Shown: positions 1-64,000 of the stretch, piece after piece | Numbering within the stretch: position 1 is the stretch's first letter | How the letters are laid out: each line of letters starts with the position of its first letter | Source: a virus | IMG/VR virus record: IMGVR_UViG_3300042691_040362 | Coordinates: 40,955-104,954 of that record | Reading direction: 5' to 3' (one strand) | Length of the DNA stretch: 64,000 nt | Position numbers and translations under genes: made by a program | The notes under the pieces: generated by a model | Seen by the model: only the letters and a program-made list of their open reading frames with translations | The model's database searches: none | Told to the model about the DNA's origin: nothing

Positions 1-83
1 AAATTAACAGGAAATAGCACAAAAAAATTAATTAAAGGATAAATTTAACCCGTCGAAGAACCCTTTTTTATATATTTATTAGT

Positions 84-350
84 ATGGGAAAAATTTGTTT
101 TTCAATCGTTTTTTTATTAACAGTATGGGGTTGTAAAACTAATACATTTTATACTGATCATATTATAGTTACAAAAAATGATGGATATAAAGATACTATC
201 CAATATTCGTATTGGAATAAATTTGAAATGGATGCTTTCAAATTAGAATGGATATTAAAACAAAAAAATATCAGAATGAAAGATGTGCAATTTATAGATT
301 TTACCCAAGGACCAAAAATTGAATTTAACAAAAAATACCAACCCAAATGA
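84..350 (+). CDS. Small predicted lipoprotein
   Basis: 88 residues. The N-terminus has a short charged start, a hydrophobic stretch and a lipobox-like VWGC with the cysteine near residue 17, so a lipidated envelope protein is likely. The rest is polar with no recognised domain. Its stop overlaps the start of the next gene (ATGA), so the two are probably translated together. Function unknown. Confidence 0.7.
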   Translation: MGKICFSIVFLLTVWGCKTNTFYTDHIIVTKNDGYKDTIQYSYWNKFEMDAFKLEWILKQKNIRMKDVQFIDFTQGPKIEFNKKYQPK

Positions 351-958
351 AGTTATTTTTAAACACATTACTGTTTTTGATTTACATAACAGGCTATAGT
401 CAATCATTACAACTGGAGATAGTAGATAATTGTTCCTCAGGATACGTAGTTATCAATAACGATGAATCACCCGTCGGATATACAATGATTCATAATGGTG
501 TAGATATATTATGTATTCTCCCCACAACAACAGATACTATATTTGATTTACCTAGTGGAGAATATATATTACGTTCTAATGGTGAAGCACATGAACAAGT
601 TTCATTTACTATTTCAAACACAGTTATAGACGCTACATTACATATCCCATATACCTCAGTTTGTATTGGAGATTCATATATAACACCGATTTTAAACATT
701 TACTCCTCATATAATAATGTCTATTGGGATTTTGGTGATGGAAACATTTCATATGATGATATCAATCCAGTTCACTACTATACTCAACCAGGTATATATA
801 CCTTAAAAGCAATAGTAAGTGAAGGTCAATGCTCTAAAATATTTGAAAGTAAGATTGTAGTTGAAAATATAAATGGAATTCAAGCCACAAATCGATTACA
901 ATACAGAACAACTAGTAACTATTATAATGTAGAAGGTAAAGTAGTAAAAAAACTATGA
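347..958 (+). CDS. Secreted PKD-domain protein
   Basis: 203 residues. Residues 1-20 form a signal peptide ending near GYSQS. A PKD-type Ig-like domain is visible at about 105-172, with WDFGDG at 127-132 and the typical strand-turn pattern YYTQPGIYTLKAIV at 144-157. The last 13 residues (YYNVEGKVVKKL ending) resemble the IYNxxGxxVK part of Bacteroidetes type IX secretion C-terminal domains, but the usual remainder of that domain is missing. Likely exported or surface-attached in the infected cell or on the virion. PKD call is secure; the export route is inference. Confidence 0.75.
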   Translation: MKLFLNTLLFLIYITGYSQSLQLEIVDNCSSGYVVINNDESPVGYTMIHNGVDILCILPTTTDTIFDLPSGEYILRSNGEAHEQVSFTISNTVIDATLHIPYTSVCIGDSYITPILNIYSSYNNVYWDFGDGNISYDDINPVHYYTQPGIYTLKAIVSEGQCSKIFESKIVVENINGIQATNRLQYRTTSNYYNVEGKVVKKL

Positions 959-1134
959 ACAACGATATTGAACGTAAAGAGTTTTGGGAAAAAGAGCTAT
1001 CCAAAACTAAATCAAAAAAATGGGATGACAACGATTTAGAACAAGCATTTGTTTCGGCAAGAAAGTTATTTCAAAACAAGTTACCACAATTTGAAACGTT
1101 TTATGACTATAAAAAGTCATTAGTTAATAAATAG
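955..1134 (+). CDS. Small hypothetical protein
   Basis: 59 residues, charged and mostly helical, starting within an ATGA overlap with the PKD gene. Its TAG stop is also the first part of the next class I promoter. No recognised family. Confidence 0.65.
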   Translation: MNNDIERKEFWEKELSKTKSKKWDDNDLEQAFVSARKLFQNKLPQFETFYDYKKSLVNK

Positions 1135-1162
1135 GATTACAAGATCTATATCTGTATATTCA
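1134..1162 (+). promoter_or_regulatory. Class I promoter
   Basis: GGATTACAA, 12 nt, TATATTCA. It overlaps the upstream stop codon and serves the gene at 1179. Confidence 0.8.
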
Positions 1163-1178
1163 AGCAAATAAAAGTTAT

Positions 1179-1391
1179 ATGTTTAAATGGTTTAAAAAAC
1201 AAGATAAGGACGAAAACAATACGGAAATGCTCGTATCAGAAATGGATGCGGTTGCAATAGCATTAGAACAGTCACGTGAAGAAGGTTTAGATGTTGAGGT
1301 TGTAACATGGGCACTTCGATACATGAAGGAAAATCCATCACTCACCATATCGGAAGCAATTACAATGGGATACTACGAGTGGGTTAAATAA
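1179..1391 (+). CDS. Small acidic hypothetical protein
   Basis: 70 residues: a basic start (MFKWFKKQ), then an acidic helical body ending in YYEWVK. Preceded by a class I promoter and an AAAAGTTAT leader. The residue 30-65 region looks like a small helical bundle with a repeated Leu/Ile pattern. No known function. Confidence 0.7.
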   Translation: MFKWFKKQDKDENNTEMLVSEMDAVAIALEQSREEGLDVEVVTWALRYMKENPSLTISEAITMGYYEWVK

Positions 1392-1404
1392 CAGACCAAG
1401 TTGA

Positions 1405-1413
1405 TATTTATAA
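1405..1413 (+). promoter_or_regulatory. Possible class II (late) promoter
   Basis: TATTTATAA about 48 nt before the lipoprotein gene at 1461, farther than at other class II sites; not followed by the usual A-run, so weak. Confidence 0.35.
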
Positions 1414-1460
1414 CGGAACAGGTTGTGTGAACAAGTTTACTAACTTAACACACTATTCCC

Positions 1461-1670
1461 ATGAAATATCTAATTACTCTGCTATTGATATTTACTATAT
1501 CGTGTAGTCAAGATTTCAACAAACCACGCTATCAGAAAATAATTAAAACACGACCTCACTGGCAACGGAAACAAATTCCGTTTTACAGACAAGGAACATA
1601 TCGTGATCGTAACGTGAAAAAACAAGCAAGACAGAAATTAATTCAACCGCCAACAATTAATATTAATTGA
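1461..1670 (+). CDS. Small basic predicted lipoprotein
   Basis: 69 residues. The N-terminus is a lipoprotein signal (hydrophobic core, then ISCSQ with the cysteine near residue 15). The mature part is short, rich in Arg, Lys and Gln and lacks recognisable domains. Small phage lipoproteins of this kind can act in superinfection exclusion or lysis, but nothing here shows which. Confidence 0.65.
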   Translation: MKYLITLLLIFTISCSQDFNKPRYQKIIKTRPHWQRKQIPFYRQGTYRDRNVKKQARQKLIQPPTININ

Positions 1671-1677
1671 AAAATTA

Positions 1678-1706
1678 GGATTACAGGATTTACATTTGTA
1701 TATTCA
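1678..1706 (+). promoter_or_regulatory. Class I promoter
   Basis: GGATTACAG, 12 nt, TATATTCA, upstream of the RecA-like gene. Confidence 0.8.
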
Positions 1707-1729
1707 AGCAACCTAAAAAAATAAAAGTT

Positions 1730-2542
1730 ATGTTAGAAAATTTGATTATTACACCTAAACGAGGTAGAGGTAGACCAGCAAAAGACGCAACACAAACTAT
1801 GTCAGCATTTAATCCTGAAGAAGTTAAACTAATCAGAGGCGAATCATTGAAATTCAATGAAGCACTATTTGTACCTTTCAAAACAGGTACCGAATTTGAT
1901 CTAATTTTATCAACCGATGGTGGTTTAATGCCCGGCACATCGATGATGATTGCTGGTGGACCAGGATCAGGTAAGTCAACATTAGTAACAGATATGTTAT
2001 CTAAGTTTACAAAGCAAGGTTTGAAATGCTTGTTAATACAAGGCGAAATGGATGAAATTGGGCATTACAAATATTGCCGAAGAATGCCTTCATTTGGTTG
2101 TGTTCAGACATTGTTTTTGAAAAACCACATGGATAACGTGAAAGAAACATTAGAATATGTTTTTAACTTAGGTTACGACGTTATTGCAATTGATTCACTT
2201 GCGGAGGTATTAGCAATGTATCGCGATCAAAACGGTGGTTCAGCAAAACAAGCCGAATCATGGCTATTGAAATTACAAGATTCAGTTAAAAAAGGAAACA
2301 ACGCATTAGGTTATTATACATCGTTTGTTAATATTCAACAAATGACGAAAAGCGACGAGTTTGCGGGTTCAAACAGGTTAAAGCATATGATGGAAGCATA
2401 TTGCGCAGTTGAACGTAGCAAAGATGGACTTGAACGTTCAATGCATTTCGAAAAGAATCGTGATTGCGATAAAGATTACAAAATCTACTTTTCAATATAT
2501 AAGGACGGAGTTCATTACGCTTTAAATCAAGCAGAAGAATAA
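1730..2542 (+). CDS. RecA/RadA-like P-loop ATPase with AT-hook start
   Basis: 270 residues. Walker A is GGPGSGKST (76-84) and Walker B VIAIDS (151-156). The later NIQQMTKSDEFAGSNRLKHM region (about 201-220) resembles the RecA/RadA loop with a conserved Gln and a K-x-G-S element. Residues 11-18 (RGRGRPAK) form an AT-hook-like DNA-binding tail. The family drives strand exchange or related DNA remodelling with ATP. In T4-like phages this role is played by UvsX, but similarity by eye is closer to generic RecA/RadA/KaiC ATPases, so the exact job (recombination versus helicase loading) is open. Own class I promoter in front and a terminator behind. Confidence 0.8.
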   Translation: MLENLIITPKRGRGRPAKDATQTMSAFNPEEVKLIRGESLKFNEALFVPFKTGTEFDLILSTDGGLMPGTSMMIAGGPGSGKSTLVTDMLSKFTKQGLKCLLIQGEMDEIGHYKYCRRMPSFGCVQTLFLKNHMDNVKETLEYVFNLGYDVIAIDSLAEVLAMYRDQNGGSAKQAESWLLKLQDSVKKGNNALGYYTSFVNIQQMTKSDEFAGSNRLKHMMEAYCAVERSKDGLERSMHFEKNRDCDKDYKIYFSIYKDGVHYALNQAEE

Positions 2543-2546
2543 AAAC

Positions 2547-2568
2547 GGGGAGTACACGCTCCCCTTTC
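2547..2568 (+). terminator. Terminator forming a hybrid with a promoter
   Basis: GGGGAG, 6-nt loop, CTCCCC, then TTTCAT. The loop and 3' arm contain the upstream box of the class I promoter at 2549. Confidence 0.8.
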
Positions 2569-2577
2569 ATATATTCA
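2549..2577 (+). promoter_or_regulatory. Class I promoter inside a terminator
   Basis: GGAGTACAC, 12 nt, TATATTCA, before the gene at 2599. The upstream box departs from consensus at several bases to fit the hairpin. Confidence 0.7.
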
Positions 2578-2598
2578 AGTAAATAAAAAAGATATATT

Positions 2599-3375
2599 AT
2601 GAAAAACCATTTCATTCCTATCGATAACAAAATCGATAAAGCAATTGCATTTGCTCAATCATTAGATAACAAATCGTTTCGTACACGAAACCGAATTAAA
2701 CAACCCTCAGCATATATTGATACGCTGAGTGTTGTTCAGAATCTACAACAACAAGGTTGGGAAATAACAGGAGTATGTGAACAACGCGGTAAAGATAGAA
2801 AAATATCAAACAACTATGTTCAATTGGAACACCCTGACTTTAAAATGATGAATAAAAACAAAGTCGAAGGTATATCAAATATCTATGTTTCAAATAGTTG
2901 CGACGGAAGAAAACCGCTTAATTTAGATTTCGGAATGTATCGTTTAGTTTGTTCAAACGGATTGATTCAACGTACCCCGTATATTGAACATAGAATTAAA
3001 CATACACCGCAAAGTATTGAACGATTGCCAATGATTATGCAAAGTGTAAATAGCGCAGCACAAAGAGTCCTTAAAAGATTCGATTCATTAAAAACAAAGG
3101 AATTGAAACCTGCACAGCTGGAGGAACTAGTAAATAAAGCAGCACGTTTAAGATTTGACGATGACGTGATGGATGCTTCTCAACTACTCACTGTATATCG
3201 AGATGAAGATAAAGGAAACGATTTATGGTCGGTATATAACAGGATTCAAGAAAATTTAATCAAAACAAATATGTTACTAGATCGTAACGGACGACCGTTA
3301 GCAGGAGTAAACGATGTTAAAAGCGACATTGTTTTAAATCAAGCATTATTTGGATTGATAGAAAATTATGCTTAA
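2599..3375 (+). CDS. DUF932-type protein, copy 1
   Basis: 258 residues. FGMYRLVCSNGLI at about 111-123 is the signature of DUF932 phage/plasmid proteins, preceded by VSNSCDGRKPL. A second conserved block, GNDLWSVYNRIQEN, lies near 212-225. It is a diverged duplicate of the next gene, with the same two blocks in the same order. DUF932 proteins are common in phages and plasmids; their biochemical role is not established, though location beside RecA-type genes fits DNA metabolism. Confidence 0.82.
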   Translation: MKNHFIPIDNKIDKAIAFAQSLDNKSFRTRNRIKQPSAYIDTLSVVQNLQQQGWEITGVCEQRGKDRKISNNYVQLEHPDFKMMNKNKVEGISNIYVSNSCDGRKPLNLDFGMYRLVCSNGLIQRTPYIEHRIKHTPQSIERLPMIMQSVNSAAQRVLKRFDSLKTKELKPAQLEELVNKAARLRFDDDVMDASQLLTVYRDEDKGNDLWSVYNRIQENLIKTNMLLDRNGRPLAGVNDVKSDIVLNQALFGLIENYA

Positions 3376-3381
3376 AAATTA

Positions 3382-3410
3382 GGATTACAAAATCAATTAT
3401 CATATATTTA
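3382..3410 (+). promoter_or_regulatory. Class I promoter
   Basis: GGATTACAA, 12 nt, TATATTTA, between the two DUF932 genes. Confidence 0.85.
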
Positions 3411-3432
3411 ATCAAACGAAAAAATAAAAGTT

Positions 3433-4233
3433 ATGCTAGATCTAAATTCAAACACATTCCTTAGTAAGGAGCAAATTAAATCAAAAGCAAATTCGATTTT
3501 TGCTACTAAAGGTGCTGAAAACACCTCACAACACTATTCACACATTCCAACATTCAAAATCATTGAAGATATGGAATTGTTAGGATGGAAAGTTTCTGAT
3601 GTTAAAGAGGTTAAAGCGCGTAAAAACGCTGGATTCCAAAAACATTTAGTTGTATTTCGTAATGAGGAAATTGTTATTGATGGTAAAGATGGAGACACAG
3701 TATTTCCACAAATCCTATTAACAAATAGTTCAGACGGAAAAAATGCATTTACATTCCGTGCCGGACTTTTCCGTCTTGTATGTGAGAATGGTTTAGTTAT
3801 TTCAACACAGGATTTTGCTGATTTAAAAATCAGACATATGGGTTATGACTTTGAAAAGTTACAGAAAACCATTACCAATATTGTTGAGAAACTTCCACTC
3901 ACAGTTGAGTCAATGAATCGTTTTAAAGAAACACAATTGGAGGAGGAACAAATCCTACAATTCGCTAAAGATGCACTTACAGTACGTTTCGGTGAAGAGG
4001 AAATGGAACGCATTACAATTGATTACACTACATTTATTCAACCAACACGTAGAGAAGATGCAGGAAATGACTTATGGTCAGTGTTTAACCGCATTCAAGA
4101 ACGAGTAATGGATGGAGATTTCCAATACAGTTATGCAGCCAAAATACGTAAAGCACGTAAAATCAAGAACTTCAATCAAGATTTAGATTTGAATTCAAGA
4201 CTATATGAGTTAGCTACCACATATTGCCTATAA
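3433..4233 (+). CDS. DUF932-type protein, copy 2
   Basis: 266 residues. Carries LLTNSSDGKNAF followed by FRAGLFRLVCENGLV near 108-122, and GNDLWSVFNRIQERV near 222-236, matching the preceding gene. Divergence between copies is large, so the duplication is old and both copies seem maintained. It has its own class I promoter and a hybrid terminator-promoter after it, so each copy is an independent transcription unit. Confidence 0.82.
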   Translation: MLDLNSNTFLSKEQIKSKANSIFATKGAENTSQHYSHIPTFKIIEDMELLGWKVSDVKEVKARKNAGFQKHLVVFRNEEIVIDGKDGDTVFPQILLTNSSDGKNAFTFRAGLFRLVCENGLVISTQDFADLKIRHMGYDFEKLQKTITNIVEKLPLTVESMNRFKETQLEEEQILQFAKDALTVRFGEEEMERITIDYTTFIQPTRREDAGNDLWSVFNRIQERVMDGDFQYSYAAKIRKARKIKNFNQDLDLNSRLYELATTYCL

Positions 4234-4243
4234 AAAATAAATT

Positions 4244-4272
4244 GGGGAGCTTGGACTACAAGTTCCCCTTTT
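4244..4272 (+). terminator. Terminator forming a hybrid with a promoter
   Basis: GGGGA, g, CTTG, 5-nt loop, CAAG, t, TCCCC, then TTTTA. CTTG/CAAG and the loop use the promoter upstream box. Confidence 0.85.
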
Positions 4273-4281
4273 ATATATTTA
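4253..4281 (+). promoter_or_regulatory. Class I promoter inside a terminator
   Basis: GGACTACAA, 12 nt, TATATTTA, before 4295. Near-perfect class I consensus even though it doubles as the hairpin loop and part of its 3' arm. Confidence 0.85.
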
Positions 4282-4294
4282 AAATAAAAAAGTT

Positions 4295-4726
4295 ATGGAA
4301 AAAGAATTTGTACCTTATGAACAAGCATTAGCTTTAAAAGAATTAGGATTTAATGAAGAGTGTTTAACATCTTATCATTATAATGGAACATTAATAGATA
4401 TGTGGAGTGCAGTGGGTTTTGTTACAAATAGTAGTTTAATAAACCCTGAACAATTTAATGCTAATAATAATTCTAAACTTTTAAAAGATTATATTGATAA
4501 TCCTTTTACAGCAGCACCAACATTCTCACAAGCATTTAGATGGTTTAGAGAGAAGTATAATTTACATGGGATAGTTTCATATTACGGAAAAAATCAATGG
4601 GATATAGAACTACTTGATTACAAAGGAAACCAATTAGTTGAAATAGAAAACAACACATTTTGGACTTATGAAGAAGCAGAACTTGCTTGTTTAAATAAAC
4701 TAATTGAAATTATAAAACAGAAATAA
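4295..4726 (+). CDS. Conserved phage hypothetical (YEQALALKELGF type)
   Basis: 143 residues. The start (YEQALALKELGFNE), the middle QAFRWFREKY (about 100-110) and the end YEEAELACLNKLIEIIK match a family often seen in Bacteroidetes and marine phages and prophages and annotated only as hypothetical. First gene of a four-gene run with overlapping stop/start codons (4295-5392). Function unknown. Confidence 0.75.
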   Translation: MEKEFVPYEQALALKELGFNEECLTSYHYNGTLIDMWSAVGFVTNSSLINPEQFNANNNSKLLKDYIDNPFTAAPTFSQAFRWFREKYNLHGIVSYYGKNQWDIELLDYKGNQLVEIENNTFWTYEEAELACLNKLIEIIKQK

Positions 4727-4902
4727 TGGAAGAAGAATTTACACCACCATCACAGGTAAACAGATTGGAAATAATCAATCACGCCAAAAACGATAAACCA
4801 GTAGGACGAATCCTTACTTTGTATAAGGAATTAGGACATTTTGAACACATTGAAGTAGTATATCAAGATAACGGAAAAACATTAAAAATATTTTTAGGAT
4901 GA
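4726..4902 (+). CDS. Small hypothetical protein
   Basis: 58 residues, starting on the last base of the previous stop (TAATG). Mixed alpha/beta, ending KTLKIFLG. Overlaps the next start as ATGATAA. Coupled reading frames support it as a real gene. Confidence 0.6.
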   Translation: MEEEFTPPSQVNRLEIINHAKNDKPVGRILTLYKELGHFEHIEVVYQDNGKTLKIFLG

Positions 4903-5057
4903 TAATAAGCATTATTGGAGGTACAGCAATTGTATTAAGTTTGATTGTACCATATTTTATAAAAAATAAACGAACCGGAAATTTTATTGGAGCAGTACTA
5001 GCTGCTTTTGCTTGTGGTTTGTTTTTAGGTGAATTAATTACTAAATATTTTTCATAA
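4899..5057 (+). CDS. Small membrane protein, two transmembrane helices
   Basis: 52 residues with two hydrophobic segments (about 2-19 and 30-47) joined by a basic turn (KNKRTG), a hairpin topology in the inner membrane. Start and stop both overlap neighbours. Function unknown; its position among early genes argues against a late holin. Confidence 0.65.
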   Translation: MIISIIGGTAIVLSLIVPYFIKNKRTGNFIGAVLAAFACGLFLGELITKYFS

Positions 5058-5392
5058 TGAGCGGAGGAGCATTTGATTATAATCAATCTCGCATTCAATA
5101 TATAATTGAAGGCATTGAAGAGGAAATTGAAAAAAATGGAAAGAAAATCGACTACGAACCGGGATACAAAAGATATGAATGGGAATCAGAATACCATTAC
5201 GAATATCCACCTGACATTATTGAGGAATTTAAAAATGGAATACGCATACTAAAACAAGCATATGTCTATGCTCAGCGAATTGATTGGCTACTATCAGGAG
5301 ATGATAGAGAAGATTCATTTCGTAAACGATTGAAAGAGGATTTAGCACAATTAAACCCACCTACTTTTTGGGGTGAAGAAAGCGGATACTAG
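5057..5392 (+). CDS. Conserved phage hypothetical (MSGGxFDY type)
   Basis: 111 residues. The MSGGAFDYNQ start is characteristic of a very widespread phage family of unknown role. Mostly helical and acidic, with a Tyr-rich centre (YEPGYKRYEWE). Last gene of the 4295 operon. Confidence 0.75.
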   Translation: MSGGAFDYNQSRIQYIIEGIEEEIEKNGKKIDYEPGYKRYEWESEYHYEYPPDIIEEFKNGIRILKQAYVYAQRIDWLLSGDDREDSFRKRLKEDLAQLNPPTFWGEESGY

Positions 5393-5420
5393 GATTACAA
5401 AATCTTTAGTTGTATATTTA
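5392..5420 (+). promoter_or_regulatory. Class I promoter
   Basis: GGATTACAA, 12 nt, TATATTTA; starts at the last base of the upstream TAG; drives 5436-6556. Confidence 0.85.
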
Positions 5421-5435
5421 GGTAAATAAAAAATT

Positions 5436-5801
5436 ATGGAAAGAATAGAAATTAATGGAGTATGGTATGTTAAAGAAGATACCATACAAAAAGAAAGTAC
5501 TATATTAGAGCCTACTCATTTTGAAGGATACTCTGTAGAAAATGATGATTTTATTTTTGAAGCAACTATTATATTTAAAGATGATGGTACTCCTTATTAT
5601 GGTATTACTATTGAATGTACTGATAAAAGATTCCCAGATAGGAATAATTGGAAAGTAGAACATTGGGATAATGATAATTGGTTAAGAGGTATATTAAACA
5701 ATAATCCTGATTCATGGAAAGAATTACCTGAAATGAGTAGTGGAGATATTCATTTTTTACAAACATTTTTACAATATTTAAAAGATAAAGAATGGTTATG
5801 A
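5436..5801 (+). CDS. Hypothetical protein
   Basis: 121 residues, acidic, with aromatic-rich segments (RNNWKVEHWDNDNW near 70-85). Leader ends AAATTATG. The stop overlaps the start of the next gene. No recognised domain. Confidence 0.65.
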   Translation: MERIEINGVWYVKEDTIQKESTILEPTHFEGYSVENDDFIFEATIIFKDDGTPYYGITIECTDKRFPDRNNWKVEHWDNDNWLRGILNNNPDSWKELPEMSSGDIHFLQTFLQYLKDKEWL

Positions 5802-6046
5802 AAGAAACACTTGAAGAAGCTGCTGAAAAGTATGCTAAACAATTTGATTATGCAGAAGATTCTTCACCACCAATAGATTTTGTTGAAGGTGCTAAATGGC
5901 AACAAGAAAGAATGTATAGTGAGGAAGAAGTATTAGAGTTATTACTAAAACATCAATCTGATTATAGGAGTTCCGTAAGAAATACATCTCCTTTGGATTG
6001 GAGTTTTGATATTAAAGATTGGTTTGAACAATTTAAAAAGAAATAA
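5798..6046 (+). CDS. WFEQFKKK-family small protein, copy 1
   Basis: 82 residues. Begins MKETLEEAAEKY, has the core FVEGAKWQQERMYSEEE and ends DWFEQFKKK. An in-frame ATG six bases upstream is possible, but this start follows the GGTTATG leader used by many neighbours. Two close relatives lie at 7527 and 13261 and parts of it at 6048 and in the end of the 6859 gene. The family is common in Bacteroidetes phages; role unknown. Confidence 0.75.
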   Translation: MKETLEEAAEKYAKQFDYAEDSSPPIDFVEGAKWQQERMYSEEEVLELLLKHQSDYRSSVRNTSPLDWSFDIKDWFEQFKKK

Positions 6047-6047
6047 A

Positions 6048-6260
6048 ATGGGAAATCTAAAACAAAAACTTACCACTGAGGAATGGGACGAATTAATAAT
6101 CTATACTAAACCAGGATTTGTTGAAAAACGGATTGAATTATCTATTCAAGAGGCAGCAGAAAAATACACATCAACATCTTTTAACAAACAAGATCTGTAT
6201 GATGGGTTTATAGCTGGAGCAAAATGGATGATGGAAAACATTAAAACAAACTCAAAATGA
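6048..6260 (+). CDS. Small protein related to WFEQFKKK family
   Basis: 70 residues. The segment IQEAAEKY...DGFIAGAKWMMENIK is a diverged form of the family core found in the gene before, without the C-terminal WFEQFKKK. An upstream in-frame ATG at 6006 exists but would overlap the previous gene by 41 bases. Confidence 0.65.
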   Translation: MGNLKQKLTTEEWDELIIYTKPGFVEKRIELSIQEAAEKYTSTSFNKQDLYDGFIAGAKWMMENIKTNSK

Positions 6261-6556
6261 CAGCAGACGAATTCAACACCAAATATAAAGACTATTTAGA
6301 GGAAGGACATTACGGACTAGATATAGACATTCCATCCATAACTAAATATCTAGATGAAATATTTCAGGGCCTAATTAAAATACCTGGATTTCAATATTCA
6401 CAAATAAAAGATAAATACTCTAATTGTAGATTCTATACTAACTTACTTGAGGTATTAGGACATAAATTAGGAGCAATTGTATCAAATGAGGTGGAACGTA
6501 GAGTTTCTATGATGATGGAAGTATATTATGATCACTTAAATTATAAGAAAGATTAG
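6257..6556 (+). CDS. Hypothetical protein
   Basis: 99 residues starting MTADEFNTKYKDYLEEGHYGLDI. The regular helical pattern and EVERRVSMMMEVYYDHL end suggest a compact helical protein. Overlaps the preceding stop by four bases; ends at a class I promoter. Related sequences are common unannotated phage ORFs. Confidence 0.65.
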   Translation: MTADEFNTKYKDYLEEGHYGLDIDIPSITKYLDEIFQGLIKIPGFQYSQIKDKYSNCRFYTNLLEVLGHKLGAIVSNEVERRVSMMMEVYYDHLNYKKD

Positions 6557-6584
6557 GAATGCAAAATCTTTAATTGTATATTTA
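6556..6584 (+). promoter_or_regulatory. Class I promoter
   Basis: GGAATGCAA, 12 nt, TATATTTA, before 6599. Confidence 0.75.
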
Positions 6585-6598
6585 AAATAAAAAAGGTT

Positions 6599-6862
6599 AT
6601 GAACGATTGGTCAGCATTTAATGTAAAGTATTTAGCGGTACCATTTACTATGTTGGTATTTGGTGTAGTAATAGGATTTGGTATATCCGATTCCAAAAAG
6701 AAACCAACTAAAAAATACCCAATAGAAGTACAAACTCATTGGTCAACAGATCAAGGTGCATCTTATCCAATTATGGAAGCAGATAGTGTTATAGGTGATA
6801 CTATATACAAAGATGGTATTAGTATAGTAAATAAAAACATTTTAAATATAACATTTAAATGA
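6599..6862 (+). CDS. Small single-pass membrane protein
   Basis: 87 residues. One hydrophobic helix at about 11-29 (a VPFTMLVFGVVIGFGI core) followed by a basic stop-transfer stretch (DSKKKPTKKY) and a polar tail. Likely inner membrane, tail outside or inside not decidable. Overlaps the next gene by four bases. Confidence 0.65.
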   Translation: MNDWSAFNVKYLAVPFTMLVFGVVIGFGISDSKKKPTKKYPIEVQTHWSTDQGASYPIMEADSVIGDTIYKDGISIVNKNILNITFK

Positions 6863-7530
6863 AAAACATACACGTAATAAACCAAAACATCTACATCACT
6901 AATGATGAAGAAATTAAAGAAGGGGATTGGGTTATTTATAAAAATAAAGTTTTTAAGATAGGAATAGGTGATAATGAACTTTTTCATTTAAGTAAAAAAA
7001 TCATCCTAACAACAGACCAAGATTTAATCAAAGATGGTGTACAAGCTATTGAAGATGATTTTCTTGAATGGTTTGTCCAAAATCCAAGTTGTGAGGAGGT
7101 TGAAGTACAATGCAGATATAATTTTTATGCAGGTCAAGATTTAACACATTACAAAATAATCATTCCAAAAGAATCTAAACTAATTAATAACTGTCCTAAG
7201 TGTGGTTTAGATTTAATCATAAGAGAACATTGTACACCAATTTGTACAGATATTGATTGCCGTGGTATTATACTTAGTAATGAAACATTAAGAGAATGGG
7301 CATCAAAAAAAGAATCTAAACAAGAAACACTTGAAGAAGCAATGGAAAGTTATTTAGATTCTCCTACGCCCCACTCATACAAAAGAGCAGTAAAATTTGG
7401 TGCTAATTGGCAACAAAAACAGATATTAGAATTTCTTTATTTAGAAATAACAGAACGTAGAGATTATTCAGCATCTAAAATGTGTGAAAAGGTAATAGAG
7501 TTTATTGAACAATTAAATACTAAGAAATGA
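6859..7530 (+). CDS. Zinc-ribbon protein with fused WFEQ-family segment
   Basis: 223 residues. N-terminal half (1-105) has a beta-rich pattern with EGDWVIYKNKVFKIG. Cysteines at about 113-136 (CPKCG, then HC, C, C) form a zinc-ribbon-like cluster. From about 160 the KQETLEEAMESYL and VKFGANWQQKQ elements match the core of the neighbouring small-protein family, so this looks like a fusion. Function unknown. Confidence 0.65.
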   Translation: MKNIHVINQNIYITNDEEIKEGDWVIYKNKVFKIGIGDNELFHLSKKIILTTDQDLIKDGVQAIEDDFLEWFVQNPSCEEVEVQCRYNFYAGQDLTHYKIIIPKESKLINNCPKCGLDLIIREHCTPICTDIDCRGIILSNETLREWASKKESKQETLEEAMESYLDSPTPHSYKRAVKFGANWQQKQILEFLYLEITERRDYSASKMCEKVIEFIEQLNTKK

Positions 7531-7790
7531 AAGAAACACTTGAAGAAGCTGCTGCTAGACATTTTAATAAAGAAGATTTAGTTGAAGGTGTTAATATTCA
7601 ATATGTACTTCAATGTGCTTTTATTGAAGGTGCTAAATGGCAACAAGAAAGAATGTATAGTGAGGCAATTGAGTTTGCTGAGTGGATTAGAATTAAAGAT
7701 TTCCAAACTGCATCTAAAGATAATTGGATTGGTTTAGATATGAAATACTTTACAACAGAAGAATTGTTTGAACAATTTAAAAAGAAATAA
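7527..7790 (+). CDS. WFEQFKKK-family small protein, copy 2
   Basis: 87 residues. MKETLEEAAARH start, FIEGAKWQQERMYSE core and ELFEQFKKK end. At DNA level the ends and core are almost identical to the copy at 5798, while the parts between them differ completely, a mosaic pattern. Confidence 0.75.
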   Translation: MKETLEEAAARHFNKEDLVEGVNIQYVLQCAFIEGAKWQQERMYSEAIEFAEWIRIKDFQTASKDNWIGLDMKYFTTEELFEQFKKK

Positions 7791-7791
7791 T

Positions 7792-7989
7792 ATGAAGCAA
7801 ACAGCAGTTGAGTGGTTGGTTGAAAGTTTAACGGAATTAGGTGTTGATTTATTAAGTCATAACTTAGAGATTCAACAAGCCAAAGCAATGGAGAAGGAGC
7901 AGCATCAGCAAACTGCAGCACACTTTTTTCCTACATCATTAAAGAAAGAAGATTTTGAACAATATTATACAGAAACTTATGAAAAATGA
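7792..7989 (+). CDS. Conserved phage hypothetical (TAVEWL type)
   Basis: 65 residues starting MKQTAVEWLVESL. The IQQAKAMEKEQ middle and YYTETYE end are typical of a family found in very many Bacteroidetes and marine phages. An upstream in-frame ATG at 7768 lies inside the previous gene and is less likely. Helical; role unknown. Confidence 0.75.
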   Translation: MKQTAVEWLVESLTELGVDLLSHNLEIQQAKAMEKEQHQQTAAHFFPTSLKKEDFEQYYTETYEK

Positions 7990-8189
7990 ACATAGGACAG
8001 GAAAGAATAATAAAGAAATACGCTTGGTTACCAACTTGGGTTTGGGTTGGGAAACAAGGAAATAAAGATAAGTGGATTTGGTTGAGACCATTTTACGAAA
8101 AACAAAAATATGTTAAGTGGAATGATTGGCAGGAAGGTGTGGGAGACCATTGGAAGACAAGTTGGAAATGTGAACGTCAATATATTTAA
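7986..8189 (+). CDS. Small Trp-rich hypothetical protein
   Basis: 67 residues with ten tryptophans (for example LPTWVWVGKQGNKDKWIW and WNDWQEG), basic overall. This looks like the phage family in which a WLP-VWVG motif precedes a short beta sheet. Overlaps the stop of the previous gene. Confidence 0.65.
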   Translation: MNIGQERIIKKYAWLPTWVWVGKQGNKDKWIWLRPFYEKQKYVKWNDWQEGVGDHWKTSWKCERQYI

Positions 8190-8207
8190 AATTATAACAA
8201 ATAAACT

Positions 8208-8573
8208 ATGGCAATATTCGGAAGTAGTTGGAAAGAAGATAGTGAAGACGAAATCAATATGTTTTCACATTGGAAAGATGATGAAGATGACTCTGGTCCT
8301 GAACCAAACGAGGCACTAAAAGTAGCTAAAGAAAGATATGATGCAATGCTTGATGCTAAACCACCTTACGTAAGTGATGATTTTCAAATTGGACCTGATG
8401 GTGCATATGAGGATGTAAGTGATTGGGATATAACATTAATGGATGGAATTGAGTACGAAAGTTGGGATGAAATATATGAAGACTATGTTGGTGAGGCAGA
8501 TCTACACGAGTTTTTACAATGGCTAAAGGAAAATTTTCAAGTACCTAATAAACTAGGACCACAAAATTCTTAA
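8208..8573 (+). CDS. Acidic hypothetical protein
   Basis: 121 residues, strongly acidic (many Asp/Glu, for example the DDEDDSGPEPNE segment near 26-37). The next class I promoter begins inside its last six codons. No recognised family; DNA-mimic behaviour is possible for such acidic early proteins but nothing specific supports it. Confidence 0.65.
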   Translation: MAIFGSSWKEDSEDEINMFSHWKDDEDDSGPEPNEALKVAKERYDAMLDAKPPYVSDDFQIGPDGAYEDVSDWDITLMDGIEYESWDEIYEDYVGEADLHEFLQWLKENFQVPNKLGPQNS

Positions 8574-8584
8574 TTGTATATTTA
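8556..8584 (+). promoter_or_regulatory. Class I promoter inside a coding end
   Basis: GGACCACAA, 12 nt, TATATTTA; the upstream box encodes the last residues of the 8208 gene. Confidence 0.8.
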
Positions 8585-8597
8585 AAATAAAAAAGTT

Positions 8598-8852
8598 ATG
8601 ATATTTACAGGCAAATCAGCAGATGGTTCAGATGCAAAGGAAGTTGAAGGTATGTATATGCATCCCGATGGAGAACAATGGTCAAATCAACCATGGATCA
8701 TAACAAAAGAGGACAAAATGTATTGGGAAATACGTGACCATATTGATGGTAAACGATCACTACAAGACGAATACGATTTAGTTAAAGCAAAGAAATCCAC
8801 ATTAAGTAGAGCACTACGTGATTTTTTAATTAAATTTATGGATGAGGGTTAA
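8598..8852 (+). CDS. Hypothetical protein
   Basis: 84 residues; aromatic-rich first half (PDGEQWSNQPWIITKEDKMYW) and a helical second half. Single-gene unit between two class I promoters. No recognised domain. Confidence 0.65.
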   Translation: MIFTGKSADGSDAKEVEGMYMHPDGEQWSNQPWIITKEDKMYWEIRDHIDGKRSLQDEYDLVKAKKSTLSRALRDFLIKFMDEG

Positions 8853-8855
8853 TTA

Positions 8856-8884
8856 GGATTACAAAACCTTTAATTGTATATTTA
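8856..8884 (+). promoter_or_regulatory. Class I promoter
   Basis: GGATTACAA, 12 nt, TATATTTA; drives the operon 8901-10417. Confidence 0.85.
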
Positions 8885-8900
8885 AATAAAAATAAGAGTT

Positions 8901-9116
8901 ATGACGCCAAAAGAAAAAGCAGATGAATTATTTAGAAAAATGTATCAAGTACGTTCTGTAGCGGCAAGTGATATTACTAAACATTTTGCAAAACAAAGTG
9001 CATTAATTGCAGTTGATGAGATTATAAAAGAATATGGAACATATTTCAAAGTAGAAGTAGAAGGTAAATATGTATCTTATTGGCAACAAGTTAAACAAGA
9101 AATTGAGAAACTATGA
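8901..9116 (+). CDS. MTPKEKA-family small protein, copy 1
   Basis: 71 residues. MTPKEKADELFRKM start, AKQSALIAVDEII middle, YWQQVKQEIEKL end. First of three tandem copies, each joined to the next by an ATGA overlap. A frequent phage family in Bacteroidetes; role unknown. Confidence 0.75.
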   Translation: MTPKEKADELFRKMYQVRSVAASDITKHFAKQSALIAVDEIIKEYGTYFKVEVEGKYVSYWQQVKQEIEKL

Positions 9117-9325
9117 CACCAAAAGAAAAAGCAGATGATTTACTGAAGAAAATGCTAGGTAAAAATCCAAACATCCAAGACGGAGTTTCAGCCATAGATA
9201 CTATACAAGCTAAACTATGCGCTTTAGTAGCAGTTGATGAAATAATGAGCACCACTGATGCGGAAGACCATATTATTTTGTATAACTATTGGCAAAAAGT
9301 AAGAAATGAAATTGAGAAACTATGA
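9113..9325 (+). CDS. MTPKEKA-family small protein, copy 2
   Basis: 70 residues. Keeps MTPKEKADDLLKKM, LCALVAVDEIM and YWQKVRNEIEKL, with a different loop after residue 16. The first 20 or so bases and the last codons are almost identical to copies 1 and 3. Confidence 0.75.
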   Translation: MTPKEKADDLLKKMLGKNPNIQDGVSAIDTIQAKLCALVAVDEIMSTTDAEDHIILYNYWQKVRNEIEKL

Positions 9326-9531
9326 CACCAAAAGAAAAAGCAGAACAATTAGTACACACATACCGAATGCTATTTATGGATGTTGGGGGCGATTATGGGG
9401 AGGAAATACTAGTGTCTGTATTATCTAAACAGTGTGCTTTAATAGCAGTTAAAGAAATAAGATACACCCATTACGATGCAATAACTACAATGTGGTGGAA
9501 TGATGTAGAACAAGAAATAAATAAGTTATGA
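9322..9531 (+). CDS. MTPKEKA-family small protein, copy 3
   Basis: 69 residues. MTPKEKAEQLVHTY, SKQCALIAVKEIR and WWNDVEQEINKL; the most diverged copy. Coupled to the phosphoesterase gene by an ATGA overlap. Confidence 0.72.
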   Translation: MTPKEKAEQLVHTYRMLFMDVGGDYGEEILVSVLSKQCALIAVKEIRYTHYDAITTMWWNDVEQEINKL

Positions 9532-10205
9532 AAATCTGGCATATAAGTGACACACACACCTACCACGGACTATTAAATATTCCAAAGGATATTGATATGG
9601 TTATTCATTCAGGTGACTGTTCTAATCCACAAGATATAGTTAAGTCCCATAGTGAGATTTTAGAGTTTATAAATTGGTTTGCTTTGCTACCTATTAAATA
9701 TAAAATATTTGTAGCTGGAAACCACGATGTTGCTATTGAACGCAAATGGATTACTAGAGACCATTTCATTGAAAAGGATATAGTGTATCTTGAAAACGAA
9801 TCAATTACAATTGATGGTATCAATATATGGGGTTCTCCATTTACACCTTCGTTTGGTGAAGGTTGGGCATTCAATAAAAAGAGAGACAAACTACACAACT
9901 TGTGGGCTACTATTCCTGATGATACAAATGTAGTAGTGGTTCATGGTCCACCTAAAGGTATTTTAGATCTATCATATGATACAACAAATAAACTAGAATT
10001 CTGTGGATGTAATGCATTTAAAAAACGAATGCTTCAATTACAACCTGAACTGTGTTTGTTTGGGCATATTCACAACTGTGAAGATATAATTAATGCAGGC
10101 ACAACTAAATTATCAGCATATAAAACAGTATATTCAAATGGTTCAGTAGTGACTGATGGTAAATTTGGTAAATTAAGTTCAAACGGAAATATATTAGAAA
10201 TATGA
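9528..10205 (+). CDS. Calcineurin-like metallophosphoesterase
   Basis: 225 residues with the complete family motif set: D8-x-H10 (SDTH), GD near 29-30, GNHD at 64-67, VVHGPP near 137 and GHIH near 175. These bind two metal ions and hydrolyse phosphomono- or diesters. The fold is closest by eye to the small MPPED-type phosphodiesterases. In phages such enzymes may act on nucleotides, RNA 2',3'-phosphates or cyclic nucleotide signals; the substrate cannot be read from sequence. Encoded in an operon of small proteins. Confidence 0.85.
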   Translation: MKIWHISDTHTYHGLLNIPKDIDMVIHSGDCSNPQDIVKSHSEILEFINWFALLPIKYKIFVAGNHDVAIERKWITRDHFIEKDIVYLENESITIDGINIWGSPFTPSFGEGWAFNKKRDKLHNLWATIPDDTNVVVVHGPPKGILDLSYDTTNKLEFCGCNAFKKRMLQLQPELCLFGHIHNCEDIINAGTTKLSAYKTVYSNGSVVTDGKFGKLSSNGNILEI

Positions 10206-10417
10206 AAGTAAAACAACTAATAGAACACTTACAAACACTTGATCCTGAATTATATGTATTTAGACCTGGATATGAAGCTGGTTTAGAGGATATAAAGGAT
10301 ACTAGTAGTGTAGTTCATGTTGAATTGGATTATAACAAAGAATGGTATTATGGACCACATGAACAAGTATTAAGTCCTGAAATATTTCCAAACGCAGTAA
10401 AAGGAATAGTATTATAG
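10202..10417 (+). CDS. MKVKQLIEHL-type small protein, copy 1
   Basis: 71 residues: MKVKQLIEHLQTLDPELYVF then an acidic beta-rich tail. Same type as the genes at 10474 and 16871. This family (helix, LDPE turn, strands) is very common in phages and unassigned. Ends just before a class I promoter. Confidence 0.72.
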   Translation: MKVKQLIEHLQTLDPELYVFRPGYEAGLEDIKDTSSVVHVELDYNKEWYYGPHEQVLSPEIFPNAVKGIVL

Positions 10418-10421
10418 ACTA

Positions 10422-10450
10422 GGACTACAAAATCTTTTAACATATATTTA
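10422..10450 (+). promoter_or_regulatory. Class I promoter
   Basis: GGACTACAA, 12 nt, TATATTTA, before 10474. Confidence 0.85.
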
Positions 10451-10473
10451 AACAACTTAAAAAAATAAAGGTT

Positions 10474-10689
10474 ATGACGGTACAAGAATTAAAAGAAATA
10501 CTTGATGAAATGAACCCAGATATGGAAGTAAAATTTTCATACAGTTATGGAGACTATTGGCGAACCCAAGTAGCAGCAAACATTTCAGATGTCGATTATG
10601 GGTATGTAAGTTATAGTGACTACCACCAAATGGATAAGGTATCTGAAGATGAAAATGAAGATACTAAGTATGTAGTTTTACTAAGTTAA
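10474..10689 (+). CDS. MKVKQLIEHL-type small protein, copy 2
   Basis: 71 residues: MTVQELKEILDEMNPDMEVKF, then Tyr- and Asp-rich strands. Same layout as the genes at 10202 and 16871, low identity. Monocistronic between class I promoters. Confidence 0.7.
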   Translation: MTVQELKEILDEMNPDMEVKFSYSYGDYWRTQVAANISDVDYGYVSYSDYHQMDKVSEDENEDTKYVVLLS

Positions 10690-10696
10690 TTTGTTA

Positions 10697-10725
10697 GGAT
10701 TACAAAATCTGTTAATGTATATTTA
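10697..10725 (+). promoter_or_regulatory. Class I promoter
   Basis: GGATTACAA, 12 nt, TATATTTA, before 10749 and 10986. Confidence 0.85.
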
Positions 10726-10748
10726 ATCAACTTAAAAAAATAAAGGTT

Positions 10749-10973
10749 ATGAACGGATTAACACAATCAGAATTCGAAATTTTGCTTAAACTAAAGCAAC
10801 TAAAACAAAACAAAAAGTACATTGCTTTAAAACTACACCCTCCAATTGGAAACAGTACCATTCAGAAAGAAAACAATCGGATGTTTATCAATGAAGGCCG
10901 AGATGGAAAATGGGAAGACATCTCAGAGAGTTTCTATGATATAGTAGTAGGAATTTACGATTCACGTTCTTAA
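10749..10973 (+). CDS. Small hypothetical protein
   Basis: 74 residues, basic first half with a helix (FEILLKLKQLKQNKK) and an acidic end. The GGTTATG leader supports this start. No family recognised. Confidence 0.62.
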   Translation: MNGLTQSEFEILLKLKQLKQNKKYIALKLHPPIGNSTIQKENNRMFINEGRDGKWEDISESFYDIVVGIYDSRS

Positions 10974-10985
10974 AAAATAAAGGTT

Positions 10986-11309
10986 ATGGCAACACGTAGT
11001 TACATTGGAAAACGTCTTGAAGACGGAAAAATTCGTTACATTTATTGTCACTTTGATGGATATCCATCACACAATGGAGAAATCCTAACTGAATATTATA
11101 CAACAGAAGACAAAGTCACTGATTTACTTGATTTAGGAGATATGAGTAGTTTAGAGCCATCTCTTTCAGAATGTAAAGTATATGATGATGGAAATGTTGC
11201 GATTGGAGATATGAGTGATTTTCTTGATGGGAATGTTTCATATTACTATTTGTTTGAAAATAATGAATGGCAATGTTTTGATTATAAAGGAGATCAAGTA
11301 ACTCTCTAG
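10986..11309 (+). CDS. Conserved phage hypothetical (MATRSxIG type)
   Basis: 107 residues. MATRSYIGKRLEDGKI and YCHFDGYPSHNGEIL are diagnostic of a very widespread phage/prophage family, usually beta-rich with a conserved HFDGYPxxxG motif. Function undetermined. It shares the promoter of 10749, with its own AAAGGTTATG leader. Confidence 0.8.
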   Translation: MATRSYIGKRLEDGKIRYIYCHFDGYPSHNGEILTEYYTTEDKVTDLLDLGDMSSLEPSLSECKVYDDGNVAIGDMSDFLDGNVSYYYLFENNEWQCFDYKGDQVTL

Positions 11310-11337
11310 GATTACAAGATTTACAAACGTATATTTA
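11309..11337 (+). promoter_or_regulatory. Class I promoter
   Basis: GGATTACAA, 12 nt, TATATTTA; starts in the stop codon of the previous gene. Confidence 0.85.
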
Positions 11338-11360
11338 ATCAACTTAAAAAAATAAAAGTT

Positions 11361-11783
11361 ATGAAAAACGAAAAAACAGAACGCATTGAAAGTCTTATAG
11401 ATCTATCAGCACTTGCTTGGTTCAATACAGCAGCAAACACAATTGTTGTGGATATGATGAATGAAGGATGGGAGTATAGTGATGCAAGAGAATATCTATT
11501 TGATAAAATTGATGAAATCATTGAAGCACATAAAAGACAAGATCGATTGGAAAATAAATTCTCCCCACTAATTGGAAAAAAATGTATTGTAATTGATGAG
11601 GTAATAGAGAAAAATAATGTAAAAATACATACAATTAGTGGAATTGGAGAAAATGGTGGATTGTGTTTTGAAGATTACAATGGGGAAACTATTTTTTGTT
11701 TTGAATATGATGAAGACTTATTTGTAGAAGGATACAAAGCATGGATTCATCCAGATGAAGTATCTATTCAACTAATAGATTAG
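11361..11783 (+). CDS. Hypothetical protein, two-part
   Basis: 140 residues. Residues 1-60 are helical and acidic (for example WEYSDAREYLFDKIDEI); 66-138 are beta-rich (GKKCIVIDEVI, KIHTISGIGENGGLCFEDY), resembling a small barrel. Single-gene unit. No known family. Confidence 0.65.
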   Translation: MKNEKTERIESLIDLSALAWFNTAANTIVVDMMNEGWEYSDAREYLFDKIDEIIEAHKRQDRLENKFSPLIGKKCIVIDEVIEKNNVKIHTISGIGENGGLCFEDYNGETIFCFEYDEDLFVEGYKAWIHPDEVSIQLID

Positions 11784-11811
11784 GATTACAAAGTTTACGT
11801 TCATTTATTTA
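11783..11811 (+). promoter_or_regulatory. Class I promoter
   Basis: GGATTACAA, 12 nt, TTTATTTA (first base of the downstream box changed). Confidence 0.75.
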
Positions 11812-11829
11812 AATAAAAAAATAAAGGTT

Positions 11830-12132
11830 ATGAAAAAAACATCTCAATCAATAGATGGAACATCGTTCCACAATGTAGTAGTTAAATGTTCATTATCAAC
11901 CCTAACAAAAGTATTAGGCAATCCCGATTGTTCAGGAAATGATGGTGAGAATAAGATCAATTTTGAATGGGAAATGGAAACAAATGACGGAGATGTATTT
12001 ACAGTATATGACTGGAAGGAATATAGATCATTGAATGAAAATGAACTAATCGAATGGCACATTGGTGGAACAAGTAGGAGTATAACTGAACAAGCCGCTC
12101 GTGAAATTAGGGATGCAATAGCAAAAATCTAA
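11830..12132 (+). CDS. Conserved phage hypothetical
   Basis: 100 residues. DGTSFHNVVVKCSLSTLTKVLG, then INFEWEMETNDGDVFTVYDWKEYR and EWHIGGTSRSITEQAAREI. The FTVYDWKEYR...EWHIGG pattern is a recurrent phage protein family of unknown function. Confidence 0.72.
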   Translation: MKKTSQSIDGTSFHNVVVKCSLSTLTKVLGNPDCSGNDGENKINFEWEMETNDGDVFTVYDWKEYRSLNENELIEWHIGGTSRSITEQAAREIRDAIAKI

Positions 12133-12139
12133 AGTGTTA

Positions 12140-12168
12140 GGATTACAAGATTTATAAACGTATATTTA
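12140..12168 (+). promoter_or_regulatory. Class I promoter
   Basis: GGATTACAA, 12 nt, TATATTTA, before 12191. Confidence 0.85.
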
Positions 12169-12190
12169 ATCAACTTAAAAAACATAACTT

Positions 12191-12553
12191 ATGACTGAAT
12201 TAGAAAATTTAAAAATCGAGCTATTTAATCTTGTTGAACGTGTTAGTGCGCTATCAACTAAAAATGAAGGAACATTTTCATTCACAAAAGAACAACTACT
12301 AAGCTATTCAAAGTTTCTAATTGATGAAGCGGTTGAAAGCATAACAACCGGTATTAAAAATGATATAACTGAAGATTCGTTAGATGAAGTAATTGAATTA
12401 GAAATGGGTTATAATAGAGATATACGAGTTACAATTGATGAAAGAGGATTCCATAGCCAAATAGTTTCAGTGATTGAAGATTCAGTTGATTCAAACATAG
12501 AGGATTCAGTTGCTAGCGCTTTGGAACATGTGTTTCCAACCACTCAAGATTAA
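12191..12553 (+). CDS. Acidic helical hypothetical protein
   Basis: 120 residues, largely helical with a coiled-coil-like N-terminus (TELENLKIELFNLVERV) and a repetitive Ser/Asp/Val end (SVIEDSVDSNIEDSVAS near 95-112). Followed by a hybrid terminator-promoter. Function unknown. Confidence 0.65.
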   Translation: MTELENLKIELFNLVERVSALSTKNEGTFSFTKEQLLSYSKFLIDEAVESITTGIKNDITEDSLDEVIELEMGYNRDIRVTIDERGFHSQIVSVIEDSVDSNIEDSVASALEHVFPTTQD

Positions 12554-12564
12554 AATAAATAAAA

Positions 12565-12590
12565 GGGTAGTTCATTAGGACTACCCTATT
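12565..12590 (+). terminator. Terminator forming a hybrid with a promoter
   Basis: GGGTAGT, 8-nt loop, ACTACCC, then TATTTTTATTT. The 3' arm and loop are the class I upstream box. Confidence 0.85.
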
Positions 12591-12606
12591 TTTATTTGTA
12601 TATTTA
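12578..12606 (+). promoter_or_regulatory. Class I promoter inside a terminator
   Basis: GGACTACCC, 12 nt, TATATTTA, only 4 nt before the ATG at 12611, so the mRNA may be leaderless or start close to the ATG. Confidence 0.8.
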
Positions 12607-12610
12607 CAGT

Positions 12611-12745
12611 ATGAAAGAAGATAAGAAGATAAATGGATTAAGTGAACGTCACATTGCACAAATAGTACGACGTAAAATGATTCAACGCTTCAAACCATCA
12701 GCAAAAGTATATAAACGCAACAAAAACAAAAACACAGAGCTATGA
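12611..12745 (+). CDS. Small basic protein
   Basis: 44 residues, very rich in Lys and Arg (IAQIVRRKMIQRFKPSAKVY then KRNKNKNTEL). Possibly nucleic-acid binding on charge alone. Overlaps the next gene as ATGA. Confidence 0.6.
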   Translation: MKEDKKINGLSERHIAQIVRRKMIQRFKPSAKVYKRNKNKNTEL

Positions 12746-13029
12746 GACAACTAATCGGAAAATTTGAAGTAGTGGATTCAATGGGGAATCTTAAGACACT
12801 AAAAGTATTTACAAACCGCGAAGAAGGTACTGTGGGGTTCTCCTTAACATCCAAATCAGGGACTTCGTTTTCAATCAGCAATATGCAATGTGGATGGAGA
12901 GGACCACACCTACCTGATAACACATATGAATATCCAACTAACAAAGCACTAATGAAAGCAGTGAAAGAGGCTGTAAATGGAGGTGTTTGTAAAGTACAAG
13001 AAGAGAAATTATTTATTGATGTAATTTAA
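12742..13029 (+). CDS. Hypothetical protein
   Basis: 95 residues; beta-rich first half (LIGKFEVVDSMGNLKTLKVF) and a conserved-looking QCGWRGPHLPDNTYEY segment near 53-68, ending in a helix. Second gene of a three-gene unit. Confidence 0.65.
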   Translation: MRQLIGKFEVVDSMGNLKTLKVFTNREEGTVGFSLTSKSGTSFSISNMQCGWRGPHLPDNTYEYPTNKALMKAVKEAVNGGVCKVQEEKLFIDVI

Positions 13030-13040
13030 AAATAATGGTT

Positions 13041-13202
13041 ATGAAAGAATTAATGTATAACCCAAGTACTGGTGATTTATTAGCAACTAAAGCTAAAACA
13101 GATGGGAAAGTGTATCAAAGTTACTTAACTAAAGGATATATTAAAATTGGTTGGGTTGATGGGTTTAATGTAGTGGTTGGAGGAATTGGAGTTAAATTAT
13201 AA
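13041..13202 (+). CDS. Small hypothetical protein
   Basis: 53 residues: MKELMYNPSTGDLLATKAK, then short strands ending VVVGGIGVKL. An ATG six bases upstream is in frame; this one follows the GGTTATG leader. No family recognised. Confidence 0.6.
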   Translation: MKELMYNPSTGDLLATKAKTDGKVYQSYLTKGYIKIGWVDGFNVVVGGIGVKL

Positions 13203-13209
13203 TTTATTA

Positions 13210-13238
13210 GGATTACAAGTTAAATTAATGTATATTCA
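13210..13238 (+). promoter_or_regulatory. Class I promoter
   Basis: GGATTACAA, 12 nt, TATATTCA, before 13261. Confidence 0.85.
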
Positions 13239-13260
13239 ATTAACTTAAAAAATAAAGATT

Positions 13261-13500
13261 ATGAAAGAAACACTTGAAGAAGCTGCTGAAGAATTTATAA
13301 AAGGTTGGGGTGGTTTAACTGACTCTAAAAATTCATTTATTGAAGGTGCTAAATGGCAAGCTGAAAGAATGTATAGTGAGGAAGATTTAATTAGTTTTGC
13401 ACACTTTTATTTCACAGAAGAATTTAATTCAACAATGCAAACTTCTAAATCAACAGATAAAATTTTACAAGAATGGTTTGAACAATTTAAAAAGAAATAA
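13261..13500 (+). CDS. WFEQFKKK-family small protein, copy 3
   Basis: 79 residues. MKETLEEAAEEF start, FIEGAKWQAERMYSEED core, EWFEQFKKK end. Ends and core share near-identical DNA with 5798 and 7527 although 6-8 kb away, implying recent exchange or strong purifying selection. Confidence 0.75.
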   Translation: MKETLEEAAEEFIKGWGGLTDSKNSFIEGAKWQAERMYSEEDLISFAHFYFTEEFNSTMQTSKSTDKILQEWFEQFKKK

Positions 13501-13501
13501 T

Positions 13502-13696
13502 ATGAAAGTATTTAGATTTACAACAGAGGTACAATCCATTAAAACAATACAATATATTATTGAAGCTGAAAATAAAGAAGAAGCAGCTAAAATACTCCAA
13601 AGCGGAAGTGAACGTGATGAAGGTGAAGAGATTGATGAAGATATCTATTGGGGAACAGAAACAATTATAGAAAGTAAACTAATTGAGGAACTATGA
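13502..13696 (+). CDS. Small hypothetical protein
   Basis: 64 residues: MKVFRFTTEVQSIKTIQYII then an acidic helix (AENKEEAAKIL) and a short tail. Start chosen directly after the previous stop; the longer frame would overlap the previous gene by 100 bases. Confidence 0.65.
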   Translation: MKVFRFTTEVQSIKTIQYIIEAENKEEAAKILQSGSERDEGEEIDEDIYWGTETIIESKLIEEL

Positions 13697-13920
13697 ACGA
13701 ACTAAAAATACATGGCTACTATCAGTGGTCCAATGCTTGTGGTTATGGAGTGATCCTTTCCGATTGTGGAGACTCAGCAAAGCTGGTACTTGAAAATCAA
13801 TCAACAACTGATTGGTTAGAAATTGAATATGTTTTTAACGAGGACACTGATGGATTTGATCCAATCATTGATCCAAGTAGATACAACGTGCCTTTAAATT
13901 TGGTAATGCGAGCTTACTAG
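13693..13920 (+). CDS. Hypothetical protein
   Basis: 75 residues, acidic, beta-rich (GYYQWSNACGYGVILSDCGD). Two cysteines near 16 and 26. Its TAG stop overlaps the next class I promoter. Confidence 0.68.
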   Translation: MNELKIHGYYQWSNACGYGVILSDCGDSAKLVLENQSTTDWLEIEYVFNEDTDGFDPIIDPSRYNVPLNLVMRAY

Positions 13921-13948
13921 GACTACAAAGTTTATTACTGTATATTTA
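13920..13948 (+). promoter_or_regulatory. Class I promoter
   Basis: GGACTACAA, 12 nt, TATATTTA, before 13972. Confidence 0.85.
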
Positions 13949-13971
13949 AACAACTTAAAAAACGTAAAAAG

Positions 13972-14568
13972 ATGAAAAAATCAAATTCAAGTGTGTTTGT
14001 AAACACAACTATTACGAAACAATTCCCTAACGGACCAAAAGTAACTGCTGAATTTCAAACCATTGTTTGTTTGAATAAAAGTGATGATTGGGTTATTGAT
14101 TGTATTGAGCCAATGGATATTAATGAAATTGAAATGATGGGAAAAACAATCACCGATTATGAAAATAAACGTAATATAATTGAACATTTCAAATTAATGG
14201 GAGTTGATTTATGGGACGAAGTTGAAACGGATATGCAGAAAATCATTGATGCGAATAGTGATGCAGTTACGTTTGTAAAAGAACAAACCGGAATTATATT
14301 ACCAACAAAACAAAGCAAACCAAATGATGTTGTTGAATTAACAAGACAGGAATTGGAATATGTAATAATTATGAATGATCTAAAACAGCAATTCGGTTCA
14401 TTAGGTTACTACAACGATAAACGAAAAACAACACGTCGCATCAAGATATATTCAGGTCCAAAAGAAGCAATTCAAAGATACATGTATAAAAAATATCCAC
14501 ATATCAAAACATATTTCAATGTTGGATATCCATGGTCAAGTGGATTATGTTTTAGGTTACCACTTTGA
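13972..14568 (+). CDS. Hypothetical protein
   Basis: 198 residues. N-terminal strands (SSVFVNTTITKQFPNGPKVT), an acidic helical centre, and a basic end (TTRRIKIYSGPKEAIQRYMYKK) that could bind nucleic acid. Closed by a classic intrinsic terminator at 14576. No family recognised. Confidence 0.65.
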   Translation: MKKSNSSVFVNTTITKQFPNGPKVTAEFQTIVCLNKSDDWVIDCIEPMDINEIEMMGKTITDYENKRNIIEHFKLMGVDLWDEVETDMQKIIDANSDAVTFVKEQTGIILPTKQSKPNDVVELTRQELEYVIIMNDLKQQFGSLGYYNDKRKTTRRIKIYSGPKEAIQRYMYKKYPHIKTYFNVGYPWSSGLCFRLPL

Positions 14569-14575
14569 TAATAAT

Positions 14576-14599
14576 GGGGACGTAAACGTCCCCTTTTTT
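14576..14599 (+). terminator. Intrinsic terminator
   Basis: GGGGACG, loop TAAA, CGTCCCC, then six T. Perfect 7-bp stem, separate from the next promoter. Confidence 0.92.
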
Positions 14600-14608
14600 A
14601 TTTTACTA

Positions 14609-14637
14609 GGACTACAAGGTTTACATTCGTATATTTA
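14609..14637 (+). promoter_or_regulatory. Class I promoter
   Basis: GGACTACAA, 12 nt, TATATTTA, before 14657. Confidence 0.85.
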
Positions 14638-14656
14638 AGTATAAGAAAAAAAAGAT

Positions 14657-14809
14657 ATGAAAACTAAAACGAAACAACAGATACTAGCTGAGATGCTACA
14701 AAAAGAATTAAACTCAACAGAACAAATGTGGGAAGAAGGTAAATCACATGCCTTCATAATTGGATATTTAAAAGGTCTAATCAAAATAACCATTTCAGAA
14801 CTAAAATGA
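14657..14809 (+). CDS. Small helical protein
   Basis: 50 residues, helical and basic at the start (MKTKTKQQILAEMLQKELNS) with a hydrophobic end (AFIIGYLKGLIKITISEL). Overlaps the SWIM-domain gene by four bases. Confidence 0.62.
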   Translation: MKTKTKQQILAEMLQKELNSTEQMWEEGKSHAFIIGYLKGLIKITISELK

Positions 14810-15114
14810 TATATCTACCTATAGCAACTCAACATATCCCACCTGCCATTGCAAATACAAGTCAAGGTAGATACGCTATAATGGATGGTAAATGGTACGA
14901 AATTGGACAAACCATTACATTGGAGTTTGTTAGGAAACATTGGAAACCAAAACCAATTGAAACTAATTCAATTAAAACATTTGCTATTAAGAGCTCGAAT
15001 GGAAAAGAACAGTACACCGTTACTGTGAATGGGAAATATTGGCAATGTAATTGTCCGAGTTGGAAAAACCCATGTAAACACATTGGTATAGCTAAAGCTC
15101 AAATTAAGGAATAG
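14806..15114 (+). CDS. SWIM zinc-finger protein
   Basis: 102 residues. YWQCNCPSWKNPCKHIGIA near 77-95 is a SWIM-type zinc finger (C-x-C-xn-C-x-H), preceded by the usual strand pair KEQYTVTVNGK. SWIM domains bind DNA or proteins and occur in phage and transposon proteins. The first 55 residues have no recognised domain. Precise role unknown. Confidence 0.8.
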   Translation: MIYLPIATQHIPPAIANTSQGRYAIMDGKWYEIGQTITLEFVRKHWKPKPIETNSIKTFAIKSSNGKEQYTVTVNGKYWQCNCPSWKNPCKHIGIAKAQIKE

Positions 15115-15142
15115 GACTACAGAATTTACAGTTGTATATTTA
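15114..15142 (+). promoter_or_regulatory. Class I promoter
   Basis: GGACTACAG, 12 nt, TATATTTA, before 15165; overlaps the upstream stop. Confidence 0.8.
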
Positions 15143-15164
15143 AGTAAACGAAAAAATAAAAGTT

Positions 15165-15482
15165 ATGAAAAGCAAATTCACTCAGGTTTCATCAAATGAA
15201 ATCAAACTAGAATTAATCCATAATTATTTGACTCAATGTGATCGTTCATTTCTATTAATAGAGCAAAATAGAGGTGTGTATAGTATAGGTAGGGCTGTTC
15301 AACTATATCAGTTGGATGGGCTTAAGAAAGAACACATCAAGGAATTAGCGTGGACAAAGGATGATAATCATGGTGGAATGAGAGACTCAGATGCACACCA
15401 TAAAGGACTCACAACATTAGATGGTTGTAAAAGTGTAGCATTGGATTATTTGGAAAAAATATTAGGAGTAGAAATTGAATAG
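15165..15482 (+). CDS. Hypothetical protein
   Basis: 105 residues. Helical, with WTKDDNHGGMRDSDAHHKGLTT near 64-85 holding several His/Asp that could bind metal. Single-gene unit. No family recognised. Confidence 0.65.
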   Translation: MKSKFTQVSSNEIKLELIHNYLTQCDRSFLLIEQNRGVYSIGRAVQLYQLDGLKKEHIKELAWTKDDNHGGMRDSDAHHKGLTTLDGCKSVALDYLEKILGVEIE

Positions 15483-15510
15483 GATTACAAGTTAAACAGT
15501 TGTATATTTA
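15482..15510 (+). promoter_or_regulatory. Class I promoter
   Basis: GGATTACAA, 12 nt, TATATTTA, before 15533; first G is the last base of the upstream TAG. Confidence 0.85.
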
Positions 15511-15532
15511 ATTAACTTAAAAAACAAAAGTT

Positions 15533-15733
15533 ATGAAAACGACAGAACTAAAACAAGGATACTCAATCTTTGGGAACAAAGGAAATGTATGGAGCAATAC
15601 AGCTCATATCTACAAAAGTGGAACAGGGAACTTATGTGGTACACCTGCACTATCAAATAACTGGGCTAGGATTGAACAAGTAGAGCATGTTGGATGTCCG
15701 GAATGTTTAGAAAAGTATAAATTAGAAAACTAA
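15533..15733 (+). CDS. Small Cys-containing protein
   Basis: 66 residues. NLCGTPALSNNWARI and VGCPECLEKYK carry Cys at about 36, 56 and 59, suggesting a metal knuckle. Similar short ORFs with a C-G-T-P and C-P-x-C pairing recur in phages. Function unknown. Confidence 0.68.
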   Translation: MKTTELKQGYSIFGNKGNVWSNTAHIYKSGTGNLCGTPALSNNWARIEQVEHVGCPECLEKYKLEN

Positions 15734-15737
15734 ATAT

Positions 15738-15890
15738 ATGTACATAGCAATTAATAAAGCAAACCATTTGGAATTTCATAGTTTCGAATGGACGGAAGAT
15801 GACAGGTTGATTGTGAATGGAGAAGAAGTAAAACCTGAAGAATGGGATATAGTAGAGGTATCAATGGTATATCAGGATTATTGTTGTTAA
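15738..15890 (+). CDS. Small acidic protein
   Basis: 50 residues: MYIAINKANHLEFHSFEWTE, then acidic strands and a Cys-Cys end. Follows the previous gene by 4 nt. No family recognised. Confidence 0.58.
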   Translation: MYIAINKANHLEFHSFEWTEDDRLIVNGEEVKPEEWDIVEVSMVYQDYCC

Positions 15891-15903
15891 AAAAATAAAG
15901 GTT

Positions 15904-16173
15904 ATGACAAGAAAACAATTCCACAAAGCAATCAACAAAGATGTATATGAATATATGAATCAACACTATCCCGAATTCGACATTGATGATAGTGAAGGAT
16001 ATGGTCGTGTGTATTTTGTGGATACCACATCCTCTAAACCATGGGATGATAGTATAGAATACCATCAATCAAGACATGATTTGTGTACACTGAATGGAGC
16101 TAGTGATAAGGTAAAAGCCGTTGAGCAAGAACTTGAGAGTTGGATAAACGCTTTAATTAAACAATATCAATAG
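15904..16173 (+). CDS. Hypothetical protein
   Basis: 89 residues. N-terminal basic helix (MTRKQFHKAINKDVYEYM), then acidic beta segments and an amphipathic C-terminal helix. AAAGGTTATG leader but no promoter of its own, so read through from 15482. Confidence 0.65.
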   Translation: MTRKQFHKAINKDVYEYMNQHYPEFDIDDSEGYGRVYFVDTTSSKPWDDSIEYHQSRHDLCTLNGASDKVKAVEQELESWINALIKQYQ

Positions 16174-16201
16174 GATTACAAGGTTTATAAGCGTATATTT
16201 A
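16173..16201 (+). promoter_or_regulatory. Class I promoter
   Basis: GGATTACAA, 12 nt, TATATTTA, before 16224. Confidence 0.85.
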
Positions 16202-16223
16202 GTCAACCTAAAAAATAAAAGTT

Positions 16224-16448
16224 ATGAAAACAAATGTAAACTTAGAAATGTATCAAAACATTGATAGCATTTCAGAAAAACTAACAACAAGGATTACACA
16301 GTTAGAACTACTAATTGATGAATATTGTGAGAGATTCGTAACTTCACATGAAGATTTAGAACAAGTTACTAAATTCAACGAAATGTTAAATGACTTGTAT
16401 GAGGATCTAGATTCAATTACTGAGGTTAAAAGCGTGTTATATAATTAA
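16224..16448 (+). CDS. Paralogous coiled-coil protein, copy 1
   Basis: 74 residues. MKTNVNLEMYQNIDSISEKL, LELLIDEYCERF, MLNDLYEDLDSI and a GVLYN-type end are shared with the gene at 17724. Two long helices with heptad-like Leu/Ile spacing, so probably a helical hairpin or dimer. Role unknown. Confidence 0.72.
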   Translation: MKTNVNLEMYQNIDSISEKLTTRITQLELLIDEYCERFVTSHEDLEQVTKFNEMLNDLYEDLDSITEVKSVLYN

Positions 16449-16451
16449 TTA

Positions 16452-16480
16452 GGACTACAAATTAAACAGTTGTATATTTA
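16452..16480 (+). promoter_or_regulatory. Class I promoter
   Basis: GGACTACAA, 12 nt, TATATTTA, before 16503. Confidence 0.85.
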
Positions 16481-16502
16481 ATTAACTTAAAAAACATAAA
16501 AA

Positions 16503-16820
16503 ATGAAAATAACTAAAGCAAATAAGCTCCCCGGAACACAATATTTAGAACTATTAGATGTAGCAAAGTATTTACGTGCAGTGTACGTTAGTGCCTTGAC
16601 AGAAGTAGAAAAACAACATTACAGAAGAGTATATACTGAAGCTAGAACAAATGGATTACGTAGTAAAATGGTAGGTGCTACCTCGTTTAAAGCAATGGAT
16701 AAGGTAATGAAAGTAGCTCAAAATGAATATCCACATTTGGACATTAAAATTGCAAAGAATAAACCAATGTATTCATTTGCATTACATGGTGTTAATATAT
16801 TTGTTAAAGTAAAAAAATAG
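16503..16820 (+). CDS. Basic hypothetical protein
   Basis: 105 residues, strongly basic, helical with a central conserved-looking RRVYTEARTNGLRSKMVGA. Charge suggests nucleic-acid contact. Followed by a class I promoter that overlaps its stop. Confidence 0.65.
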   Translation: MKITKANKLPGTQYLELLDVAKYLRAVYVSALTEVEKQHYRRVYTEARTNGLRSKMVGATSFKAMDKVMKVAQNEYPHLDIKIAKNKPMYSFALHGVNIFVKVKK

Positions 16821-16848
16821 GAATACCCTTTAATTAATCATATATTTA
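16820..16848 (+). promoter_or_regulatory. Class I promoter
   Basis: GGAATACCC, 12 nt, TATATTTA, before 16871. Confidence 0.75.
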
Positions 16849-16870
16849 AGTAAACGAAAAAATAAGAGTT

Positions 16871-17104
16871 ATGAAAATAAAAGACCTAATTAAACACCTC
16901 GAAACATTAGATCAAGAAAAAGAACTAGTTGTGATTGCAACGGACCCAACAGATTGGGACTATGGTTTAGTTGTAAATGAAACAACAATTAGATTGGAGG
17001 AGATCTGGCCTTCTGAGGAGAATGGATTAGAAGAAGAATTAGGTGAACCTGATTACCATCATGATAAAGGAATTGATTGTTATGTTATTAGATTAGATTG
17101 TTAG
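16871..17104 (+). CDS. MKVKQLIEHL-type small protein, copy 3
   Basis: 77 residues: MKIKDLIKHLETLDQEKELV, then acidic strands ending GIDCYVIRLDC. Third member of the family seen at 10202 and 10474. Confidence 0.72.
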   Translation: MKIKDLIKHLETLDQEKELVVIATDPTDWDYGLVVNETTIRLEEIWPSEENGLEEELGEPDYHHDKGIDCYVIRLDC

Positions 17105-17132
17105 GATTACAAAATAAACAATAGTATATTTA
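17104..17132 (+). promoter_or_regulatory. Class I promoter
   Basis: GGATTACAA, 12 nt, TATATTTA, before 17147. Confidence 0.85.
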
Positions 17133-17146
17133 AATAAAAATAAGAT

Positions 17147-17230
17147 ATGACAATATTATTAATTTGGTTAGGTGGATTTCTATTAGGAGCTGGGATCACA
17201 TTATTTATTACAAACAAAAAGCAACAATAA
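17147..17230 (+). CDS. Micro membrane protein
   Basis: 27 residues: one hydrophobic helix (ILLIWLGGFLLGAGITLFI) followed by NKKQQ. It lies directly behind a class I promoter, which is the main argument that it is real. Confidence 0.55.
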   Translation: MTILLIWLGGFLLGAGITLFITNKKQQ

Positions 17231-17240
17231 TATTCAGAAT

Positions 17241-17489
17241 ATGAAAATATATCAAGTATATAGTGGGGAAGAGGATAAACATGGATTCCAGAGAGAATAC
17301 TACATAGCAACATATGTTAGTAAGGAAAAAGCATTACAACATTGTGAACGTATAGTGGAGGAAACTCCATTGTATGGGGATAAATTAGAGGAGGTAGAAG
17401 GGAGTTGGGGAAAATGTTGGGATGCTATTGGGTGGGGTAGAGTAACGATTTGTGCTTTATATGAGAGGGAAGTGAATGTGGAGGTATGA
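17241..17489 (+). CDS. Hypothetical protein
   Basis: 82 residues: MKIYQVYSGEEDKHGFQREY, helix, then WGKCWDAIGWGRVTICALYE. Beta-alpha-beta pattern. It ends at the edge of the gene-free G-run region. Confidence 0.62.
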   Translation: MKIYQVYSGEEDKHGFQREYYIATYVSKEKALQHCERIVEETPLYGDKLEEVEGSWGKCWDAIGWGRVTICALYEREVNVEV

Positions 17490-17674
17490 CAAGTTCGTAT
17501 ATATGGATATATGGATATACGTATAGTTGGGAGTATGTGACCTAGGGATCAACGGGAATGGGGTGCAGGGATTGGGGAGACACAACCCCTTCCCACACCT
17601 CCCCACCCCACTTTGCATCGACAAAATATATATGTATATACAACGACACACGCAAAATACAGTAAAACTTGCGG
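17490..17674. other. Gene-free island with inverted G-run and C-run tracts
   Basis: 185 nt without a credible gene. It starts with ATATGG-type tandem repeats and a TATACGTATA segment, then four G-runs (17554-17577) and four C-runs (17586-17609), then a TCGACAAAA-TATATATGTATATA element (17618-17640), then the class I promoter for the next gene. Short frames over it are not coding-like. Confidence 0.7.
17554..17609. repeat. G-quadruplex-type motif facing a C-run arm
   Basis: G-runs GGG, GGGG, GGG, GGGG separated by 3, 4 and 3 nt, then 8 nt, then C-runs CCCC, CCC, CCCC, CCCC. Either strand fits the G3+N1-7 quadruplex rule; the two arms can alternatively pair as an imperfect hairpin. Confidence 0.7.
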
Positions 17675-17703
17675 GGATTACATGGTTTTTTAACATATAT
17701 TTA
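17675..17703 (+). promoter_or_regulatory. Class I promoter
   Basis: GGATTACAT, 12 nt, TATATTTA, before 17724. Confidence 0.82.
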
Positions 17704-17723
17704 ACTCAATAAATAAAGAAAAT

Positions 17724-17948
17724 ATGAAAACAGATGTTAATTTAGATATGTACAGAAACGTTGATATAATTTCAGCGGAACTAAAAATAGCTATTGATGC
17801 TCTTGAACAAGATGTTGATGATTTCTGTTCCAATTTTGTTAAAACACAAGAGGACTTGCAACTAGTTTCATTGTTCCAGTCCATGTTGAATGATTTATAC
17901 AATGATTTGGAAAACATTAACAACATAAGAGGTGTATTATACAACTAG
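17724..17948 (+). CDS. Paralogous coiled-coil protein, copy 2
   Basis: 74 residues, the same length as its paralog at 16224. Shared: MKTDVNLDMYRNVDIISAEL, VDDFCSNFVKTQEDLQLVS, MLNDLYNDLENI and RGVLYN. The two flank genes 16503-17489 and the G-run island. Confidence 0.72.
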   Translation: MKTDVNLDMYRNVDIISAELKIAIDALEQDVDDFCSNFVKTQEDLQLVSLFQSMLNDLYNDLENINNIRGVLYN

Positions 17949-17976
17949 GAATACAAAAAATACGTTCGTATATTTA
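17948..17976 (+). promoter_or_regulatory. Class I promoter driving an RNA unit
   Basis: GGAATACAA, 12 nt, TATATTTA. The first recognisable element downstream is the tRNA-like sequence at 18026, not a gene. Confidence 0.8.
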
Positions 17977-18025
17977 TCTCATAAGAAAAGCATTTAAAAA
18001 CGTTTAATTAATTGATTAAGCATAT

Positions 18026-18098
18026 AGTCAGGTGGCGGAATGGATGGGCAACGTCAACTAATTAATAGATACAGGTTCGAATCCTGTCCTGACTACCA
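18026..18098 (+). tRNA. tRNA-like element lacking a normal anticodon arm
   Basis: A perfect 7-bp acceptor stem (AGTCAGG with CCTGACT), a discriminator A, an encoded CCA, and a perfect T arm (ACAGG, TTCGAAT, CCTGT). The 5' side after the acceptor (TGGCGGAATGG) resembles a leucine tRNA D arm, but only 16 nt remain between the D region and the T arm, too few for an anticodon arm plus variable loop, and no 5-bp anticodon stem can be drawn. Total 73 nt with CCA. It may be a degenerate tRNA-Leu or a tRNA mimic. Confidence 0.6.
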
Positions 18099-18550
18099 AA
18101 TGTTGGCTGAAAAGTTAGGCTTTTGTTTCTATATAGGGAAGATGACTAAGAAACAGGAACTAGAGTCTATTAGAGGTACAATCATCAGTATATCTCTTAC
18201 AACATTATATAGTTCTTTGCATTTTTACTTACCTTCACCATATGTATAATGGAACACAAAAGGGATCCTCACAGTAGGACAACGAGAAGTGAATGCTAGT
18301 CAGGACTGCTCTCAACCAAGTAGTGCTCAAAAACGCGCTCTTTACACATATTAGTTACAACAAAAGCATTAATGCACCCGGAGTAATATACCGGTTTTTA
18401 AATTTTGACAAAAATGTTCCCGCCTCTAGTCGACCCAATTAGATGAGCAAATAACATGAGTTAATGATACAGCAAAACAATGTGAGTTAAATTTATACAT
18501 AAAGCTGGTTGATAATTAGGTTGACTGGCTACCTTACTGTTCAAATACTA
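18099..18550 (+). other. Gene-free transcribed stretch after the tRNA-like element
   Basis: About 450 nt with no credible gene. Visible structure: GTTTCT...AGAAAC pairing (about 18124-18155), a second copy of TAGTCAGG near 18299, and CCGG, 9 nt, CCGG followed by TTTTT near 18379-18400, a weak terminator. Together with the promoter at 17948 this outlines a possible RNA of about 400 nt that begins with the tRNA-like part. The remainder to 18550 shows nothing I recognise. Confidence 0.45.
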
Positions 18551-18579
18551 GGATTACATAACATATATTCGTATATTTA
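18551..18579 (+). promoter_or_regulatory. Class I promoter
   Basis: GGATTACAT, 12 nt, TATATTTA, before 18605. Confidence 0.82.
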
Positions 18580-18604
18580 AATAAACAAAAAAACAAAAAC
18601 ATCT

Positions 18605-18706
18605 ATGAAAAAAGCAATTCAGAGTCCAGTTATTTTAATTCCAACTTGGTTTATTACCATTTATTATGTTGGATTAGTATTAAGTATTATTTTTACTCAA
18701 AGTTAG
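18605..18706 (+). CDS. Micro membrane protein
   Basis: 33 residues: MKKAIQSPVILIPTWFITIY then VGLVLSIIFTQS, one transmembrane helix. It sits alone between two class I promoters. Function unknown. Confidence 0.55.
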   Translation: MKKAIQSPVILIPTWFITIYYVGLVLSIIFTQS

Positions 18707-18734
18707 GATTCCAGAATTTTAGTTCGTATATTAA
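18706..18734 (+). promoter_or_regulatory. Class I promoter for the structured RNA
   Basis: GGATTCCAG, 12 nt, TATATTAA; next element is the GC-rich RNA, with no start codon in a usable frame. Confidence 0.75.
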
Positions 18735-18740
18735 TTAAAT

Positions 18741-18953
18741 AAGTAACCGGCCCCAGTAACGGGGGATAAGTTAAAGTGAAAAGGACGGTTCAAACAGGGG
18801 AGCCATTTAGGGACAAGAGGATGAAATAAGCCCGCCCTCGGCTCACCCGATTTAAAGGTGGACATAATAGCCACCACGCGAAGGCCGGCCAACTCATAGA
18901 GTCGTCGAGCCACTTAAACCATGGAGGTCCACAACGTTGGGCCTCCATTTATT
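18741..18953 (+). ncRNA. GC-rich structured RNA of unknown family
   Basis: About 210 nt, clearly GC-richer than its surroundings, bounded by its own promoter and terminator. Visible pairings: CCCC/GGGG hairpin (18751-18764); CCGGCC (18747-18752) with GGCCGG (18883-18888), a long-range closing helix that competes with the first hairpin; GGG-GAGCC with GGCTC-a-CCC (18797-18804/18840-18848) extended by AGGG/CCCT (18809-18812/18835-18838); GGTGG/CCACC (18857-18861/18871-18875); then the terminator hairpin at 18922. I do not recognise RNase P, tmRNA, 6S or group I intron core motifs in it. The only overlapping frame is antisense and not gene-like. Confidence 0.7.
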
Positions 18954-18957
18954 TATT
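18922..18957 (+). terminator. Terminator of the structured RNA
   Basis: TGGAGGTCC, 8 nt, GGGCCTCCA (9 pairs, one G-U), then TTTATTTATT. Confidence 0.8.
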
Positions 18958-18958
18958 A

Positions 18959-18987
18959 GGATTACACGTTTTATAATTGTATATTTA
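18959..18987 (+). promoter_or_regulatory. Class I promoter
   Basis: GGATTACAC, 12 nt, TATATTTA, before 19010. Confidence 0.82.
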
Positions 18988-19009
18988 ATTAACCTAAAAA
19001 ATTAAAAAT

Positions 19010-19273
19010 ATGAAAACTAAAATAAATTGCTTCGGTCAAACAATTAAGATTAATTCCCAACAAGAACTAGTTGAGTTTCTGACTAATAATCCATTCAAAA
19101 CAGAGAAACAAATATGTGCTGAACTATGGAATTCAGAACGAGAAAAAAAACATGCCGACCTGATTAGACGTGCTTTATTTAAGGGTACAATTGGTAGGGT
19201 TAGAGTTAAAACAGGAACTAGAAATAGAATTCATTACTATGTTTCGTCTGAGAGACAAACATATAATTTTTAA
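19010..19273 (+). CDS. Small basic protein, winged-helix-like
   Basis: 87 residues. Helical N-terminal two thirds (SQQELVEFLTNNPFKTEKQI, then a helix with HADLIRRALFKG) followed by a basic beta-hairpin (IGRVRVKTGTRNRIHYYV). This order fits a winged-helix DNA-binding domain, possibly a regulator. Assignment is by pattern only. Confidence 0.6.
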   Translation: MKTKINCFGQTIKINSQQELVEFLTNNPFKTEKQICAELWNSEREKKHADLIRRALFKGTIGRVRVKTGTRNRIHYYVSSERQTYNF

Positions 19274-19281
19274 AAATAATA

Positions 19282-19310
19282 GGATTACATATTAAATAAC
19301 TGTATATTCA
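19282..19310 (+). promoter_or_regulatory. Class I promoter
   Basis: GGATTACAT, 12 nt, TATATTCA, before 19332. Confidence 0.82.
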
Positions 19311-19331
19311 AGTAACTTAAAAAACATAAAT

Positions 19332-19505
19332 ATGAAAAAGATAGTTTTAATGATTATGACTGCATTGATGATATCTGCGGTTGCGAACGCAAATACAACA
19401 GATAGAAACAAGAAAAGAAAGAAACATAAAACACATAAAAGCAGCCATCATGGTTGGAAAAATGTTTCAATAGGGCGAACATGTAATAAGAAAAAACGTC
19501 ATTAA
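19332..19505 (+). CDS. Secreted Lys/His-rich peptide
   Basis: 57 residues. A clear signal peptide (MKKIVLMIMTALMISAVANA, cleavage after residue 20) is followed by a 37-residue mature part dominated by Lys, Arg and His (for example NKKRKKHKTHKSSHHG). Likely periplasmic. The charge would favour binding to nucleic acid, lipopolysaccharide or metal; no family known to me. Confidence 0.68.
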   Translation: MKKIVLMIMTALMISAVANANTTDRNKKRKKHKTHKSSHHGWKNVSIGRTCNKKKRH

Positions 19506-19534
19506 GATTATTTATTAGTAGTAGTTTATTAATG

Positions 19535-19560
19535 GGGCGGATGCTTAAGTCCGCCCATTA
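19535..19560 (+). terminator. Intrinsic terminator
   Basis: GGGCGGA, 8 nt, TCCGCCC, then ATTATTATTTT. Confidence 0.82.
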
Positions 19561-19581
19561 TTATTTTCAGTTACAATATTA

Positions 19582-19610
19582 GGATTACAAGTTATATAGT
19601 TGTATATTTA
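19582..19610 (+). promoter_or_regulatory. Class I promoter, first of a tandem pair
   Basis: GGATTACAA, 12 nt, TATATTTA. No gene follows before the second promoter 60 nt on. Confidence 0.85.
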
Positions 19611-19669
19611 AGTATAAGAAAAATAAATAATTCGTTCTTTAAATAAAAATAAGTAAAATAAATTAATTA

Positions 19670-19698
19670 GGATTACAAGATATACAGTTGTATATTTA
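19670..19698 (+). promoter_or_regulatory. Class I promoter, second of a tandem pair
   Basis: GGATTACAA, 12 nt, TATATTTA, 50 nt before the AT-hook gene; leader is unusually long and A-rich. Confidence 0.85.
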
Positions 19699-19748
19699 AA
19701 ACATAATAAAAATAAATAATTAAAAACTAAAAACAAAAAATAAAGGTT

Positions 19749-20087
19749 ATGAAAAACGAAAATCAAAACATCGAAACAAAACAATTAGGTAGACCTGTTA
19801 ATCCGAATTCAGTTCGTCAACAACGATTAGCAGAGTTAGAAGCAAAACGTAATAACGGAGAGTTAAAACGAGGACGTCCGGTAAACGGGACATCAGTACG
19901 TCAAGCTAGATTAGCTGAGTTAGCAGCGAAAGCTGAATTAAACGGAGGCGTTATTAAAAGAGGTCGTCCCTCAAATGGCGAATCAGAACGTCAAAAACGA
20001 TTAGCTGAGCGTGCTGCTAAAGCAGCGAGTGGAATTGAAATTAAACGCGGTCGACCAGCAATGGTTAAAGCAGAAGTTAGTAAGTAA
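19749..20087 (+). CDS. Repeat AT-hook DNA-binding protein
   Basis: 112 residues built from near-identical units of about 29 residues: GRPVNxxSVRQxRLAELxAK. The (K)RGRP AT-hook cores are at about 14, 41, 71 and 100. AT-hooks insert into the minor groove of AT-rich DNA, so this is a candidate phage nucleoid or silencing protein. Two class I promoters and a strong terminator indicate high expression. The RQxRLAELAAK linkers are amphipathic helices. The RecA-like and the 58319 proteins carry the same RGRP element singly. Confidence 0.8.
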   Translation: MKNENQNIETKQLGRPVNPNSVRQQRLAELEAKRNNGELKRGRPVNGTSVRQARLAELAAKAELNGGVIKRGRPSNGESERQKRLAERAAKAASGIEIKRGRPAMVKAEVSK

Positions 20088-20110
20088 GTTGTGTATGTTT
20101 TAAGTAATAG

Positions 20111-20135
20111 GGTAGTCCGTTAGGACTACCTTATT
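20111..20135 (+). terminator. Terminator forming a hybrid with a promoter
   Basis: GGTAGTCC, loop GTTA, GGACTACC, then TTATTTT. Perfect 8-bp stem; the 3' arm is the class I box. Confidence 0.88.
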
Positions 20136-20151
20136 TTATCTCATATATTTA
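20123..20151 (+). promoter_or_regulatory. Class I promoter inside a terminator
   Basis: GGACTACCT, 12 nt, TATATTTA, before 20197. Confidence 0.82.
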
Positions 20152-20196
20152 AATATAATAAAAAAAGATAATTTAAACTTTTAAAAACTTAAAACT

Positions 20197-20445
20197 ATGA
20201 TGAACTGGACAGAATTAAGACCTAAATTAAGAGCTGAGTTTAAAGATAATTTTACTTTTTATAATGATACTTATAAAAGTGGAAATAAGAGAGTGAAAAT
20301 ATGTTGTAATGTATTAGATGCGAATGTAGTAAAAGCATTTATTTTAGAACAAGATTCTGAATTAGATGTAAAAATCGAAACATTATACCCCCCGTTTATT
20401 AGTGTAGGAATTGATTATGTAATGATTAGATATAACAAGATATAA
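20197..20445 (+). CDS. Small hypothetical protein
   Basis: 82 residues: NWTELRPKLRAEFKDNFTFY, basic centre, then alternating hydrophobic strands. A second ATG immediately follows the first. Own promoter and terminator. No family recognised. Confidence 0.65.
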   Translation: MMNWTELRPKLRAEFKDNFTFYNDTYKSGNKRVKICCNVLDANVVKAFILEQDSELDVKIETLYPPFISVGIDYVMIRYNKI

Positions 20446-20456
20446 ATTAGTTAAAT

Positions 20457-20482
20457 GGGTAGGTCATTAGGCCTACCCTATT
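20457..20482 (+). terminator. Terminator forming a hybrid with a promoter
   Basis: GGGTAGG, 8 nt, CCTACCC, then TATTATATTT; the 3' arm lies in the class I box. Confidence 0.82.
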
Positions 20483-20498
20483 ATATTTAGTATATTTA
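20470..20498 (+). promoter_or_regulatory. Class I promoter inside a terminator
   Basis: GGCCTACCC, 12 nt, TATATTTA, before 20521. Confidence 0.78.
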
Positions 20499-20520
20499 AT
20501 TAACTTAAAAAACGAAACAT

Positions 20521-20703
20521 ATGAAATCAAAGCAAATATTATTAAACATGTTAGCCGTTGTTATAACGTTTGAATACATTGGAGTAACCGCAGCATGTGT
20601 TATGTACCCGAGCTGGGGAGCATTGGTAATGAATATTGCTTGTGCTGTAGCATGTGTTGTAACTGTACATAATGCCCATTTCTATAAATACCAAACGCGT
20701 TAG
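20521..20703 (+). CDS. Small membrane protein, two helices
   Basis: 60 residues with two transmembrane segments (about 8-27 and 31-50) and short basic ends (MKSKQ, KYQTR). Stop overlaps the next class I promoter. Function unknown. Confidence 0.65.
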   Translation: MKSKQILLNMLAVVITFEYIGVTAACVMYPSWGALVMNIACAVACVVTVHNAHFYKYQTR

Positions 20704-20731
20704 GACTACACATTAGTATATTGTATATTCA
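20703..20731 (+). promoter_or_regulatory. Class I promoter
   Basis: GGACTACAC, 12 nt, TATATTCA, before 20755. Confidence 0.82.
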
Positions 20732-20754
20732 ATCAACCAATAAAACATAAACAT

Positions 20755-20949
20755 ATGAGTACTCAAATTACATTCCCTAAACCATTTCAGTGGTTCATTA
20801 AAATAGGAATATCAATAGCTGGTATAGTGGGTTTAATAAATGTGGAGATTGCCTCACATAAGAGTGGATGTGAGTTTTTCATAATGGTGGGTATTGAATT
20901 GGTTACCTTATGTTATGGCTTGTGGCTTACTAGATTTATCGATGAATAG
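20755..20949 (+). CDS. Small membrane protein, two helices
   Basis: 64 residues: segments at about 12-28 (FIKIGISIAGIVGLINV) and 39-58 (FFIMVGIELVTLCYGLWL). Similar size and topology to the gene at 20521, without clear sequence identity. Confidence 0.65.
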   Translation: MSTQITFPKPFQWFIKIGISIAGIVGLINVEIASHKSGCEFFIMVGIELVTLCYGLWLTRFIDE

Positions 20950-20977
20950 GACTACATAGTATATGCTCGTATATTAA
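20949..20977 (+). promoter_or_regulatory. Class I promoter
   Basis: GGACTACAT, 12 nt, TATATTAA, before 21002; overlaps the upstream stop. Confidence 0.8.
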
Positions 20978-21001
20978 ATTAACTTAAAAAACGTAAAATA
21001 T

Positions 21002-21307
21002 ATGAAAATCGAATTAAGAAAATTAAACGTACTCGAGTATTTACAATTTGAACGCGATGAACGTATTCCTGAGTTAATCGAATCGTATGATGGCGATGTA
21101 GAATATGTCATTAATGAGATATGGGGTCCATTAACTACAGTATTGGACGGGAAAACAGATAATGACTTAATGGACATTATTAATTCCATCATGGATAAAG
21201 ATACGTATGAGGACGAGTTTAATGCGTTTAAATTACATATAGGATCCGACGATATAGAAGAGATAGACTGCTGGCTTGTATGGGAAATGATTTGTAACCC
21301 ATTATAA
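21002..21307 (+). CDS. Acidic hypothetical protein
   Basis: 101 residues, helical and strongly acidic (DDIEEIDCWLVWEM near 81-95). A 163-residue antisense frame overlaps it completely; strand consistency and the upstream promoter favour this one. Confidence 0.68.
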   Translation: MKIELRKLNVLEYLQFERDERIPELIESYDGDVEYVINEIWGPLTTVLDGKTDNDLMDIINSIMDKDTYEDEFNAFKLHIGSDDIEEIDCWLVWEMICNPL

Positions 21308-21601
21308 GATTTACTTATATATGCGTACGTACGTATGCAATTATAAATACTGGCCCATGCGCGCCGTCGTCCATATAGCGGGCGGGCGCGTCGGGACAGG
21401 ATATGCCACCAATTCCCACATCTTATACAACTTTTACGCCTCGACTTGTATATACGTATATACATATATACCCATAAACATATCTAAATTTTCAAACTAA
21501 CCCTTTTTGCCAAACCTTAAAAGGAACGCACCCAACCAAAAAAACGATCTTTTCATTATCGACAAAGTATATACGTATATTTATAATAAACCATTTATCT
21601 A
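21308..21601. other. Gene-free GC-rich and palindromic island
   Basis: 294 nt with no supported gene. An 18-nt near-palindrome TGCGTACGTACGTATGCA (21322-21339); a GC-rich block about 21352-21400 with CGCGCC/GGCGCG pairing (21360-21365/21385-21390); TCGACTTG-TATATACGTATATAC (21441-21463); and TCGACAAAG-TATATACGTATAT (21559-21580), which runs into a class II-like TATTTATAA before the next gene. CCTTTT/AAAAGG pairing occurs near 21503-21524. Composition is very unlike the flanks. Confidence 0.65.
21578..21586 (+). promoter_or_regulatory. Class II (late-type) promoter
   Basis: TATTTATAA then TAAA, 15 nt before 21602. The overlapping TATATTTA (21576-21583) could instead serve an early sigma factor. 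Confidence 0.5.
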
Positions 21602-22219
21602 ATGAATTTAACAGAGATCTACATTAACGTATTTTTTGAGAATTTTTTTAAAGAACTACAAGAAGAATACCCATTAAATGAGGAATCAAATCCAGCTCTT
21701 CAAGAATTGCTCACTAAAGCAAACGAGCTTGTTTTTAAAAAGTTTGGTATCAATCCAAGTAATAAAGTTTATTTTATAGCAGGTTCGGCAGCCCTATATC
21801 TTTTCCCAGTTTTAAGAGACAAATTGGATTTACGTAGTACAGTAGGTGATTTAGATATTATTATTCCAGAAGCTAAATATTGGAAACAAGCAGGTCTCGA
21901 GGGACAAACCATCTATCGTCCTAAAGAAGACAAGCGTATTGAGGTGTTTACTGAGTGGGATCCTGCTAAAGCAGGGGGTGATTATGAAAATATAAAAGTA
22001 AGAAGTACCTCAGATATTCTAAAAGATTCATTTCAATCTCAAGGCTATTGGTTCATGAGTTTAATAGATATTTTTGATTATAAAATGAAGTTAGGTCGTC
22101 CTAAAGAAAAGGATATTCTTGATAAAATTAAAGCATATCAAGACGGAACTATTACCGATAAAATTAGTTTATTAAGACAATTACTTTCTTATTATAAAAA
22201 AGAAGATATTAAAAACTAG
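21602..22219 (+). CDS. Nucleotidyltransferase-fold protein
   Basis: 205 residues. FIAGSAALYLFP (58-69) and VGDLDIIIP (81-89) are the GS and D-x-D motifs of the DNA polymerase beta-like nucleotidyltransferase superfamily, with a further acidic strand RIEVFTEWD near 108-116. The C-terminal half is helical. Members modify proteins, RNA or small molecules by NMP transfer. It is not clearly of a known toxin or antitoxin subgroup. A class I promoter follows at its stop. Confidence 0.72.
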   Translation: MNLTEIYINVFFENFFKELQEEYPLNEESNPALQELLTKANELVFKKFGINPSNKVYFIAGSAALYLFPVLRDKLDLRSTVGDLDIIIPEAKYWKQAGLEGQTIYRPKEDKRIEVFTEWDPAKAGGDYENIKVRSTSDILKDSFQSQGYWFMSLIDIFDYKMKLGRPKEKDILDKIKAYQDGTITDKISLLRQLLSYYKKEDIKN

Positions 22220-22247
22220 GATTTCAAAATTTCATTTTATATATTCC
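22219..22247 (+). promoter_or_regulatory. Class I promoter
   Basis: GGATTTCAA, 12 nt, TATATTCC, before 22260. Confidence 0.75.
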
Positions 22248-22259
22248 AGAAAAAAATAT

Positions 22260-22418
22260 ATGAAAAATTTTATAAAAATAATCCTTGTAATTATTATGTA
22301 TTACCTTATTGGTAGTTTTATTGCTTGGGACCTTGACATAGCCAATTGGAGTTGGGTAGGTAGAGTATTCTATATTATATTTAGTATTTGGGGGATATCT
22401 AAAGTAACAGAAGATTAA
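22260..22418 (+). CDS. Small membrane protein (WSWVGR type)
   Basis: 52 residues: a transmembrane helix (about 5-22), then IANWSWVGRVFYIIF leading into a second hydrophobic segment. The pattern helix-[D/N]-x-x-x-W-x-W-x-x-R-helix recurs in small phage membrane proteins of unknown role. Confidence 0.68.
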   Translation: MKNFIKIILVIIMYYLIGSFIAWDLDIANWSWVGRVFYIIFSIWGISKVTED

Positions 22419-22444
22419 TATATACATATATACGTAGGAAGGTT

Positions 22445-22951
22445 ATGAATGGTAGGACATTATGGGTTAAAGAGGAAATTCTTGAGAGAGTTTCCTCCAT
22501 TGTTGGGTATTTTAATAATACTTATTCACCAAATGATCAAGTTTTATTTGCTCCTGTTTTACAAGGGGCAATTCCTTTTTTCTCAGATATTGCTAAAGGA
22601 GTTACATTTGATCCTTTTATTGAATATATTGGTATTAGTTCATATAAAGGTGAACAACAGAAAGAATTCAATCTATATCGTATGATTGATACCAAATATA
22701 TTTCGGGTAAAATAGTATGGTTATTTGATGATATTGCTGATTCAGGAAATACGTTAAATTATTTATCTAAGTTGTTATACCAACGGGGAGCACAAGATGT
22801 AAAGACATGTGTGTTAATTAAAAAACAGCATTGTAAATGTAATATTGATCAATTTGGATTTGAAATGGGTGATGGTTGGTTATGGGGTTATGGTATGGAT
22901 TCACCAAATGGAAAAGGACGCTCATTAAATAATATATATTGTAAATTATGA
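22445..22951 (+). CDS. Phosphoribosyltransferase
   Basis: 168 residues. VWLFDDIADSGNTL (91-104) is the PRPP-binding loop of type I phosphoribosyltransferases (hydrophobic strand, DD, then D-S-G-N-T). PVLQGAIPFFSDIA near 37-50 matches the first loop of the hypoxanthine/guanine group, and the WLWGYGMDSPNGKGRSL end is typical of HPRT-like proteins. Likely nucleobase salvage for phage DNA synthesis. Leader ends GGTTATG. Overlaps the next gene by four bases. Confidence 0.8.
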   Translation: MNGRTLWVKEEILERVSSIVGYFNNTYSPNDQVLFAPVLQGAIPFFSDIAKGVTFDPFIEYIGISSYKGEQQKEFNLYRMIDTKYISGKIVWLFDDIADSGNTLNYLSKLLYQRGAQDVKTCVLIKKQHCKCNIDQFGFEMGDGWLWGYGMDSPNGKGRSLNNIYCKL

Positions 22952-23436
22952 AAAAAATCCCTTCAATTAAATCTATTTCGCTTGAGGAAGCAGAACAATA
23001 TATTTCTCAAGATGAGGATGTGCAAAATTCTTCTATTTATTATTTTACATTAACCCCACAAGAACCACCTCCGGGTGTTGATGGGAGTTGGGATGTAACT
23101 TATTATACTAGAAGACCAAAAAAGACTGTTCCAACTGATGGAATGGGGGATGATATTATTTATGTTTTATCAAATCCCTCAATTCCTGGTTTATTAAAAA
23201 TAGGATACACACGTAAGGAAATTGGTATCCGAATTAAGGATCTTTCTAAAGCAACAGGAGTTCCAACACCATTTAAATTGGAGTACGTGTTCAGATGTTA
23301 TAATGGACTACAGCTTGAGAGTGATATACACAAGCATTTAAAAGATTTTAGACCGAACAATTATCGCGAATTTTTTGATGTAACATTAAATCAAGCTATA
23401 GAAGCTGTCAAACATTTAGGAGAAAGTTATATTTAA
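22948..23436 (+). CDS. T5orf172-type GIY-YIG domain protein
   Basis: 162 residues. From about 70: IIYVLSNPSIPGLLKIGYTR, then RIKDLSKATGVPTPFKLEYVF, ESDIHKHLKDFRPNNYREFF, matching the T5orf172 / Mug113 branch of the GIY-YIG superfamily. These domains are presumed nucleases; in phages they sit alone or with DNA-binding domains. The first 70 residues are unique and Pro-rich around 34-55. Confidence 0.8.
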   Translation: MKKIPSIKSISLEEAEQYISQDEDVQNSSIYYFTLTPQEPPPGVDGSWDVTYYTRRPKKTVPTDGMGDDIIYVLSNPSIPGLLKIGYTRKEIGIRIKDLSKATGVPTPFKLEYVFRCYNGLQLESDIHKHLKDFRPNNYREFFDVTLNQAIEAVKHLGESYI

Positions 23437-23492
23437 CTTGGGATATTGAATATTTATTATTATATTAAAATTAAAACAAATTAAAATTTATT

Positions 23493-23657
23493 ATGAAACA
23501 ATTTATTATTCTAGCTGCACTAATTACACTTTTAACTGCATGTGGTGGAACCAAAACCGAAACTATTTCTGTAACTGATTCTGTTACTATTGATACGGTT
23601 ACTGTTGATACTACTATTATTGTTAAAGATTCAGTTAAAACTGATACTATAAAGTAA
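23493..23657 (+). CDS. Small Thr/Val-rich lipoprotein
   Basis: 54 residues. Lipobox LLTACGG with Cys near 17; mature part is a run of alternating Thr/Val/Asp (TVTVDTTIIVKDSVKTDTIK), probably extended. A late-type TATTTATTA occurs at 23451. Strong terminator follows. Possible lysis (outer spanin-like) or exclusion role; undecided. Confidence 0.65.
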   Translation: MKQFIILAALITLLTACGGTKTETISVTDSVTIDTVTVDTTIIVKDSVKTDTIK

Positions 23658-23680
23658 TTAGTATACTAGTGTTTGATTTG

Positions 23681-23724
23681 AATTGCTTCATATTTATGGG
23701 AAACCATATATGAGGCAATTTTTG
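23681..23724 (+). terminator. Intrinsic terminator, long stem
   Basis: AATTGC-t-TCATAT-t-TATGG, loop GAAA, CCATATATGA-g-GCAATT, then TTTTG. Confidence 0.88.
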
Positions 23725-23744
23725 TTTTAAAATAATTAAGTAAA

Positions 23745-24251
23745 ATGTTTTTCAAAAATAAATTAACTTTAATTGATAAATCTATTAATTTAGTAGGTTA
23801 TTTATTTAAAACGCTTTTTGATATTTTTAAAATGAATATAAATAACATATTTAACTTATTTAGCGATCAACCTCAAGATGATGAAAATGAATTATTAATA
23901 GATTTTTCAGAACATCCTTTTTATTGGATTGGAGGGTTTAATAAAATAATTTCTAATCATTCTTATTTTAAACAATATGCTGTTAAAATGTTTAAGGATG
24001 CTTCTCCAAGTTTAGATGAGGATGAAGTTGAACGAGCTGGGAACCATATAATGTTTGAAAAAGCTTGGGAGTATATAAAAGATATAAAATTAAATAACCA
24101 ATTTCATATTGAGTGTTTAAGGAAAAAAGCATCTTTTGGGTTTTGTAAAAACTTAGAGTATGCAGTACAACATTTTGAACAATTTGAAGAATATGAAAAA
24201 TGTGCCTTACTTAAAGGTATTGAAATTAAAGTTAAAGAATTTTTAAAGTAA
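23745..24251 (+). CDS. Hypothetical protein
   Basis: 168 residues, helical, basic N-terminus with a hydrophobic stretch (INLVGYLFKTLFDIFKMNIN) and a soluble domain with FSEHPFYWIGGFNKII near 51-66. No family recognised. A later in-frame ATG near 23832 is an alternative start. Convergent with the minus-strand gene. Confidence 0.6.
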   Translation: MFFKNKLTLIDKSINLVGYLFKTLFDIFKMNINNIFNLFSDQPQDDENELLIDFSEHPFYWIGGFNKIISNHSYFKQYAVKMFKDASPSLDEDEVERAGNHIMFEKAWEYIKDIKLNNQFHIECLRKKASFGFCKNLEYAVQHFEQFEEYEKCALLKGIEIKVKEFLK

Positions 24252-24260
24252 ACTTGATTG

Positions 24261-24312
24261 CTTATTCTTTTACCCGTATATTAAAATTACGGGTTTTAAA
24301 AAACAGAATAAG
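24261..24312. terminator. Bidirectional terminator between convergent genes
   Basis: Outer stem CTTATTCT/AGAATAAG, inner stem ACCCGTA/TACGGGT with a 9-nt AT loop, T-run on both strands. It separates the + gene ending at 24251 from the - gene ending at 24332. Confidence 0.85.
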
Positions 24313-24331
24313 TAATTAAAGGAGATGGGGA

Positions 24332-24856
24332 TTAGTTATGAGTGGGATATTGGGAGAGTAGACGGGGGAAATATGTTTTATCTTTGATTGGAAAAACATA
24401 TTTATTTTCTGTTACATAATTGTGGATCTTAATAGAATCTAAAGGATAAGTTTTAAGTAAAGCAGTTTGATATTTAGATATACTGAATATGGCTAGTATT
24501 TTGCAGCTCATTCTTTTAGTACTTCCTATTATAATAGGTTGTTGTGTTTTAGGATATAATGTTATTATGGTAGAATCTGAGCAGTATGTTTCTAATGGTT
24601 CTCCTTTTTTAAATAAAATAGTATGAGACATTTTGTCTTTATAATATAATTTTATATTCTTTACAAATTCAAACCCACGTATATCTATATTTTCAACTAT
24701 TGGTTGGATTATAAAAACAGAATCATTATCCAGTACTAATGGAAAAGGCTGAGGAAGATCATTTTTGGTTTTTTTTATACTATCATCTATAGTTGTTAGA
24801 TTCATAAATAATCCAAAACATATTATTACCAGAAAAGTTGAGATGGAGAATTTCAT
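24332..24856 (-). CDS. Secreted or membrane-anchored protein, only minus-strand gene
   Basis: 174 residues. Residues 1-22 form a hydrophobic signal or anchor (ISTFLVIICFGLFMNL). The rest is a beta-rich polar domain with two Cys (about 92 and 117) and no recognised family. It is the sole gene opposed to the rest of the window, bounded by a bidirectional terminator and an AT-rich divergent gap that may hold its promoter, so it looks like an inserted moron cassette. Confidence 0.68.
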   Translation of the reverse strand: MKFSISTFLVIICFGLFMNLTTIDDSIKKTKNDLPQPFPLVLDNDSVFIIQPIVENIDIRGFEFVKNIKLYYKDKMSHTILFKKGEPLETYCSDSTIITLYPKTQQPIIIGSTKRMSCKILAIFSISKYQTALLKTYPLDSIKIHNYVTENKYVFPIKDKTYFPRLLSQYPTHN

Positions 24857-24903
24857 GTATTGATGTGTTTAAATATAAATATAAGATCTTTTATTTTTAA
24901 CTT

Positions 24904-24932
24904 GGAATCCAAAAAATTATTTTATATATTAT
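24904..24932 (+). promoter_or_regulatory. Class I promoter
   Basis: GGAATCCAA, 12 nt, TATATTAT, before 24958. Confidence 0.7.
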
Positions 24933-24957
24933 TTCCTAAATAAAAATTTTATATATT

Positions 24958-25152
24958 ATGAGAAATAGAGAATCAGTATTACGCAAACTAGATAGTTTGG
25001 AGTCTAATACTAACAAATTAGTTATGGCCTTAAATCAAGGTAACCGTGAATTATGTTATGAAGTTATTGAAGAATTCAGATCTCAAATTGAACAACTTAA
25101 AATGTATGTTGAATCTGAACCTATTTCAGGTAGTGAATTAAATCGAATCTAA
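24958..25152 (+). CDS. Small coiled-coil protein
   Basis: 64 residues: RESVLRKLDSLESNTNKLVM, LNQGNRELCYEVIEEF, QLKMYVESEP. Two helices with heptad pattern; related small proteins appear in other T4-like phages of Bacteroidetes. Role unknown. Confidence 0.7.
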   Translation: MRNRESVLRKLDSLESNTNKLVMALNQGNRELCYEVIEEFRSQIEQLKMYVESEPISGSELNRI

Positions 25153-25168
25153 TTTAAAAATAAAAGTT

Positions 25169-25960
25169 ATGAAATTAACAGCCGAACAAATCCAAGATAA
25201 TTGGGATAAATTATTATCCAGAATTGATGCCTATATTACTGAGCCTCGTCGTTCAAATTTAAAAGCATTCTATGAAAAATACTCAGAACGTCTAATGTTG
25301 ATGCCTGCTGCTCACAAGAAAGAATACCATAATGCATTCCCAGGAGGATATGTAGACCATGTTCTTCGTGTAATTGATTGTGCTCTTAAATTAAATAATA
25401 TTTGGGTTGAAATGGGAGTAGATGATACTACATATACTATTGAAGAATTAGTATTTTCAGCATTAAACCATGATTTAGGTAAAATAGGAGATGAAGAAAA
25501 TGAATCTTATATCCCACAAACTGATCAATGGCGTAGAGATAAATTAGGTGAAGATTATATGTTTAATACTAAAGTACAATTTGCCTCAGTACCAGATCGT
25601 GGTTTATTTTTACTTCAATCTCATGGTATTCCTTATACATTTAATGAAATGATTGCAATCCAAACCCATGATGGATTATATGATGAAGGTAACAAAAAAT
25701 ATTTAATGACATTCATGCCAGAACAAAGACCACGTACTTCATTACCATATATTGTACATCAAGCTGATTTAATGGCTGCAAGAATTGAATTTGAAAAAGA
25801 ATGGTTACCAAAATTTAAAAGTAACTTGGCTCCAACAAAAAATAATTATACATTGACTGGCAAGCAGCCAGTTAACAAAGCTTCTATTAAAACTAAAGCC
25901 TTAGGTAATATTCAAAGTGAAGGTTTAAAAAATGTAATGAATGATTTTTTTAAAGCTTAA
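25169..25960 (+). CDS. HD-domain phosphohydrolase
   Basis: 263 residues. Metal ligands of the HD fold are visible: H64 (GGYVDHVLRV), H101-D102 (LNHDLGK), and later TH at about 166-167 and HQAD at 197-200. HD phosphohydrolases act on nucleotides or nucleotide signals; the substrate is not evident. Neighbouring salvage and sigma genes would suit a nucleotide role. Leader AAAAGTTATG; followed by an intrinsic terminator. Confidence 0.82.
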   Translation: MKLTAEQIQDNWDKLLSRIDAYITEPRRSNLKAFYEKYSERLMLMPAAHKKEYHNAFPGGYVDHVLRVIDCALKLNNIWVEMGVDDTTYTIEELVFSALNHDLGKIGDEENESYIPQTDQWRRDKLGEDYMFNTKVQFASVPDRGLFLLQSHGIPYTFNEMIAIQTHDGLYDEGNKKYLMTFMPEQRPRTSLPYIVHQADLMAARIEFEKEWLPKFKSNLAPTKNNYTLTGKQPVNKASIKTKALGNIQSEGLKNVMNDFFKA

Positions 25961-25985
25961 GTTAATTTTTTAATTTTTTAACATT

Positions 25986-26016
25986 AAAGGTTGTGATTAA
26001 GTTCATAACCTTTTTT
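25986..26016 (+). terminator. Intrinsic terminator
   Basis: AAAGGTTGTG, 8 nt, CATAACCTTT, then TTTT. Confidence 0.88.
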
Positions 26017-26027
26017 AATTTAACAAC

Positions 26028-26297
26028 ATGGTAACAACAATTATTATTCTTTCTCTTATTATAGTAATATTAATTTTTACTACTTATAATTTACTTAAGA
26101 AAAACGAAAAATGTGAAGATGTAATTAAATCATATGAAAAATATATGATTAATTTATCTACTGCAATTGAACTCTCAGATGCAAAACTCAAAGAAATTGA
26201 TTCTAAGGGTACATTTGAAGGAGATGATGAGGTAGGTTTTTTCTTTAAAACATTACAATTTATACAAGAACAATTAAATGATTTTAAAGTAAAATAA
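26028..26297 (+). CDS. Single-pass membrane protein
   Basis: 89 residues. N-terminal transmembrane helix (about 3-23), then a charged coiled coil and the segment DEVGFFFKTLQFIQEQL near 66-82, a sequence that recurs in T4-like phages of diverse hosts directly beside the late sigma gene. Function unknown. Confidence 0.72.
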   Translation: MVTTIIILSLIIVILIFTTYNLLKKNEKCEDVIKSYEKYMINLSTAIELSDAKLKEIDSKGTFEGDDEVGFFFKTLQFIQEQLNDFKVK

Positions 26298-26300
26298 TAT

Positions 26301-27176
26301 ATGTCTAAAAATTACTTTACTCAGGAAACTGAAGACGCAATCGTAGCTTATAATTTAAGTGAAGATTTTAATGAAAAAAGTCGAATATATAATGATAGAA
26401 TACATTATGCCTTTTTTAAACTTACTCAAAATATAATTCATACATTTAAGTTTTATTATACTGAGGTTGAAAATATTGAAGATTTACAACATGAAATAAT
26501 GATATTTTTATTATCCAAAATTCATTTATATCACCATAGTAGAAGTATCCAGGATAGATTAGAAAAAATTATTATAAAAGAATTTAAAGAAAAATATACT
26601 TTGAATTTTACTAATTATACAAATGATTCACCTACTGTAACTCAATCTCAAATTGATCAGTTTATTTCAAAATTAAATGTATCTGAGAAATGTATGGATA
26701 AGCTAAAAAAACTTACCCCTCCTAAAGCATATTCATATTTTGGAACTATTACTAAACGATGGTTAATTTTATATAACGATAATAATTATAAAAAACGCGT
26801 AAATTCAGTCCCAGTATCCACAATAGAGGAAGATAATGGGCATTCTTATGTGATAGAAGAAAATAATTCACCAAGTGATAAATTGTCTCATAATGACAAA
26901 ATATCTTTATTTACAGATTTATATGTTGAGTATTGTACCAATAATATTTATACTCTATTTCCTAAGGAAGCGGATGCCAAAATAGCAGATGCTATATTAG
27001 AATTATTTAGAAAAAGAGATAATTTAGAAATTTTTAATAAAAAAGCATTATACATTTATATACGAGAAATGATAGATGCTAAAACACCTAAAATTACTAA
27101 AATAGCCGATCGATTGTATATTATATTTAAAAAGGGCTATATCTTTTATTTAGAAAACGGATATATAAAATTTTAA
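26301..27176 (+). CDS. gp55-like late sigma factor
   Basis: 291 residues. IEDLQHEIMIFLLSKIHLYH (59-78) and KAYSYFGTITKRWLILYNDN (142-161) match region 2 of the phage late sigma factors of the T4 gp55 type, which direct host RNA polymerase to late promoters together with a sliding-clamp-bound co-activator. Between these two conserved blocks are about 63 residues that shorter relatives do not have, as far as I recall. The C-terminal part (about 205-291) has no full region 4. Immediately downstream begin genes with the class II promoter TATTTATAA, the likely target. Confidence 0.82.
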   Translation: MSKNYFTQETEDAIVAYNLSEDFNEKSRIYNDRIHYAFFKLTQNIIHTFKFYYTEVENIEDLQHEIMIFLLSKIHLYHHSRSIQDRLEKIIIKEFKEKYTLNFTNYTNDSPTVTQSQIDQFISKLNVSEKCMDKLKKLTPPKAYSYFGTITKRWLILYNDNNYKKRVNSVPVSTIEEDNGHSYVIEENNSPSDKLSHNDKISLFTDLYVEYCTNNIYTLFPKEADAKIADAILELFRKRDNLEIFNKKALYIYIREMIDAKTPKITKIADRLYIIFKKGYIFYLENGYIKF

Positions 27177-27185
27177 CACATCTCG

Positions 27186-27198
27186 TATTTATAATAAA
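27186..27198 (+). promoter_or_regulatory. Class II (late) promoter
   Basis: TATTTATAA then TAAA, 17 nt before 27216, the first gene of the baseplate operon. Confidence 0.8.
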
Positions 27199-27215
27199 TA
27201 AATATTGATAAAAAT

Positions 27216-27563
27216 ATGGATAATTTAGATTCCAATATCTTTGGTGATAAAAAACTTAAAGATTTATTTCAAGAAATATATACCAACCAAAAGAAAAAAG
27301 AAAGACAAATTTCTGCTTTGATTGAAGAATTAAAACCAATGGTTGAAAGTATTGGGGATGCTACTTTAATTGTTCCATTACTTAAAGAATATCTTGAAAT
27401 AGGTGTTAAAAATGATGAACAATTAATTAAAATGGCCACAGTCATTCAGCGCTGTTTAAATGCTAATAGTACAGGAGGTGGTGATGGATTTGGTATATCT
27501 GAGGCTGAGAAAACACAACTTTTAAATGACATTAATAAATTGAATGATAATTCTAAAGAATAA
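27216..27563 (+). CDS. Probable virion protein, helical
   Basis: 115 residues. Helical with a Gly-rich tail (TGGGDGFGISEAEK near 88-101). First gene of the late operon; stop overlaps the spike gene (TAATG). Probably structural or an assembly factor by position; no family named. Confidence 0.68.
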   Translation: MDNLDSNIFGDKKLKDLFQEIYTNQKKKERQISALIEELKPMVESIGDATLIVPLLKEYLEIGVKNDEQLIKMATVIQRCLNANSTGGGDGFGISEAEKTQLLNDINKLNDNSKE

Positions 27564-28843
27564 TGAATTACGGATTTAGCGGTTTAAATCAAAATTTAAA
27601 CTCAAATAGAAACAATAATTTTACTACAAATACAGCTTTAGGTCTATCAAATCTAATTATTTCTGCTAGAGTACTTAGTATTGTATTAGATGAATCTCAT
27701 CCCCGATTTAATGAATTAGGGGGGTGGAATGGATTAGGTACTATTGAATATGAATCTGTTAATACTCCTTTCCCAAGACCCCTTGCTGAAAATTTTGTTT
27801 TTCCTACAGCTACTACTCTTAATCCAAATATTAAAAACTATCCATTAATAAATGAAATAGTATATTTAATATCTCTTCCAAATACTGAAATAGGTGAAAC
27901 AACAGTATCTACAAATTCATACTACATAAATATTACTAGTTTGTGGAATCATCCACATCATAATGCCTATCCAGCAACTCCTAATAATCTACCATCTTCC
28001 CAACAGAAAGATTATATTCAAACTCAAGCAGGAAGTATTAGACGAGTAACAGATCAATCTACAGAAATATTTTTAGGTAAAACATTTAAAGAACGCTCAA
28101 ATATTCACCCACTTTTACCATTTGAAGGAGATGTAATCCATGAAGGTAGATGGGGAAATTCAATTCGTTTAGGAAGTACAGTTAATAATACTCCAAATGC
28201 TTGGTCAAGTACTGGAGAAAATGGAGATCCTATTGTTATAATTAGAAATGGACAAGGTCTCCAAACCCCAGAAGGTTGGATTCCTATTACTGAAAACCTA
28301 TCTACAGATAATTCTTCTATTTATTTAACTAGCACACAAAATATCCCTATACTTGCCTCAAGTGTTAGTTACATAAGTTATCCTGATGGTCAACAACCTA
28401 CTTCTCCTAAAAATTATGCTGGTAAACAAATAATTTTAGATTCTGGTAGATTAGTATTTAATGCTTATGAAGATCATTTACTACTAAGTTCAGCTAAATC
28501 TATAAATTTAAATTCCAAAGAATCTGTTAATATAGATACTAAAAAATTCATTACTGATGCTGATAAAATATTTTTAGGAAAAGAAGATTTAGCAAAAGAA
28601 CCATTATTATTAGGTGATACAACTGTTAATTTATTAAGAGATTTAACCTCAGTTATTAAAGAGATAGCCCAATCTTTACAGAATTTAACATCTTTACCTG
28701 TTGCTCCATATACCCCTGCTCAATTTCCTGAATTGCTTTTACCTATGACTAATGCTATTACATATCTAGAATCTTTAGAAAAACAATTAGGAACAACTCC
28801 TGAGAATTGTACTTTAACCTCAAAACGTAATTTTACATTATAA
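27563..28843 (+). CDS. Baseplate central spike / gp5-like protein
   Basis: 426 residues. FEGDVIHEGRWGNSIRLGST near 193-212 and GDPIVIIRNGQG near 226-237 form the beta-rich OB-like core typical of phage spike proteins. From about 285 a repetitive segment (DSGRLVFNAYEDHLLLSSAK, SINLNSKESVNID) resembles the start of a triple-stranded beta-helix. Unlike T4 gp5 there is no lysozyme domain. Acts as the membrane-puncturing tip of the tail. Translation is coupled to neighbours on both sides. Confidence 0.75.
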   Translation: MNYGFSGLNQNLNSNRNNNFTTNTALGLSNLIISARVLSIVLDESHPRFNELGGWNGLGTIEYESVNTPFPRPLAENFVFPTATTLNPNIKNYPLINEIVYLISLPNTEIGETTVSTNSYYINITSLWNHPHHNAYPATPNNLPSSQQKDYIQTQAGSIRRVTDQSTEIFLGKTFKERSNIHPLLPFEGDVIHEGRWGNSIRLGSTVNNTPNAWSSTGENGDPIVIIRNGQGLQTPEGWIPITENLSTDNSSIYLTSTQNIPILASSVSYISYPDGQQPTSPKNYAGKQIILDSGRLVFNAYEDHLLLSSAKSINLNSKESVNIDTKKFITDADKIFLGKEDLAKEPLLLGDTTVNLLRDLTSVIKEIAQSLQNLTSLPVAPYTPAQFPELLLPMTNAITYLESLEKQLGTTPENCTLTSKRNFTL

Positions 28844-29661
28844 TGGCTGTCATAAACTATAAAGAAGAAGATAACCCATCAGAAAAAAATAGATTTGGAA
28901 CAGTATCAGGTGTAGATTTAAAATCACCACCAATTCTAAATGAAAATCCATTAGATATAGAATATGTAAATGGACTTAATCCTGGAGAAGTTTATTTAAA
29001 ATGGTTAGTATTTGAAATATTTCTTAGAAATAAAAATATTACAACTGATATAAATTCTTTAGAAGGAAGAAGTAGAATAAGTTTAGAATTAATTAATGAA
29101 TTTAATGAAAATGTTAAAAATAAAAATCCATATTTAGTTAATTTACCTCCTTTAAATAGAGCAGATATAGAGGCAATTCAAAAATTTACTAAAAAAACAG
29201 ATCCAAATATTCAAGTTGATGGTTGGGTAGGAACACAAACTGTTCAATTAAAATATCCACGACAAACAGTTTTAGATATAACATATAAACTTTGGAATAA
29301 ACAAAACAAACCCGATGAATACGGTATAAATAAATATCCTTCTAATACATTAGTTCCTATAATATGGGGAAATAAAAGATATGTAGTACCTGTATCTGAT
29401 TATCTAAATGGTGTAAGAGCCAATAAAATATCTTTTCCATTTTGGAGATTATATAATCCTTCCACTGATAAAAGTAGGCTTCCATATAATACTATAAATA
29501 ATATGTTAAGAACAACGTTTGGTCCTGAAAAAATATGGGAACAAATGGATGATAATTTAATTATAGAAGATAAATTAAATATAAATCAAACTACTTTAAA
29601 AGAACAACAAAATAAGCTTCAATTGTCTGAACAAACTAAATTAGTTAATTCTTTAAGATAA
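28843..29661 (+). CDS. Tail protein with peptidoglycan-binding-like segment
   Basis: 272 residues. IEAIQKFTKKTDPNIQVDGW followed by VGTQT (about 107-131) resembles PG_binding_1 repeats, which hold peptidoglycan. The rest is a mixed domain with VYLKWLVFEIFLR near 47-59. Located right after the spike gene, so it may contact the cell wall during injection. No catalytic residues of a muralytic enzyme were recognised. Confidence 0.65.
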   Translation: MAVINYKEEDNPSEKNRFGTVSGVDLKSPPILNENPLDIEYVNGLNPGEVYLKWLVFEIFLRNKNITTDINSLEGRSRISLELINEFNENVKNKNPYLVNLPPLNRADIEAIQKFTKKTDPNIQVDGWVGTQTVQLKYPRQTVLDITYKLWNKQNKPDEYGINKYPSNTLVPIIWGNKRYVVPVSDYLNGVRANKISFPFWRLYNPSTDKSRLPYNTINNMLRTTFGPEKIWEQMDDNLIIEDKLNINQTTLKEQQNKLQLSEQTKLVNSLR

Positions 29662-29662
29662 A

Positions 29663-30478
29663 ATGGCTGGTAATAAACTTCCCTTATTAATAATTAATTC
29701 CTCCCAAAAACTAATCAATCAATTAGTTCCAACTATTACTCAGATAATTACAGAGACAGGAATTAAAAATATAGGGCAACCTAATATGGAAATGCCTACT
29801 ACGTGTTTATCCAAAAATGAATTAAATTCAATCTTACAATTGAGAAATAATATGGTTGATCAATTAAATTCAATTTCTAGAACAATAGAAACTTTAAGTA
29901 AACCAATAGATACATTAAATACAGTTGTTACAACAACTTCTACAATATTAGATGCTACTAAAACTGCACGTACTGCTGCTAATGTAGCTTTAAGTTTTAT
30001 CCCTTTAGCCCCAGGAGCTGCTCCTGCAGCAATTAATGTTTTAGGAGATCTAATTAATGTTTTAGATCCAAATATCCAAACAGCAAAAAATAAGATATCT
30101 TCTATATCTGAAGCATTAGATTATGCTAATGATAAAATATTTAAATTACTTAATTTATTAAAATCAATAGATTTATATTTAACTAGATGTGGAATACCAT
30201 CTTCAGATTTATCTAATACTAGTGAATATGTAAATAGAATAGATCAACAATATACTCAAGTTCAAGAATCTCCAACATCTTCACAAGTATATAATGGATT
30301 TACTTTAGATATTGTTGAAGAACAATTTTCTCCTACTATAAAAAGAATAAAAGGAGTGGCTAGAAATTCTCAAGGTATTATATTATTACAAACACCACTT
30401 TCATTTACAACATCCACTCAAGTATTAATTGCAGAACTTAAACTAATTATCGATAGAAGTAATTTAAAAGCCTATTGA
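29663..30478 (+). CDS. Virion structural protein (baseplate region)
   Basis: 271 residues. Long helical N-terminal half with a hydrophobic Ala/Pro segment (VALSFIPLAPGAAPAAINVL near 109-128) and a conserved-looking C-terminal end (VYNGFTLDIVEEQF, GIILLQTPLSF, LIAELKLIIDRSNLKAY). The ending recurs in structural proteins of other T4-like marine and Bacteroidetes phages. Exact place in the baseplate unknown. Confidence 0.7.
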   Translation: MAGNKLPLLIINSSQKLINQLVPTITQIITETGIKNIGQPNMEMPTTCLSKNELNSILQLRNNMVDQLNSISRTIETLSKPIDTLNTVVTTTSTILDATKTARTAANVALSFIPLAPGAAPAAINVLGDLINVLDPNIQTAKNKISSISEALDYANDKIFKLLNLLKSIDLYLTRCGIPSSDLSNTSEYVNRIDQQYTQVQESPTSSQVYNGFTLDIVEEQFSPTIKRIKGVARNSQGIILLQTPLSFTTSTQVLIAELKLIIDRSNLKAY

Positions 30479-30483
30479 TTAAA

Positions 30484-30492
30484 TATTTATAA
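30484..30492 (+). promoter_or_regulatory. Class II (late) promoter
   Basis: TATTTATAA, 3 nt before the ATG at 30496. Confidence 0.75.
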
Positions 30493-30495
30493 CAA

Positions 30496-30843
30496 ATGAA
30501 AACAGACATTTTTAAAAAACTTATTAAAGAAGCAGTCCGTGAAGCAATTCAAGAGGAAATGAAAGATCTTCTTTTAGAAGCAGTTAGATCAAATAAACAG
30601 CCTATAAAAGAATCTTTTGATTCTGAAACTCGTACTTTAAATTTTAATACTAATTCTTTACCACCTAGATCTCCTATTGATACTAAAAAAGCATATATGG
30701 ATATTTTAGGAGAAATGGCTCAAGGGCCTAAATCTGGATTAGAAGGAGAATTCAAAATGCAAGGACCCATAGATCCAGTAAATGGAGCTCTACCTGATGG
30801 ACAACTAAGTTTAGATCAAATAATGAATTTAACTAGAAAATAA
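30496..30843 (+). CDS. Virion-associated protein with helical N-terminal tag
   Basis: 115 residues. Residues 1-29 are an amphipathic helix (MKTDIFKKLIKEAVREAIQE) holding two (L/I)xE-A sequences (LIKEA, LLLEA) like T4 prohead protease sites, then a Gly/Pro-rich extended part. Precedes the gp25 gene by a TAATG overlap. Possibly packaged or assembled with the head or baseplate; inference. Confidence 0.65.
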   Translation: MKTDIFKKLIKEAVREAIQEEMKDLLLEAVRSNKQPIKESFDSETRTLNFNTNSLPPRSPIDTKKAYMDILGEMAQGPKSGLEGEFKMQGPIDPVNGALPDGQLSLDQIMNLTRK

Positions 30844-31250
30844 TGGCATTTGGTGCAAAAAAAATATTTCCAATAGATCAAAAACCGGGTACCGCGGTAG
30901 GAATTTCTATTCCTTTTAATGCACCTGCAGTATTTTTTTCAACTTATACCACTAAAGATGCTATTCGAAATAATTTATTAAATTTTTTCTTAACTAATAA
31001 AACAGAAAGATATTTAAATAATAATTTTGGTGCTAATTTAAGAGCATTTATTTTTGAACAGATAACCTCTGGTAATTTAGATTTTTTAAAACAAGATATT
31101 CAGCAATTAATCAGTCAATATTTTACTAATATAAATGTAGAAAAATTAGATATTTTAGAATATCCTGATGCTAATGAAATTAATGTACAATTAACATACA
31201 GTATTATTAATACTGGAGTAACTGATCAAGTAGAAATAACGTTTGCATAA
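30843..31250 (+). CDS. gp25-like baseplate wedge protein
   Basis: 135 residues. DAIRNNLLNFFLTNKTERYL, then NNFGANLRAFIFEQ and ILEYPDANEINVQLTYSI fit the GPW/gp25 family that forms the inner sheath-initiating part of contractile baseplates and shares a lysozyme-like fold. Position just before the gp6-like gene matches the T4-like module order. Confidence 0.88.
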   Translation: MAFGAKKIFPIDQKPGTAVGISIPFNAPAVFFSTYTTKDAIRNNLLNFFLTNKTERYLNNNFGANLRAFIFEQITSGNLDFLKQDIQQLISQYFTNINVEKLDILEYPDANEINVQLTYSIINTGVTDQVEITFA

Positions 31251-33100
31251 TGGCCGCTAATAAAAATATAAAATACATAAATAAAGATTTTAATGAATAT
31301 AGAGCAAGTCTAATTGACTATGCTAAAACTTATTTCCCAACCACATACAATGACTTTAGCCCAGCATCTCCAGGAATGATGTTTATGGAAATGGCAGCAT
31401 ATGTAGGTGATGTTTTATCTTTTTATTTAGATAATCAAGTTCAAGAAAACTACTTACAATTTGCTCGTCAATCAAATAATTTATTTGAATTAGCATATAT
31501 GTTTGGGTATAAACCAAATGTAACAGGAGTAGCAACCACAAATATAGATTTTTATCAAAAAATACCATCTAAACTTTCAGGTTCAGTATATGTTCCCGAT
31601 TTTGATTATGCTTTGTTTATTGACGGAAATGCTACCGCTACTACATCAAATGGTATATCTTTCTTATTATCAGATCCAGTAGATTTTTCAGTATCAAGTT
31701 CTGGGAATCCAACCGAAGTTACTGTTTATGAAATATCAGGTGGGAATCCTGTGTATTTTTTATTGAAAAAAACACGTAAATCAATTTCCTCAACTATCAA
31801 TACTACTACCTTTTCATTTGGTTCACCTGTTAAATTTTCAACAGTTGAAATAAATGCTTCAAATATGGTAGGTATTTTAGATATTGTTGATAGTGAAGGA
31901 AATGAATGGTATGAGGTAGATTATTTAGGTCAAGAAATGGTTTATGATTCTATTAAAAATACAAATGTTAATGATCCTAATTTATCTCAATATAGTGAAG
32001 ATACTCCATATCTTTTAAAATTAAAAAAAGTACAATATAGGTTTGCTACTCGTTTTAGAAATTCAACAACATTACAAATTCAATTTGGAGCAGGTACAAC
32101 AGCTGATGTAGATGAAAACATAGTTCCAAATCCTGATAATGTAGGTATTGGTTTACCATTTGAACAAACCAAACTTACTACAGCATATGCTCCTTCAAAC
32201 TTTTTATTTACTGATACTTATGGTATTGCACCATCAAATACAACATTAACAGTTAGGTATTTAACAGGTGGAGGAGTAACAGCAAATGTATCATCAAACA
32301 CTTTAACTAAGTTAAATGGAACTGTTAAGTTTTTAAATTCAAATTTAAATCCAACTACAGCAAATGATATTTTTGCCTCATTAGCAATTACAAATCCTGA
32401 AGCAGCAAATGGTGGAGGAGATGGAGATACAATTGAAGAAATTAGACAAAATTCTTCTGCAAATTTTGCTACTCAATTACGTAACGTAACTCAAGATGAT
32501 TACTTAGTAAGAGCATTAAGTATGCCTGCTAAATATGGAAATATTTCAAAAGCATATATTGAACCAACTAAAGCTCAAAGCGCAGCATCAGGTGAATCTG
32601 CTGGTATTTTAGATTTATATGTTTTAACAACTGATTTAAATGGTAAATTAAATACTGCTTCGGTTGCTTTAAAACAAAATCTAATTACATATCTTTCTCA
32701 ATATAGAATGATTAATGATGCTATCAATATTAAAGATGGATTTATTATCAATATAGGAATAGATTTTGATATTATTATACTTCCTAACTATAATAGTAAT
32801 GAAGTATTAACAGCATGTATTTCAGCTTTACAATCATATTTTGCTATTTCAAAATGGCAGATAAACCAACCAATTATATTAAGAGAAATTTATATTCTTT
32901 TAGATAAAATTGAAGGTGTCCAAACCGTTAAAACTATTAATATTTCAAATAAAGTAGGAACAAATTTAGGATACTCAGAATATGCATACGATATTTCTGG
33001 AGCAACTAAAAATAATGTAGTTTATCCTTCATTAGATCCTATGATTTTTGAAATAAAATATCCACAAACAGACATTCAGGGTAGAGTAGTATCCTTATAA
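31250..33100 (+). CDS. gp6-like baseplate wedge protein
   Basis: 616 residues. NKDFNEYRASLIDYAKTYFP, then DFSPASPGMMFMEMAAYVGD and LFELAYMFGY near 66-86 are characteristic of the gp6/baseplate J family. The middle (about 375-430) has the conserved IRQNSSANFATQLRNVTQDD YLVRA pattern (written in parts). It dimerises to make the iris-like ring of the baseplate. Stop-start overlap with gp25-like gene. Confidence 0.88.
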   Translation: MAANKNIKYINKDFNEYRASLIDYAKTYFPTTYNDFSPASPGMMFMEMAAYVGDVLSFYLDNQVQENYLQFARQSNNLFELAYMFGYKPNVTGVATTNIDFYQKIPSKLSGSVYVPDFDYALFIDGNATATTSNGISFLLSDPVDFSVSSSGNPTEVTVYEISGGNPVYFLLKKTRKSISSTINTTTFSFGSPVKFSTVEINASNMVGILDIVDSEGNEWYEVDYLGQEMVYDSIKNTNVNDPNLSQYSEDTPYLLKLKKVQYRFATRFRNSTTLQIQFGAGTTADVDENIVPNPDNVGIGLPFEQTKLTTAYAPSNFLFTDTYGIAPSNTTLTVRYLTGGGVTANVSSNTLTKLNGTVKFLNSNLNPTTANDIFASLAITNPEAANGGGDGDTIEEIRQNSSANFATQLRNVTQDDYLVRALSMPAKYGNISKAYIEPTKAQSAASGESAGILDLYVLTTDLNGKLNTASVALKQNLITYLSQYRMINDAINIKDGFIINIGIDFDIIILPNYNSNEVLTACISALQSYFAISKWQINQPIILREIYILLDKIEGVQTVKTINISNKVGTNLGYSEYAYDISGATKNNVVYPSLDPMIFEIKYPQTDIQGRVVSL

Positions 33101-33108
33101 AATAAACC

Positions 33109-34221
33109 ATGGCAGTATATAAAATATTCCCGACTCAAGATACAACATTGTATTCTCTATATCCTGAAATGAATACAGGATTAGATGAAATTTTAGAATC
33201 TTCTTTAGAAGTAGGAAATTATGGAACACCTTCTCCTCAAGCAAGTCGTTTTTTAATTCAATTTGATTCAAATGAAATAATAAATATCATTAATGATAAA
33301 ATTTCTGGATCTCAATGGCAATCTAATTTAAAATGTTTTGTTGCTAATGTTACTGCTTTAAATTCAGACACTACAATAGAAGTATACCCAATTTCTCAAT
33401 CTTGGAATATGGGTACAGGAAGATATGAATATTCTCCAGAAGTACAAAATGGAGCAAGCTGGATTTGGAGAGATTATAAAGGTGGTATTCGGTGGACTAC
33501 TAGTTCATTTGCCCCGGGTTCAACTGGTTCATATTCTTCATCAGTAGATCCAGGAGGAGCTACATGGTATGTAACTCAATCATTAAGTGGTTCTCAAACA
33601 TTTGGATATTACACAGATAAAGATATTAATGTTGATACTACAAATATAGTTAATGCTTGGTATAGTTCTTCTATTGAAAATAATGGTTTTATAGTTAAAC
33701 AAGAAACTGAATTTATTGATAGTGAAGATGTTCAACCTAAAATGAAATATTTTTCTATTGATACTCATACTATTTATCCTCCATGTTTAGAATTTAAATG
33801 GATAGATACTACTTTTAATACAGGTTCTTCAACTTTATCTACAATCAATATTCAACCATTTGTAGTTACAATCGGTGAAAACTCAGGATATTTTTATCCT
33901 GATAGTATCAATGAATTTAGAGTATATTCAAGACCTGAATACCCAGCTCGAGTATTTTCAACTTCTTCTTATTTCACTCAAAATTTCTATTTACCTGATA
34001 ATTCATATTATGCTATAAAAGATTTAGATACAGATGAATATGTGGTTGATTTTGATGTAACATATACTCAATTAAGTAAAGATGAAACAAGTAGTTTTTT
34101 TACTTTATATATGAAAGGATTACAACCTGAAAGATATTATAAGATCTTAATTAAAACTACAATAGATGGAAGTACAGTAGTATTAGATAACTATTATTAT
34201 TTTAAAATTATTAATGGATAA
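33109..34221 (+). CDS. Structural protein, beta-rich
   Basis: 370 residues. VYKIFPTQDTTLYSLYPEMN at the start and SRFLIQFD near 47-54 resemble DNRLRE-like beta-sandwich domains of extracellular and tail proteins. Two further beta domains follow, including FYLPDNSYYAIKDLDTDEYV near 297-316. Probably tail or baseplate periphery. Overlaps the next gene as TAATG. Confidence 0.68.
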   Translation: MAVYKIFPTQDTTLYSLYPEMNTGLDEILESSLEVGNYGTPSPQASRFLIQFDSNEIINIINDKISGSQWQSNLKCFVANVTALNSDTTIEVYPISQSWNMGTGRYEYSPEVQNGASWIWRDYKGGIRWTTSSFAPGSTGSYSSSVDPGGATWYVTQSLSGSQTFGYYTDKDINVDTTNIVNAWYSSSIENNGFIVKQETEFIDSEDVQPKMKYFSIDTHTIYPPCLEFKWIDTTFNTGSSTLSTINIQPFVVTIGENSGYFYPDSINEFRVYSRPEYPARVFSTSSYFTQNFYLPDNSYYAIKDLDTDEYVVDFDVTYTQLSKDETSSFFTLYMKGLQPERYYKILIKTTIDGSTVVLDNYYYFKIING

Positions 34222-34577
34222 TGGAGAAGTTAAATCTAAATAAAAAAGTATATGCTAAAAACCAATATGAGAAAGTTATAGATACTAAATTTTCTCAATT
34301 AGCTACTTCTCCTCCTCCAAATGCACCCCCACCACCTTCTATTTCTATAGATGAATTTTTTCAAAATTATAATGATATATTTTTCCAAATACCTAAACTT
34401 GGAGCTACCAATTCTCATGAATATCTTATAAGAACAAGCTCTGAGTATATTGATGCTGATACTGTAAATAATGATCTCCAGGCTCTAATTGATGAAATTA
34501 ATGTACTTCAACAACAAAATTTAGAACTTAACCAACAAATAGCTAACCTAGCAATTTCAAGCTCACAACAAGTCTAA
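34221..34577 (+). CDS. Small structural or assembly protein
   Basis: 118 residues. A Pro-rich segment (SPPPNAPPPPSIS, about 31-43) splits a basic N-terminus from a C-terminal coiled coil (INVLQQQNLELNQQIANL near 90-108). Likely a linker or trimeric fibre part. Overlaps the following large gene. Confidence 0.62.
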   Translation: MEKLNLNKKVYAKNQYEKVIDTKFSQLATSPPPNAPPPPSISIDEFFQNYNDIFFQIPKLGATNSHEYLIRTSSEYIDADTVNNDLQALIDEINVLQQQNLELNQQIANLAISSSQQV

Positions 34578-36892
34578 TGGAAAAAATAGTTAATATACAA
34601 AATGTAGACCCAAATACACTCCAGCTGCAAGGTTACTCCCCAACAGATGAATCTCTTATATCTAATTTTACAACAGATATTACCTTCAATCCATCAGAAG
34701 ACTATTTAGAATATTTTATTTTAGATTTAAACCAAAATATTTTATTTGGTAATACTGCTGGATATCCTGGTTATCAAATTCAAGATAATAATATAGTAAT
34801 TGATCCTCAAACAGATTTAGAATCACAAGGATTTGAAGAGGGACAATATTATACAATATATAATTTTTTAAAACGAAAATTATCTTCTTCCCCAAATAGT
34901 ACCTTATATATACAAAGTATAAGTACTGATAGAACAGAATTAAGATTAAATACTACCACTATATCTGATATAGATATAGTAGATTTAACAGTCCAATTTG
35001 CAGCCCAAATTGCTAATGCTACAGGTTCATATCTTGATTTTTATTTAAACTTTGGAGATAATAAATTAATAATAGCAAACAATATAGCTTTAGATAATAC
35101 TAATCCAAGTGATCCTACGGTATTAATCAAACTATACGAACCTTTACCTGACGAATTTACACTCCAATCACAATGTTGGGTAGTTGAACAAATCGCTGAA
35201 TCTCAAGCTTATCAAATTGAATTAACAACAGTATTTACTGTTAATGAACAATTAAATTATATTGGTGGTCCAAATTTTAATTTAAATGTTCAAGACCAAA
35301 TTAATAATACTACAACATATCAAAATCAAAATACTTTAAAACAAACAAACTCTACTCAGGGTTCAGGAAGTTTAATGTATCAGATTAATAGTATATTGGC
35401 TGAAAAAGGAATTGAAATTAATATAGATTACTCAGACTATTCTCAATTTGTGCATTTTTCATCAGCACAAACCCGATTAGAAAATTTTTACTATAAATTA
35501 GCATTAATTGAAGAATATACCTCCAATAGTAGTCTTTCATCTGGTTCTTCTGAATCATATACTTCGGCTAGTGGAGAGATATGGAATAATAAGATAAATG
35601 AAATTATAACTAATTTTGATGGTTATGAATATTATCTTTATTATGAATCAGGTAGTCATGCTTGGCCAAAAATAAATTCTGTAGCCCCATATATAAATTA
35701 TTCTACTAATGATATAGTATCAATTAACTGGCTTAATCCCCAAATTTCATCTGCTTCGTTTTTCGATTCTGAAAATAATGATGCTTTAGTAAATACTATA
35801 CCTACATATTTAAGAGAAGATTCTACAAACGATCAATATTTGTTGTTCATTCAAATGATAGGACAACATTTTGATAATGTATGGGTATATCTAAAAGATA
35901 TTACTAATAAATTTGATGCGGATAATAGATTAAATTTTGGTATTTCAAAAGATATTGTTGCACAAGCTATTAGAGATTTAGGTGTAAGAATTTATCAAAA
36001 TAATTTTTCATCTACAGATATATATTCAGCATTATTAGGTTTAACTCCTTCTGGAAGCAATTTAAACATCCCATATATTACTGGATCCTTACCTACGCCC
36101 ACAGGATGGGAGTACATAAATCTATTTGTAACAGCGTCTGATCCAAATGTTCTCGAGCCATTAGATGACGTTAATAAAGAAATTTATAAACGCATTTATC
36201 ACAACTTACCTTACTTATTGAAGAAAAAAGGTACACCTGAAAGTTTAAGAATACTTTCCACTATATATGGTGTTCCTGATACTATTTTTCGTATAAATGA
36301 ATTTAGTGGTAAAACTACAGCAATTTCAAATAATTATGACAATTTTCAAAATCAATTTAACTATGAATTTTTTACTACAAGTTCAGGATATGTTGAAGTC
36401 CCATTATTAATTGATACTGGGTCAGGAAATGGTGTATATGGTGCTGCTCATTATGGTCAAGATTATTATAATGGAGATTCATTTAACGAAGGTTCATCTT
36501 CATTTACAGTAGAATTTAGATTTAAAACAACAGGTATTCCTACCGATCCAAATGCATATAACCAGATACTAGCTTATTCCCCAGAAAACAACTTTGCATT
36601 AGTTTTAGAATACACAGGAACAGGATATACTAGTGGTTCATATAATGGTTCGATTCCTGATCCATATAATGAATATGGGTTTTTAAAATTTATAGATTTA
36701 TCTACAGGTTTAGTTGAAATATTATATTTACCATTTTTCGATGGTGGATGGTGGTCAGTAATGTATACTTTAGGAGATGAAATAACTCCTATAACAGATT
36801 GGATATTGGATTACCTACCTACCCCGGGTAGAGGAGTTTGGGAAGATTTAGGAAAATGGTATGATACTGAAACTTGGTATGATAATCCTTAA
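34577..36892 (+). CDS. Large baseplate/tail protein, probable N-terminal part
   Basis: 771 residues. Includes YNFLKRKL, a long middle with LYMQ-type strands, and YKRIYHNLPYLLKKKGTPES near 540-560 followed by LRILSTIYGVPDTIFRI, similar to T4-like baseplate proteins. At about 635-720 an LamG/ConA-like domain starts (SSFTVEFRFKTTG, NFALVLEYTG) and reaches FFDGGWWSVMY, then an unrelated 40-residue tail (ITPITDWILDYLPTPGRGVW) and a stop. The next gene appears to continue the same domain, so this is probably one half of a split protein. Confidence 0.7.
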   Translation: MEKIVNIQNVDPNTLQLQGYSPTDESLISNFTTDITFNPSEDYLEYFILDLNQNILFGNTAGYPGYQIQDNNIVIDPQTDLESQGFEEGQYYTIYNFLKRKLSSSPNSTLYIQSISTDRTELRLNTTTISDIDIVDLTVQFAAQIANATGSYLDFYLNFGDNKLIIANNIALDNTNPSDPTVLIKLYEPLPDEFTLQSQCWVVEQIAESQAYQIELTTVFTVNEQLNYIGGPNFNLNVQDQINNTTTYQNQNTLKQTNSTQGSGSLMYQINSILAEKGIEINIDYSDYSQFVHFSSAQTRLENFYYKLALIEEYTSNSSLSSGSSESYTSASGEIWNNKINEIITNFDGYEYYLYYESGSHAWPKINSVAPYINYSTNDIVSINWLNPQISSASFFDSENNDALVNTIPTYLREDSTNDQYLLFIQMIGQHFDNVWVYLKDITNKFDADNRLNFGISKDIVAQAIRDLGVRIYQNNFSSTDIYSALLGLTPSGSNLNIPYITGSLPTPTGWEYINLFVTASDPNVLEPLDDVNKEIYKRIYHNLPYLLKKKGTPESLRILSTIYGVPDTIFRINEFSGKTTAISNNYDNFQNQFNYEFFTTSSGYVEVPLLIDTGSGNGVYGAAHYGQDYYNGDSFNEGSSSFTVEFRFKTTGIPTDPNAYNQILAYSPENNFALVLEYTGTGYTSGSYNGSIPDPYNEYGFLKFIDLSTGLVEILYLPFFDGGWWSVMYTLGDEITPITDWILDYLPTPGRGVWEDLGKWYDTETWYDNP

Positions 36893-36899
36893 TTTAAAA

Positions 36900-36908
36900 T
36901 ATTTATAA
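36900..36908 (+). promoter_or_regulatory. Class II (late) promoter
   Basis: TATTTATAA then CAAAAA, 6 nt before 36915, inside the apparent gene split. Confidence 0.72.
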
Positions 36909-36914
36909 CAAAAA

Positions 36915-37949
36915 ATGGGGAGTTTATACGCTAAAAATAAAATTTATACTGGATATGATGGAAATAAGATAGGATTTCAAGCATCATCTAGTGTATCTTC
37001 TTCTGTATTTGCTATGGTAAGAAGTGGAAGTTTTTTTCTTTCTTATCCTACTAATTTAACATTAGAAGGAACAACATATATTCCCTTTTCTGGTTCATTT
37101 CAAGAATTACGTTTTTATAAAACCAATTTAAGTGAAAGTAAGTTTGATGATTATGTAATGAATCCATATTCAATTGAAGGAAACCAATTAATTGGAAATC
37201 AAAGTTCTTTAAAAGCATTAGTATTTAGAGCCCCATTAGGAACAATGTTGGATAGTGGATCTGATACCATAAGAACCTCAATCCATCCGGGAATATCTAC
37301 TATTCCACCCCGCCCAACATTTAGAACTATAGCTGCTACAAGTAGCTTATATACATTAAATGGTATATATTCATTCCCTTCTCAAACTGAAATCATATAT
37401 CAAGATCAATTCTCCTCAGGTGTTAAAAATGCAGTAACTGAAAAAATTAGGATAATAGATCAAACACTTCCAACTGGAAGTACATTATCTCAATATATTT
37501 CTATTCAACAGGATTTCTTAATGGATGAAAACTTCAGTAAAGATATTAATTATGTTGAAGCAGGTTTTTCACCACAAGATGAAATTAACGATGATATTAT
37601 AGAACAGCTTGGCTCATTCAATATAGGTAATTATATTGGTGATCCAAGACAAATATCTTCATCATTAACATATTATCCTGATTTTAACATATTAAGAGAT
37701 AGTTATTTTTCTAAGTATATCCACAATTATGATATATGGGATTATATAAGATTAATTAAATTTTATGATAATTCATTATTTAAGATGATTCAAGATTTTA
37801 CACCTTCACGCGCTGGTTTAGCAACAGGAATTATTATTAAACAGACATTATTAGAAAGAAATAGATATCCATTACCTCAAGCTACAACAAATAGCGAAAT
37901 AACATTTGTAGGTAGCCCAACAACAAAAACATTAAATATACCGTATTAA
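36915..37949 (+). CDS. Tail protein, probable C-terminal part of the split
   Basis: 344 residues. Begins MGSLYAKNKIYTGYDGNKIG then IPFSGSFQELRFYKTNLSES, which reads as the second half of the LamG-like domain that breaks off in the previous gene. It continues with DYVMNPYSIEGN and a long conserved region ending in RDSYFSKYIHNYDIWDYIRL and a DFTPSRAGLATGIIIKQTLLERN motif usual for this structural family. No signal peptide. Confidence 0.7.
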   Translation: MGSLYAKNKIYTGYDGNKIGFQASSSVSSSVFAMVRSGSFFLSYPTNLTLEGTTYIPFSGSFQELRFYKTNLSESKFDDYVMNPYSIEGNQLIGNQSSLKALVFRAPLGTMLDSGSDTIRTSIHPGISTIPPRPTFRTIAATSSLYTLNGIYSFPSQTEIIYQDQFSSGVKNAVTEKIRIIDQTLPTGSTLSQYISIQQDFLMDENFSKDINYVEAGFSPQDEINDDIIEQLGSFNIGNYIGDPRQISSSLTYYPDFNILRDSYFSKYIHNYDIWDYIRLIKFYDNSLFKMIQDFTPSRAGLATGIIIKQTLLERNRYPLPQATTNSEITFVGSPTTKTLNIPY

Positions 37950-40735
37950 TGGCTTTAAAAGATATTACAATAACAGGTTCAATAGGTAGCTATCCTACTC
38001 TATCATACGGGCAAAAAACTTATATTTCATCAACAGATGAAGAATCATTTCCGATAGAACATTTTACTGGAAGCGCTGGGGGAGCAACTCCTAATTTTAA
38101 TGGTCAATATTCAACAACAGATTTATTTGTTAACATTACTCAATCATGGAGTGGTTCAACAAATACTCAAGTTGGCATTGTTGATTTTGTTCATGATACT
38201 CAAGAAGAATTCATTAATGGAGAATATAGTGGTTCAGGTATAGAGGTAACTCATCAAAGATTAATTGGGGAGGATTGTATTCAACTCTTAAATGTTAGTA
38301 CTGTTCCTGTAAATTATAAACCTTTCTTTTATGTAGCTATAAACACTAACCCATTTAATCCTCCTGATCCTAGTTATGGAACTACAATAAATAATTTTTT
38401 AAATTTTAACACATCTCCAAACTCGGGGGAAGTATACTTACTTAGCATACAATATGTAATACAAAAACCTGGAGGAGGATTTTCTAATATTAGAAAAGTT
38501 ACTCATATTAAAGTTAATAGATTTGATGATCAAGGAGATGATAATACTTTATCTTTACAAGAATTAAATTCATTAAGAATATTATTTAGTGATTTAGGAC
38601 CAGTTGATTTTCCAATACTATCAATTACCGAATATCCAACATATTATTTATATACAACTGATAAAACATTACCTTATAGTGCTACTAGCTCAATAGATAA
38701 TAATGTATTAGATTTTAGTTTTAGTGCATCTGTAGCTTCATTAGTTGTAATTGATGGGCCTGCGATTCAATATGTAAATAATTATAATTTAAATACTGAT
38801 CCACAAAACGCCTTCGATCCAATTTCAGGTATATATATTACTAAAAATACACCTAATGTTGTATTAACATATACTGCTTCATTCACTGCTAGTTACTCAA
38901 CTGGAGGAACTTTTGCAGAAAAATTATTTGTTATAAGTAATCTTATAAATCCAGGTTTTAGTACAAGTAATATAAATTTAGGAGCAAATACTTTTAGTGG
39001 AACATTTAATGCAATAGAAAATATATCACAATGTCAAGCTGCATTTTCATTTGAAAGAGTAACAGGAGCAGGTAATCTTACAATTACTGATTTTCAATGG
39101 CAGTTCACCCAATCCGTAGCTCCTAGTTCTTCAACTAATCTAACAGTTTTAAGTCCATATTTATTTGAAAATTTTGAATATAGTGATTGTAATGCTTTAT
39201 TTAATAATGCTACTACTTTAGAATTAGACCCAAATTTTTATAAAGTAAATTATGATACTGGATTATTGGTACCTACAAATCAACAACAGATTTTAGATGG
39301 AACCGCAGAATTCGCACCTGTAAAACCATATAATTATTCACTAAATGCTCAGATTCTTCCAAGATATAATGGTGTAAAAGTAGTTCAACAAAACAAAAAT
39401 ATCTGGACTTCGGGTGATATTGCTCCTTCAAAAACACCTTCTTTACAATCATTAAGTACATATTTTGCTTATTTTGAATGGATGGGGGGAACCACACCTG
39501 AATTAAAAGATAAATTTGCTGCTAGTCTTAAATATTTAATCAATGAAGACGGGGATGTTTTGACCCCAAATATCTCAAGTTCATATTATTACAATCTAAT
39601 AGACAATTTTGAAACAGGCCAAAAAGTAAATGTATCCTTATACTCAGATGTTGGGAGTGTAACAAATGTAGGTGGTCCCAAATCCATACTAAGAGCAGGA
39701 GCTATACCATGGGGTATAATTGCTTCCCAAACAGGAAGTAACCAAAATGTTCAAACTACAATGTCATTTGGAAATGAAACCATACCATCAATCCCCGATT
39801 ACTATTCAGTATTCGGAAAATCAAGTCCCCAACCAATACTAACTGGTGGTACAGAATATATAAGTATAAATACAGATATTGTTAATTCCCCAAATACTTC
39901 TATTTCTTCTAGTAATTCTATAAAAATAGATTTAAATTCAAATTTAACTACAGTATCATTTAAAGTTACATTAAGAGCTACTCTTAGCGCGGCTGAACCT
40001 AATCCACCATCAACAGCACAGGCATATGTATATCTACAAAAATCTACAGATAGCGGCATAACCTGGACTAATGTAGCTTCATCTCTGTGGAATTTATCTC
40101 CTGGAACTAATAATTCTAAAACATTAAGTTCTCCATTTTCTACTCCATATAGTTCGGATAGATATAGATGTATGGTAGAAAATGATTCTAACTTTTATGA
40201 TATAGAAATTAAACATATATCCCCAAATAACACTACATTTACTATAGATCAAAATCCTAGAAATGCAGCAACTACTGCATCTGCCGCTCAAAATTATTGG
40301 CGTACAGGATCATTATCTAAAAATATATTGACAGGATCTCAATTTTATACTCTATATAATTCCTCACCACCATTAATTCAAAAGAACTATTCTGCTTCTG
40401 GATATTTTGATTTCTTACCCTTTACACTACAAATTGGGGATCAAATTAGATTTGAAGGAGATGAAAACCAAACATATGAAATTTATAATATAGATAATAG
40501 TGATGTAAGTCAATCTCTTTACTTAACAATAGATAGAAATATTCCTGATGGTACAAATTTAAATTCATTTTTAATCCGACGTTATCATCCACATCCTAAT
40601 TTTATAACATTAGATTGGAATGGTAGTGGATTTACAGGTGGTCCTGGATTTTTATTCCCTGAATATGCTAATAATAATCTTACTAAAAACTTTAACAATA
40701 TAATTGTGAAACTTAAAGAAAAAAACTTAATTTAA
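37949..40735 (+). CDS. Very large tail/fibre protein
   Basis: 928 residues, beta-rich, Ser/Thr/Asn-rich. Starts ALKDITITGSIGSYPTLSYG; contains several repeats of strand-turn segments and LVVIDGPAIQYVNNYNLNTD; WMGGTTPELKDKFAASLKYL near 510-529. Composition and length fit a tail fibre or baseplate peripheral protein that may bind the cell surface. No clear tip or chaperone domain. Confidence 0.68.
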   Translation: MALKDITITGSIGSYPTLSYGQKTYISSTDEESFPIEHFTGSAGGATPNFNGQYSTTDLFVNITQSWSGSTNTQVGIVDFVHDTQEEFINGEYSGSGIEVTHQRLIGEDCIQLLNVSTVPVNYKPFFYVAINTNPFNPPDPSYGTTINNFLNFNTSPNSGEVYLLSIQYVIQKPGGGFSNIRKVTHIKVNRFDDQGDDNTLSLQELNSLRILFSDLGPVDFPILSITEYPTYYLYTTDKTLPYSATSSIDNNVLDFSFSASVASLVVIDGPAIQYVNNYNLNTDPQNAFDPISGIYITKNTPNVVLTYTASFTASYSTGGTFAEKLFVISNLINPGFSTSNINLGANTFSGTFNAIENISQCQAAFSFERVTGAGNLTITDFQWQFTQSVAPSSSTNLTVLSPYLFENFEYSDCNALFNNATTLELDPNFYKVNYDTGLLVPTNQQQILDGTAEFAPVKPYNYSLNAQILPRYNGVKVVQQNKNIWTSGDIAPSKTPSLQSLSTYFAYFEWMGGTTPELKDKFAASLKYLINEDGDVLTPNISSSYYYNLIDNFETGQKVNVSLYSDVGSVTNVGGPKSILRAGAIPWGIIASQTGSNQNVQTTMSFGNETIPSIPDYYSVFGKSSPQPILTGGTEYISINTDIVNSPNTSISSSNSIKIDLNSNLTTVSFKVTLRATLSAAEPNPPSTAQAYVYLQKSTDSGITWTNVASSLWNLSPGTNNSKTLSSPFSTPYSSDRYRCMVENDSNFYDIEIKHISPNNTTFTIDQNPRNAATTASAAQNYWRTGSLSKNILTGSQFYTLYNSSPPLIQKNYSASGYFDFLPFTLQIGDQIRFEGDENQTYEIYNIDNSDVSQSLYLTIDRNIPDGTNLNSFLIRRYHPHPNFITLDWNGSGFTGGPGFLFPEYANNNLTKNFNNIIVKLKEKNLI

Positions 40736-40755
40736 ATAAAAATATAACTTAATAA

Positions 40756-40764
40756 TATTTATAA
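40756..40764 (+). promoter_or_regulatory. Class II (late) promoter
   Basis: TATTTATAA then TAAAAAA, 9 nt before 40774. Confidence 0.82.
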
Positions 40765-40773
40765 TAAAAAATA

Positions 40774-41424
40774 ATGGGATATTTAAATAATAGCGTTATA
40801 ACAGTAGACGCAATTTTGACTACAAAAGGAAGACAGTTATTAGCACAAAATGACGGTTCTTTTAGAATTACTCAATTCGCACTAGCAGATGATGAAATTG
40901 ACTATACAATGTATAATCCAATCCATCCATCTGGGTCTTCATATTATGGTGAAGCAATTTTAAACATGCCTTTATTAGAAGCATTTCCTTCCGAAACCCA
41001 AATTATGAAGTACAAATTAGTTACTTTACCTAGAGGAACAGCTAGATTACCTGTATTATCAATTCCACCAACTATTGTTCAAGCTCAAGGTTCATCATTA
41101 TCTATTACTCCTCAAACATTAAATTATTTTGGAGGAAACACATTTGAAACAGCAGGATATACTTATACAATCTCGGATGTGCGTTTATTTAGTACGTTTG
41201 AAGGAGTAGGTATTAATACACCATCTGCTCAAGCATTAAATACTACAACTACATTGGGTACTAATGTTTCTAAAACAGTTGTAGGTACATCTTTAAATAT
41301 GAGATTTACTACTGTTAATACATTATTTGGAGCTAATAATAAACTATATGCTACATTAACTGTAGAAGGTAGAGATAGCGGAGCAAGAATAACAATACCT
41401 GTAACTGTAACAAAAGCATCATAA
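40774..41424 (+). CDS. Structural protein (MGYLNNxVITVDA type)
   Basis: 216 residues. MGYLNNSVITVDAILTTKGR and DGSFRITQFALADDEIDYT (about 27-45) are hallmarks of a virion protein family in many T4-like marine and Bacteroidetes phages. C-terminal part is a beta-sandwich (TLTVEGRDSGARITIPVTV). Likely tail or neck. Confidence 0.75.
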   Translation: MGYLNNSVITVDAILTTKGRQLLAQNDGSFRITQFALADDEIDYTMYNPIHPSGSSYYGEAILNMPLLEAFPSETQIMKYKLVTLPRGTARLPVLSIPPTIVQAQGSSLSITPQTLNYFGGNTFETAGYTYTISDVRLFSTFEGVGINTPSAQALNTTTTLGTNVSKTVVGTSLNMRFTTVNTLFGANNKLYATLTVEGRDSGARITIPVTVTKAS

Positions 41425-41440
41425 AAAATAATACAAAAAT

Positions 41441-42463
41441 ATGTCAACATTTAATCGTTTAATACCTGAAGATTTTGTAGTAAGTTCTGATTCAATCACG
41501 GCTACATTATGGTCAGGTGGAGCAGTAGCTTTAACAAATTTTTATACCTCATCAAATCAAGAAGCTGGATCATCAGGAGATTTTTATTTAAATATTTATC
41601 AATCTGATCCTATTTCTGCTACGGATGCGGAAGTACAATTTGCTATTGCTTATGGAAATAAACAGGGTAGTGGAAGTTCATGGTATAATGGGGCTGTACC
41701 TGGTGCTTCTCCAACTAGAACTACTTATGGTCAGTACAGAACATTAATTTTAGGAGATGAAAACTCAGATTTTGTTTTTGGAAATATTACATCATCTGAT
41801 TTTTGGGCACTTTCAATTGATAGAACTCGTTATAAACAATCTCTATTCCCAGGCTCAATGACATTATTACTTTCAGGATCAGGAGGAGTAATATCATTAA
41901 CTGACAATAGTAATTATGTTAGTTCTATTGTATTTAATGATGCAGGAAGAGTTTACCAATTAGTTAGTGGTTCAGCAGGAACTCTTTATTCAGGTTCAGG
42001 AACAGATGCAAATGGGTTTAGCCCTTCATCTGGTTCATACGGATATTTTCTTCCAGATATTGGAACAATTTTATTAAATCCATTAGCTTTATCTCAATCT
42101 ATTAATTTAGAACCTAGTAGATCTTCAAATTCAGATGGATTAAATTATCAAAGATTATATAATGCTATTAGTTCATCAGCTACTTCATCTTTTAGATTAA
42201 ACAGTCAAGAAACAATATCCTCAGATTATATATTCATTAGAGCTAGGAATGCTGAATTTAACTACTCAGAAAATCCAAGTTACATCTCAGGAAGTACAGG
42301 TGAGGTAATTTATAATTCATTTATAAACAATCCACAAACATTTCCTACAACAATTGGTTTATATAACGATAATAATGAATTATTGGCTGTTGCTAAACTT
42401 TCAAGACCACTATTAAAAGATTTTACAAAAGAAGCATTAGTGAGAGTTAAATTAGATTTCTAA
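41441..42463 (+). CDS. Virion structural protein, paralog A
   Basis: 340 residues, Ser/Gly-rich, beta-structured. The C-terminal block FNYSENPSYISGSTGEVIYN ... TIGLYNDNNELLAVAKLSRP is repeated in the following gene, showing that the two are paralogs. Starts soon after 40774 gene in the same operon. Confidence 0.7.
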   Translation: MSTFNRLIPEDFVVSSDSITATLWSGGAVALTNFYTSSNQEAGSSGDFYLNIYQSDPISATDAEVQFAIAYGNKQGSGSSWYNGAVPGASPTRTTYGQYRTLILGDENSDFVFGNITSSDFWALSIDRTRYKQSLFPGSMTLLLSGSGGVISLTDNSNYVSSIVFNDAGRVYQLVSGSAGTLYSGSGTDANGFSPSSGSYGYFLPDIGTILLNPLALSQSINLEPSRSSNSDGLNYQRLYNAISSSATSSFRLNSQETISSDYIFIRARNAEFNYSENPSYISGSTGEVIYNSFINNPQTFPTTIGLYNDNNELLAVAKLSRPLLKDFTKEALVRVKLDF

Positions 42464-42468
42464 AATCA

Positions 42469-43389
42469 ATGAGCGCTTACAAGCAACTTCTAACTTCTGA
42501 TATAATTGTTACTCCATTTGAGGTAAATAAAGAATTTACCTTTTATGGGGGTAATTCTCTAATTAATCCAAACGTAGGAATAGATAGATTATTAGGTCAA
42601 AACATAGTTGGAACTTTATTTAATCCATTATCAGATCCTACTACAGGAAATTTAGGAACCCAATATCAAAGATTAGTTTACAATTCAATTAAAGAGCTCT
42701 ATTATTCAAATTATTTGAGTTCTAGTTATGGAGATGCAGTCAATCAACCAGTTTTGATTCCTGGTAGAGATGAGGAAGGAAATCGATTTGTGGGTTCTAC
42801 AATGAACCCACAATTCGATAACTACTTACAAACCACTCTTACTTATCCAAAATTCTTTCCTACCTCATCAGGTAATTATATAGGAGTTATTTCTATTCCT
42901 GCTCGTTTGTTTGGAGATTACATTAAACCAAATACATTTAGATTTAATGCAGGAGCAAATTATTTAATAGATGATGGAGAAGGAAATGTATTAACCAATG
43001 GAGGAGAAATAATAGGAAATATATTTTATCCTCATGGGATTATTACTATAACTTCTGCTTCTTTTGGTACTATAAATTCATTTGTATCAAATACTGATAT
43101 AACTTGTTCATTTAGTAGTTCATATAAAATATATGAAACACAATATAAATGTACAATTAGAGAAAATGAATATAATTTATCCTTAAACCCAAGTTTAATA
43201 TCAGGTAGTAATTCAGCTAGTTTAGGTATCCCATATGGATTTATAACTGAATCATATTTTTCTCCTTATATCACCACAGTTGGATTATATGATGAAGCAC
43301 AAAACCTATTAGCAATAGGTAAATTGGCTCAACCATTACCTTCTTCACCAACAACAGATACAACAATATTGATTAATATAGATAGATAA
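42469..43389 (+). CDS. Virion structural protein, paralog B
   Basis: 306 residues. ENEYNLSLNPSLISGSNSAS and TVGLYDEAQNLLAIGKLAQP align with the C-terminal block of the previous gene; N-terminal halves differ. Last gene of the structural operon before nuclease and primase genes. Confidence 0.7.
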   Translation: MSAYKQLLTSDIIVTPFEVNKEFTFYGGNSLINPNVGIDRLLGQNIVGTLFNPLSDPTTGNLGTQYQRLVYNSIKELYYSNYLSSSYGDAVNQPVLIPGRDEEGNRFVGSTMNPQFDNYLQTTLTYPKFFPTSSGNYIGVISIPARLFGDYIKPNTFRFNAGANYLIDDGEGNVLTNGGEIIGNIFYPHGIITITSASFGTINSFVSNTDITCSFSSSYKIYETQYKCTIRENEYNLSLNPSLISGSNSASLGIPYGFITESYFSPYITTVGLYDEAQNLLAIGKLAQPLPSSPTTDTTILINIDR

Positions 43390-43833
43390 ATGTGGTTATA
43401 TAAAGACAAAGTTATAGAAAATACAGAAGACATTCCTGAAAACACATTTGGTTTTATATATGTAACAACCCATATACCAACAGGTATATCTTATATAGGT
43501 AAGAAATCTTTAATTCACAATGTAAAGAAAAAACTTACTAAAAAAGAATTAATCGAACAAACAGGTCCTGGTCGTAAACCAACTAGTAAAGTTGTCCAAA
43601 AGGAATCAGATTGGAAAACATATTATGGTTCCGCAAAACCAATACTCGAGCTGTTAAAAGCAGGAAAGCACTCAGAATTTACACGCGAAATACTACAGTT
43701 TGTTCCTAATAAAAAGTTATTAACATATTATGAGTGCAAGTATTTATTTAAATATAGCGTGTTAGAACATTCCAATAAATATTTTAATGACAACATTTTA
43801 GGAAAATTTTTCACAAAAGACTTTTTAAACTAG
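43390..43833 (+). CDS. GIY-YIG-type putative nuclease
   Basis: 147 residues. FGFIYVTTHIPTGISYIGKK (20-39) is the GIY-YIG strand pair; ESDWKTYYGSAKPILELLK and LLTYYECKYLF follow in the order seen in small T4-like phage nucleases. It directly abuts the structural gene before it. Probably a DNA processing or homing-type nuclease; whether active is unknown. Confidence 0.75.
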   Translation: MWLYKDKVIENTEDIPENTFGFIYVTTHIPTGISYIGKKSLIHNVKKKLTKKELIEQTGPGRKPTSKVVQKESDWKTYYGSAKPILELLKAGKHSEFTREILQFVPNKKLLTYYECKYLFKYSVLEHSNKYFNDNILGKFFTKDFLN

Positions 43834-43861
43834 GATATCCAAGATGTCTTTCATATATTAA
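43833..43861 (+). promoter_or_regulatory. Class I promoter
   Basis: GGATATCCA, 12 nt, TATATTAA, before the primase gene; AGTTATG leader. Confidence 0.72.
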
Positions 43862-43868
43862 ATAAGTT

Positions 43869-44804
43869 ATGGGAAATAATGCGTTAACATATTTGATTGA
43901 TTCAATTTTAGGTAAAAGTAAATCCACATCTAAAGGTAATAGAGCATATCATTGCCCTGAATGTAAACATCATAAGTTAAAACTTGAAATTAATTTAGAT
44001 GAAACCTCCCCACACTTTCAATCATACAATTGTTGGACGTGTGGTTTTAAAGGTAAAAAATTAACAACCCTGTTTAAAAAAATAGAGGCGGATTTCGATA
44101 AAGTAAATCAATTAAAATTATTAGTTAAATCCATTCCAAAAGATTTTGAAGGAAAAATAATTGAAACTAAAAAAATAACACTACCTAAAGAATTTATTTC
44201 ATTGATTAATCCTCCAAGTAGTTTAACAGCTAAACATGCTTTACATTATTTAAAAACTCGAAATATAACTCAAGAAGATATTATTAAGTATAATATAGGG
44301 TATTGTGAGTTTGGGAATTATTCAAACATGATCATTATCCCATCATATGATTCGGAAGGAAATTTAAATTATTTCACTTCCAGAAATTTTAATAAAAATT
44401 CCTCAATTAAATACAAAAACCCAGATATATCAAGAGATATAATTGGGTTAGAACTTTTTATAAATTGGAATACACCTATTACATTGTGTGAGGGAATGTT
44501 TGATGCTATTGCTATTAAACGGAATGTTATTCCATTACTTGGAAAAACTATTCAAAATAGTTTAATGAAAAAACTAATCAATTCCTCAGTACAAAAAATA
44601 TATATTGCATTAGATAAAGACGCCATTAAACAAGCGTTAAATTTTTGTGAAACATTAATGAATGAAGGTAAAGAAGTTTATTTAGTTAATATTGACGATA
44701 AGGATCCAAGTGATATGGGATTTGTTAAGTTTACTAACCTAATTCAAAACACGTTTCCTTTAACCTTCTCAAACTTACTTGAGAAAAAATTACAAATTAT
44801 ATGA
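43869..44804 (+). CDS. DNA primase, DnaG/gp61 type
   Basis: 311 residues. Zinc-binding Cys at 29, 32, 55 and 58 (YHCPEC, NCWTCGF) form a CHC2-like ribbon without the usual His. TOPRIM motifs: LCEGMFDAIAI near 208-218 and YIALDKDA near 244-251, with DDKDPSDMG near 275-283. Makes RNA primers at the replication fork together with a helicase that is not in this window. Overlaps the next gene by four bases. Confidence 0.85.
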   Translation: MGNNALTYLIDSILGKSKSTSKGNRAYHCPECKHHKLKLEINLDETSPHFQSYNCWTCGFKGKKLTTLFKKIEADFDKVNQLKLLVKSIPKDFEGKIIETKKITLPKEFISLINPPSSLTAKHALHYLKTRNITQEDIIKYNIGYCEFGNYSNMIIIPSYDSEGNLNYFTSRNFNKNSSIKYKNPDISRDIIGLELFINWNTPITLCEGMFDAIAIKRNVIPLLGKTIQNSLMKKLINSSVQKIYIALDKDAIKQALNFCETLMNEGKEVYLVNIDDKDPSDMGFVKFTNLIQNTFPLTFSNLLEKKLQII

Positions 44805-45571
44805 GCAAAATTAAGCATTCATATGATCGAATTTTAGAAATATCTGACGACCATAAACAAATTACATTGCCTGATTCCAGGTATTACAGACGAAATGGTG
44901 AATATTACCCTTCAGTAACATATGTATTAAACTTATATCCTAAAGGGAAATTTTTTGAAGACTGGTTAAAAAAAGTAGGTTATGCTTCTGAATATATCGT
45001 TAAAAAAGCATCTGAAGAAGGTACTCAAGTACATGAATTATGTGAAGCATATTTAAATGGTGAAGAATTATATTTTCTATCTCACTCAGGAAAACCCCAA
45101 CATCATCCAGATGTATGGCAAATGTTTTTACGTTTTGTAGATTTTTGGGAAGAATTCACTCCAAAATTAATTGAAACCGAAGTACATTTATTTTCAGATG
45201 AACTTAAAGTAGCAGGAACCTGCGATTTAATTGTTGAAATAAACGATAAATTATGGTTGTTAGACATTAAAACATCTAACCAAATGCATTCAACTTATGA
45301 ACTTCAAACCGCGGTTTATGGTCAATGTTATCAAGAATGCTATAATAAAAAGGTAGATCATTATGGAATATTATGGTTGAAATCATCCAAACGTAAATCA
45401 TCAAAAGGTAAAATGCAAGGCAAAGGATGGGAAATTTTAGAATCAGAAAGAACATTTGAAGAAAACATTGATATCTTCAAAACTATTAAAAAACTATTTG
45501 ATTTAGAAAATCCTACAGCCTCTCCATCATTCGAGTCATTTAGAACTACTGTAAAACGAAAAGATCTATAA
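44801..45571 (+). CDS. PD-(D/E)XK nuclease, RecB/Cas4-like
   Basis: 256 residues. Catalytic pattern: AGTCDLIVEI (D142), LWLLDIKTS (D155, K157) and QTAVYGQCY (Q169, QxxxY). This is the RecB-type exonuclease signature, as found in Cas4, AddB and phage exonucleases. No Fe-S cysteine set is visible. Coupled to primase, so likely to act in replication or recombination, for example end processing with the RecA-like protein. Confidence 0.8.
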   Translation: MSKIKHSYDRILEISDDHKQITLPDSRYYRRNGEYYPSVTYVLNLYPKGKFFEDWLKKVGYASEYIVKKASEEGTQVHELCEAYLNGEELYFLSHSGKPQHHPDVWQMFLRFVDFWEEFTPKLIETEVHLFSDELKVAGTCDLIVEINDKLWLLDIKTSNQMHSTYELQTAVYGQCYQECYNKKVDHYGILWLKSSKRKSSKGKMQGKGWEILESERTFEENIDIFKTIKKLFDLENPTASPSFESFRTTVKRKDL

Positions 45572-45580
45572 TATTTATAA
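45572..45580 (+). promoter_or_regulatory. Class II (late) promoter
   Basis: TATTTATAA followed by TGAGAGAG, 46 nt before 45627; less A-rich than other copies. Confidence 0.6.
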
Positions 45581-45593
45581 TGAGAGAGAATTG

Positions 45594-45622
45594 GGATTCC
45601 TAAATTCTTTTTTGTATATTAA
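45594..45622 (+). promoter_or_regulatory. Class I promoter
   Basis: GGATTCCTA, 12 nt, TATATTAA, before 45627, downstream of a class II site. Confidence 0.72.
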
Positions 45623-45626
45623 TATT

Positions 45627-46424
45627 ATGATAAAACTTACTCAACTATTACAAGAAGCACTTTCTAAACCCAAAGCCATAATCATGGCGGGAGGTGCTTC
45701 AGTAGGTAAATCCACGGTACTTAAATCTATTGATCCTATAGTTAAAGATTTTGACAATCTAAACGCAGATAAATATGTTGAAGATAAAGATTCTCCAATG
45801 TATAGAAATTTATCTGCTGCATCTACTCAAATTAGAAAAAAAGATTTACCAAACGCTATAAAAAATCAAAAAAATCTTATTTACGACACTACGGCCTCTA
45901 ATTTATCTACTTTACAACCAATTCTAGATGAATTAAATAGTAATGGGTATGAAACCATGATGATTATGGTTTATGCCCATCCTGTTGTTTCATTTCTAAG
46001 AAATTTTAAACGTGAACGTAAAGTACCAGCTGTAGGTGTTTTAGGAACATGGGCTAATGTGTATAACTTATTAGACGAATATAAAAATATATTTGGTGAT
46101 AAATTTATATTGGTAAATTCTCCATCTGGACCTGAAGAACAAAAAGAAATAGCCAATTTTGAAAAAGCATACCAAGATGGCAAACTATCAGAATACTTTA
46201 ATAGTTTATTATCTACAGGAGAATTCGCTTCTACTTTTAAAAAAGATGATACAACTCTATCTCCTGAAGAAAAAGAAAAAAGAGAAAAACAAAGAGAAAA
46301 TACTCGTAAAACATTAGAAAAAAATATTGAAAAAATTTCTACCACATATGGAGATATTCAATCTAAATTAGACCCAATTGATAGTAAAGAGTTGCCTAAT
46401 ATTGTTAAAAACTTTGTTAAATGA
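45627..46424 (+). CDS. Tagged P-loop kinase-like protein
   Basis: 265 residues. Residues 1-14 (MIKLTQLLQEALSK) form a helical tag with LLQE-A. The P-loop GGASVGKST is at 22-30, followed by FDNLNADKYVED and a LIYDTTASN strand near 90, as in small-molecule or zeta-toxin-like kinases. The C-terminus is a charged coiled coil. Start chosen at 45627 rather than an in-frame ATG at 45591, because the latter lies at the class I promoter. Substrate unknown. Confidence 0.78.
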   Translation: MIKLTQLLQEALSKPKAIIMAGGASVGKSTVLKSIDPIVKDFDNLNADKYVEDKDSPMYRNLSAASTQIRKKDLPNAIKNQKNLIYDTTASNLSTLQPILDELNSNGYETMMIMVYAHPVVSFLRNFKRERKVPAVGVLGTWANVYNLLDEYKNIFGDKFILVNSPSGPEEQKEIANFEKAYQDGKLSEYFNSLLSTGEFASTFKKDDTTLSPEEKEKREKQRENTRKTLEKNIEKISTTYGDIQSKLDPIDSKELPNIVKNFVK

Positions 46425-48364
46425 ATTTTTTAGTTAGAGAACTTATACAACCTATATTAGAGGACTTTCAAATTGAAATGCCCCAATCTAATGAGGTAGT
46501 AGCTTTGTTTGGTGGTGGATTTAAACCACCCACAAAAGGACATTTTGATGTTGTTAAACAAACACTTGAAAACCACCCAAATATAACTGAATTTCAAATA
46601 GCAATAGGAGGAGGTACTCGAGACGGTATCACTCCTGAAATGTCTATGAAAATCTGGGAAATATACAAACCATTACTTTCAGATAAAGTAAAGTTAATTT
46701 CAACTTCATCTCCACTTACATATATTAAAGACTATATCAAGGAAAACTCAGATACAGAAATATATGCTGTGGTGGGTGCTAGAGAGGGAGATGAACAAGA
46801 TGCTAAAGATTTTGAACAACGTAAAACTCTATATAAAAAATACGGAAATAAAGTTACTGTTTTAAAATCAGAAGCCGAAAACAGCATTAGTGGAACTAAA
46901 GCACGTAAGGCACTATCTGATAATAATTTTGAGGAATTTATAAAATATTTACCTAGTGAATTAGATTCTGATACCCAACAACAAGTATGGAGCATTTTAG
47001 GTAAAGAAAAAATAGAGGAAATGTCTCAAATGGCTATCCAATCAGTTGAAGATTTTGCGGATAAAGAATTAAACCCACTAGACATAGAATTTACCAGTCA
47101 TTTCTTTGATAGATTAGTAGATCCTAGAAACATTAAGCCTATTTCATCAGCTGAACTTATTGGGTTTTTTAAACGCTTAGCTAAAAAGAAAAAACAATTA
47201 TTTGATTTTCTTTCTAAATATAAAGAAATAGTAGCCACAGATAATCGTACAGATATTAATATACCACTGGTTAAGCAAGCAAATACTGCTATTGCTAAAA
47301 CTATAATGCGTAAAAAAGATTTCAAAACACCTGATCCTAAAATTGAATTTAGTGAGAGTTTAAATGAAAGTGTAAACGATTCATTTGATGATTCTTTAAA
47401 TTCATTAATCAGATATATGGTTGATCAAGGTATGGATATTCAACCATTACCTACATTAAAAATCATAGACAACGATGTAGAAAACGCTAATAACGTTTTA
47501 GGTAAAACAGCGTACTACGATCCAAATAATTGTTCTATAACGCTTTATACGCTGAATAGACATCCAAAAGATATATTACGTTCATTTTCTCATGAAATGA
47601 TTCATCGTATTCAAGATAATGAAGGTAGATTAAATAATGTAACTACTAATGATACTAATGAAGATGGAGATTTACCTGAATTAGAAAGAGAAGCATATTT
47701 AAAAGGAAACATGACATTTAGAAATTGGGAAGATTCAATTAAAAATCAAAAATATATTAGAGAATATAAAGAGTATGCTTTAAATGAACTATTTGAAAAA
47801 GACTTACCTAATATAGAAAAATTAAATAGTGTAGAGTATTTAGTAAGCAATGGAGATGATATTGAAGCAAAATATTATTTTAGATTAGATGAACCTGATT
47901 TAAATAAATGGTCAATACATTGGAATTTTACAAATAATAACAAAAATACATCTCCTGAGGCTTGGAAACAAATAACTACTACCTCATTTAAAATATTAAA
48001 AGATTTTATAAATAATAAAAAACCAAACTACATTTCTCTCTCAGGGAATGAAAATAAAAGTGGTAAAAATGCTAAACTAAACATATATAAATCTAAATCA
48101 TTTTTAGAAAAACTTGAAAATATATTTAATAATCAATATTTAATTAAAAATGATGATGAATCTATGGTTTTAATGAAATCAATAGAAGAAGCATATAAGT
48201 ATGCCATAAATGAAAGTGTTAAGTATGGTGGAGAAAAATATGAAGATGTTTTATATTATTGGCAAAATTTAGATATAAATTCTAAAAGTAAAATAGAACG
48301 TTGGAATGCCACTAAACGTAAAGTGAAAAGAGAAGTTTTACAAGAAATTTACCAAATTAAATGA
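46421..48364 (+). CDS. Nucleotidyltransferase fused to HExxH metallopeptidase-like domain
   Basis: 647 residues. Helical tag (MNFLVRELIQPILED). FGGGFKPPTKGH (30-41) is a cytidylyltransferase/NMNAT-type nucleotide-binding motif, with an ISGTKARKAL segment near 150-160, typical of the SxTxxR region. Next, HFFDRLVDPRNIKPISSAEL (about 228-247) and TIMRKKDFKTPDPK is a conserved phage block of unknown role. A C-terminal domain has SHEMIH near 390-395, an HExxH zinc protease motif. (L/I)xE-S sequences (LNES, INES) lie between domains. Multidomain cargo protein; each activity is predicted only. Confidence 0.78.
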   Translation: MNFLVRELIQPILEDFQIEMPQSNEVVALFGGGFKPPTKGHFDVVKQTLENHPNITEFQIAIGGGTRDGITPEMSMKIWEIYKPLLSDKVKLISTSSPLTYIKDYIKENSDTEIYAVVGAREGDEQDAKDFEQRKTLYKKYGNKVTVLKSEAENSISGTKARKALSDNNFEEFIKYLPSELDSDTQQQVWSILGKEKIEEMSQMAIQSVEDFADKELNPLDIEFTSHFFDRLVDPRNIKPISSAELIGFFKRLAKKKKQLFDFLSKYKEIVATDNRTDINIPLVKQANTAIAKTIMRKKDFKTPDPKIEFSESLNESVNDSFDDSLNSLIRYMVDQGMDIQPLPTLKIIDNDVENANNVLGKTAYYDPNNCSITLYTLNRHPKDILRSFSHEMIHRIQDNEGRLNNVTTNDTNEDGDLPELEREAYLKGNMTFRNWEDSIKNQKYIREYKEYALNELFEKDLPNIEKLNSVEYLVSNGDDIEAKYYFRLDEPDLNKWSIHWNFTNNNKNTSPEAWKQITTTSFKILKDFINNKKPNYISLSGNENKSGKNAKLNIYKSKSFLEKLENIFNNQYLIKNDDESMVLMKSIEEAYKYAINESVKYGGEKYEDVLYYWQNLDINSKSKIERWNATKRKVKREVLQEIYQIK

Positions 48365-48897
48365 AATATAAATTAACAGACATATATAAGCAAATTAGGG
48401 AAGAGGAAACAGCTGCCCAAGTAGCACAATATAAAATATTTTGTGATATGGATGGCGTGTTATGTGATTTTGATAGACGATTTGAACAATTTGGAGGAAT
48501 GTCTCCTAAAGAATACGAATCAAAATATGGCATTAAAGAATTTTGGGAACTTATAGATAAAAAAATAGGTGTTCAATTTTGGTCTAAAATGCCATGGATG
48601 TCTGATGGTAAACAACTTTGGGACTATATTAAAAAATATAACCCATCTTTACTCTCAGCTCCTTCTAGAGAAGCATCTTCTCGCTATGGAAAACATTTGT
48701 GGGTAAAAGAAAATATACCTGGGACTAAATTAATTTTAGCAAATAGAGAAAAGAAAAAAAATTATTCTGGAAAAAATCGAATACTTATCGACGATCGCCC
48801 TGATAATATTAATGAATGGAAGGCCACAGGAGGTATAGGTATTTTACATACTTCAACATCAAATACAATTAACGAATTAAAGCAACTAGGATTATGA
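48361..48897 (+). CDS. HAD-family phosphatase, 5'-nucleotidase-like
   Basis: 178 residues. Helical tag (MKYKLTDIYKQIREEET), then FCDMDGVLCDF with the HAD nucleophile D29 and acid D31. KNRILIDDRPDNI near 138-150 is the motif IV acid pair, in the arrangement of deoxyribonucleotidases. Likely dephosphorylates nucleotides. Overlaps neighbours by four bases on both sides. Confidence 0.8.
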   Translation: MKYKLTDIYKQIREEETAAQVAQYKIFCDMDGVLCDFDRRFEQFGGMSPKEYESKYGIKEFWELIDKKIGVQFWSKMPWMSDGKQLWDYIKKYNPSLLSAPSREASSRYGKHLWVKENIPGTKLILANREKKKNYSGKNRILIDDRPDNINEWKATGGIGILHTSTSNTINELKQLGL

Positions 48898-49544
48898 AAT
48901 ATCAGTACAAATTGGTAAAAGAAAATGAAGGTGAAGAAGAAGTTAGTGGGTTAAAAGGTATACAATCTCAAAATGAATTAGTATTAACAGCCTTAGAAGG
49001 ACGTACTGCTAAAGAACTTCTTGATATTATCAATGATCCTGCTAACCTGGATAAAGTATATGCTAAAGAAGCTTCTGGACTAAAAGATATCAAAATTAAA
49101 GTATTTGGTGATATGCCTAATGCTCGTTATAAATTAAGTGATAACATTGCTATATATAAGGAAAATGGTACTTCTCTTTATTCTAAAATAGAAAATGCAG
49201 TTGGTGCAAAATTTGATAGAAAAGGAGCCGAAATTAACAAAGACAAAGCCGGTAACATTCGGTTTATTTTTCCTAAAAATAGTAAATATAATGTAGATTT
49301 AGTAGAAAAATATTTTAACAGTATGGATAGTGGTGAAAAATCTAGAAAAGCAGATTTACGACCTAAAGAAATAGATGAACTTACATTAAGATTTCCATTA
49401 AGTGATGGTCCAACTCTTAGAAAAATATTAGATAATGCAAATTTAGAATCAGGTAAAGATTATAAATTAAGTAAACAAGAAGCAATACAAGAAAATTTAC
49501 GTACTTTAGTTAAAAAAGAAATATTAAAGTTTTATAAAAAATAA
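48894..49544 (+). CDS. Unknown protein in tagged block
   Basis: 216 residues. Starts MKYQYKLVKENEGEEE, less like the helical tags; ends with a basic amphipathic helix (ENLRTLVKKEILKFYKK) that resembles the tag moved to the C-terminus. Mid-region is mixed alpha/beta. No family recognised. Confidence 0.65.
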   Translation: MKYQYKLVKENEGEEEVSGLKGIQSQNELVLTALEGRTAKELLDIINDPANLDKVYAKEASGLKDIKIKVFGDMPNARYKLSDNIAIYKENGTSLYSKIENAVGAKFDRKGAEINKDKAGNIRFIFPKNSKYNVDLVEKYFNSMDSGEKSRKADLRPKEIDELTLRFPLSDGPTLRKILDNANLESGKDYKLSKQEAIQENLRTLVKKEILKFYKK

Positions 49545-49547
49545 TTT

Positions 49548-50117
49548 ATGTCAGAAAACGTTTTAAAAAAAGATTTCAAACAAAAGGATGTTCAACGTCT
49601 TCGTAATCTTGTTCAAGGCAAGTACGGAGAAAGGACTACTGTGGGGATTGGTTATGAAAAGAAAAAAAGTTTTCATGATGAGGGAGATGTGTGGGAAGAA
49701 GATGGTAGGCAATGGACTATCAAAAATGGCATTAAACAAAATCTTACTAAATTAGACAAAGCAAAGCACTCAGTGACTTTGCCACTTTTCTGCCCTTGTT
49801 GCTCTAATTTAATGAAAAATAAATTCGATAAATTATTTTACATTCAATATAATAGATGCTTTAATTGTCAAATTGACTTTGAAACAGATATTCGCAAAAT
49901 GGGATTATGGGAAGAATATGAAAAAAATATCATCAATTCAGATGTAGATCATCTTATTAAAGATTATAATACATGGATGGATGAAGTTATCAATGGTTCA
50001 AATGAAAGTTTTATTACTGAAGCCGGAGATATTGAAAAATGGGATGGCTCAGCAAAGAAAAAGTTGTTAGAAAGTAAAGAAGAAACAATTAAATATTTGC
50101 AAACCTTAAAACGATGA
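49548..50117 (+). CDS. Zinc-ribbon protein
   Basis: 189 residues. FCPCCSNLMKNK and RCFNCQIDFE give C-x-x-C pairs near 83-86 and 105-108, a zinc ribbon. SFITE-AG near 161 is a prohead-protease-type site. Similar ribbon proteins with WEEDGRQWTIKNGIKQ occur in T4-like cyanophages. Function unknown. Confidence 0.75.
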   Translation: MSENVLKKDFKQKDVQRLRNLVQGKYGERTTVGIGYEKKKSFHDEGDVWEEDGRQWTIKNGIKQNLTKLDKAKHSVTLPLFCPCCSNLMKNKFDKLFYIQYNRCFNCQIDFETDIRKMGLWEEYEKNIINSDVDHLIKDYNTWMDEVINGSNESFITEAGDIEKWDGSAKKKLLESKEETIKYLQTLKR

Positions 50118-50121
50118 AGTC

Positions 50122-50742
50122 ATGCCTCCAATTCCAATTTACATAACAGTTGTAACAGCACTAATAACAGCGATTTTTGGTCCTATTATTGTAGAATGGG
50201 TAAAATCTAAATTTATTTTTCCCCATAAAGACGCATTAGGAGAATCTATTAATACAGATGAAAAAGTTGATCATCAACTAGAAATATTAATAAAAGAACT
50301 AAAAAGTGATAGAATATGTATTGCTCAATTCCATAATGGAGGACATTTCTACCCTACAGGAAAATCAATTAAGAAGTTTAGTATTTTTTATGAACGAACT
50401 ACAGACAAAACATCTTCTATAAAAGATACTTTCCAAAATATTCCTGTATCTTTATTTCCTAAAGCATTTTCTTTAATATATAAAGATGGAGAAATAATAA
50501 TTCCTGATACTAAAGAAAATTATTTGGATTGTGGTTTATTTCAAATTCAAGGAAAAAATTATAAAACTAAATCATTCTATGTTTTTTCAATAAAAGATAT
50601 AAATAATAATTTTATAGGTTCTTTAACTATTTCATATTATACTAGAAAACATTCTTTTACTCAAGAGGAATGGATATTAATAAGACAAAAAATAGGTGTA
50701 ATAGGAGCAATTTTAACTGACTACTTGCACGGAAAAAGATAA
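50122..50742 (+). CDS. Membrane-anchored GAF-like protein
   Basis: 206 residues. N-terminal transmembrane helix (about 6-23), then a soluble domain with SDRICIAQFHNGGHFYPTGK near 66-85, KSFYVFSIKD and EEWILIRQKIGVIG. The strand-helix pattern resembles GAF/PAS-like sensor folds. Possibly anchored in host membrane. Known in similar phages but not characterised. Confidence 0.68.
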   Translation: MPPIPIYITVVTALITAIFGPIIVEWVKSKFIFPHKDALGESINTDEKVDHQLEILIKELKSDRICIAQFHNGGHFYPTGKSIKKFSIFYERTTDKTSSIKDTFQNIPVSLFPKAFSLIYKDGEIIIPDTKENYLDCGLFQIQGKNYKTKSFYVFSIKDINNNFIGSLTISYYTRKHSFTQEEWILIRQKIGVIGAILTDYLHGKR

Positions 50743-50748
50743 ACACAA

Positions 50749-50757
50749 TATTTATAA
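50749..50757 (+). promoter_or_regulatory. Class II (late) promoter
   Basis: TATTTATAA then TAAAAT, 12 nt before 50770. Confidence 0.82.
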
Positions 50758-50769
50758 TAAAATACAAAG

Positions 50770-51288
50770 ATGAAAGAATTTGAAAGAATGCAGAAGTTAG
50801 CTTTTGGCAACACAATTCCAGCATTAAAACATATTGAAAATCAACCAGTTTCTTTAACTGAAAATGCACTTAAAGCTAAAATTAAAGAACTAGTACATTC
50901 ATCTTTAGGTGAAGCTAAGAAAAAGAAAAAAGAAGAAGATGTAGCTCCCCAAGAAGATGTAAATATAGAAATGGATGCTACTGAAGAAATACCTGGAGAT
51001 ACTATGGCACCTGAATCAGTAGATGGAGCAGATATTGATCCAACAGTTAAATCAATCCAGGATTCATTACAAAAAGCATTTGCTCAAGCTAAAACATTGG
51101 GTGATGAAAAACTTATCGCTCAAATTGGTAATACAATTACTATGCTTGTTAGAACACAAGTATTAGGTGGGCAACAAGTAGCTGAATCATTAAATGAAGA
51201 AGAAACAGATTATCAAGAAGGATACAGACATGGATACAATAACGGATATAGAGATGGTGTAGAAGGAGAAGAAAAAGAAAAATTTTAA
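50770..51288 (+). CDS. Tagged acidic protein with MQKLA start
   Basis: 172 residues. Begins MKEFERMQKLAFGNT, the same RMQKLA element found at the C-terminus of the 58319 and 56247 proteins. Then a helical tag-like ALKAKIKELVHSSLGEAKKK, a very acidic middle and a repeated GY/GYN motif near the end (YRHGYNNGYRDG). Likely internal or scaffold-associated virion protein; inference. Confidence 0.68.
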   Translation: MKEFERMQKLAFGNTIPALKHIENQPVSLTENALKAKIKELVHSSLGEAKKKKKEEDVAPQEDVNIEMDATEEIPGDTMAPESVDGADIDPTVKSIQDSLQKAFAQAKTLGDEKLIAQIGNTITMLVRTQVLGGQQVAESLNEEETDYQEGYRHGYNNGYRDGVEGEEKEKF

Positions 51289-51314
51289 TAAAAACAAATA
51301 AAAACAAACAATTT

Positions 51315-51488
51315 ATGAATTCACAAGAACTATTTGAACAAATTAGTGGGTTATTCGAAACAGCAAAAGAAAATCACGCTGAAACAACTAAAGCCGCTAA
51401 AGGTAGAGCACGCAAAGCACTTTCTGAAATAAAAAAACTCATTGCAGCCTACAACAAAGCTTCTGTTGCTGAAGTAAAAGCAAAGTAA
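51315..51488 (+). CDS. Histone H1-like basic protein
   Basis: 57 residues. QELFEQISGLFETAKENHAE, then KAAKGRARKALSEIKKLIAA resembles the short histone H1/Hc1-like proteins of Bacteroidetes (helix, then a basic AxRxRKAxxEIKKL helix). Probably binds DNA; placement in the late cargo block suggests packaging with or condensing of the phage genome. Confidence 0.75.
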   Translation: MNSQELFEQISGLFETAKENHAETTKAAKGRARKALSEIKKLIAAYNKASVAEVKAK

Positions 51489-51489
51489 A

Positions 51490-51951
51490 ATGGCACAGCT
51501 TACCCCAAGAGAAATAGCAATCAAAAATCAACTCTACAATCAATATAAACAAAATAAAGATGAGTTTATAAAAGATTATGGATCTGATGCTGAGCGAGTT
51601 ATGTTGGGGAGAGCAATTAAATTAGCAAAATCAATGGCTGCAAAAGACGACAAGCAAAAAATTAAGGAAATGATTAAAAAGGCCCTTCAAGGGCCTATTT
51701 CTGAAACTGAAGAAATCAATTCAATTGAATACGTACAAAATCGTAGACCAGTTGAAAGTAATCCTGAAGATGTAGTTAAGTTGGATGTTCCACTACTAAT
51801 TCGTATAATGGAATATGCTAGAGAAGATGCTAAAACAGACATGGATTTACATTTTGCAGCAGAAAACATGATTCAGTTATCAAAACCAAACAGAATTCTC
51901 AATATGGGGGATTATGAAAGTATTGTTTCTCCATACGTAAAAATTGATTAA
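51490..51951 (+). CDS. Conserved phage hypothetical, helical
   Basis: 153 residues. LTPREIAIKNQLYNQYKQNK start, KIKEMIKKALQGPISETEE centre, and LDVPLLIRIMEYAREDAKTD near 95-115. The last pattern is widespread in T4-like phage structural or internal proteins. A GGCCCTT/AAGGGCC inverted repeat occurs within the gene near 51681-51697. Confidence 0.72.
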   Translation: MAQLTPREIAIKNQLYNQYKQNKDEFIKDYGSDAERVMLGRAIKLAKSMAAKDDKQKIKEMIKKALQGPISETEEINSIEYVQNRRPVESNPEDVVKLDVPLLIRIMEYAREDAKTDMDLHFAAENMIQLSKPNRILNMGDYESIVSPYVKID

Positions 51952-51952
51952 A

Positions 51953-52438
51953 ATGACTAAAAGCGAGTTTAGAGATAGAATTAAATCTTTAGTTAAACAA
52001 GTATACTCAGGTGCAACTAAATCCACAGAAGTAGATTTAGATACAGTATCAGCTGTATCTTTAGATACAACTCGTTTTCCAGTTCTAGCTAAATTCCCAA
52101 CACTTAGAGATACCATTATTAAATTGCTAACAGATCAATATGATTTGTTTTTAAAAGACATTGAATGGGTAGCACCCCGTCCTACTACATTTCGTATTGT
52201 ATTAGCAAATGATCAAATATTTTATTTGATATTTACTGATAGAACATGGATTGGTAAAGTAGAAGGTAAAAAATATTACCTATTGAACATAAGTGAAGAA
52301 CAAAATTGTGTTGAATCAATAGCTAGAATTTTATCTTATGGTGCTAAAACTGAAGTTAAAAAAGAAGAAGTAGCACCTGAAGCACCAGTAGAAACACCAG
52401 CAGAAACTCCTGTTGAAGAAACACCACCAACAGTATAA
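51953..52438 (+). CDS. Conserved phage hypothetical
   Basis: 161 residues. ATG after the previous stop chosen over a TTG nine bases upstream. Contains FILYxxDRTWIGK-like strands (IFYLIFTDRTWIGKVEGKKY) and an acidic Pro/Glu/Ala tail (EEVAPEAPVETPAETPVEE). Found in similar phages; role unknown. Confidence 0.7.
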   Translation: MTKSEFRDRIKSLVKQVYSGATKSTEVDLDTVSAVSLDTTRFPVLAKFPTLRDTIIKLLTDQYDLFLKDIEWVAPRPTTFRIVLANDQIFYLIFTDRTWIGKVEGKKYYLLNISEEQNCVESIARILSYGAKTEVKKEEVAPEAPVETPAETPVEETPPTV

Positions 52439-53574
52439 TGGACGCATTAGATTTATTTTTTAAAAAATACTCTTACAAATTTCCTAAAGGATATCCTGAC
52501 ATGAATAATGAGCAGGATATCAATATTTTAGCTAATTTGTTAGAAGGATTAGGAATTGACTTAAGTGAAGACAAATCCTCAGATAGACAAGAAGCTAAAG
52601 AAATTTTAAAAAGAGAATTGGATTTAACTGATCAAGATTTTAAAGATAGTGGATTGCAATTTTATGTTTTAGTACCTGGAAATCAAAGACTATCATTTAT
52701 AGACAAAATTGAAAACATAGATACAGGAACAGATAAAAAGTTTAACTACAATTCCACTCCATCTGCATTCTCATCTTTAGGTTATTTTATGTATGGTGGT
52801 GTAAAATTTGGAATTAAACCTAGTGAAAAACAAGGTGGAAAATCTGCAGGTTTAGATAATGAAAATATCTTTTATAATACTGTTACTTCATTATTAAAAA
52901 ATGGTCCCAAAGATATAAAAATTACAGATGGTGAAAAAGAAGTAGTATTTAAAGATATTACTGAAATTGAAGAAACAGGTAGAAAAACATCAGGATACTC
53001 TAAATCAGATATTGATTTTTATAGTAATGGAACAAATAAAGGTGGCTTATCTTTGAAAAAAGAAAATGCAATATATTGGGAATCTTCCGATGTTAGATTT
53101 AAAAATGAAGTAAACAACTTAGTTAAAGCTATTACTAGTGGTAAATTAGGTGATGAAATATCATATGTTCCATATACTGATGCTCGAGGAAATACAGATC
53201 CCGGCATTATTAAAATGTATAATAAGAAAGAAAATAAACCGATTGCTGGTATTATAATAAAAGATCTACCTCAACAAGATATACAACAAGTTATTTTTGG
53301 TAATGACAATGTACCAGTGGCTGTTGCTACTTGGAGATCAAGTGATTTTACTATTGATGGAGATACAATTATAGCTAAAGCTAAAAAATTATATACTACA
53401 TTAAAAGATATTGAAAAGGATAAATCACTCCCCATATTGAATGTTAGACATGATAAAACAAGAAGATCATCAAAAGGATTAAGAGCTTTATTACAAACTG
53501 AAAAATCTTTATATAAAGATGAATCTTTAAAAGGCAACAATGTTGAACTTTCATATAACGAAATAATGTCATAA
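52438..53574 (+). CDS. Possible restriction-endonuclease-like protein
   Basis: 378 residues. GYSKSDIDFYSNGTNKGGLS then LKKENAIYW near 190-215 has the D-xn-(S/E)-x-K spacing of PD-(D/E)XK nucleases, without strong further support. The flanks are mixed alpha/beta, with HDKTRRSSKGLRALLQTEKS near the end. Candidate nuclease delivered or used late; treat as tentative. Confidence 0.55.
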   Translation: MDALDLFFKKYSYKFPKGYPDMNNEQDINILANLLEGLGIDLSEDKSSDRQEAKEILKRELDLTDQDFKDSGLQFYVLVPGNQRLSFIDKIENIDTGTDKKFNYNSTPSAFSSLGYFMYGGVKFGIKPSEKQGGKSAGLDNENIFYNTVTSLLKNGPKDIKITDGEKEVVFKDITEIEETGRKTSGYSKSDIDFYSNGTNKGGLSLKKENAIYWESSDVRFKNEVNNLVKAITSGKLGDEISYVPYTDARGNTDPGIIKMYNKKENKPIAGIIIKDLPQQDIQQVIFGNDNVPVAVATWRSSDFTIDGDTIIAKAKKLYTTLKDIEKDKSLPILNVRHDKTRRSSKGLRALLQTEKSLYKDESLKGNNVELSYNEIMS

Positions 53575-53583
53575 TATTTATAG
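53575..53583 (+). promoter_or_regulatory. Class II (late) promoter
   Basis: TATTTATAG, 2 nt before 53586; last base differs from the others. Confidence 0.6.
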
Positions 53584-53585
53584 GT

Positions 53586-54293
53586 ATGGAACGTATTAAA
53601 CAACTTATTCGAGAAGTACTTTCTACTCCACCCAAGAAAGAATCATGTAACTGTGGTTGCCATTCTTGTGAAAACGTAGGAAATAAAGGTCCAGTTCTAA
53701 ACGAAAGCTTAAATGCTAAAATCGTAATGACTGAAAACATGAAATATCATGTTGACAACAGATTACCACTTACAGAAAACACATTTCGTTATGGCTCACA
53801 AGCATTCTTAGATTTATGGGCTGAAGCTCGTTATCTATATTCTCGTAATGCTATTCATGTAAATGATGACGATAAAGAAATTTTACTTGAAACTAATTTA
53901 GGTGAATACGGAATGTATGAAGGTAAAAAAGTGCCTTTAGATTTACCTATGTTAGAAGATGATTCATTAGCGGCTGATGAAGAGGAAATAGCTGACGAAC
54001 CTATATCTGAAACTGATAAAAAGAAAAACCCACCAATTGGAAAACCAAAACGTGGTGGTTCTAAAAAGTTTTATGTATATGTTAGAGACAAAGGTAAAAT
54101 TAAAAAAGTATCATTCGGGGGAACTACCGGATTGTCTGTTAAAATAAATGATCCTAAAGCAAGACAAGCTTTTGCCGCTCGCCATAGATGTGCTCAAAAA
54201 ACAGATAGGACAAAACCTAGTTATTGGTCATGTAGAATCGGTCGTTATTGGAAGCAATTAGGAGGAGCAAAAAACTTTAGCGGATATTGGTAG
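53586..54293 (+). CDS. Tagged DUF5872 protein
   Basis: 235 residues. Helical tag (MERIKQLIREVLSTPP), a CNCGCHSC cysteine cluster (21-28), LNES site near 40, and a C-terminal DUF5872-type domain from about 147 (PPIGKPKRGGSKKFYVYVRD, ARQAFAARHRCAQKTDRTKP, YWSCRIGRYWKQLGG). DUF5872 is frequent in T4-like marine phages, function unknown. A hairpin plus late promoter begins just before its stop. Confidence 0.75.
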   Translation: MERIKQLIREVLSTPPKKESCNCGCHSCENVGNKGPVLNESLNAKIVMTENMKYHVDNRLPLTENTFRYGSQAFLDLWAEARYLYSRNAIHVNDDDKEILLETNLGEYGMYEGKKVPLDLPMLEDDSLAADEEEIADEPISETDKKKNPPIGKPKRGGSKKFYVYVRDKGKIKKVSFGGTTGLSVKINDPKARQAFAARHRCAQKTDRTKPSYWSCRIGRYWKQLGGAKNFSGYW

Positions 54294-54313
54294 GAAATCG
54301 GCCTTACCAATAT
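54284..54313 (+). terminator. Hairpin overlapping a late promoter
   Basis: ATATTGGTAGG, 7 nt, CCTTACCAATAT with one bulge; the 3' arm runs into TATTTATAA. Not followed by a T-run, so terminator function is uncertain. Confidence 0.55.
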
Positions 54314-54319
54314 TTATAA
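54311..54319 (+). promoter_or_regulatory. Class II (late) promoter
   Basis: TATTTATAA then TAAAAT, 11 nt before the homing-nuclease gene. Confidence 0.82.
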
Positions 54320-54330
54320 TAAAATAAAAT

Positions 54331-54957
54331 ATGGCGTATGTTTATATTGTAATCAATAAAGTTAATGGGAAAAAATATATTGGTTCCTCTCGAAAATCCC
54401 AAATAGATGAAAATTATTATGGTAGCGGCAAAGCAGTAAAAGATGCTCTAAAGAAATATGGTAAAGAAAATTTTATAAGAGAAATACTGTGGGAGGGTGA
54501 AGGAAATGCTCGCGATATAGAAACATGTTATTTAATAAAATTTAATGCTTCTAAGAATCCAATGTTTTATAATATGACTAATGATGCTAGAGGAAATGAT
54601 CTTCATAAAGAAGAAACAAAACTCACTGTTAGTGAAAAACTAATTGGGAGAAAATTTACGAAAGAGAGATGTGACAAAATATCTAAAGCTAAGAAAGGAT
54701 CCACAACCTCTAAAAAAGGCAAACCTGATGGCCCCAAACCAGGAGTATCAGAAGCTCATAAAGGTAGAATTAGTCCTAATAAAGGAAAAGGAAATCAAGT
54801 AGCTTTATATACAATATCTGAAGAATATATCAGAACTTATTCTAGTTACTATGACCTAGCTATTGATCTCCAAATAAATCCAGAAACAGTAAGATGTCAA
54901 CTTATTGGAAAATCTCAAACTATTAAAAATAAGCAATATAAAGCGCAATATGTATGA
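54331..54957 (+). CDS. GIY-YIG homing endonuclease (Seg-like)
   Basis: 208 residues. GIY-YIG core: YVYIVINKVNGKKYIGSS (3-20), YYGSGKAVKDALKKYG, and E64. The middle has NUMOD3-type repeats (EAHKGRISPNKGKGN near 141-155) and the end an IENR1-like helix-turn-helix (YDLAIDLQINPETVRCQLIG). This matches free-standing phage homing endonucleases, which cut cognate phage DNA and copy themselves. Intact, with its own promoter and no intron around it. Confidence 0.88.
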   Translation: MAYVYIVINKVNGKKYIGSSRKSQIDENYYGSGKAVKDALKKYGKENFIREILWEGEGNARDIETCYLIKFNASKNPMFYNMTNDARGNDLHKEETKLTVSEKLIGRKFTKERCDKISKAKKGSTTSKKGKPDGPKPGVSEAHKGRISPNKGKGNQVALYTISEEYIRTYSSYYDLAIDLQINPETVRCQLIGKSQTIKNKQYKAQYV

Positions 54958-54972
54958 TAGAAATGTGGTAAT

Positions 54973-55350
54973 ATGAAACTATTAGAACTTAAAAAACTTA
55001 TTCAAGAAGAACTACGTATAATACGTGAAAGTTCTGCTTCAAAACTTTATAAAGTAGAAGGACTATTAGTAACAAATACTGATAAAAAAACACAATCCCA
55101 AATACTTTCAGATATTAGATCAATCCCAGGTATCACAACAGTAGATGCTCAAGAATATACTCCTCGTTTACCTAAAAAAGGATACACATACGATAGATTA
55201 ACCATCAAGGTTGATCCATACCCATACATTAAAAAAGACGGTAAATTTGATATAGAAACGATTAATCAAGTAATCGCAAGTATTGGTGGGATTAAAGGAA
55301 TAGTTAAATTTAGAGTTGATAACCCCCAATTAATTAATATTGGGATATGA
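54973..55350 (+). CDS. Tagged ferredoxin-fold-like protein
   Basis: 125 residues. Two-part helical tag (MKLLELKKLIQEELRIIRES) with IIRE-S. The body has a beta-alpha-beta-beta-alpha-beta layout (YKVEGLLVTN, QILSDIRSIPGITTVD, TIKVDPYPYI, IKGIVKFRVD) of a ferredoxin-like fold. Function unknown. Confidence 0.7.
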   Translation: MKLLELKKLIQEELRIIRESSASKLYKVEGLLVTNTDKKTQSQILSDIRSIPGITTVDAQEYTPRLPKKGYTYDRLTIKVDPYPYIKKDGKFDIETINQVIASIGGIKGIVKFRVDNPQLINIGI

Positions 55351-55730
55351 TTAAGTTAATTAATCTTCTAGAACAAATTCTTCAAGAGAAAGCTGATCGC
55401 TGTAAGCGTATTGCTGATCGTAAGTACGATAAACCATCTGCTTACAAATCAGGTGCTATCGTTAGATGTCGTAAAGGTAATATTTGGAAGGATTTAAAAG
55501 AAGAAGAATTAAATGAAAAAGTAAAAGAAACACTTCGTACTTGGTTTAAACGTAAAGGTGCACCAGGTAAAGAAGGCGGATGGGTTGATTGTAATACTTG
55601 TAGAGACGGAAAATGTAAATCATGTGGTAGAAAAGAAGGTGAAAAACGTTCTAAATATCCTTCATGTCGTCCTACACCAGCTCAATGTAAAACACCTGGT
55701 AAAGGTAAAAAATGGGGGAAAACAAAATGA
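55347..55730 (+). CDS. Tagged DUF5872-like basic protein
   Basis: 127 residues. Tag MIKLINLLEQILQEKAD; RCKRIADRKYDKPSAYKSGA near 19-38; TLRTWFKRKGAPGKEGGWVD then CNTCRDGKCKSCGRKEGEKR. Related in motifs to DUF5872-type proteins of T4-like phages. Very basic with CxxC and CxxxC clusters, so probably binds metal or nucleic acid. Confidence 0.73.
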   Translation: MIKLINLLEQILQEKADRCKRIADRKYDKPSAYKSGAIVRCRKGNIWKDLKEEELNEKVKETLRTWFKRKGAPGKEGGWVDCNTCRDGKCKSCGRKEGEKRSKYPSCRPTPAQCKTPGKGKKWGKTK

Positions 55731-55996
55731 AAAAAGAATTTAATATAACTGAGTGGGCACTCAAAAATAGACTAAAAGAACATGAAGGTGAAGAATATCC
55801 TCCTTACATGTATTCACCTGTAGGTTTTAGCTGCGCAGTATGTAAATATCATTATATAAAAGATGATAAACATATGTGTAAAAATAAACAATACCAAGAG
55901 TATAAAGGTACTGCTGAATTGGTTGATGATGAAGGAAATCAAATTAAAGATCCTTCAAAATGGTGTTCAAATTGGTTTTTACCTAAAGGAGAATGA
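55727..55996 (+). CDS. Cysteine-cluster protein
   Basis: 89 residues. Start at 55727 overlaps the previous stop as ATGA; an upstream ATG at 55712 is possible. Cysteines in FSCAVCKYHYIKDDKHMCKN and SKWCSNWF resemble a high-potential iron-sulfur or zinc site (C-x-x-C-x12-C...C). Known as conserved unknown in related phages. Confidence 0.7.
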   Translation: MKKEFNITEWALKNRLKEHEGEEYPPYMYSPVGFSCAVCKYHYIKDDKHMCKNKQYQEYKGTAELVDDEGNQIKDPSKWCSNWFLPKGE

Positions 55997-56250
55997 AGCC
56001 ATACACAGACATAGAAGTTACAGACAAATATGTTATTCGTGAATTTAACGAAAATATAGATCCAATTGAGCTTCTTTGGCATCGCGATAATGAAGATCGC
56101 ACATTAGAAATAGTTGGTGAAACAGATTGGAAAATACAATTAGATAATAAATTACCAATCTTACTAGAAAGTCATATATTTATACCAAGACACGCATGGC
56201 ATCGTGTTATTAAAGGAACAGGAACATTAAAATTAAAAATATACAAATGA
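55993..56250 (+). CDS. Cupin-fold-like protein
   Basis: 85 residues. ELLWHRDNEDRTLEIVGETD then IFIPRHAWHRVIKGTGTL has the paired His and Pro-x-x-x-W-H of small cupins. Metal-binding beta barrel likely; activity unknown. Overlaps genes on both sides by four bases. Confidence 0.68.
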   Translation: MKPYTDIEVTDKYVIREFNENIDPIELLWHRDNEDRTLEIVGETDWKIQLDNKLPILLESHIFIPRHAWHRVIKGTGTLKLKIYK

Positions 56251-56780
56251 AATCAACTGAATTAAGACAACTTATCCGCGAATCAATCAATGAATATATT
56301 CGTGAAATCGATGAAGCAGGAACAAAAGCTGGATTACAAGCTAAAATAGAAGCAACTGAAGGTGCTATTAGCAAACGTGAAAAAATGGCTAATATGGAAG
56401 GCATTGATGAAGCTTATCATGAAATGCTTGATAAAGGCAAAATGAAAGAAATTGGTAATGAAGTTAAGGCATTAAAAAAAAGTTTAGATAAATTGAAAAA
56501 ACAATTAGATAAACTTAATTCAAAAGGTACTAAAACTGAAAAACCTGAATCTGAAGAAAAAGAAATTGTTGATGAAGTAAATATTGATGAAACATTTCCT
56601 GAATCTGGTGCTCAACTAGAAGAAGATAATAATGAGGATTTACCCCCTGCACCATCAGAAGAGGAAATAGCAGCTAATCAAATATACGAAATGCTCCATA
56701 TGCAAAAACTAGCAGGTATTATTTCAGAATCTGAATATGTTGCTAAAGTAAAAGAAGTAGAAAAAGCATCTAAAAAATAA
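56247..56780 (+). CDS. Tagged coiled-coil protein with MQKLAGII end
   Basis: 177 residues. Tag MKSTELRQLIRESINEYIRE containing LIRE-S and then IDE-A. Long Lys/Glu coiled coil (about 35-95), acidic stretch, and C-terminal MLHMQKLAGIISESEY near 148-163, as in 58319. Looks like a small scaffold or internal head protein; inference. Confidence 0.7.
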   Translation: MKSTELRQLIRESINEYIREIDEAGTKAGLQAKIEATEGAISKREKMANMEGIDEAYHEMLDKGKMKEIGNEVKALKKSLDKLKKQLDKLNSKGTKTEKPESEEKEIVDEVNIDETFPESGAQLEEDNNEDLPPAPSEEEIAANQIYEMLHMQKLAGIISESEYVAKVKEVEKASKK

Positions 56781-56834
56781 CATATAGACTGATTCATAGC
56801 CGGTCGCTCGAAAGAGACAAAACATCCTGGATCT

Positions 56835-56870
56835 GTGGCCCATTTTTCGAAAGAAAGGTGGGCCACTCTA
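56835..56870 (+). terminator. Strong hairpin terminator
   Basis: GTGGCCCA, 16 nt, TGGGCCAC, then TCTAATT; the T-run is poor, so an RNA-stability hairpin is the alternative. The 55 nt before it (56781-56834) also fold locally and hold no gene. Confidence 0.65.
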
Positions 56871-56874
56871 ATTG

Positions 56875-56903
56875 GGATTTCAAAATAAAAAATTTTATAT
56901 TTA
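56875..56903 (+). promoter_or_regulatory. Class I promoter
   Basis: GGATTTCAA, 12 nt, TATATTTA, only 4 nt before 56908: the oxidoreductase may be expressed from a very short leader. Confidence 0.75.
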
Positions 56904-56907
56904 GCAC

Positions 56908-58269
56908 ATGAAAAAAATCGTAATCGTAGGAGCAGGTGTAGCAGGTATTAACGCTGCTACCAAATTAGTAGACAATGGATATCCAGGACATCTAATTACA
57001 GTTATAGATAAAGGTAGCGATCCATATAATCGCTTACCTGAACAGGTAATGGAAGGCATGTTAGGAGCTGGAGGTTGGAGTGATGGTAAATTAACATACC
57101 ATACTGCAATTGGAGGAGTATTATCAAAATACTGTGGTGAAGAAAAAGCTATGGAATTAATGGATCAAGTAATTAAAAACTTTACTCGTTTCCACCCTAA
57201 ACCAGAAGAAATATTTATGTCTGATCCTCAAGAGGAACCAGATTTTATTAAACCACATTTTGGACTAAGACTATTTCCAGTGTGGCATATTGGTTCAAAT
57301 TATCTACATGAAATTGCTATTAATTGGTATGCTTACTTAGCTGATAAAGGTATTAACTTTATGTGGGAAACGGAAGTTACATATATTGATTTTGATAATC
57401 CTCATGGATATGTGTTAATAGAAGGATTTAAAAACCAAGGTGGAGGAGAAAAAACACATTACATGACTACTGGAGATAAATTAATATTCGCAGTGGGGAA
57501 GAGTGGTATCGACTTTGGTAAAGCACTAGCAGATGAATACAAATTACCAACTGAACCTAAATCAGTGCAAATAGGTGTACGTTTTGAAGCACCACAAAAA
57601 TATTTTCAAAAATTAATTGATGTATCATACGATTTTAAATTATATCAAAAATTCGATAACGTATCTCTACGTTCATTTTGTACAAATAATAATGCAGCTT
57701 ATGTGGCTGTTGAGAACACTTATGGGGATGTAAGTTATAATGGACATGCTAAGAAAGGCGAAGAATATCGTAACGATATGACTAACTTTGGTATCCTAAT
57801 GGAAATTAAAGGTATTGAAAATCCATTTGAATGGAGTAGAGAATTAGTTTCTAAAATCCAAATTGATAGTAAAGGACTATATTATTCTCCTTCCCGTAAA
57901 CCAGGACAAACATCAGAAGGAAATATAGTAACAGCTACTCCAATAAGTTTAGATGGGTTAACTCATTTAATTGAACCTTCATTTAATGGTTATTTCAAAT
58001 ATGTATGGGATTTTATACAAAATATGAATGAAGTATTTGAATTTGGTGATGATTGGGGAATGTATATTCCTGAGGTAAAATATTTATCTCCTGAACCATT
58101 AGTTGATTACAAGAATTTAGCATTAGTAGACTATCCAAATGTACACTTTGTAGGTGATGCTTTATCTGCTCGTGGTATTACAGTAAGTGGAGCACATGGA
58201 ATTTATGTTGCAGAAAATTTACTACAACATAAACTTGATGAATATCCAGATTTTGTAGAACATTATTAA
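56908..58269 (+). CDS. FAD-dependent oxidoreductase
   Basis: 453 residues. N-terminal Rossmann dinucleotide motif VIVGAGVAGINAATKL (5-20) then TVIDKG. GAGGWSDGKLTYHTAIGG near 53-70 and C-terminal HFVGDALSARGITVSGAHGI near 410-430 fit the NAD(FAD)-dependent dehydrogenase group. It lacks the tag of its neighbours and has an early-type promoter. Substrate unknown; unusual in phages. Confidence 0.82.
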   Translation: MKKIVIVGAGVAGINAATKLVDNGYPGHLITVIDKGSDPYNRLPEQVMEGMLGAGGWSDGKLTYHTAIGGVLSKYCGEEKAMELMDQVIKNFTRFHPKPEEIFMSDPQEEPDFIKPHFGLRLFPVWHIGSNYLHEIAINWYAYLADKGINFMWETEVTYIDFDNPHGYVLIEGFKNQGGGEKTHYMTTGDKLIFAVGKSGIDFGKALADEYKLPTEPKSVQIGVRFEAPQKYFQKLIDVSYDFKLYQKFDNVSLRSFCTNNNAAYVAVENTYGDVSYNGHAKKGEEYRNDMTNFGILMEIKGIENPFEWSRELVSKIQIDSKGLYYSPSRKPGQTSEGNIVTATPISLDGLTHLIEPSFNGYFKYVWDFIQNMNEVFEFGDDWGMYIPEVKYLSPEPLVDYKNLALVDYPNVHFVGDALSARGITVSGAHGIYVAENLLQHKLDEYPDFVEHY

Positions 58270-58318
58270 ACTTTACTATAATTCATTATATGTATAATAA
58301 AAACATATTTAAAACAAA

Positions 58319-58984
58319 ATGGAATTAAGAAAATACATCCGCGAAATGGTTGAGACTGAGCTTGATGAAATGGCTCGTATCTCTACTAACATCAAAATTG
58401 GTGATCCTGAAAAAGCATCCATTGCAAAAGAGCTATATGCTGGAACTTGGTATGGTGATATGATTGATTATGTAGAGGAAGCAGGAGACGTTGGTATTCC
58501 TCAACCTGAACTAGCAAGAATGTTAGGTAAATCAGGCCAACAAGCAATCAATCCCAAAGTTAGAGATTTCCTTGAATCAAACATCTTCACTAAAGGTGAG
58601 TTATCAGTAGCTAAAAAAGAAAAACCAGAAGCTAGTGGTATTAAAGGTCGCCCAACCTCAGAAAAAACATTAATGGCTAAAGATGTTAATTCTAAAATGG
58701 AAGCAGATGCTAACTATAAACCATCAGAAGATGAATTAGCAATATTGGGGGCTGAGTTTATTGAAAAACTTAGAGCACGTGTTAAAGGTACTTTAAGACG
58801 TGGTCGTCCTGCACTTCCTTCTAAAGCAAAAGATGGCATGATAGCAGCTATGAAAAAAATAGGAGATGAAGATATAGACATGGATGGGGATATTGATGAT
58901 GAGGATTTGGAAGATATTGCTGAATCAACTTCAATTAATGAATCGTTTACTCGTATGCAGAAATTAGCAGGAATTATTAAATAA
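58319..58984 (+). CDS. Tagged AT-hook protein with RMQKLAGII end
   Basis: 221 residues. Tag MELRKYIREMVETELDEMAR; a shared domain (NIKIGDPEKASIAKELYAGT, GIPQPELARMLGKSGQQAIN) found also at 59854; AT-hook-like KGRPTS and RRGRPALP; an acidic EDIDMDGDIDDEDLEDI stretch; IAES, INES sites and C-terminal FTRMQKLAGIIK. A late-type TATGTATAA variant lies about 30 nt upstream. Candidate DNA-binding internal virion protein. Confidence 0.72.
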   Translation: MELRKYIREMVETELDEMARISTNIKIGDPEKASIAKELYAGTWYGDMIDYVEEAGDVGIPQPELARMLGKSGQQAINPKVRDFLESNIFTKGELSVAKKEKPEASGIKGRPTSEKTLMAKDVNSKMEADANYKPSEDELAILGAEFIEKLRARVKGTLRRGRPALPSKAKDGMIAAMKKIGDEDIDMDGDIDDEDLEDIAESTSINESFTRMQKLAGIIK

Positions 58985-59008
58985 ATTATATTAAACAAAT
59001 TTTAAATT

Positions 59009-59038
59009 GAGGACTTGGATTACCAAGTCCTCTTTTTT
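59009..59038 (+). terminator. Terminator forming a hybrid with a promoter
   Basis: GAGGACTTGG, loop ATTA, CCAAGTCCTC, six T. Perfect 10-bp stem whose loop is the core of the class I box. Confidence 0.92.
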
Positions 59039-59045
59039 ATATTCA
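59017..59045 (+). promoter_or_regulatory. Class I promoter inside a terminator
   Basis: GGATTACCA, 12 nt, TATATTCA, before 59065; the T-run of the terminator lies in the spacer. Confidence 0.85.
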
Positions 59046-59064
59046 AGTAAAAAATTAAAGTTCT

Positions 59065-59298
59065 ATGAGTAATAAAAAAACAGACATTAGACGTATTAAA
59101 TCCCCAGATGGGATTGTTCGTTATATTAAAGATGGAAAATTACATAATGCAGAAGGTCCTGCGGTAATTCATCCTGATGGTAGAGAAGAATATCATTTAA
59201 ATGGTTTTCAATATTCAAAGGATGAATTTAAAACAATTAAAAAAGATAGTAATGGATTACCATTCTATAAACAATCAGGAACTAAAATGCGCCATTAA
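59065..59298 (+). CDS. Small MORN-like repeat protein
   Basis: 77 residues. RYIKDGKLHNAEGPAVIHPD and REEYHLNGFQYSKDEFK match the short KxHNxxGPA repeat proteins common in phages. Function unknown. Followed after one base by the kinase-like gene. Confidence 0.7.
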   Translation: MSNKKTDIRRIKSPDGIVRYIKDGKLHNAEGPAVIHPDGREEYHLNGFQYSKDEFKTIKKDSNGLPFYKQSGTKMRH

Positions 59299-59299
59299 G

Positions 59300-59830
59300 A
59301 TGAAGATTGGATTCACAGGTACAGTAAGTGTGGGAAAAACTACATTAGTTAATTCACTAAAAGAATTACCAGAATTTAAACACTATGATTTTGCAACTGA
59401 ACGTTCAAAATATTTACGTGATTTAGGTATTCCCCTAAATACAGATAGTACATTAAAAGGACAAACAATTTTTCTATCAGAGAGATGTTCTGAGTTAATT
59501 AGACATAATATTATAACTGATCGAACAGTTATAGATGTTATAGCATTTACATTAAATGCCGATTCGATTGATTATTTAAATAAAGATGCGTTTGAAAAAT
59601 ATGCTTCTAAATTTATAGAGGAATATGATTGGATATTTTATGTATCACCAGCTGGAGTATCTATTGAAGATAATAATGTGCGTACTACAGATGGAGAATA
59701 TAGAAAACAGATTGATCAAACAATCAAACATCTATGCTCAGAATATTTATGGAAAATTAAAAACTTTGGTATCATCGCTGGTACTAATGAAGACAGAATT
59801 ACTCAAATAAAATCTTACTTGAATTTATAA
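59300..59830 (+). CDS. P-loop nucleoside/nucleotide kinase-like protein
   Basis: 176 residues. FTGTVSVGKTTLV (5-17) is a Walker A; FATERSKYLRDLG near 31-43 and IITDRTVIDVIAF near 75-87 (D-R motif) fit AAA-type kinases such as NadR-like or thymidylate kinase-like proteins. Start taken at 59300; longer frames overlap the preceding gene. Likely phosphorylates a nucleoside or cofactor precursor. Confidence 0.78.
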   Translation: MKIGFTGTVSVGKTTLVNSLKELPEFKHYDFATERSKYLRDLGIPLNTDSTLKGQTIFLSERCSELIRHNIITDRTVIDVIAFTLNADSIDYLNKDAFEKYASKFIEEYDWIFYVSPAGVSIEDNNVRTTDGEYRKQIDQTIKHLCSEYLWKIKNFGIIAGTNEDRITQIKSYLNL

Positions 59831-59839
59831 TATTTATAA
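59831..59839 (+). promoter_or_regulatory. Class II (late) promoter
   Basis: TATTTATAA then CAAAAT, 14 nt before 59854. Confidence 0.8.
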
Positions 59840-59853
59840 CAAAATCTTACTAA

Positions 59854-60684
59854 ATGAAACGCAAAGAACTATATAACTATATTCGTGAAGAAATTGTAAA
59901 TGAGTTAACTACTGTTACTAAAAATACTGATCAAAGTGAAGTTTCAACAATTTCTAAAGCAGAAAATGTACCTACAACTACCGTTTCTAATGCTATTAAG
60001 AAAGCCAAATCATCCGGTCAAGATGTAAATATAGCTGAGATGGCTCGTACTGCAAATAATATTAAAATTGGAGACCCAGCTAAAGTAACTCTACTTAGAA
60101 AATTATATGGTGGAACATGGAAAGGAAATATGTTAGATGCAGTAGAAAAAGCAGGTGAAGCAGGTATTTCTCAACTTGAATTAGCTTTAGCAGTTGGTAA
60201 AAAAAGTCAACCCGAAATTAATCCTGCCGTAAACGAATTTCTTAAAGTAGGTGCGTTTGCATTATCTAAAATTGCAGGTGCAGCCGCAGAACCAACTATT
60301 GCTCCTTCATCTGAAGAAGAAGAATGGATGGCGGACGCTGATGTACAAGATGATTGGGAAAAAGTTGAAGATGAAGATGAAGATATAATGGATAAAGGTC
60401 CATCAGCCGCAGATATCAAAGCAGCTGAAAAATCAGTTAAGAAAGTAGCAGGTGGTAAAGGATACGCTAAACAATTACCTCCTGAAGATGAAGAAAAATA
60501 TGAACGATTGAAAAAGGGAATTGAAACTAAAATCTCCAAAATTAAGGCTCTTCAAAAACCCAAAAGAGCATCATCAAATGATATGCAGGTACTTAAAGCT
60601 TTAATTAATCGAGATGATGTTAAAAAACTATTTAAAGCTAAAGGTGTTAGTATAACTGACTTAGTAGCAGATATCATATCATGA
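59854..60684 (+). CDS. Tagged protein, paralog of 58319
   Basis: 276 residues. Tag MKRKELYNYIREEIVNELTT; the block ARTANNIKIGDPAKVTLLRK, GGTWKGNMLDAVEKAGEAGI, QLELALAVGKKSQPEINP is shared with 58319. Acidic middle and a basic C-terminal coil (KKGIETKISKIKALQKPKRA). The winged-helix-like shared block suggests DNA or protein binding. Overlaps the next gene by four bases. Confidence 0.7.
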   Translation: MKRKELYNYIREEIVNELTTVTKNTDQSEVSTISKAENVPTTTVSNAIKKAKSSGQDVNIAEMARTANNIKIGDPAKVTLLRKLYGGTWKGNMLDAVEKAGEAGISQLELALAVGKKSQPEINPAVNEFLKVGAFALSKIAGAAAEPTIAPSSEEEEWMADADVQDDWEKVEDEDEDIMDKGPSAADIKAAEKSVKKVAGGKGYAKQLPPEDEEKYERLKKGIETKISKIKALQKPKRASSNDMQVLKALINRDDVKKLFKAKGVSITDLVADIIS

Positions 60685-61265
60685 TAAATCAAAACCGATT
60701 TTATTTAATTATCATAGGAATACTAACTATAATTCTGTTAATGCAAAAATGTGGAGGGGGATGTAATTTTATTCCCGTTCTTCCACCTCCTGTAACCATT
60801 AGAATAGTAGATACTGTTTATACAGTAACTACAAAGGAGATTCCTACTTATGTCCCAAAATGGAAAACAATTACTAAATACGTTCATGATACAATTGAAA
60901 CCGTGGATACTACATATGTTATTGGGGACTACTACTCTACTTATTTTTATCAAGATTCATTAATTAATGATACATTATGTTTTTACATTAATGATTCAAT
61001 CTCAGAAAACAAAATCAAATCAAGAGATTTAAAATATATAATGTCATTTCCAACTATAAAAATACACGATATAGTAATTCAAAATAAAAACGAATATTAT
61101 GTTGGTTTAGGATTAATTGGAAATCAAAAAGGAATTAATTATTTTGGTCCTGAATTTTTATTGAAAACTAAGAAAAAAGATGTTTATGGAATAGGAATAG
61201 GAATGGATGGAAATCTAAAACCTAACCTAAGTCTAAGAACATATTGGAAAATAGGCAAAAAATGA
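60681..61265 (+). CDS. Membrane-anchored beta-rich protein
   Basis: 194 residues. A hydrophobic N-terminal segment (YLIIIGILTIILLMQKCGGG) that may be an anchor or lipoprotein-like signal (Cys near 24), then repeated Thr/Val/Tyr strands (RIVDTVYTVTTKEIPTY, VDTTYVIGDYYSTYF) and a Gly-rich end (VYGIGIGMDGN). Recurs in T4-like Bacteroidetes phages before the terminase; role unknown, possibly envelope or spanin-like. Confidence 0.68.
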   Translation: MINQNRFYLIIIGILTIILLMQKCGGGCNFIPVLPPPVTIRIVDTVYTVTTKEIPTYVPKWKTITKYVHDTIETVDTTYVIGDYYSTYFYQDSLINDTLCFYINDSISENKIKSRDLKYIMSFPTIKIHDIVIQNKNEYYVGLGLIGNQKGINYFGPEFLLKTKKKDVYGIGIGMDGNLKPNLSLRTYWKIGKK

Positions 61266-62836
61266 GTCAACCAGATCTTAAACAAATTATAAGGGATGAA
61301 TATATTAAGTGTGCAAAAGATCCAGCACACTTTATGCGTAAATACTGTTATATACAACATCCACAACGTGGGCGAGTTATATTTAATTTATATCCGTTTC
61401 AAGGTAAAGTACTAAATTTATGGAAAGACAATCCATATTCAATGGTACTTAAATCTAGACAGTTAGGTATATCAACATTAGCAGCAGGATATTCTTTATG
61501 GTTAATGACATTCCATAAGGATAAAAATATTCTTTGTATAGCTACTAAGCAGGATACTGCTAAAAATATGGTTACTAAAACCAAGTTTATGTATGATAAT
61601 TTACCATCATGGCTTAAAGTAGAATCTGAAGAAAATAATAAATTAACATTACGATTAATTAATGGTTCTCAAATCAAAGCAACCTCAGCAGCAAGTGATG
61701 CTGGTCGATCAGAAGCCGTTTCGCTTCTAATTATAGATGAGGCTGCATTTATTGAAGGTATTGAGCCAATTTGGGCTTCAGCTCAACAAACCCTAGCAAC
61801 AGGTGGTGGTGCAATTGTATTATCAACACCTTTTGGTACAGGTAACTGGTTCCATAAAACATGGGTTAAAGCAGAAGCACAAGATAATAACTTCTTACCT
61901 ATTAAATTACCTTGGTATGTTCATCCTGAACGTGATCAAGCTTGGAGAGATAAACAAGATGTAGAATTAGGTGATCCTAGATTAGCAGCACAGGAATGTG
62001 ATTGCGATTTTACTACATCTGGGGATGTAGTTTATTATCCAGAACACATTGAATATATGATGTCTACTCACGTAGTAGAACCATTAGAGCGTCGTGGGGT
62101 AGATGGAAATTTATGGGTTTGGGAATCACCAGATTATACTAGAAGTTATATAGTAATAGCAGATGTTGCTAGAGGAGATGGAAAAGATTTTTCTGCATTT
62201 CACGTATTTGATATAGAAACAAATGCCCAAGTAGCAGAATTTAGAAGTCAACTTCCACCTAAAGAATTTGGATATCTATTAGTAGCCATTGCTACAGAAT
62301 ATAATGAAGCACTATTAGTAATTGAAAACGCAAATATTGGCTGGTCAGCTATAGATTCAGTAATAGAAAGAGGATATAGAAATCTATATTATTCACCTAA
62401 AAGTGATGTTGCAACTTCTGATTCGTATATTAACAGATACGAAGATACATCCAAAATGACCCCAGGTTTTACTACATCATTAAAAACACGTCCTTTAGTA
62501 ATTAACAAAGGTCGTGAATATTTTGGAGATCATAGTGTAATTATTCGATCAAAACGTTTGATTGAAGAAATGAAAGTATTCATTTGGAAAAATGGTCGAG
62601 CAGAAGCCCAATCTGGATATAATGATGACTTAGTTATGGCTTATAGTATAGGAATGTACTTAAGAGATACAGCATTAAAAAACAAACAGCAAGGATTAGA
62701 ATTAACAAGAGCAACATTAAATAATATATCAAGAATATCTCCACAACAAGGTGCTTATTTTGCAACGGGAATGGACAATCCATATTCTATGAAGGTAAAT
62801 GGAGAAGGAAATGAGGATATTAGTTGGCTTTTATGA
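61262..62836 (+). CDS. Terminase large subunit (gp17-like)
   Basis: 524 residues. ATPase motor: KSRQLGIST (64-72) as Walker A and LLIIDEAAF (155-163) as Walker B with catalytic Glu, then STPFGTGNWF coupling motif near 188-197. Nuclease domain: VIADVARGDGKDFSAFHV with D301, VIENANIGW with E355, and NDDLVMAYSIG near the C-terminus. It cuts and pumps DNA into proheads. Start at 61262 chosen because it overlaps the previous stop; an in-frame ATG 18 bases upstream also exists. No intein or intron seen. Confidence 0.93.
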   Translation: MSQPDLKQIIRDEYIKCAKDPAHFMRKYCYIQHPQRGRVIFNLYPFQGKVLNLWKDNPYSMVLKSRQLGISTLAAGYSLWLMTFHKDKNILCIATKQDTAKNMVTKTKFMYDNLPSWLKVESEENNKLTLRLINGSQIKATSAASDAGRSEAVSLLIIDEAAFIEGIEPIWASAQQTLATGGGAIVLSTPFGTGNWFHKTWVKAEAQDNNFLPIKLPWYVHPERDQAWRDKQDVELGDPRLAAQECDCDFTTSGDVVYYPEHIEYMMSTHVVEPLERRGVDGNLWVWESPDYTRSYIVIADVARGDGKDFSAFHVFDIETNAQVAEFRSQLPPKEFGYLLVAIATEYNEALLVIENANIGWSAIDSVIERGYRNLYYSPKSDVATSDSYINRYEDTSKMTPGFTTSLKTRPLVINKGREYFGDHSVIIRSKRLIEEMKVFIWKNGRAEAQSGYNDDLVMAYSIGMYLRDTALKNKQQGLELTRATLNNISRISPQQGAYFATGMDNPYSMKVNGEGNEDISWLL

Positions 62837-62853
62837 CTTTAAATAAATAAATA

Positions 62854-64000
62854 ATGGCAGATACAAGTATTTTTACTAGATTAAAAAGATTATTTTCAAC
62901 TGATGTCATCATCCGTAATGAGGGTGGGAATCAAATTAAAGTAATGGATGTTGATTCAATTCAACAAAGTGGACAATATAAAAACAATTCATTAATTGAT
63001 AGATATAGTAGGATATATTCCGCGAATGCTACCTCACTTTATGGTCAACAATTAAATGTTAACTATCAATATTTAAGAGCCCAATTATACTCAGATTACG
63101 ATGTAATGGATAATGATGCAATTGTTGCTTCTGCTCTAGATATAATCTCAGATGAATGTACATTAAAAAATGAGATGGGTGAGGTACTTCAAATTCGTAG
63201 TTCAGATGAAGATGTACAAAAAATTCTTTATAACTTATTCTACGATGTTTTGAACATAGAATTTAATATGTGGTCGTGGATTCGTCAAATGAATAAATAT
63301 GGTGATTTCTTTTTAAAATTAGAAATCGCTGAAAAATTTGGAGTATACAATGTTATTCCTTATACCGCATATCATATCATGCGCCAGGAGAATTATGATA
63401 AAGAAAACCCTTCAGCAGTAAGGTTCGCATTTTCTCCTGATGGATATGTTGGTGGAACTGCAGGTCAATATCCTGTCCCTAACCAGAGGCAAGATGAAGC
63501 AAATGGGATTTATTTTGATAATTATGAAATGGCTCATTTTAGATTATTAACTGATGTTAACTATCTTCCTTATGGTCGTTCATATATTGAACCAGCTCGT
63601 AAATTATTTAAACAATATGTGTTAATGGAAGATGCTATGTTGATTCATAGAATCTCTCGTGCCCCAGAAAAACGTATTTTTTATATCAATGTTGGTGCTA
63701 TTCCTCCTAATGAAGTAGAAAACTTCATGAAGAAGACTATTACCACAATGAAAAAAACACCATATATAGACGAAAAAACAGGTGAATATAATTTAAAATA
63801 TAACATGCAAAACATGTTGGAAGATTTTTATATTCCTGTTCGCGGTAATGATCAAACAACTAAAATTGATACCACTAAAGGTTTAGAATATAATGGTATT
63901 GAAGATGTAGCTTATTTAAGAGATAAATTGTTTGCTGCTTTAAAAGTACCTAAAGCATTTATGGGTTATGAGAAAGACTTAACTGGTAAAGCAACATTAG
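62854..64000 (+). CDS. Portal protein (gp20-like), cut by window end
   Basis: First 382 residues. DVMDNDAIVASALDIISDEC near 89-108, ENYDKENPSAVRFAF, IYFDNYEMAHFRLLTDVNYL and PYGRSYIEPARKLFKQYVLM, HRISRAPEKRIFYINVG are typical of T4-type portal proteins. The portal is the dodecameric gate of the head. Gene order terminase-portal matches T4-like phages. Stop is beyond the window. Confidence 0.92.
   Translation, partial: MADTSIFTRLKRLFSTDVIIRNEGGNQIKVMDVDSIQQSGQYKNNSLIDRYSRIYSANATSLYGQQLNVNYQYLRAQLYSDYDVMDNDAIVASALDIISDECTLKNEMGEVLQIRSSDEDVQKILYNLFYDVLNIEFNMWSWIRQMNKYGDFFLKLEIAEKFGVYNVIPYTAYHIMRQENYDKENPSAVRFAFSPDGYVGGTAGQYPVPNQRQDEANGIYFDNYEMAHFRLLTDVNYLPYGRSYIEPARKLFKQYVLMEDAMLIHRISRAPEKRIFYINVGAIPPNEVENFMKKTITTMKKTPYIDEKTGEYNLKYNMQNMLEDFYIPVRGNDQTTKIDTTKGLEYNGIEDVAYLRDKLFAALKVPKAFMGYEKDLTGKATL

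Follow-up and report, generated by a model that had tools for sequence, protein, structure and literature searches.

Features of the locus

The window analysed here is 64,000 nt long and covers bases 40955-104954 of a virus record of 104,954 bases, which represents an uncultured T4-like phage. The terminase and the baseplate proteins of the record are T4-like. Judged by the terminase, the closest isolates are the Flavobacterium phages immuto (62% identity), and in the phage collection immuto is the nearest cultured relative of the record; a megablast search with 10 kb of sequence against phage records gave no match.

The window contains six short stretches in which a hairpin and a promoter motif occupy the same bases, a marginal seventh one, and promoters of the same kind without a hairpin (Table 1). 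One of the fused elements lies before the first of two adjacent genes for DUF932 proteins and another one after the second. The gene before site 20123 encodes a small, AT-hook-like protein with four KRGRP repeats. The original prediction had placed six such elements in the window, and all six were found where it had placed them; the whole record has nine strong sites, so the arrangement is broader than claimed.

Table 1. Fused elements, comparison promoters and neighbouring genes (window positions unless stated otherwise; in the text, sites are named by the first base of the box)
Feature	Positions	Strand	Hairpin	Box	Tail after stem	-7 box	Fold (kcal/mol)	z
Fused element 1	2547-2577	+	2547-2564, GGGGAGT-ACAC-GCTCCCC	2549-2557, GGAGTACAC, 5' arm plus loop	TTTCA, short	2570-2577, TATATTCA	-13.0	-4.3
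Fused element 2	4244-4281	+	4244-4268	4253-4261, GGACTACAA, straddles loop		4274-4281, TATATTTA	-18.6	-5.2
Fused element 3	12565-12606	+	12565-12586, GGGTAGTTC-ATTA-GGACTACCC	12578-12586, the whole 3' arm	TATTTTTATTTG	12599-12606	-17.5	-5.5
Fused element 4	20106-20151	+	20106-20135	20123-20131, GGACTACCT, within 3' arm	weak; TTTTATCTCA overlaps stem end	20144-20151	-19.5	-6.5
Fused element 5	20457-20498	+	20457-20478	20470-20478, GGCCTACCC, 3' arm	TATTATATTTAG, weak	20491-20498	-16.6	-3.8
Fused element 6	59009-59045	+	59009-59032, GAGGACTTGG-ATTA-CCAAGTCCTC	59017-59025, straddles loop	T-run	59038-59045, TATATTCA	-17.7	-5.5
Marginal seventh site (weak, outside the nine)	45582-45622	+	AT-rich, around box	45594-45602, GGATTCCTA	T-run	45615-45622, TATATTAA	-10.0	
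Fused sites outside the window (3 of the nine strong sites)	record 2586, 29112, 30315	+						
Free-standing promoter (example)	3382-3410	+	none	GGATTACAA		3403, TATATTTA	-0.8	
Terminator followed by free promoter (example)	14576-14637	+	14576-14593	14609		14630-14637		
Two adjacent DUF932 protein genes	2599-3375, 3433-4233							
KRGRP-repeat protein gene	19749-20087							

The promoter class

The promoters belong to a class with about 50 copies in the record, every copy being on the coding strand. The class consensus is (C/T)TAGGA(T/C)TACAA, a 12-nt spacer and TATATTTA, with the motif core GGATTAC-N14-TATATTTA. An iterated position matrix was run over the whole record at a threshold of 8 bits and gave 55 forward and no reverse matches, the expectation computed from first-order shuffles being 0.2 per strand. 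The box G precedes TATATT, i.e. the beginning of TATATTTA, by exactly 21 nt. The original prediction had stated that this spacing is identical to that of free-standing copies, and it is indeed 21 nt at each of the six sites.

In Flavobacterium johnsoniae the -7 element is TAHHTTTG, and its last base lies at -5 (PMC6847099). The phage -7 box, TATATTTA or TATATTCA, agrees with TAHHTTTG/TAnnTTTG except for the last base, which is A and not G. Aligning the two elements places the box G at -33. The sequence at this position is TAGG or TTGG in the record, TTTGG in relatives and GTTGC in immuto, and because the latter two occupy the same position we read the box as a putative elaborated form of the Bacteroidetes -33 element. 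No member of the Sigma70_r2 or Sigma70_r4 families was found in the record, which may be incomplete. Sigma-70 promoter prediction returned fewer promoters than in shuffled sequences and is uninformative for this window. Searching genome contigs with the free-box pattern gave 7 single matches in scattered taxa, which we took as background and which thus point to no host; the register-b hairpin pattern had 0 matches in genome contigs.

We note that the promoter boxes also overlap coding sequence. Of 52 promoters in the record, 18 use the G of a stop codon as part of their box, the codon being the in-frame TAG that ends the upstream open reading frame (TAG|GATTAC); such cases are found at window positions 1134, 5392, 6556, 11309, 11783, 13920, 15114 and 15482, among others.

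Hairpins at the promoters

The six window sites are predicted to fold, as RNA, with free energies of -13.0 to -19.5 kcal/mol and with z-scores of -3.8 to -6.5 against dinucleotide shuffles, whereas four free-standing control promoters gave values of 0 to -5.3 kcal/mol (z -0.7 to +1.1). In the whole record, 9 of 53 motif matches had a free energy of -12 kcal/mol or lower; when flanks and spacer were shuffled around the fixed box, 0.2 were expected. An independent terminator scan listed + strand terminators at 2547, 4244, 12564, 20457 and 59009, the site at 20111 being listed on the opposite strand only. By our reading of the list, the record has about 16 intergenic terminator-like hairpins, nine of which coincide strongly and one weakly (45594) with a promoter, while 3 lie closely before a free promoter and 3 stand alone.

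The position of the box within the hairpin varies. The original prediction had described the box as forming the loop and the 3' arm, which does not hold in general. Measured from the start of the box, the dyad centre is at about -2.5 at three sites (12578, 20123 and 20470), where the box forms the 3' arm. It is at about 3 to 3.5 at 4253 and 59017 as well as at 2586, 29112 and 30315 of the record, where the box straddles the loop, and at 6.5 at 2549, where the box makes up the 5' arm plus loop. Relatives add further centres at -7.5, -5, -3.5 and 7.5. Since one promoter geometry is found with many hairpin registers, we suggest that the combination of promoter and hairpin arose several times.

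The fused sites have a stable GC-rich hairpin and, after the stem, a U-rich tract. The latter was predicted as a T-run in the spacer, and the spacers are T-rich as a group: at spacer positions 13-18 the fused sites of the related phages have on average 4.1 T in 6 positions as compared to 2.6 at free promoters (p 8e-12), and in the record alone the values are 4.2 and 2.9 (p 0.004). At 2549 (TTTCA), 20123 and 20470 the T-runs are short or weak, and some of the terminators may thus be weak. A stop codon is located 6-35 nt before the fused sites and a start codon 4-45 nt past the -7 box. The view that a terminator overlaps the next promoter is thus supported by the proximity of stop codons, the GC-rich stems, the T-rich spacers, the retained box and spacing, and the position of the start codons.

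Covariation and base-pair bias

The register found most often is represented by 28 distinct sequences, which are 94% paired; both sides change in 6 of 10 pairs. The covariation score is 0.351 as compared to 0.230 for shuffled and at most 0.222 for slid alignments. Most of the 28 sequences were retrieved with a pattern that fixes the inner stem, so it is the outer pairs that carry weight; the 9 sequences found without the inner-stem pattern retain the stem, some of them with inner changes such as CTCGG/CCGAG.

A hairpin formed by the RNA of the coding strand predicts an excess of G-U pairs, whereas a DNA dyad predicts none. Selecting stems by RNA folding would favour G-U, hence the stems were picked by a strand-symmetric rule with no preference between G-U and A-C. 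Among the mismatches G-U was found 44 times and A-C 13 times (p 5e-5). The covariation and G-U figures come from related, non-independent sequences and the p-values are indicative; the figures support a hairpin that would act at the RNA level of the coding strand.

Distribution among related phages

One hairpin register is present in 44 IMG/VR stretches. The relatives L005 and L006 contain fused sites homologous to site 59017, and in the stems of these one pair goes from A-U through G-U to G-C. Orthologues of the KRGRP-repeat protein occur in contigs L134, L128, L131 and L154, and each is followed by a fused element; three of the four contigs have a hairpin sequence of their own, and the next gene is different in all. 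Elsewhere the promoter stays and the hairpin is absent, as in the comparison of record position 45207 with L153, where the upstream genes are 78% identical.

The promoters of immuto carry a different, diverged box. Seven of the 33 fold at -11.5 kcal/mol or lower (0.09 expected), and 6 of these 7 hairpins overlap the box, the one at 149758 lying further upstream. Fused sites of immuto have their -7 boxes at 22092, 25512, 33345, 64522, 67985 and 69590. UUCG loops are seen at some fused sites of immuto. The UUCG form occurs in 27 IMG/VR stretches, two of which are immuto itself, and although the search pattern allowed the two variable stem positions to mismatch, they agree with one another in each of the 18 distinct copies. 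There are several registers and two boxes with one promoter geometry, which argues for repeated selection rather than for the spread of one sequence.

Several further cases are worth mentioning. In immuto (NC_055915.1, 64499-64657) the annotated coding sequence KNV73_gp156 starts upstream of the -7 box of a fused element (64522), and the real start probably lies downstream of the annotated one. A related virus (L015/L113, a 163,030-base record) has the promoter form TTTGGCYTYC...GATGTTATATTTA, and its fused forms include a GGCC-TTCG-GGCC hairpin. In L114 a single GGCTCGG..CCGAGCC hairpin has a promoter-like motif on each strand (4319 on +, 4326 on -), the one on the + strand being weak. In L152 there are hairpins over the box without a U-tract at 14790 and 16526 (tails TTAACA and TAACT), and these are perhaps not terminators.

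Possible function of the fused elements

The case for the fused element is made up of the motif, the hairpin, the T-enrichment, the covariation, the recurrence and the gene context; from these we infer both termination and initiation of transcription at the fused sites. We consider it probable (roughly 0.8) that the element is a bifunctional signal, in which an intrinsic terminator lies within the region of -33 box and spacer of a promoter of the Bacteroidetes type. As DNA, it would provide the -33 box, with its G at -33, and the -7 box TATATTTA or TATATTCA, and transcription would start about 5 nt beyond, the start of Bacteroidetes promoters being located 4-5 nt past the -7 element. As RNA, it would form a GC-rich hairpin whose 5' arm, loop or 3' arm includes the -33 box, and the U-rich stretch after the hairpin would double as the promoter spacer. 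The original prediction put the end and the restart of transcription within about 30 nt; the predicted end of the upstream RNA is nearer to the predicted start, at about 12-20 nt before it. Because of this short distance, a terminating polymerase would cover the promoter, and a terminating and an initiating polymerase would be unable to sit on the element together.

It is tempting to extend the nested terminator-promoter to a hand-off device, in which the polymerase would finish the upstream RNA, remain bound to the DNA and begin again at that very element, although we regard this extension as doubtful. Once E. coli RNA polymerase has terminated at an intrinsic terminator in vitro, it often does not leave the DNA and is able to start again from promoters close by (PMC6978380; also PMC6978322), and the effect is expected to depend on the distance between terminator and promoter (PMC6978380), which here would be the 12-20 nt mentioned above. 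On the other hand, recycling and independent recruitment are indistinguishable from sequence, and most members of the promoter class lack a terminator. If hand-off were true, the polymerase would release the upstream RNA inside the promoter, pick up its initiation factor while on the DNA, and the expression of the next gene would be coupled to the transcription of the previous one. Genome compactness is the likely driver of the arrangement, and it is more certain than polymerase reuse, since promoter boxes overlap stop codons as well; some tens of bases would be saved per junction.

The elements could also be mobile cassettes of the PeSL (promoter early stem-loop) kind, kept mainly as recombination junctions between gene modules, but this we consider improbable. 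In five contigs a common upstream gene and a fused element are followed by different genes, and only one flanking gene is common to 54 of the 76 fused pairs with a homologous neighbour. Among free-standing promoters however this is at least as frequent (95 of 114 pairs), and with this control gene shuffling does not appear as a role specific to the fused sites. Moreover, the hairpin sequences differ at homologous sites, so their identity is not what is preserved.

Slightly less probable still is the view that the hairpins are terminators only and that the promoter motif inside them is an unused relic or a coincidence. The fused boxes, at about 29-38 bits, score below most free ones and often have C instead of A at box position 7, and because of these two features the fused sites may be weaker promoters. 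Nevertheless, G0, G1 and C6 of the box, the 21-nt spacing and TATATT are retained at every fused site, with scores far above chance. The median distance from the -7 box to the start codon is similar at fused and free promoters (17.5 vs 22 nt), and in immuto hairpin and promoter are again combined, there with another box. Finally, the least probable alternative is that the inverted repeats act on the DNA as binding sites of a dimeric regulator or of a polymerase accessory factor: the box is nearly palindromic in some relatives (TTGGnnnnCCAA), but the dyad centre has no fixed place with respect to the box (-7.5 to +7.5), G-U is favoured over A-C among coding-strand mismatches, T-rich tails are enriched, UUCG loops are present and the sites lie after stop codons.

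The usual view is of terminators and promoters as separate parts placed end to end, whereas in the proposed nested terminator-promoter, which recurs in a group of viruses of Flavobacterium-type bacteria, most of the bases (of about 45 nt) are common to both. For annotation this means that both signals may be present in a single short intergenic stretch, and for synthetic biology it suggests compact part designs. With immuto, which is cultured on Flavobacterium sp. LMO8, the recycling idea that comes from in vitro work could be examined during infection.

Comparison with known systems

The predicted distance in the fused element would be among the tightest known between a natural terminator and a promoter. 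The original prediction knew of no named element like it. There is however a named, if looser, precedent in the PeSLs, composite promoter-terminator motifs of T4-like phages that have been credited with gene shuffling (Arbiol 2010 and Comeau 2014, as cited in PMC5931544 and PMC4503421); beyond PeSLs, no natural bacterial or phage precedent for an overlapping terminator and promoter was found in the literature searched.

The Bacteroidetes sigma-ABfr promoter (TTTG at -33, TAnnTTTG at -7) resembles the promoter of the fused element in the -7 element, seen here as TATATTTA, and in the position of the box G at -33; it differs in the last -7 base, and the extended box GGATTAC is no host consensus. 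The -33 motif of F. johnsoniae is a weak one (PMC6847099). Intrinsic (Rho-independent) terminators have the same GC-rich stem, short loop and U-rich tail just past the stop codon, whereas the tail of the fused element is bounded by the promoter spacer and is short at several sites. Post-termination recycling (PMC6978380) predicts an effect of the terminator-promoter distance, which makes it relevant here, but it is an in vitro phenomenon of E. coli with no named sequence element.

The PeSLs are similar in that an intergenic stem-loop terminator and a promoter occur together in a T4-like phage. We measured the first 50 kb of phage RB49 and found that the -35 boxes begin 11-23 nt past the stem, i.e. 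the two parts adjoin without overlap. In RB49 the parts thus stand side by side, whereas the phage described here has its -33 box within the hairpin and a T-run as spacer. The promoters differ as well, the PeSL promoter being of the sigma-70 early type (TTGACA/TATAAT) and the one described here GGATTAC-N14-TATATTTA. We conclude that the fused element is a real, recurrent and tighter variant of the PeSL-type composite.

Follow-up and report, generated by a model that had tools for sequence, protein, structure and literature searches.

Our analysis points to a noncoding RNA gene on the plus strand at positions 18744 to 18953 of the window, the 64,000-nucleotide stretch of viral DNA under study, which very likely encodes a real, independently transcribed RNA under selection. 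This window comes from a virus record of 104,954 bases (G000) that carries T4-like genes. In its large terminase, identity reaches 62% with the enzyme of Flavobacterium phage vB_FspM_immuto (Immutovirus, Baltic Sea) and 53% with that of Microcystis phage Mel-JY01. Since the terminase is closest to that of the Flavobacterium phage immuto, the host is probably a Flavobacterium-type bacterium.

The GC content of the region is 53%, compared to 30.1% for the 64-kb window, and among the GC-rich islands of the window (150 nucleotides with at least 47% GC) it is the sole one without an open reading frame of at least 60 amino acids. These results agree with the initial annotation, which had described the region as much richer in GC than its surroundings and fitted by no gene. 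On the plus strand, no reading frame longer than 21 amino acids fits both the window RNA and its homologue in a second virus (see below), and the minus-strand reading frames are not common to the two sequences.

The claim that the RNA comes with a promoter and terminator of its own was also corroborated. A two-box motif (TAGGATTACA-N12-GTATATT) is present in 44 copies with the exact 12-nucleotide spacer in the 105-kb genome, and counting all spacings there are 53 forward matches versus 6 reverse matches and 6 to 12 matches in shuffled sequences. The copies are located mostly just 3' of a stop codon and shortly 5' of the next start codon, and the TAG of the motif often doubles as the stop codon that ends the gene before it. 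Considering the fixed spacing and the position between stop and start codons, the motif is most likely the promoter of an array of genes. A copy with one mismatch (TAGGATTCCA-N12-GTATATT, plus strand, 18704-18732) ends 11 bases 5' of the RNA, whose start site is predicted at about 18738-18744, while an intrinsic terminator formed by an 11-bp hairpin (plus strand, 18921-18948) and followed by TTTATTTATT is the strongest of 10 terminators in 9 kb (3.7 expected). The 3' end corresponds to the T-run after the terminator, and the predicted transcript is about 205-215 nucleotides long. The presence of a promoter before the RNA, a terminator after it and another promoter copy, that of the downstream gene, starting at 18957 indicates that the RNA gene forms what appears to be a complete and separate transcription unit. 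Own promoter, own terminator and lack of a reading frame are the features expected of a phage trans-encoded small RNA, and all three were found here.

The homologue was located through a search with the neighbor gene at 21602-22219, which retrieved two contigs (L117 and L118) with identical local matches and 90% identity in that protein. The whole unit of promoter, RNA and terminator is present at 4300-4540 of L118, including the promoter copy and the stem and most of the loop of the terminator, and the RNA itself (L118 4336-4536) is 77.5% identical to the window sequence across 200 aligned positions, with 11 gap columns. A covariance model derived solely from the window sequence scored the L118 copy at 86 bits (E 5e-23), and blocks of 11-16 bases (ACGGGGGAUAAG, ACGGUUCAAAC, GGAUGAAAUAA and GCCACCACGCGAAGGC) are unchanged between the two, whereas most other noncoding DNA of 18100-18560 fails to align with L118. 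Moreover, the two viruses share the upstream gene and have different ones downstream, that of L118 with its own promoter, which suggests that the RNA cassette moves as a unit. Taken together, the promoter, the terminator, the absence of a reading frame, the conservation in L118 and the independence from the downstream gene argue strongly, at the sequence level, for a real and independent RNA gene.

Five helices are common to the window sequence and L118, namely P1, P2, P4, P5 and the terminator, all on the plus strand. In P1 (18745-18790), AACCG.CC (18745-18752) pairs with GG.CGGUU (18783-18790) around a loop containing the invariant CGGGGGAUAAG. This helix has nine perfect base pairs in L118 (AACCGUUCC/GGAACGGUU) versus five plus two with a mismatch in the window, includes one compensatory change from C-G to U-A, and is missing from the lowest-energy fold of the window sequence, where it costs 1.3 kcal/mol. 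P2 (18797-18848) joins GGGGAGCC (18797-18804) to GGCUC.CCC (18840-18848), with the invariant GGAUGAAAUAA (18819-18829) in its loop. P4 (18857-18875) pairs GGUGG (18857-18861) with CCACC (18871-18875) around the loop ACAURAURG and is directly followed by the invariant ACGCGAA (18876-18882). P5 (18883-18911) pairs GGC.CGGC (18883-18889) with GUCG.GCC (18904-18911) and carries an upper stem, ACUC/GAGU (18892-18895 with 18899-18902); its bulge falls on one strand in the window virus and on the other in L118. A pseudoknot between CGGGGG (18760-18765) and CCCUCG (18835-18840; CGGGGG/CCCCCG in L118) is possible, as this plus-strand pairing (18760-18840) fits both sequences, but a local AGGG/CCCU helix competes with it.

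The initial annotation had proposed at least four supported helices; five are kept in L118, but the overall stability is weaker than proposed, as it rests largely on the terminator. In the two-sequence alignment, 98% of the helix columns are paired, compared to 24-44% when the partners are slid. On the other hand, the check for covariation came close to the outcome named as adverse to the RNA, that is, conservation without compensatory changes, given that only 1 of 31 pairs is compensatory, a number reached by half of the shuffles in a comparison of two sequences where most pairs are invariant. The fold energy including the terminator gave z-scores of -2.35 for the window sequence and -2.59 for L118, but without the terminator these values were -1.1 and -1.9 against base shuffles, close to chance; the alignment fold of the two sequences gave -1.8. 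We therefore regard a common structure formed by P1, P2, P4 and P5 as plausible. The long-range pairing of CCGGCC (18747-18752) with GGCCGG (18883-18888), also put forward at first, was not upheld: in the window sequence it lies 6.3 kcal/mol above the optimal fold, and in L118 it is reduced to 4 bp and costs 11 kcal/mol, with both strands engaged in local hairpins kept in the two viruses. An alternative long-range helix of GUUAAAGUG..GACGGUUC with GAGUCGUC..CACUUAAAC (-66.4 versus -67.1 kcal/mol) was also rejected, being absent from the homologue, and an HDV-like topology was dropped together with the long-range helices.

At the gathering threshold, Rfam 15 returned no family match, RNase P, tmRNA, 6S, group I, HDV-like, GOLLD, ROOL and Y RNA included, and at E<=10 both homologues gave only chance-level matches far below threshold, which confirms the earlier statement that the RNA is not RNase P, tmRNA, 6S RNA or a group I intron. 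Neither ARAGORN nor RF00005 detected a tRNA or tmRNA at 18744-18953. Additionally, no TROVE-domain protein (PF05731), the protein criterion for a Ro/Y RNA system, was found in eight relatives or in the 105-kb record, which may be incomplete, and such a system was rejected on these grounds. When the viral collection was scanned with four exact patterns, copies of the RNA were recovered only from the window virus and the virus of L117 and L118, bearing in mind that exact patterns overlook diverged relatives and that many records are fragments. One of these patterns (GTGAAAAGGACGGTT) matched 22 loci, all of them unrelated except for the window virus itself. A blastn search of phages and plasmids detected no homologue, and a 39-nt match in Flavobacterium phage MaF61 was set aside since it is inside a coding gene. 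Covariance models searched against relatives totaling about 1.3 Mb gave only chance matches, of which the best fell where a helicase gene ends. The nearest isolate identified, Flavobacterium phage immuto (strain LMO8), has no detectable homologue. Overall, within the collections searched the RNA was found only in the window virus, including identical copies in two further contigs (L085 and L116), and in the virus of L117 and L118.

With regard to function, we tentatively favor a stand-alone RNA gene that acts in trans by binding protein during infection, as a factor of host takeover, although the odds that this reading is right in full, mechanism included, fall somewhat short of even. Transcription would start at about 18738-18744 from the common promoter class of the virus and stop at the terminator hairpin at 18921-18948, and the resulting transcript of about 205-215 nucleotides would fold into the four local hairpins P1, P2, P4 and P5. 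The folded RNA may then act in trans during infection, possibly binding a host or phage protein as a decoy or scaffold. This reading is suggested by the position of the invariant parts (CGGGGGAUAAG, GGAUGAAAUAA, ACAURAURG and ACGCGAA), which are loops or linkers between helices, and by the lack of a visible base-pairing target in the virus's own genome, where the longest complementarity is 11 nucleotides, the same as for shuffled RNA; an antisense role toward phage mRNA was rejected for this reason. That these loops and linkers constitute a protein-binding surface is itself a tentative proposal, which we base on how the conserved loops are arranged and on the lack of other clues. The RNA may also be regulatory, as the initial annotation had suggested.

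A base-pairing small RNA, the main alternative, in which an invariant unpaired stretch (for example GGAUGAAAUAA or CGGGGGAUAAG) would serve as a seed for host mRNAs and alter their translation, is possible if rather doubtful. Trans-encoded small RNAs typically have this size as well as a promoter and terminator of their own, unpaired loops are among the invariant parts, and a role of this kind was proposed by the authors of the PAK_P3 study for two phage small RNAs (PMC4933390). Nonetheless, complementarity to its own genome does not exceed the chance level of 11 nucleotides, and the invariant loops sit between conserved helices and not in an open tail. The position of the RNA between two same-strand genes, with a terminator at its end, could instead suggest a cis-acting leader, attenuator or 3' UTR of a neighbor gene, but we consider this improbable because separate promoters precede the RNA and the downstream gene (the latter at 18957), and the downstream gene is not the same in L118; the upstream gene, which both viruses share, would be compatible with a 3' UTR variant involving read-through transcripts. 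Upstream of the RNA there is also an open reading frame for a 33-amino-acid hydrophobic peptide (MKKAIQSPVILIPTWFITIYYVGLVLSIIFTQS, plus strand, 18605-18706), whose stop codon is the TAG inside the promoter box of the RNA gene and which has a counterpart at the same place in L118 (MKKAIQSPVVLVPTWFIFIHVVGIVLSIILTS) and no homologue in the phage collection or PHROGs. The proximity of a small hydrophobic peptide to a small RNA, kept as a pair in two viruses, is reminiscent of type I toxin-antitoxin systems with the RNA as antitoxin. Such an arrangement is nevertheless quite improbable, as the two genes are on the same strand without overlap, and complementarity of the RNA to the toxin mRNA, which defines these systems, was not found: when 710 window segments were ranked by duplex energy with the RNA, the peptide mRNA came 545th, and in L118 it was mid-list.

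Equally improbable is that the RNA acts through a minigene, in which AUG-AAA-UAA in the invariant GGAUGAAAUAA would sequester peptidyl-tRNA(Lys) or ribosomes, as the bar minigenes of lambda do. These codons are kept in both sequences within the P2 loop, yet this is a single 11-nt match that could be due to chance in a structural loop, and the remaining RNA would be left unexplained. The GC content, unlike that of the virus, could also be taken as evidence of a host-RNA mimic acquired from the host, as the initial annotation had considered. This suggestion found no support and appears highly improbable, given that no homologue was found in Rfam or among the 10 bacterial contigs of a bacterial genome pattern scan, which gave only chance matches, or by covariance search in 395 Bacteroidota genomes, where the seven matches at E<=0.01 were weak, the best one was within a 481-amino-acid reading frame and the next two were without most of the helices; these searches leave room for a mimic of shape alone. 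Just as improbable is a degenerate protein gene or a chance GC-rich insertion. The fold energy without the terminator, being unremarkable, is consistent with this explanation, but conservation in the region is 78%, the gaps break the frame and blocks of 11-16 nucleotides are invariant, in surroundings where other noncoding DNA is mostly unalignable.

The region surrounding the RNA gene is rich in noncoding DNA, and a tRNA-like gene lies about 650 nucleotides away. This gene (window 18026-18094) belongs to a tRNA-Leu-like family of at least 12 sequences in four viruses, in which the acceptor stem AGTCAGG/CCTGACT and the T-arm are nearly constant and the D-arm is mostly so, while the middle part (about 15 nucleotides and up) is unlike in each copy and several copies are without a clear anticodon arm. 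ARAGORN detects 1 of 12, and the Rfam tRNA model gives 35-42 bits for the copies that it reports. Other copies are found in contig C1 of the same record (38596-38707, 38935-39010, about 39883-39966, 40199-40296 and 40552-40658), in L118 (about 1770-1855, 2013-2110 and 4900-5000), in L152 (9650-9741 and 9799-9923) and in L166 (about 18732-18800, minus strand), and several are placed between genes in the manner of punctuation. Directly 3' of a tRNA-like gene there is a 95-nucleotide noncoding block (window 18224-18318 and L118 5003-5097, 93% identity) that keeps this place despite the differing gene order in L118, includes AGTCAGG, the 7-mer of the tRNA-like acceptor strand, and is possibly a second noncoding RNA. 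Conserved noncoding DNA at 21320-21600 (L118, about 7890-8180) contains the palindromes GCGTACGTACGTATGC and ATATACGTATAT as well as a core rich in GC, and its skew turns locally to a strong excess of C over G; this segment could be a replication origin. Besides, the noncoding segment at 17500-17690 is rich in G and C and is followed by ATCGACAAAATATATATGTATATAC, which resembles ATCGACAAAGTATATACGTATAT at about 21560. In a related 163-kb virus, a GC-rich and mostly ORF-poor region with two tRNA genes inside (L152 13933-14787, corresponding to G001:C1 133933-134787) may hold further noncoding RNAs.

Among known systems, the closest in kind are the band C and D RNAs of T4, which are located in the tRNA gene cluster and cut from a tRNA precursor. 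Like the window RNA, they are small noncoding RNAs of a virulent T4-like phage, and their location is comparable to its position about 650 nucleotides from a tRNA-like gene, but the window RNA, unlike the T4 pair, is flanked by a promoter and terminator of its own, and a blastn search of the phage collection with the window RNA showed no close sequence relative. GOLLD and ROOL, which are present in phages and often near tRNA genes, and OLE are likewise orphan structured RNAs, from which the window RNA differs in its far smaller size and its lack of an Rfam match. The pRNA of phi29 is a phage-encoded structured RNA of similar size that serves a different packaging motor; the likeness is limited to structure and size, and here too the window RNA has no Rfam match.

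According to a 2016 study, no small RNAs had until then been known from a virulent phage other than bands C and D of T4; the study added two from the virulent Pseudomonas phage PAK_P3, and all of them are of unknown function (PMC4933390). The PAK_P3 RNAs (sRNA1 and sRNA2) are intergenic, as is the window RNA, and one of them lies between tRNA genes; however, they are about 100 nucleotides long and expressed late, whereas the window RNA is about 205 nucleotides long and has a promoter common to many genes of the virus. The PAK_P3 study also reports a T-loop-like 11-mer. The RNA described here has GGUUCAAAC, which in the window sequence belongs to P1 rather than to a closed T-arm. The window RNA thus appears to be the same in kind as the T4 band C and D RNAs and the PAK_P3 small RNAs, although the sequence family itself is new and absent from Rfam.

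Small RNAs of virulent phages have rarely been reported, and those reported are without a known function (PMC4933390). The clean cassette described here, consisting of a promoter and terminator with a homologue in another gene context, makes this RNA readily amenable to deletion, tagging and pull-down experiments. More speculatively, and with a rather low likelihood, it may be the first member of a new RNA class, compact and possibly pseudoknotted, in T4-like viruses of Flavobacterium-type bacteria, through which host takeover or counter-defense would be achieved by RNA only, via binding to a host protein or ribonucleoprotein.

Follow-up and report, generated by a model that had tools for sequence, protein, structure and literature searches.

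Interchangeable terminal tags, one matching the scaffold tail, on proteins that a T4-like phage may carry inside its head

A shared start upstream of the terminase gene

The window analyzed here, 64,000 nucleotides of the IMG/VR record IMGVR_UViG_3300042691_040362, belongs to a T4-like phage that is a relative of Flavobacterium phage immuto. Within it, a block of genes (positions 45627 to 60684; Table 1) raises the question of why proteins with mostly different bodies begin with similar short sequences. The original prediction, made from the sequence alone, described an MK-x-x-x-L-type start on unrelated proteins and proposed, by analogy with T4, that it targets them to the capsid. We consider it quite likely that genes of the block specify candidate proteins of the head interior, whose terminal tags would target them to the prohead core and be cut by the protease, and whose bodies would be delivered.

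The shared start was real, and the named examples were all present in the sequence. Written as a regex and applied to the N-termini of plus-strand open reading frames (ORFs), the motif matched 8/22 in the block versus 1/72 in the remainder of the window, where only the protein at 30496 fitted; internal windows of block ORFs matched in 2 of 165 cases, and shuffled N-termini gave a mean of 0.5 matches. The large terminase served as synteny anchor, and in the syntenic block of immuto the motif occurred in 5/24 ORFs, compared to 3/191 in the genome outside the block and head module. Tagged products of immuto (NC_055915), which grows on Flavobacterium sp. LMO8, include those at 102294, 103806, 109856, 111675, 117631 and 118632. 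With regexes for all tag classes described below, partly derived from the same sets, the counts were 9/22 in the block and 1/72 elsewhere in the window (Fisher 4e-6), and 10/24 versus 4/191 in immuto (Fisher 3e-8). The amphipathic character proposed for the helix was not borne out, as the hydrophobic moment of block N-termini (0.33, versus 0.21 in the rest) did not differ significantly (p = 0.07).

The first block gene was taken to start at ATG 45627, the ORF call at 45591 being a TTG extension. By class regexes and by eye, no tag was found on the genes at 49548, 50122, 51490, 52438, 54331, 56908 and 59065, or on a P-loop gene with its ATG at about 59300. Bodies of the sharers mostly differed, as predicted, but those of 58319 and 59854 had a common domain, so not every tagged protein is unrelated to the others, and the several DUF5872 proteins that had been proposed were reduced to one, 55347, with 53586 matching no Pfam family. 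The protein at 30496, thought to have the same kind of start, does begin similarly; however, its membership is uncertain because nearly the same start was kept in its counterparts in immuto (81525) and in records G024 (78299) and G005 (150926). The terminase N-terminus also matched the class A regex (75/81 terL-family members), and a match to this regex is therefore no proof of a tag by itself.

Table 1. Block genes with a tag, leader or A-like start, and two further genes with A-like starts; all positions are those of the window
Feature	Coordinates	Strand	Basis	Tag or leader	Site or remark
Zeta-toxin-like P-loop kinase	45627..46424	+	Pfam Zeta_toxin, 2e-12	Class D, MIKLTQLLQE (45627-45656)	LQE/A
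Nucleotidyltransferase-like protein with HEMIH motif	46421..48364	+	CTP_transf_like below cut-off; HEMIH from sequence	MNFLVRELIQPILE (46421-46462)	Outside class regexes
HAD/NT5C nucleotidase	48361..48897	+	Pfam NT5C, 5.9e-6	MKYKLTDIYKQIRE (48361-48402)	Outside class regexes
Protein without assigned function	48894..49544	+		Class E, MKYQYKLVKE (48894-48923)	
Protein without assigned function	50770..51288	+		Class C, MKEFERMQKLAFG (50770-50808)	
Protein without assigned function	51953..52438	+		A-like start	No xxE site; membership doubtful
Protein without assigned function	53586..54293	+		Class A, MERIKQLIRE (53586-53615)	Then CNCGCHSC
Protein without assigned function	54973..55350	+		Class A (54973-55029)	IQE, IRE/S
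DUF5872 protein	55347..55730	+	Pfam DUF5872, 1.5e-7	D-like, MIKLINLLEQILQE (55347-55388)	Outside class regexes
Cysteine-rich small protein	55727..55996	+		MKKEFNITEWALKNRLKE (55727-55780)	Outside class regexes
Coiled-coil-like protein	56247..56780	+		N-terminal class A (56247-56315)	Second motif, C-type HMQKLAGIISE (56697-56729)
Winged-helix-like body, tagged at both ends	58319..58984	+		Class A, MELRKYIREMVETELDE (58319-58369); scaffold-type C-tail RMQKLAGIIK (58952-58981)	INE/S precedes the C-tail
Terminase-adjacent protein	59854..60684	+		Class A, MKRKELYNYIREEIVNE (59854-59904)	
Protein with A-like start, tail gene region	30496..30843	+			Membership uncertain
Large terminase	61244..62836	+			Spurious A-regex match at the N-terminus

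Tag classes and their exchange between bodies

The single start helix of the original prediction proved to be one among about five tag classes, with the consensus sequences MKKSELKQIIKEEIxxxLxE (A), MDNFDLKKYLAEGKL (B), (R)MQKLAG(I/L)ITE (C), MIKLxxILxE (D) and xKYKLxE (E), the last two being short and loosely defined. Several classes have the [L/I]-x-E motif of the T4 protease at their end, and products inside the head-core gene cluster bear tags A, B, C and E. Homologous bodies carried different tags in 15 clear families among 316; 19 multi-tag families were found, from which fam2 and fam3 (regex-ambiguous between A and D) and two without a direct pair were set aside. One such pair joins the own-genome gene L004:8072 (A) to L222:13952 (B), with bodies 83% identical. 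As homologous bodies swap them, the tag classes A to E appear functionally equivalent.

Similar variation was found around the genes of the block itself. The tag of 50770, MKEFERMQKLAFG, resembles scaffolds ending in RMRELAFG and is not soon followed by [LI]xE, and its homologues in L258, L312 and L138 have B tags instead of C. Bodies of the 55347 type bear A and B tags elsewhere, homologues of 55727 in L193 and L187 combine the same body with class D tags, and fam11, the family listed with 54973, includes both A-tagged and D-tagged members. Most homologues of the kinase at 45627 with a called start have a D-type leader. The leader is missing from the L329 homologue of 46421, diverse among homologues of 48361 and missing from the fusion in L329, and variable or absent in orthologues of 53586 (absent in L176).

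Recombination at the 5' ends of genes, or a good initiation sequence, might have produced the shared starts incidentally, with no role at the protein level. Several own-genome A-tag genes are adjacent (L004:7726-10296), so tandem duplication may occur, which would suit such an origin. Against it, we found 87 DNA spellings among 126 C tags and likewise 87 among 132 A tags, indicating protein-level selection on both; own-genome tag copies differ synonymously, and the C motif occurs at C-terminal and internal positions as well as N-terminally. We therefore regard this explanation as very improbable. Short tag queries searched by tblastn against phage isolates retrieved only immuto records for the C tag and none for the A tag, a result that says little since such queries are insensitive.

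The scaffold tail and the protease site

The (R)MQKLAGI tag of class C is identical to the tail in which the head scaffold ends at its C-terminus. As the record of the window stops before the head genes, this tail was read in relatives: the head genes of immuto and its relatives include those for a scaffold, a gp23-type capsid protein and a gp21-type protease, and in immuto a PHROG match (6.2e-53) points to the head maturation protease. All 20 of 20 scaffold homologues had an LAG/LAF tail at their end. Scanning the viral_contigs set for the C-terminal motif gave 119 matches, 113 of them directly before a gp23-type capsid gene, linking the tag to gp23-type phages; the other six had no capsid gene within the downstream stretch read, and three of these were homologues of 58319, which has a scaffold-type C-tail yet lies upstream of the terminase, unlike a gp22-type scaffold. 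When 30 tag-bearing records were searched for a capsid gene, 12 were without one, mostly fragments but including one of 117 kb. In a separate scan for the MQKLAG motif with ITE, 107/126 matches were N-terminal, spread over about 60 unrelated body families. With a view to co-variation between scaffold tail and cargo tag in the same genome, tails were read for 16/18 records (none for G015 and G023, two candidates for G022), the cargo there having been collected by a fixed pattern. A search of phage isolates for the more distant scaffold type (L384) gave no match.

At either terminus, the [L/I]xE site is found where the tag adjoins the body. Among A tags it lay at residues 15-23 in 86/103 (shuffle mean 29.8). 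Scaffold-type tails had it within 13 residues before MQKLAG in 82/96, compared to 1/96 in a control just upstream, and N-terminal C tags had it within 8 residues after LAG in 22/25; 12 of these 25 could be favored because exact ITE is the scan pattern, and 10 of the 13 others still had the site. These last two counts replaced a lenient site flag of the C-tail scan, which was dropped. The tag is presumably a removed propeptide.

A short charged helix can have many docking roles, and the A-like start of the terminase, a non-cargo protein, could likewise be read as pointing away from packaging: the tags might be docking or degradation signals addressed elsewhere than to the head, for instance to the membrane or a protein of the host, or solely to the prohead protease. 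This is improbable given that tag C is itself the scaffold tail, that [L/I]xE lies on the body side at both termini and that the single C-motif match in genome_contigs (bacterial genomes) sits in a phage head cluster, between prohead protease and scaffold. Capsid targeting, as originally predicted, is supported by the tags shared with head-core products, the swaps, the site at the tag border and a second tag that is the scaffold C-tail.

Under capsid targeting, a short terminal tag would direct each block protein to the prohead core. As tag C copies the scaffold C-tail, C-tagged proteins probably enter the prohead by the contact normally made by that tail, which, by analogy to other scaffolds, is probably with the capsid shell. 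The gp21-type protease would then cut at [L/I]xE between tag and body during maturation, releasing the body within the head. We lean towards a broader reading in which, across a group of T4-like phages widespread in aquatic settings, the C-terminal contact of the scaffold became a portable tag, so that many protein families, tagged at either end or bearing equivalent tags, enter the prohead as scaffold mimics. Engineered P22 capsids offer a parallel, as cargo fused to the shell-binding end of the P22 scaffold gets into the procapsid, though that system is engineered and its scaffold unrelated.

Cargo and comparison with known packaging systems

Tags of class A or C were found on 111 body families. 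Pfam and PHROGs were run on 85 cargo representatives of at least 95 residues (from 106 of length 60-900), 20 of which were rescanned with a looser limit. The scan yielded eight Pfam families and eight PHROGs, nearly all of them hit by a single cargo member, and most bodies had no Pfam or PHROG match, so an effector role is a guess for most cargo. Recognizable enzyme folds included a Zeta-toxin kinase, an NT5C nucleotidase and an Acb1-like protein. An AlphaFold2 model of 58319 had low confidence (mean pLDDT 61.8), with an N-terminal helix at residues 2-19, body blocks at about residues 21-90 with pLDDT 80-91, and a poorly predicted C-terminal helix; Foldseek returned nothing at E <= 0.001 for this model, and weak matches included winged-helix proteins.

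Some tagged genes are part of the head-core cluster, where they lie between the genes for portal and scaffold, and T4 IPIII influences head assembly (PMC9026906), so tagged proteins might instead be extra structural or core parts that aid prohead assembly and are then cleared or kept. The 111 body families, the enzyme folds and the number of tagged ORFs, which varies from genome to genome (few in the 164 kb G024), make it unlikely that such parts, rather than effectors delivered to the host, account for the tags. The sequences argue strongly for packaging in the head: unrelated proteins bear interchangeable tags, one copying the scaffold tail, and are thus probably head-loaded and delivered with the DNA. 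By analogy with T4 internal proteins (PMC3012670, PMC9026906), freed enzymes and inhibitors may exit together with the DNA and take effect in the host soon afterwards.

If the scaffold-mimic reading is true, every genome holds a changeable arsenal delivered with its DNA and legible from sequence, and the tags provide a rule listing the head-carried proteins of environmental T4-like phages. Most listed proteins, being without a known domain, would be candidate early effectors or anti-defense proteins (one is Acb1-like), and imitation of the scaffold tail would be a testable answer to how cargo enters the prohead. Literature searches found no virion proteome for any immuto-type phage and no title or abstract beginning describing these tags, and the paper texts searched had no occurrence of MQKLAGI, MQKLAGL, QKLAGIIT or KKSELKQIIKEE.

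Packaging signals are known from several phages. In P1, an N-terminal signal targets DarB to the capsid, 30 residues being sufficient (PMC9024508); this resembles the tags here, but in a different phage for which the consulted portions of that paper identify no scaffold and describe no tag family common to many proteins. In SPN3US and phiKZ, the prohead protease removes propeptides after E that are thought to be head-targeting; unlike the present tags, many exceed 100 residues, the available portions of the papers mention no scaffold-tail tag, and no gp22-type scaffold had been confirmed as of the 2017 paper (PMC5694885, PMC10052503). The closest likeness is to T4, in which IPI-IPIII and Alt have an N-terminal capsid targeting sequence (CTS), gp21 cleaves after L/I-X-E, unrelated bodies share a short leader ending in this site, and diverse cargo acts against host defenses (PMC3012670, PMC9026906). 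T4 IPII and IPIII start with MKTYQEFIAEA, which the tags resemble only in general form, a leader followed by I/L-x-E. With Asp at position 10 of its tag, T4 IPIII is still packaged but is no longer processed (PMC9026906). In contrast to T4, about five interchangeable tag classes occur here, at either terminus and on far more cargo families, and one of them is identical to the scaffold C-tail.

Terminal tags in the window and its relatives

The original prediction that proteins encoded upstream of the terminase (window positions 45627-60684) share an N-terminal start was borne out, with a regular expression of its form matching 8 of the 22 open reading frames (ORFs) of this block versus 1 of 72 in the rest of the window; controls gave 2/165 for internal windows and a mean of 0.5 for shuffled N-termini. 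Differing folds behind the start, as also proposed, were recognized (Zeta_toxin, NT5C and DUF5872), with most bodies (proteins minus their tag) having no family match. As the 104,954-base virus record to which the window (bases 40955-104954) belongs ends right past the terminase, head genes were taken from relatives. The closest isolate by terminase was Flavobacterium phage immuto (NC_055915; 62% identity), followed by Microcystis phage Mel-JY01. The gene order of immuto resembles that of the window, leading from primase, exonuclease, nucleotidyltransferase and nucleotidase through a series of small genes to the terminase, after which come portal, protease, scaffold and capsid. Terminase, scaffold and capsid all place Mel-JY01 (PP395634) with these Flavobacterium-type phages, and its host label may be questionable. 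The Que, FolE and DpdA annotations of immuto suggest 7-deazaguanine DNA modification.

In immuto, the expression matched 5 of the 24 ORFs that make up the syntenic block, 2 of 16 head-module ORFs and 3 of 191 in the remainder. Across 78 related loci it matched 63/459 ORFs upstream of the terminase (internal windows 51/2800; shuffled starts 7.2) and 38/266 downstream (versus 69/3337 internal windows), and since these counts include recurring orthologues and terminase starts match too (75/81), the expression by itself is weak evidence. The A-like terminase start may reflect either chance or another partner for A-type helices.

The predicted start (tag A) exists, but the notion of a single shared start gave way to several tags, with four further starts (tags B to E) found in immuto and relatives. 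Among 1230 start methionines versus 4546 internal methionines, matches numbered 16 versus 0 for B, 19 versus 2 for D, 11 versus 7 for C, and 145 (terminase counted) versus 68 for A. Gene products of the head-core cluster (portal to scaffold) were also tagged. Of 30 tag-bearing records, 18 were found to encode an immuto-type capsid protein, and among the 8 longer than 100 kb, 7 did so. One 163-kb record (G005) carried 14 tag-matching ORFs besides the terminase, including the counterpart of window 30496; a 164-kb record (G024) carried fewer.

Tags and other features of the window and related viruses
Feature	Location	Observation
Tag A	Window block; head-core cluster: immuto 123355	MK-x-x-x-L-x-x-L-I type start
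Tag B	Immuto and relatives; head-core cluster: immuto 125241	MDNFDLKKYLAEGKL type start
Tag C	Immuto and relatives; head-core cluster: L014, L017 (related loci)	MNKEFLKMQKLAGLITE type start
Tag D	Immuto and relatives	MIKLxxILxE
Tag E	Immuto and relatives; head-core cluster: several loci	xKYKLxE
Cysteine-cluster protein	Window 53586-54293	CNCGCHSC behind leader; in relatives kept, altered or at the very start (L085, L176); immuto without cluster
FAD-type oxidoreductase	Window 56908-58269	In tagged block without tag; recurs in relatives
Small protein	Window 59065-59298	DGKLHNxEGPA motif; conserved near P-loop gene in relatives
P-loop protein	Window ~59300-59830	In tagged block without tag; recurs in relatives
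Terminase	Window 61244-62836	N-terminus MSQxDLKQIIRxEY resembles tag A in most relatives
QueC, QueD, QueE, FolE, DpdA annotations	Immuto 18607-34883	

Tag C and the head scaffold

At the level of sequence, tag C is the tail of the head scaffold. All 20 scaffold homologues found had an LAG or LAF C-terminal tail (e.g., RMQKLAGIIK). Viral contigs were scanned for C-termini in which MQKLAG precedes I, L, F or a similar residue, then one residue of any kind, K and the stop; among the matches listed (at least 119), a gp23-type capsid gene lay directly downstream of 113 and not of 6, three of which were homologues of window 58319, itself ending in RMQKLAGIIK. A second scan used the tag C motif followed by ITE, and among the matches listed (at least 126), 107 lay within 40 codons of the stop upstream, 7 were no more than 15 residues from the C-terminal end and 12 were elsewhere. 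The single match to this pattern in bacterial and archaeal genomes was on a Flavobacteriaceae-binned MAG contig (L477) with a phage head cluster of protease, C-tagged 61-residue protein, 85-residue protein, scaffold and capsid.

A probable protease site at the tag border

Cleavage by T4 gp21 is described as following L/I-X-E (PMC9026906). T4 IPII and IPIII have the N-terminus MKTYQEFIAEA. Among tag A proteins, 86 of 103 unique sequences had [LI]xE at residues 15-23 (1000 shuffles: mean 29.8, maximum 45). Among the matches listed, which include a few cargo proteins (tagged proteins other than scaffold), 82 of 96 distinct C-tails had [LI]xE no more than 13 residues ahead of MQKLAG, compared with 1 of 96 in the stretch just upstream (shuffle average 19.1); with the first site position widened to V, the E sat 7 residues ahead of M in 66 listed C-tails. 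N-terminal C tags collected without the ITE requirement had [LI]xE within 8 residues past LAG in 22 of 25; the ITE pattern of the scan occurred in 12 of these tags, and 10 of the remaining 13 had the site. Given this placement at either terminus, the cut would likely fall between tag and body at whichever end bears the tag. A similar site was read by eye in the capsid protein (IVSE|A in immuto, LISE|A in Mel-JY01).

Tag exchange and the tagged bodies

More than one tag class occurred within 19 of 316 families of at least two members; by eye, 15 were clear, 2 were ambiguous between A and D, and 2 had no direct pair shown. The own-genome protein L004:8072 starts with MKKSELKQIIKEEIEKAL and L222:13952, in a related locus, with MDNFDLKKYLAEGKL, their bodies being 83% identical. 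Homologues of window 50770 (tag C) carried B tags, those of window 55727 carried D tags, and bodies like window 55347 were found with A and B tags. As tag classes swap between homologous bodies, the simplest reading is that different tags do one common job. Building on the established tags, swaps, scaffold-tail identity and site placement, we postulate that the scaffold tail contacts the shell, and that tagged bodies would enter the prohead, be cut free and exit with the DNA. The nearest known kind is the T-even internal proteins, described as diverse defence proteins whose sole common element is a conserved capsid targeting sequence (PMC3012670). New relative to these are the interchangeability of the tags, their placement at either end of a protein and the identity of one of them with the scaffold tail; the tag strings did not occur in the paper texts searched.

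Bodies behind N-terminal C and A tags, among the matches listed, comprised 230 proteins in 111 families (tag C in 60 of these, tag A in 53 and both in 2), and the tags were spelled in many ways at the DNA level: the 126 C tags had 87 spellings, as did the 132 A tags. The majority of cargo bodies had no family match. One C-tagged protein (L196:3425-3988) resembled the anti-CBASS protein Acb1 at 26.8 bits, just under the Pfam cut-off of 27, making this Acb1-like 2H phosphodiesterase a candidate packaged anti-CBASS protein. One A-tagged protein showed weak likeness to ADP-ribosyltransferase (E 0.037).
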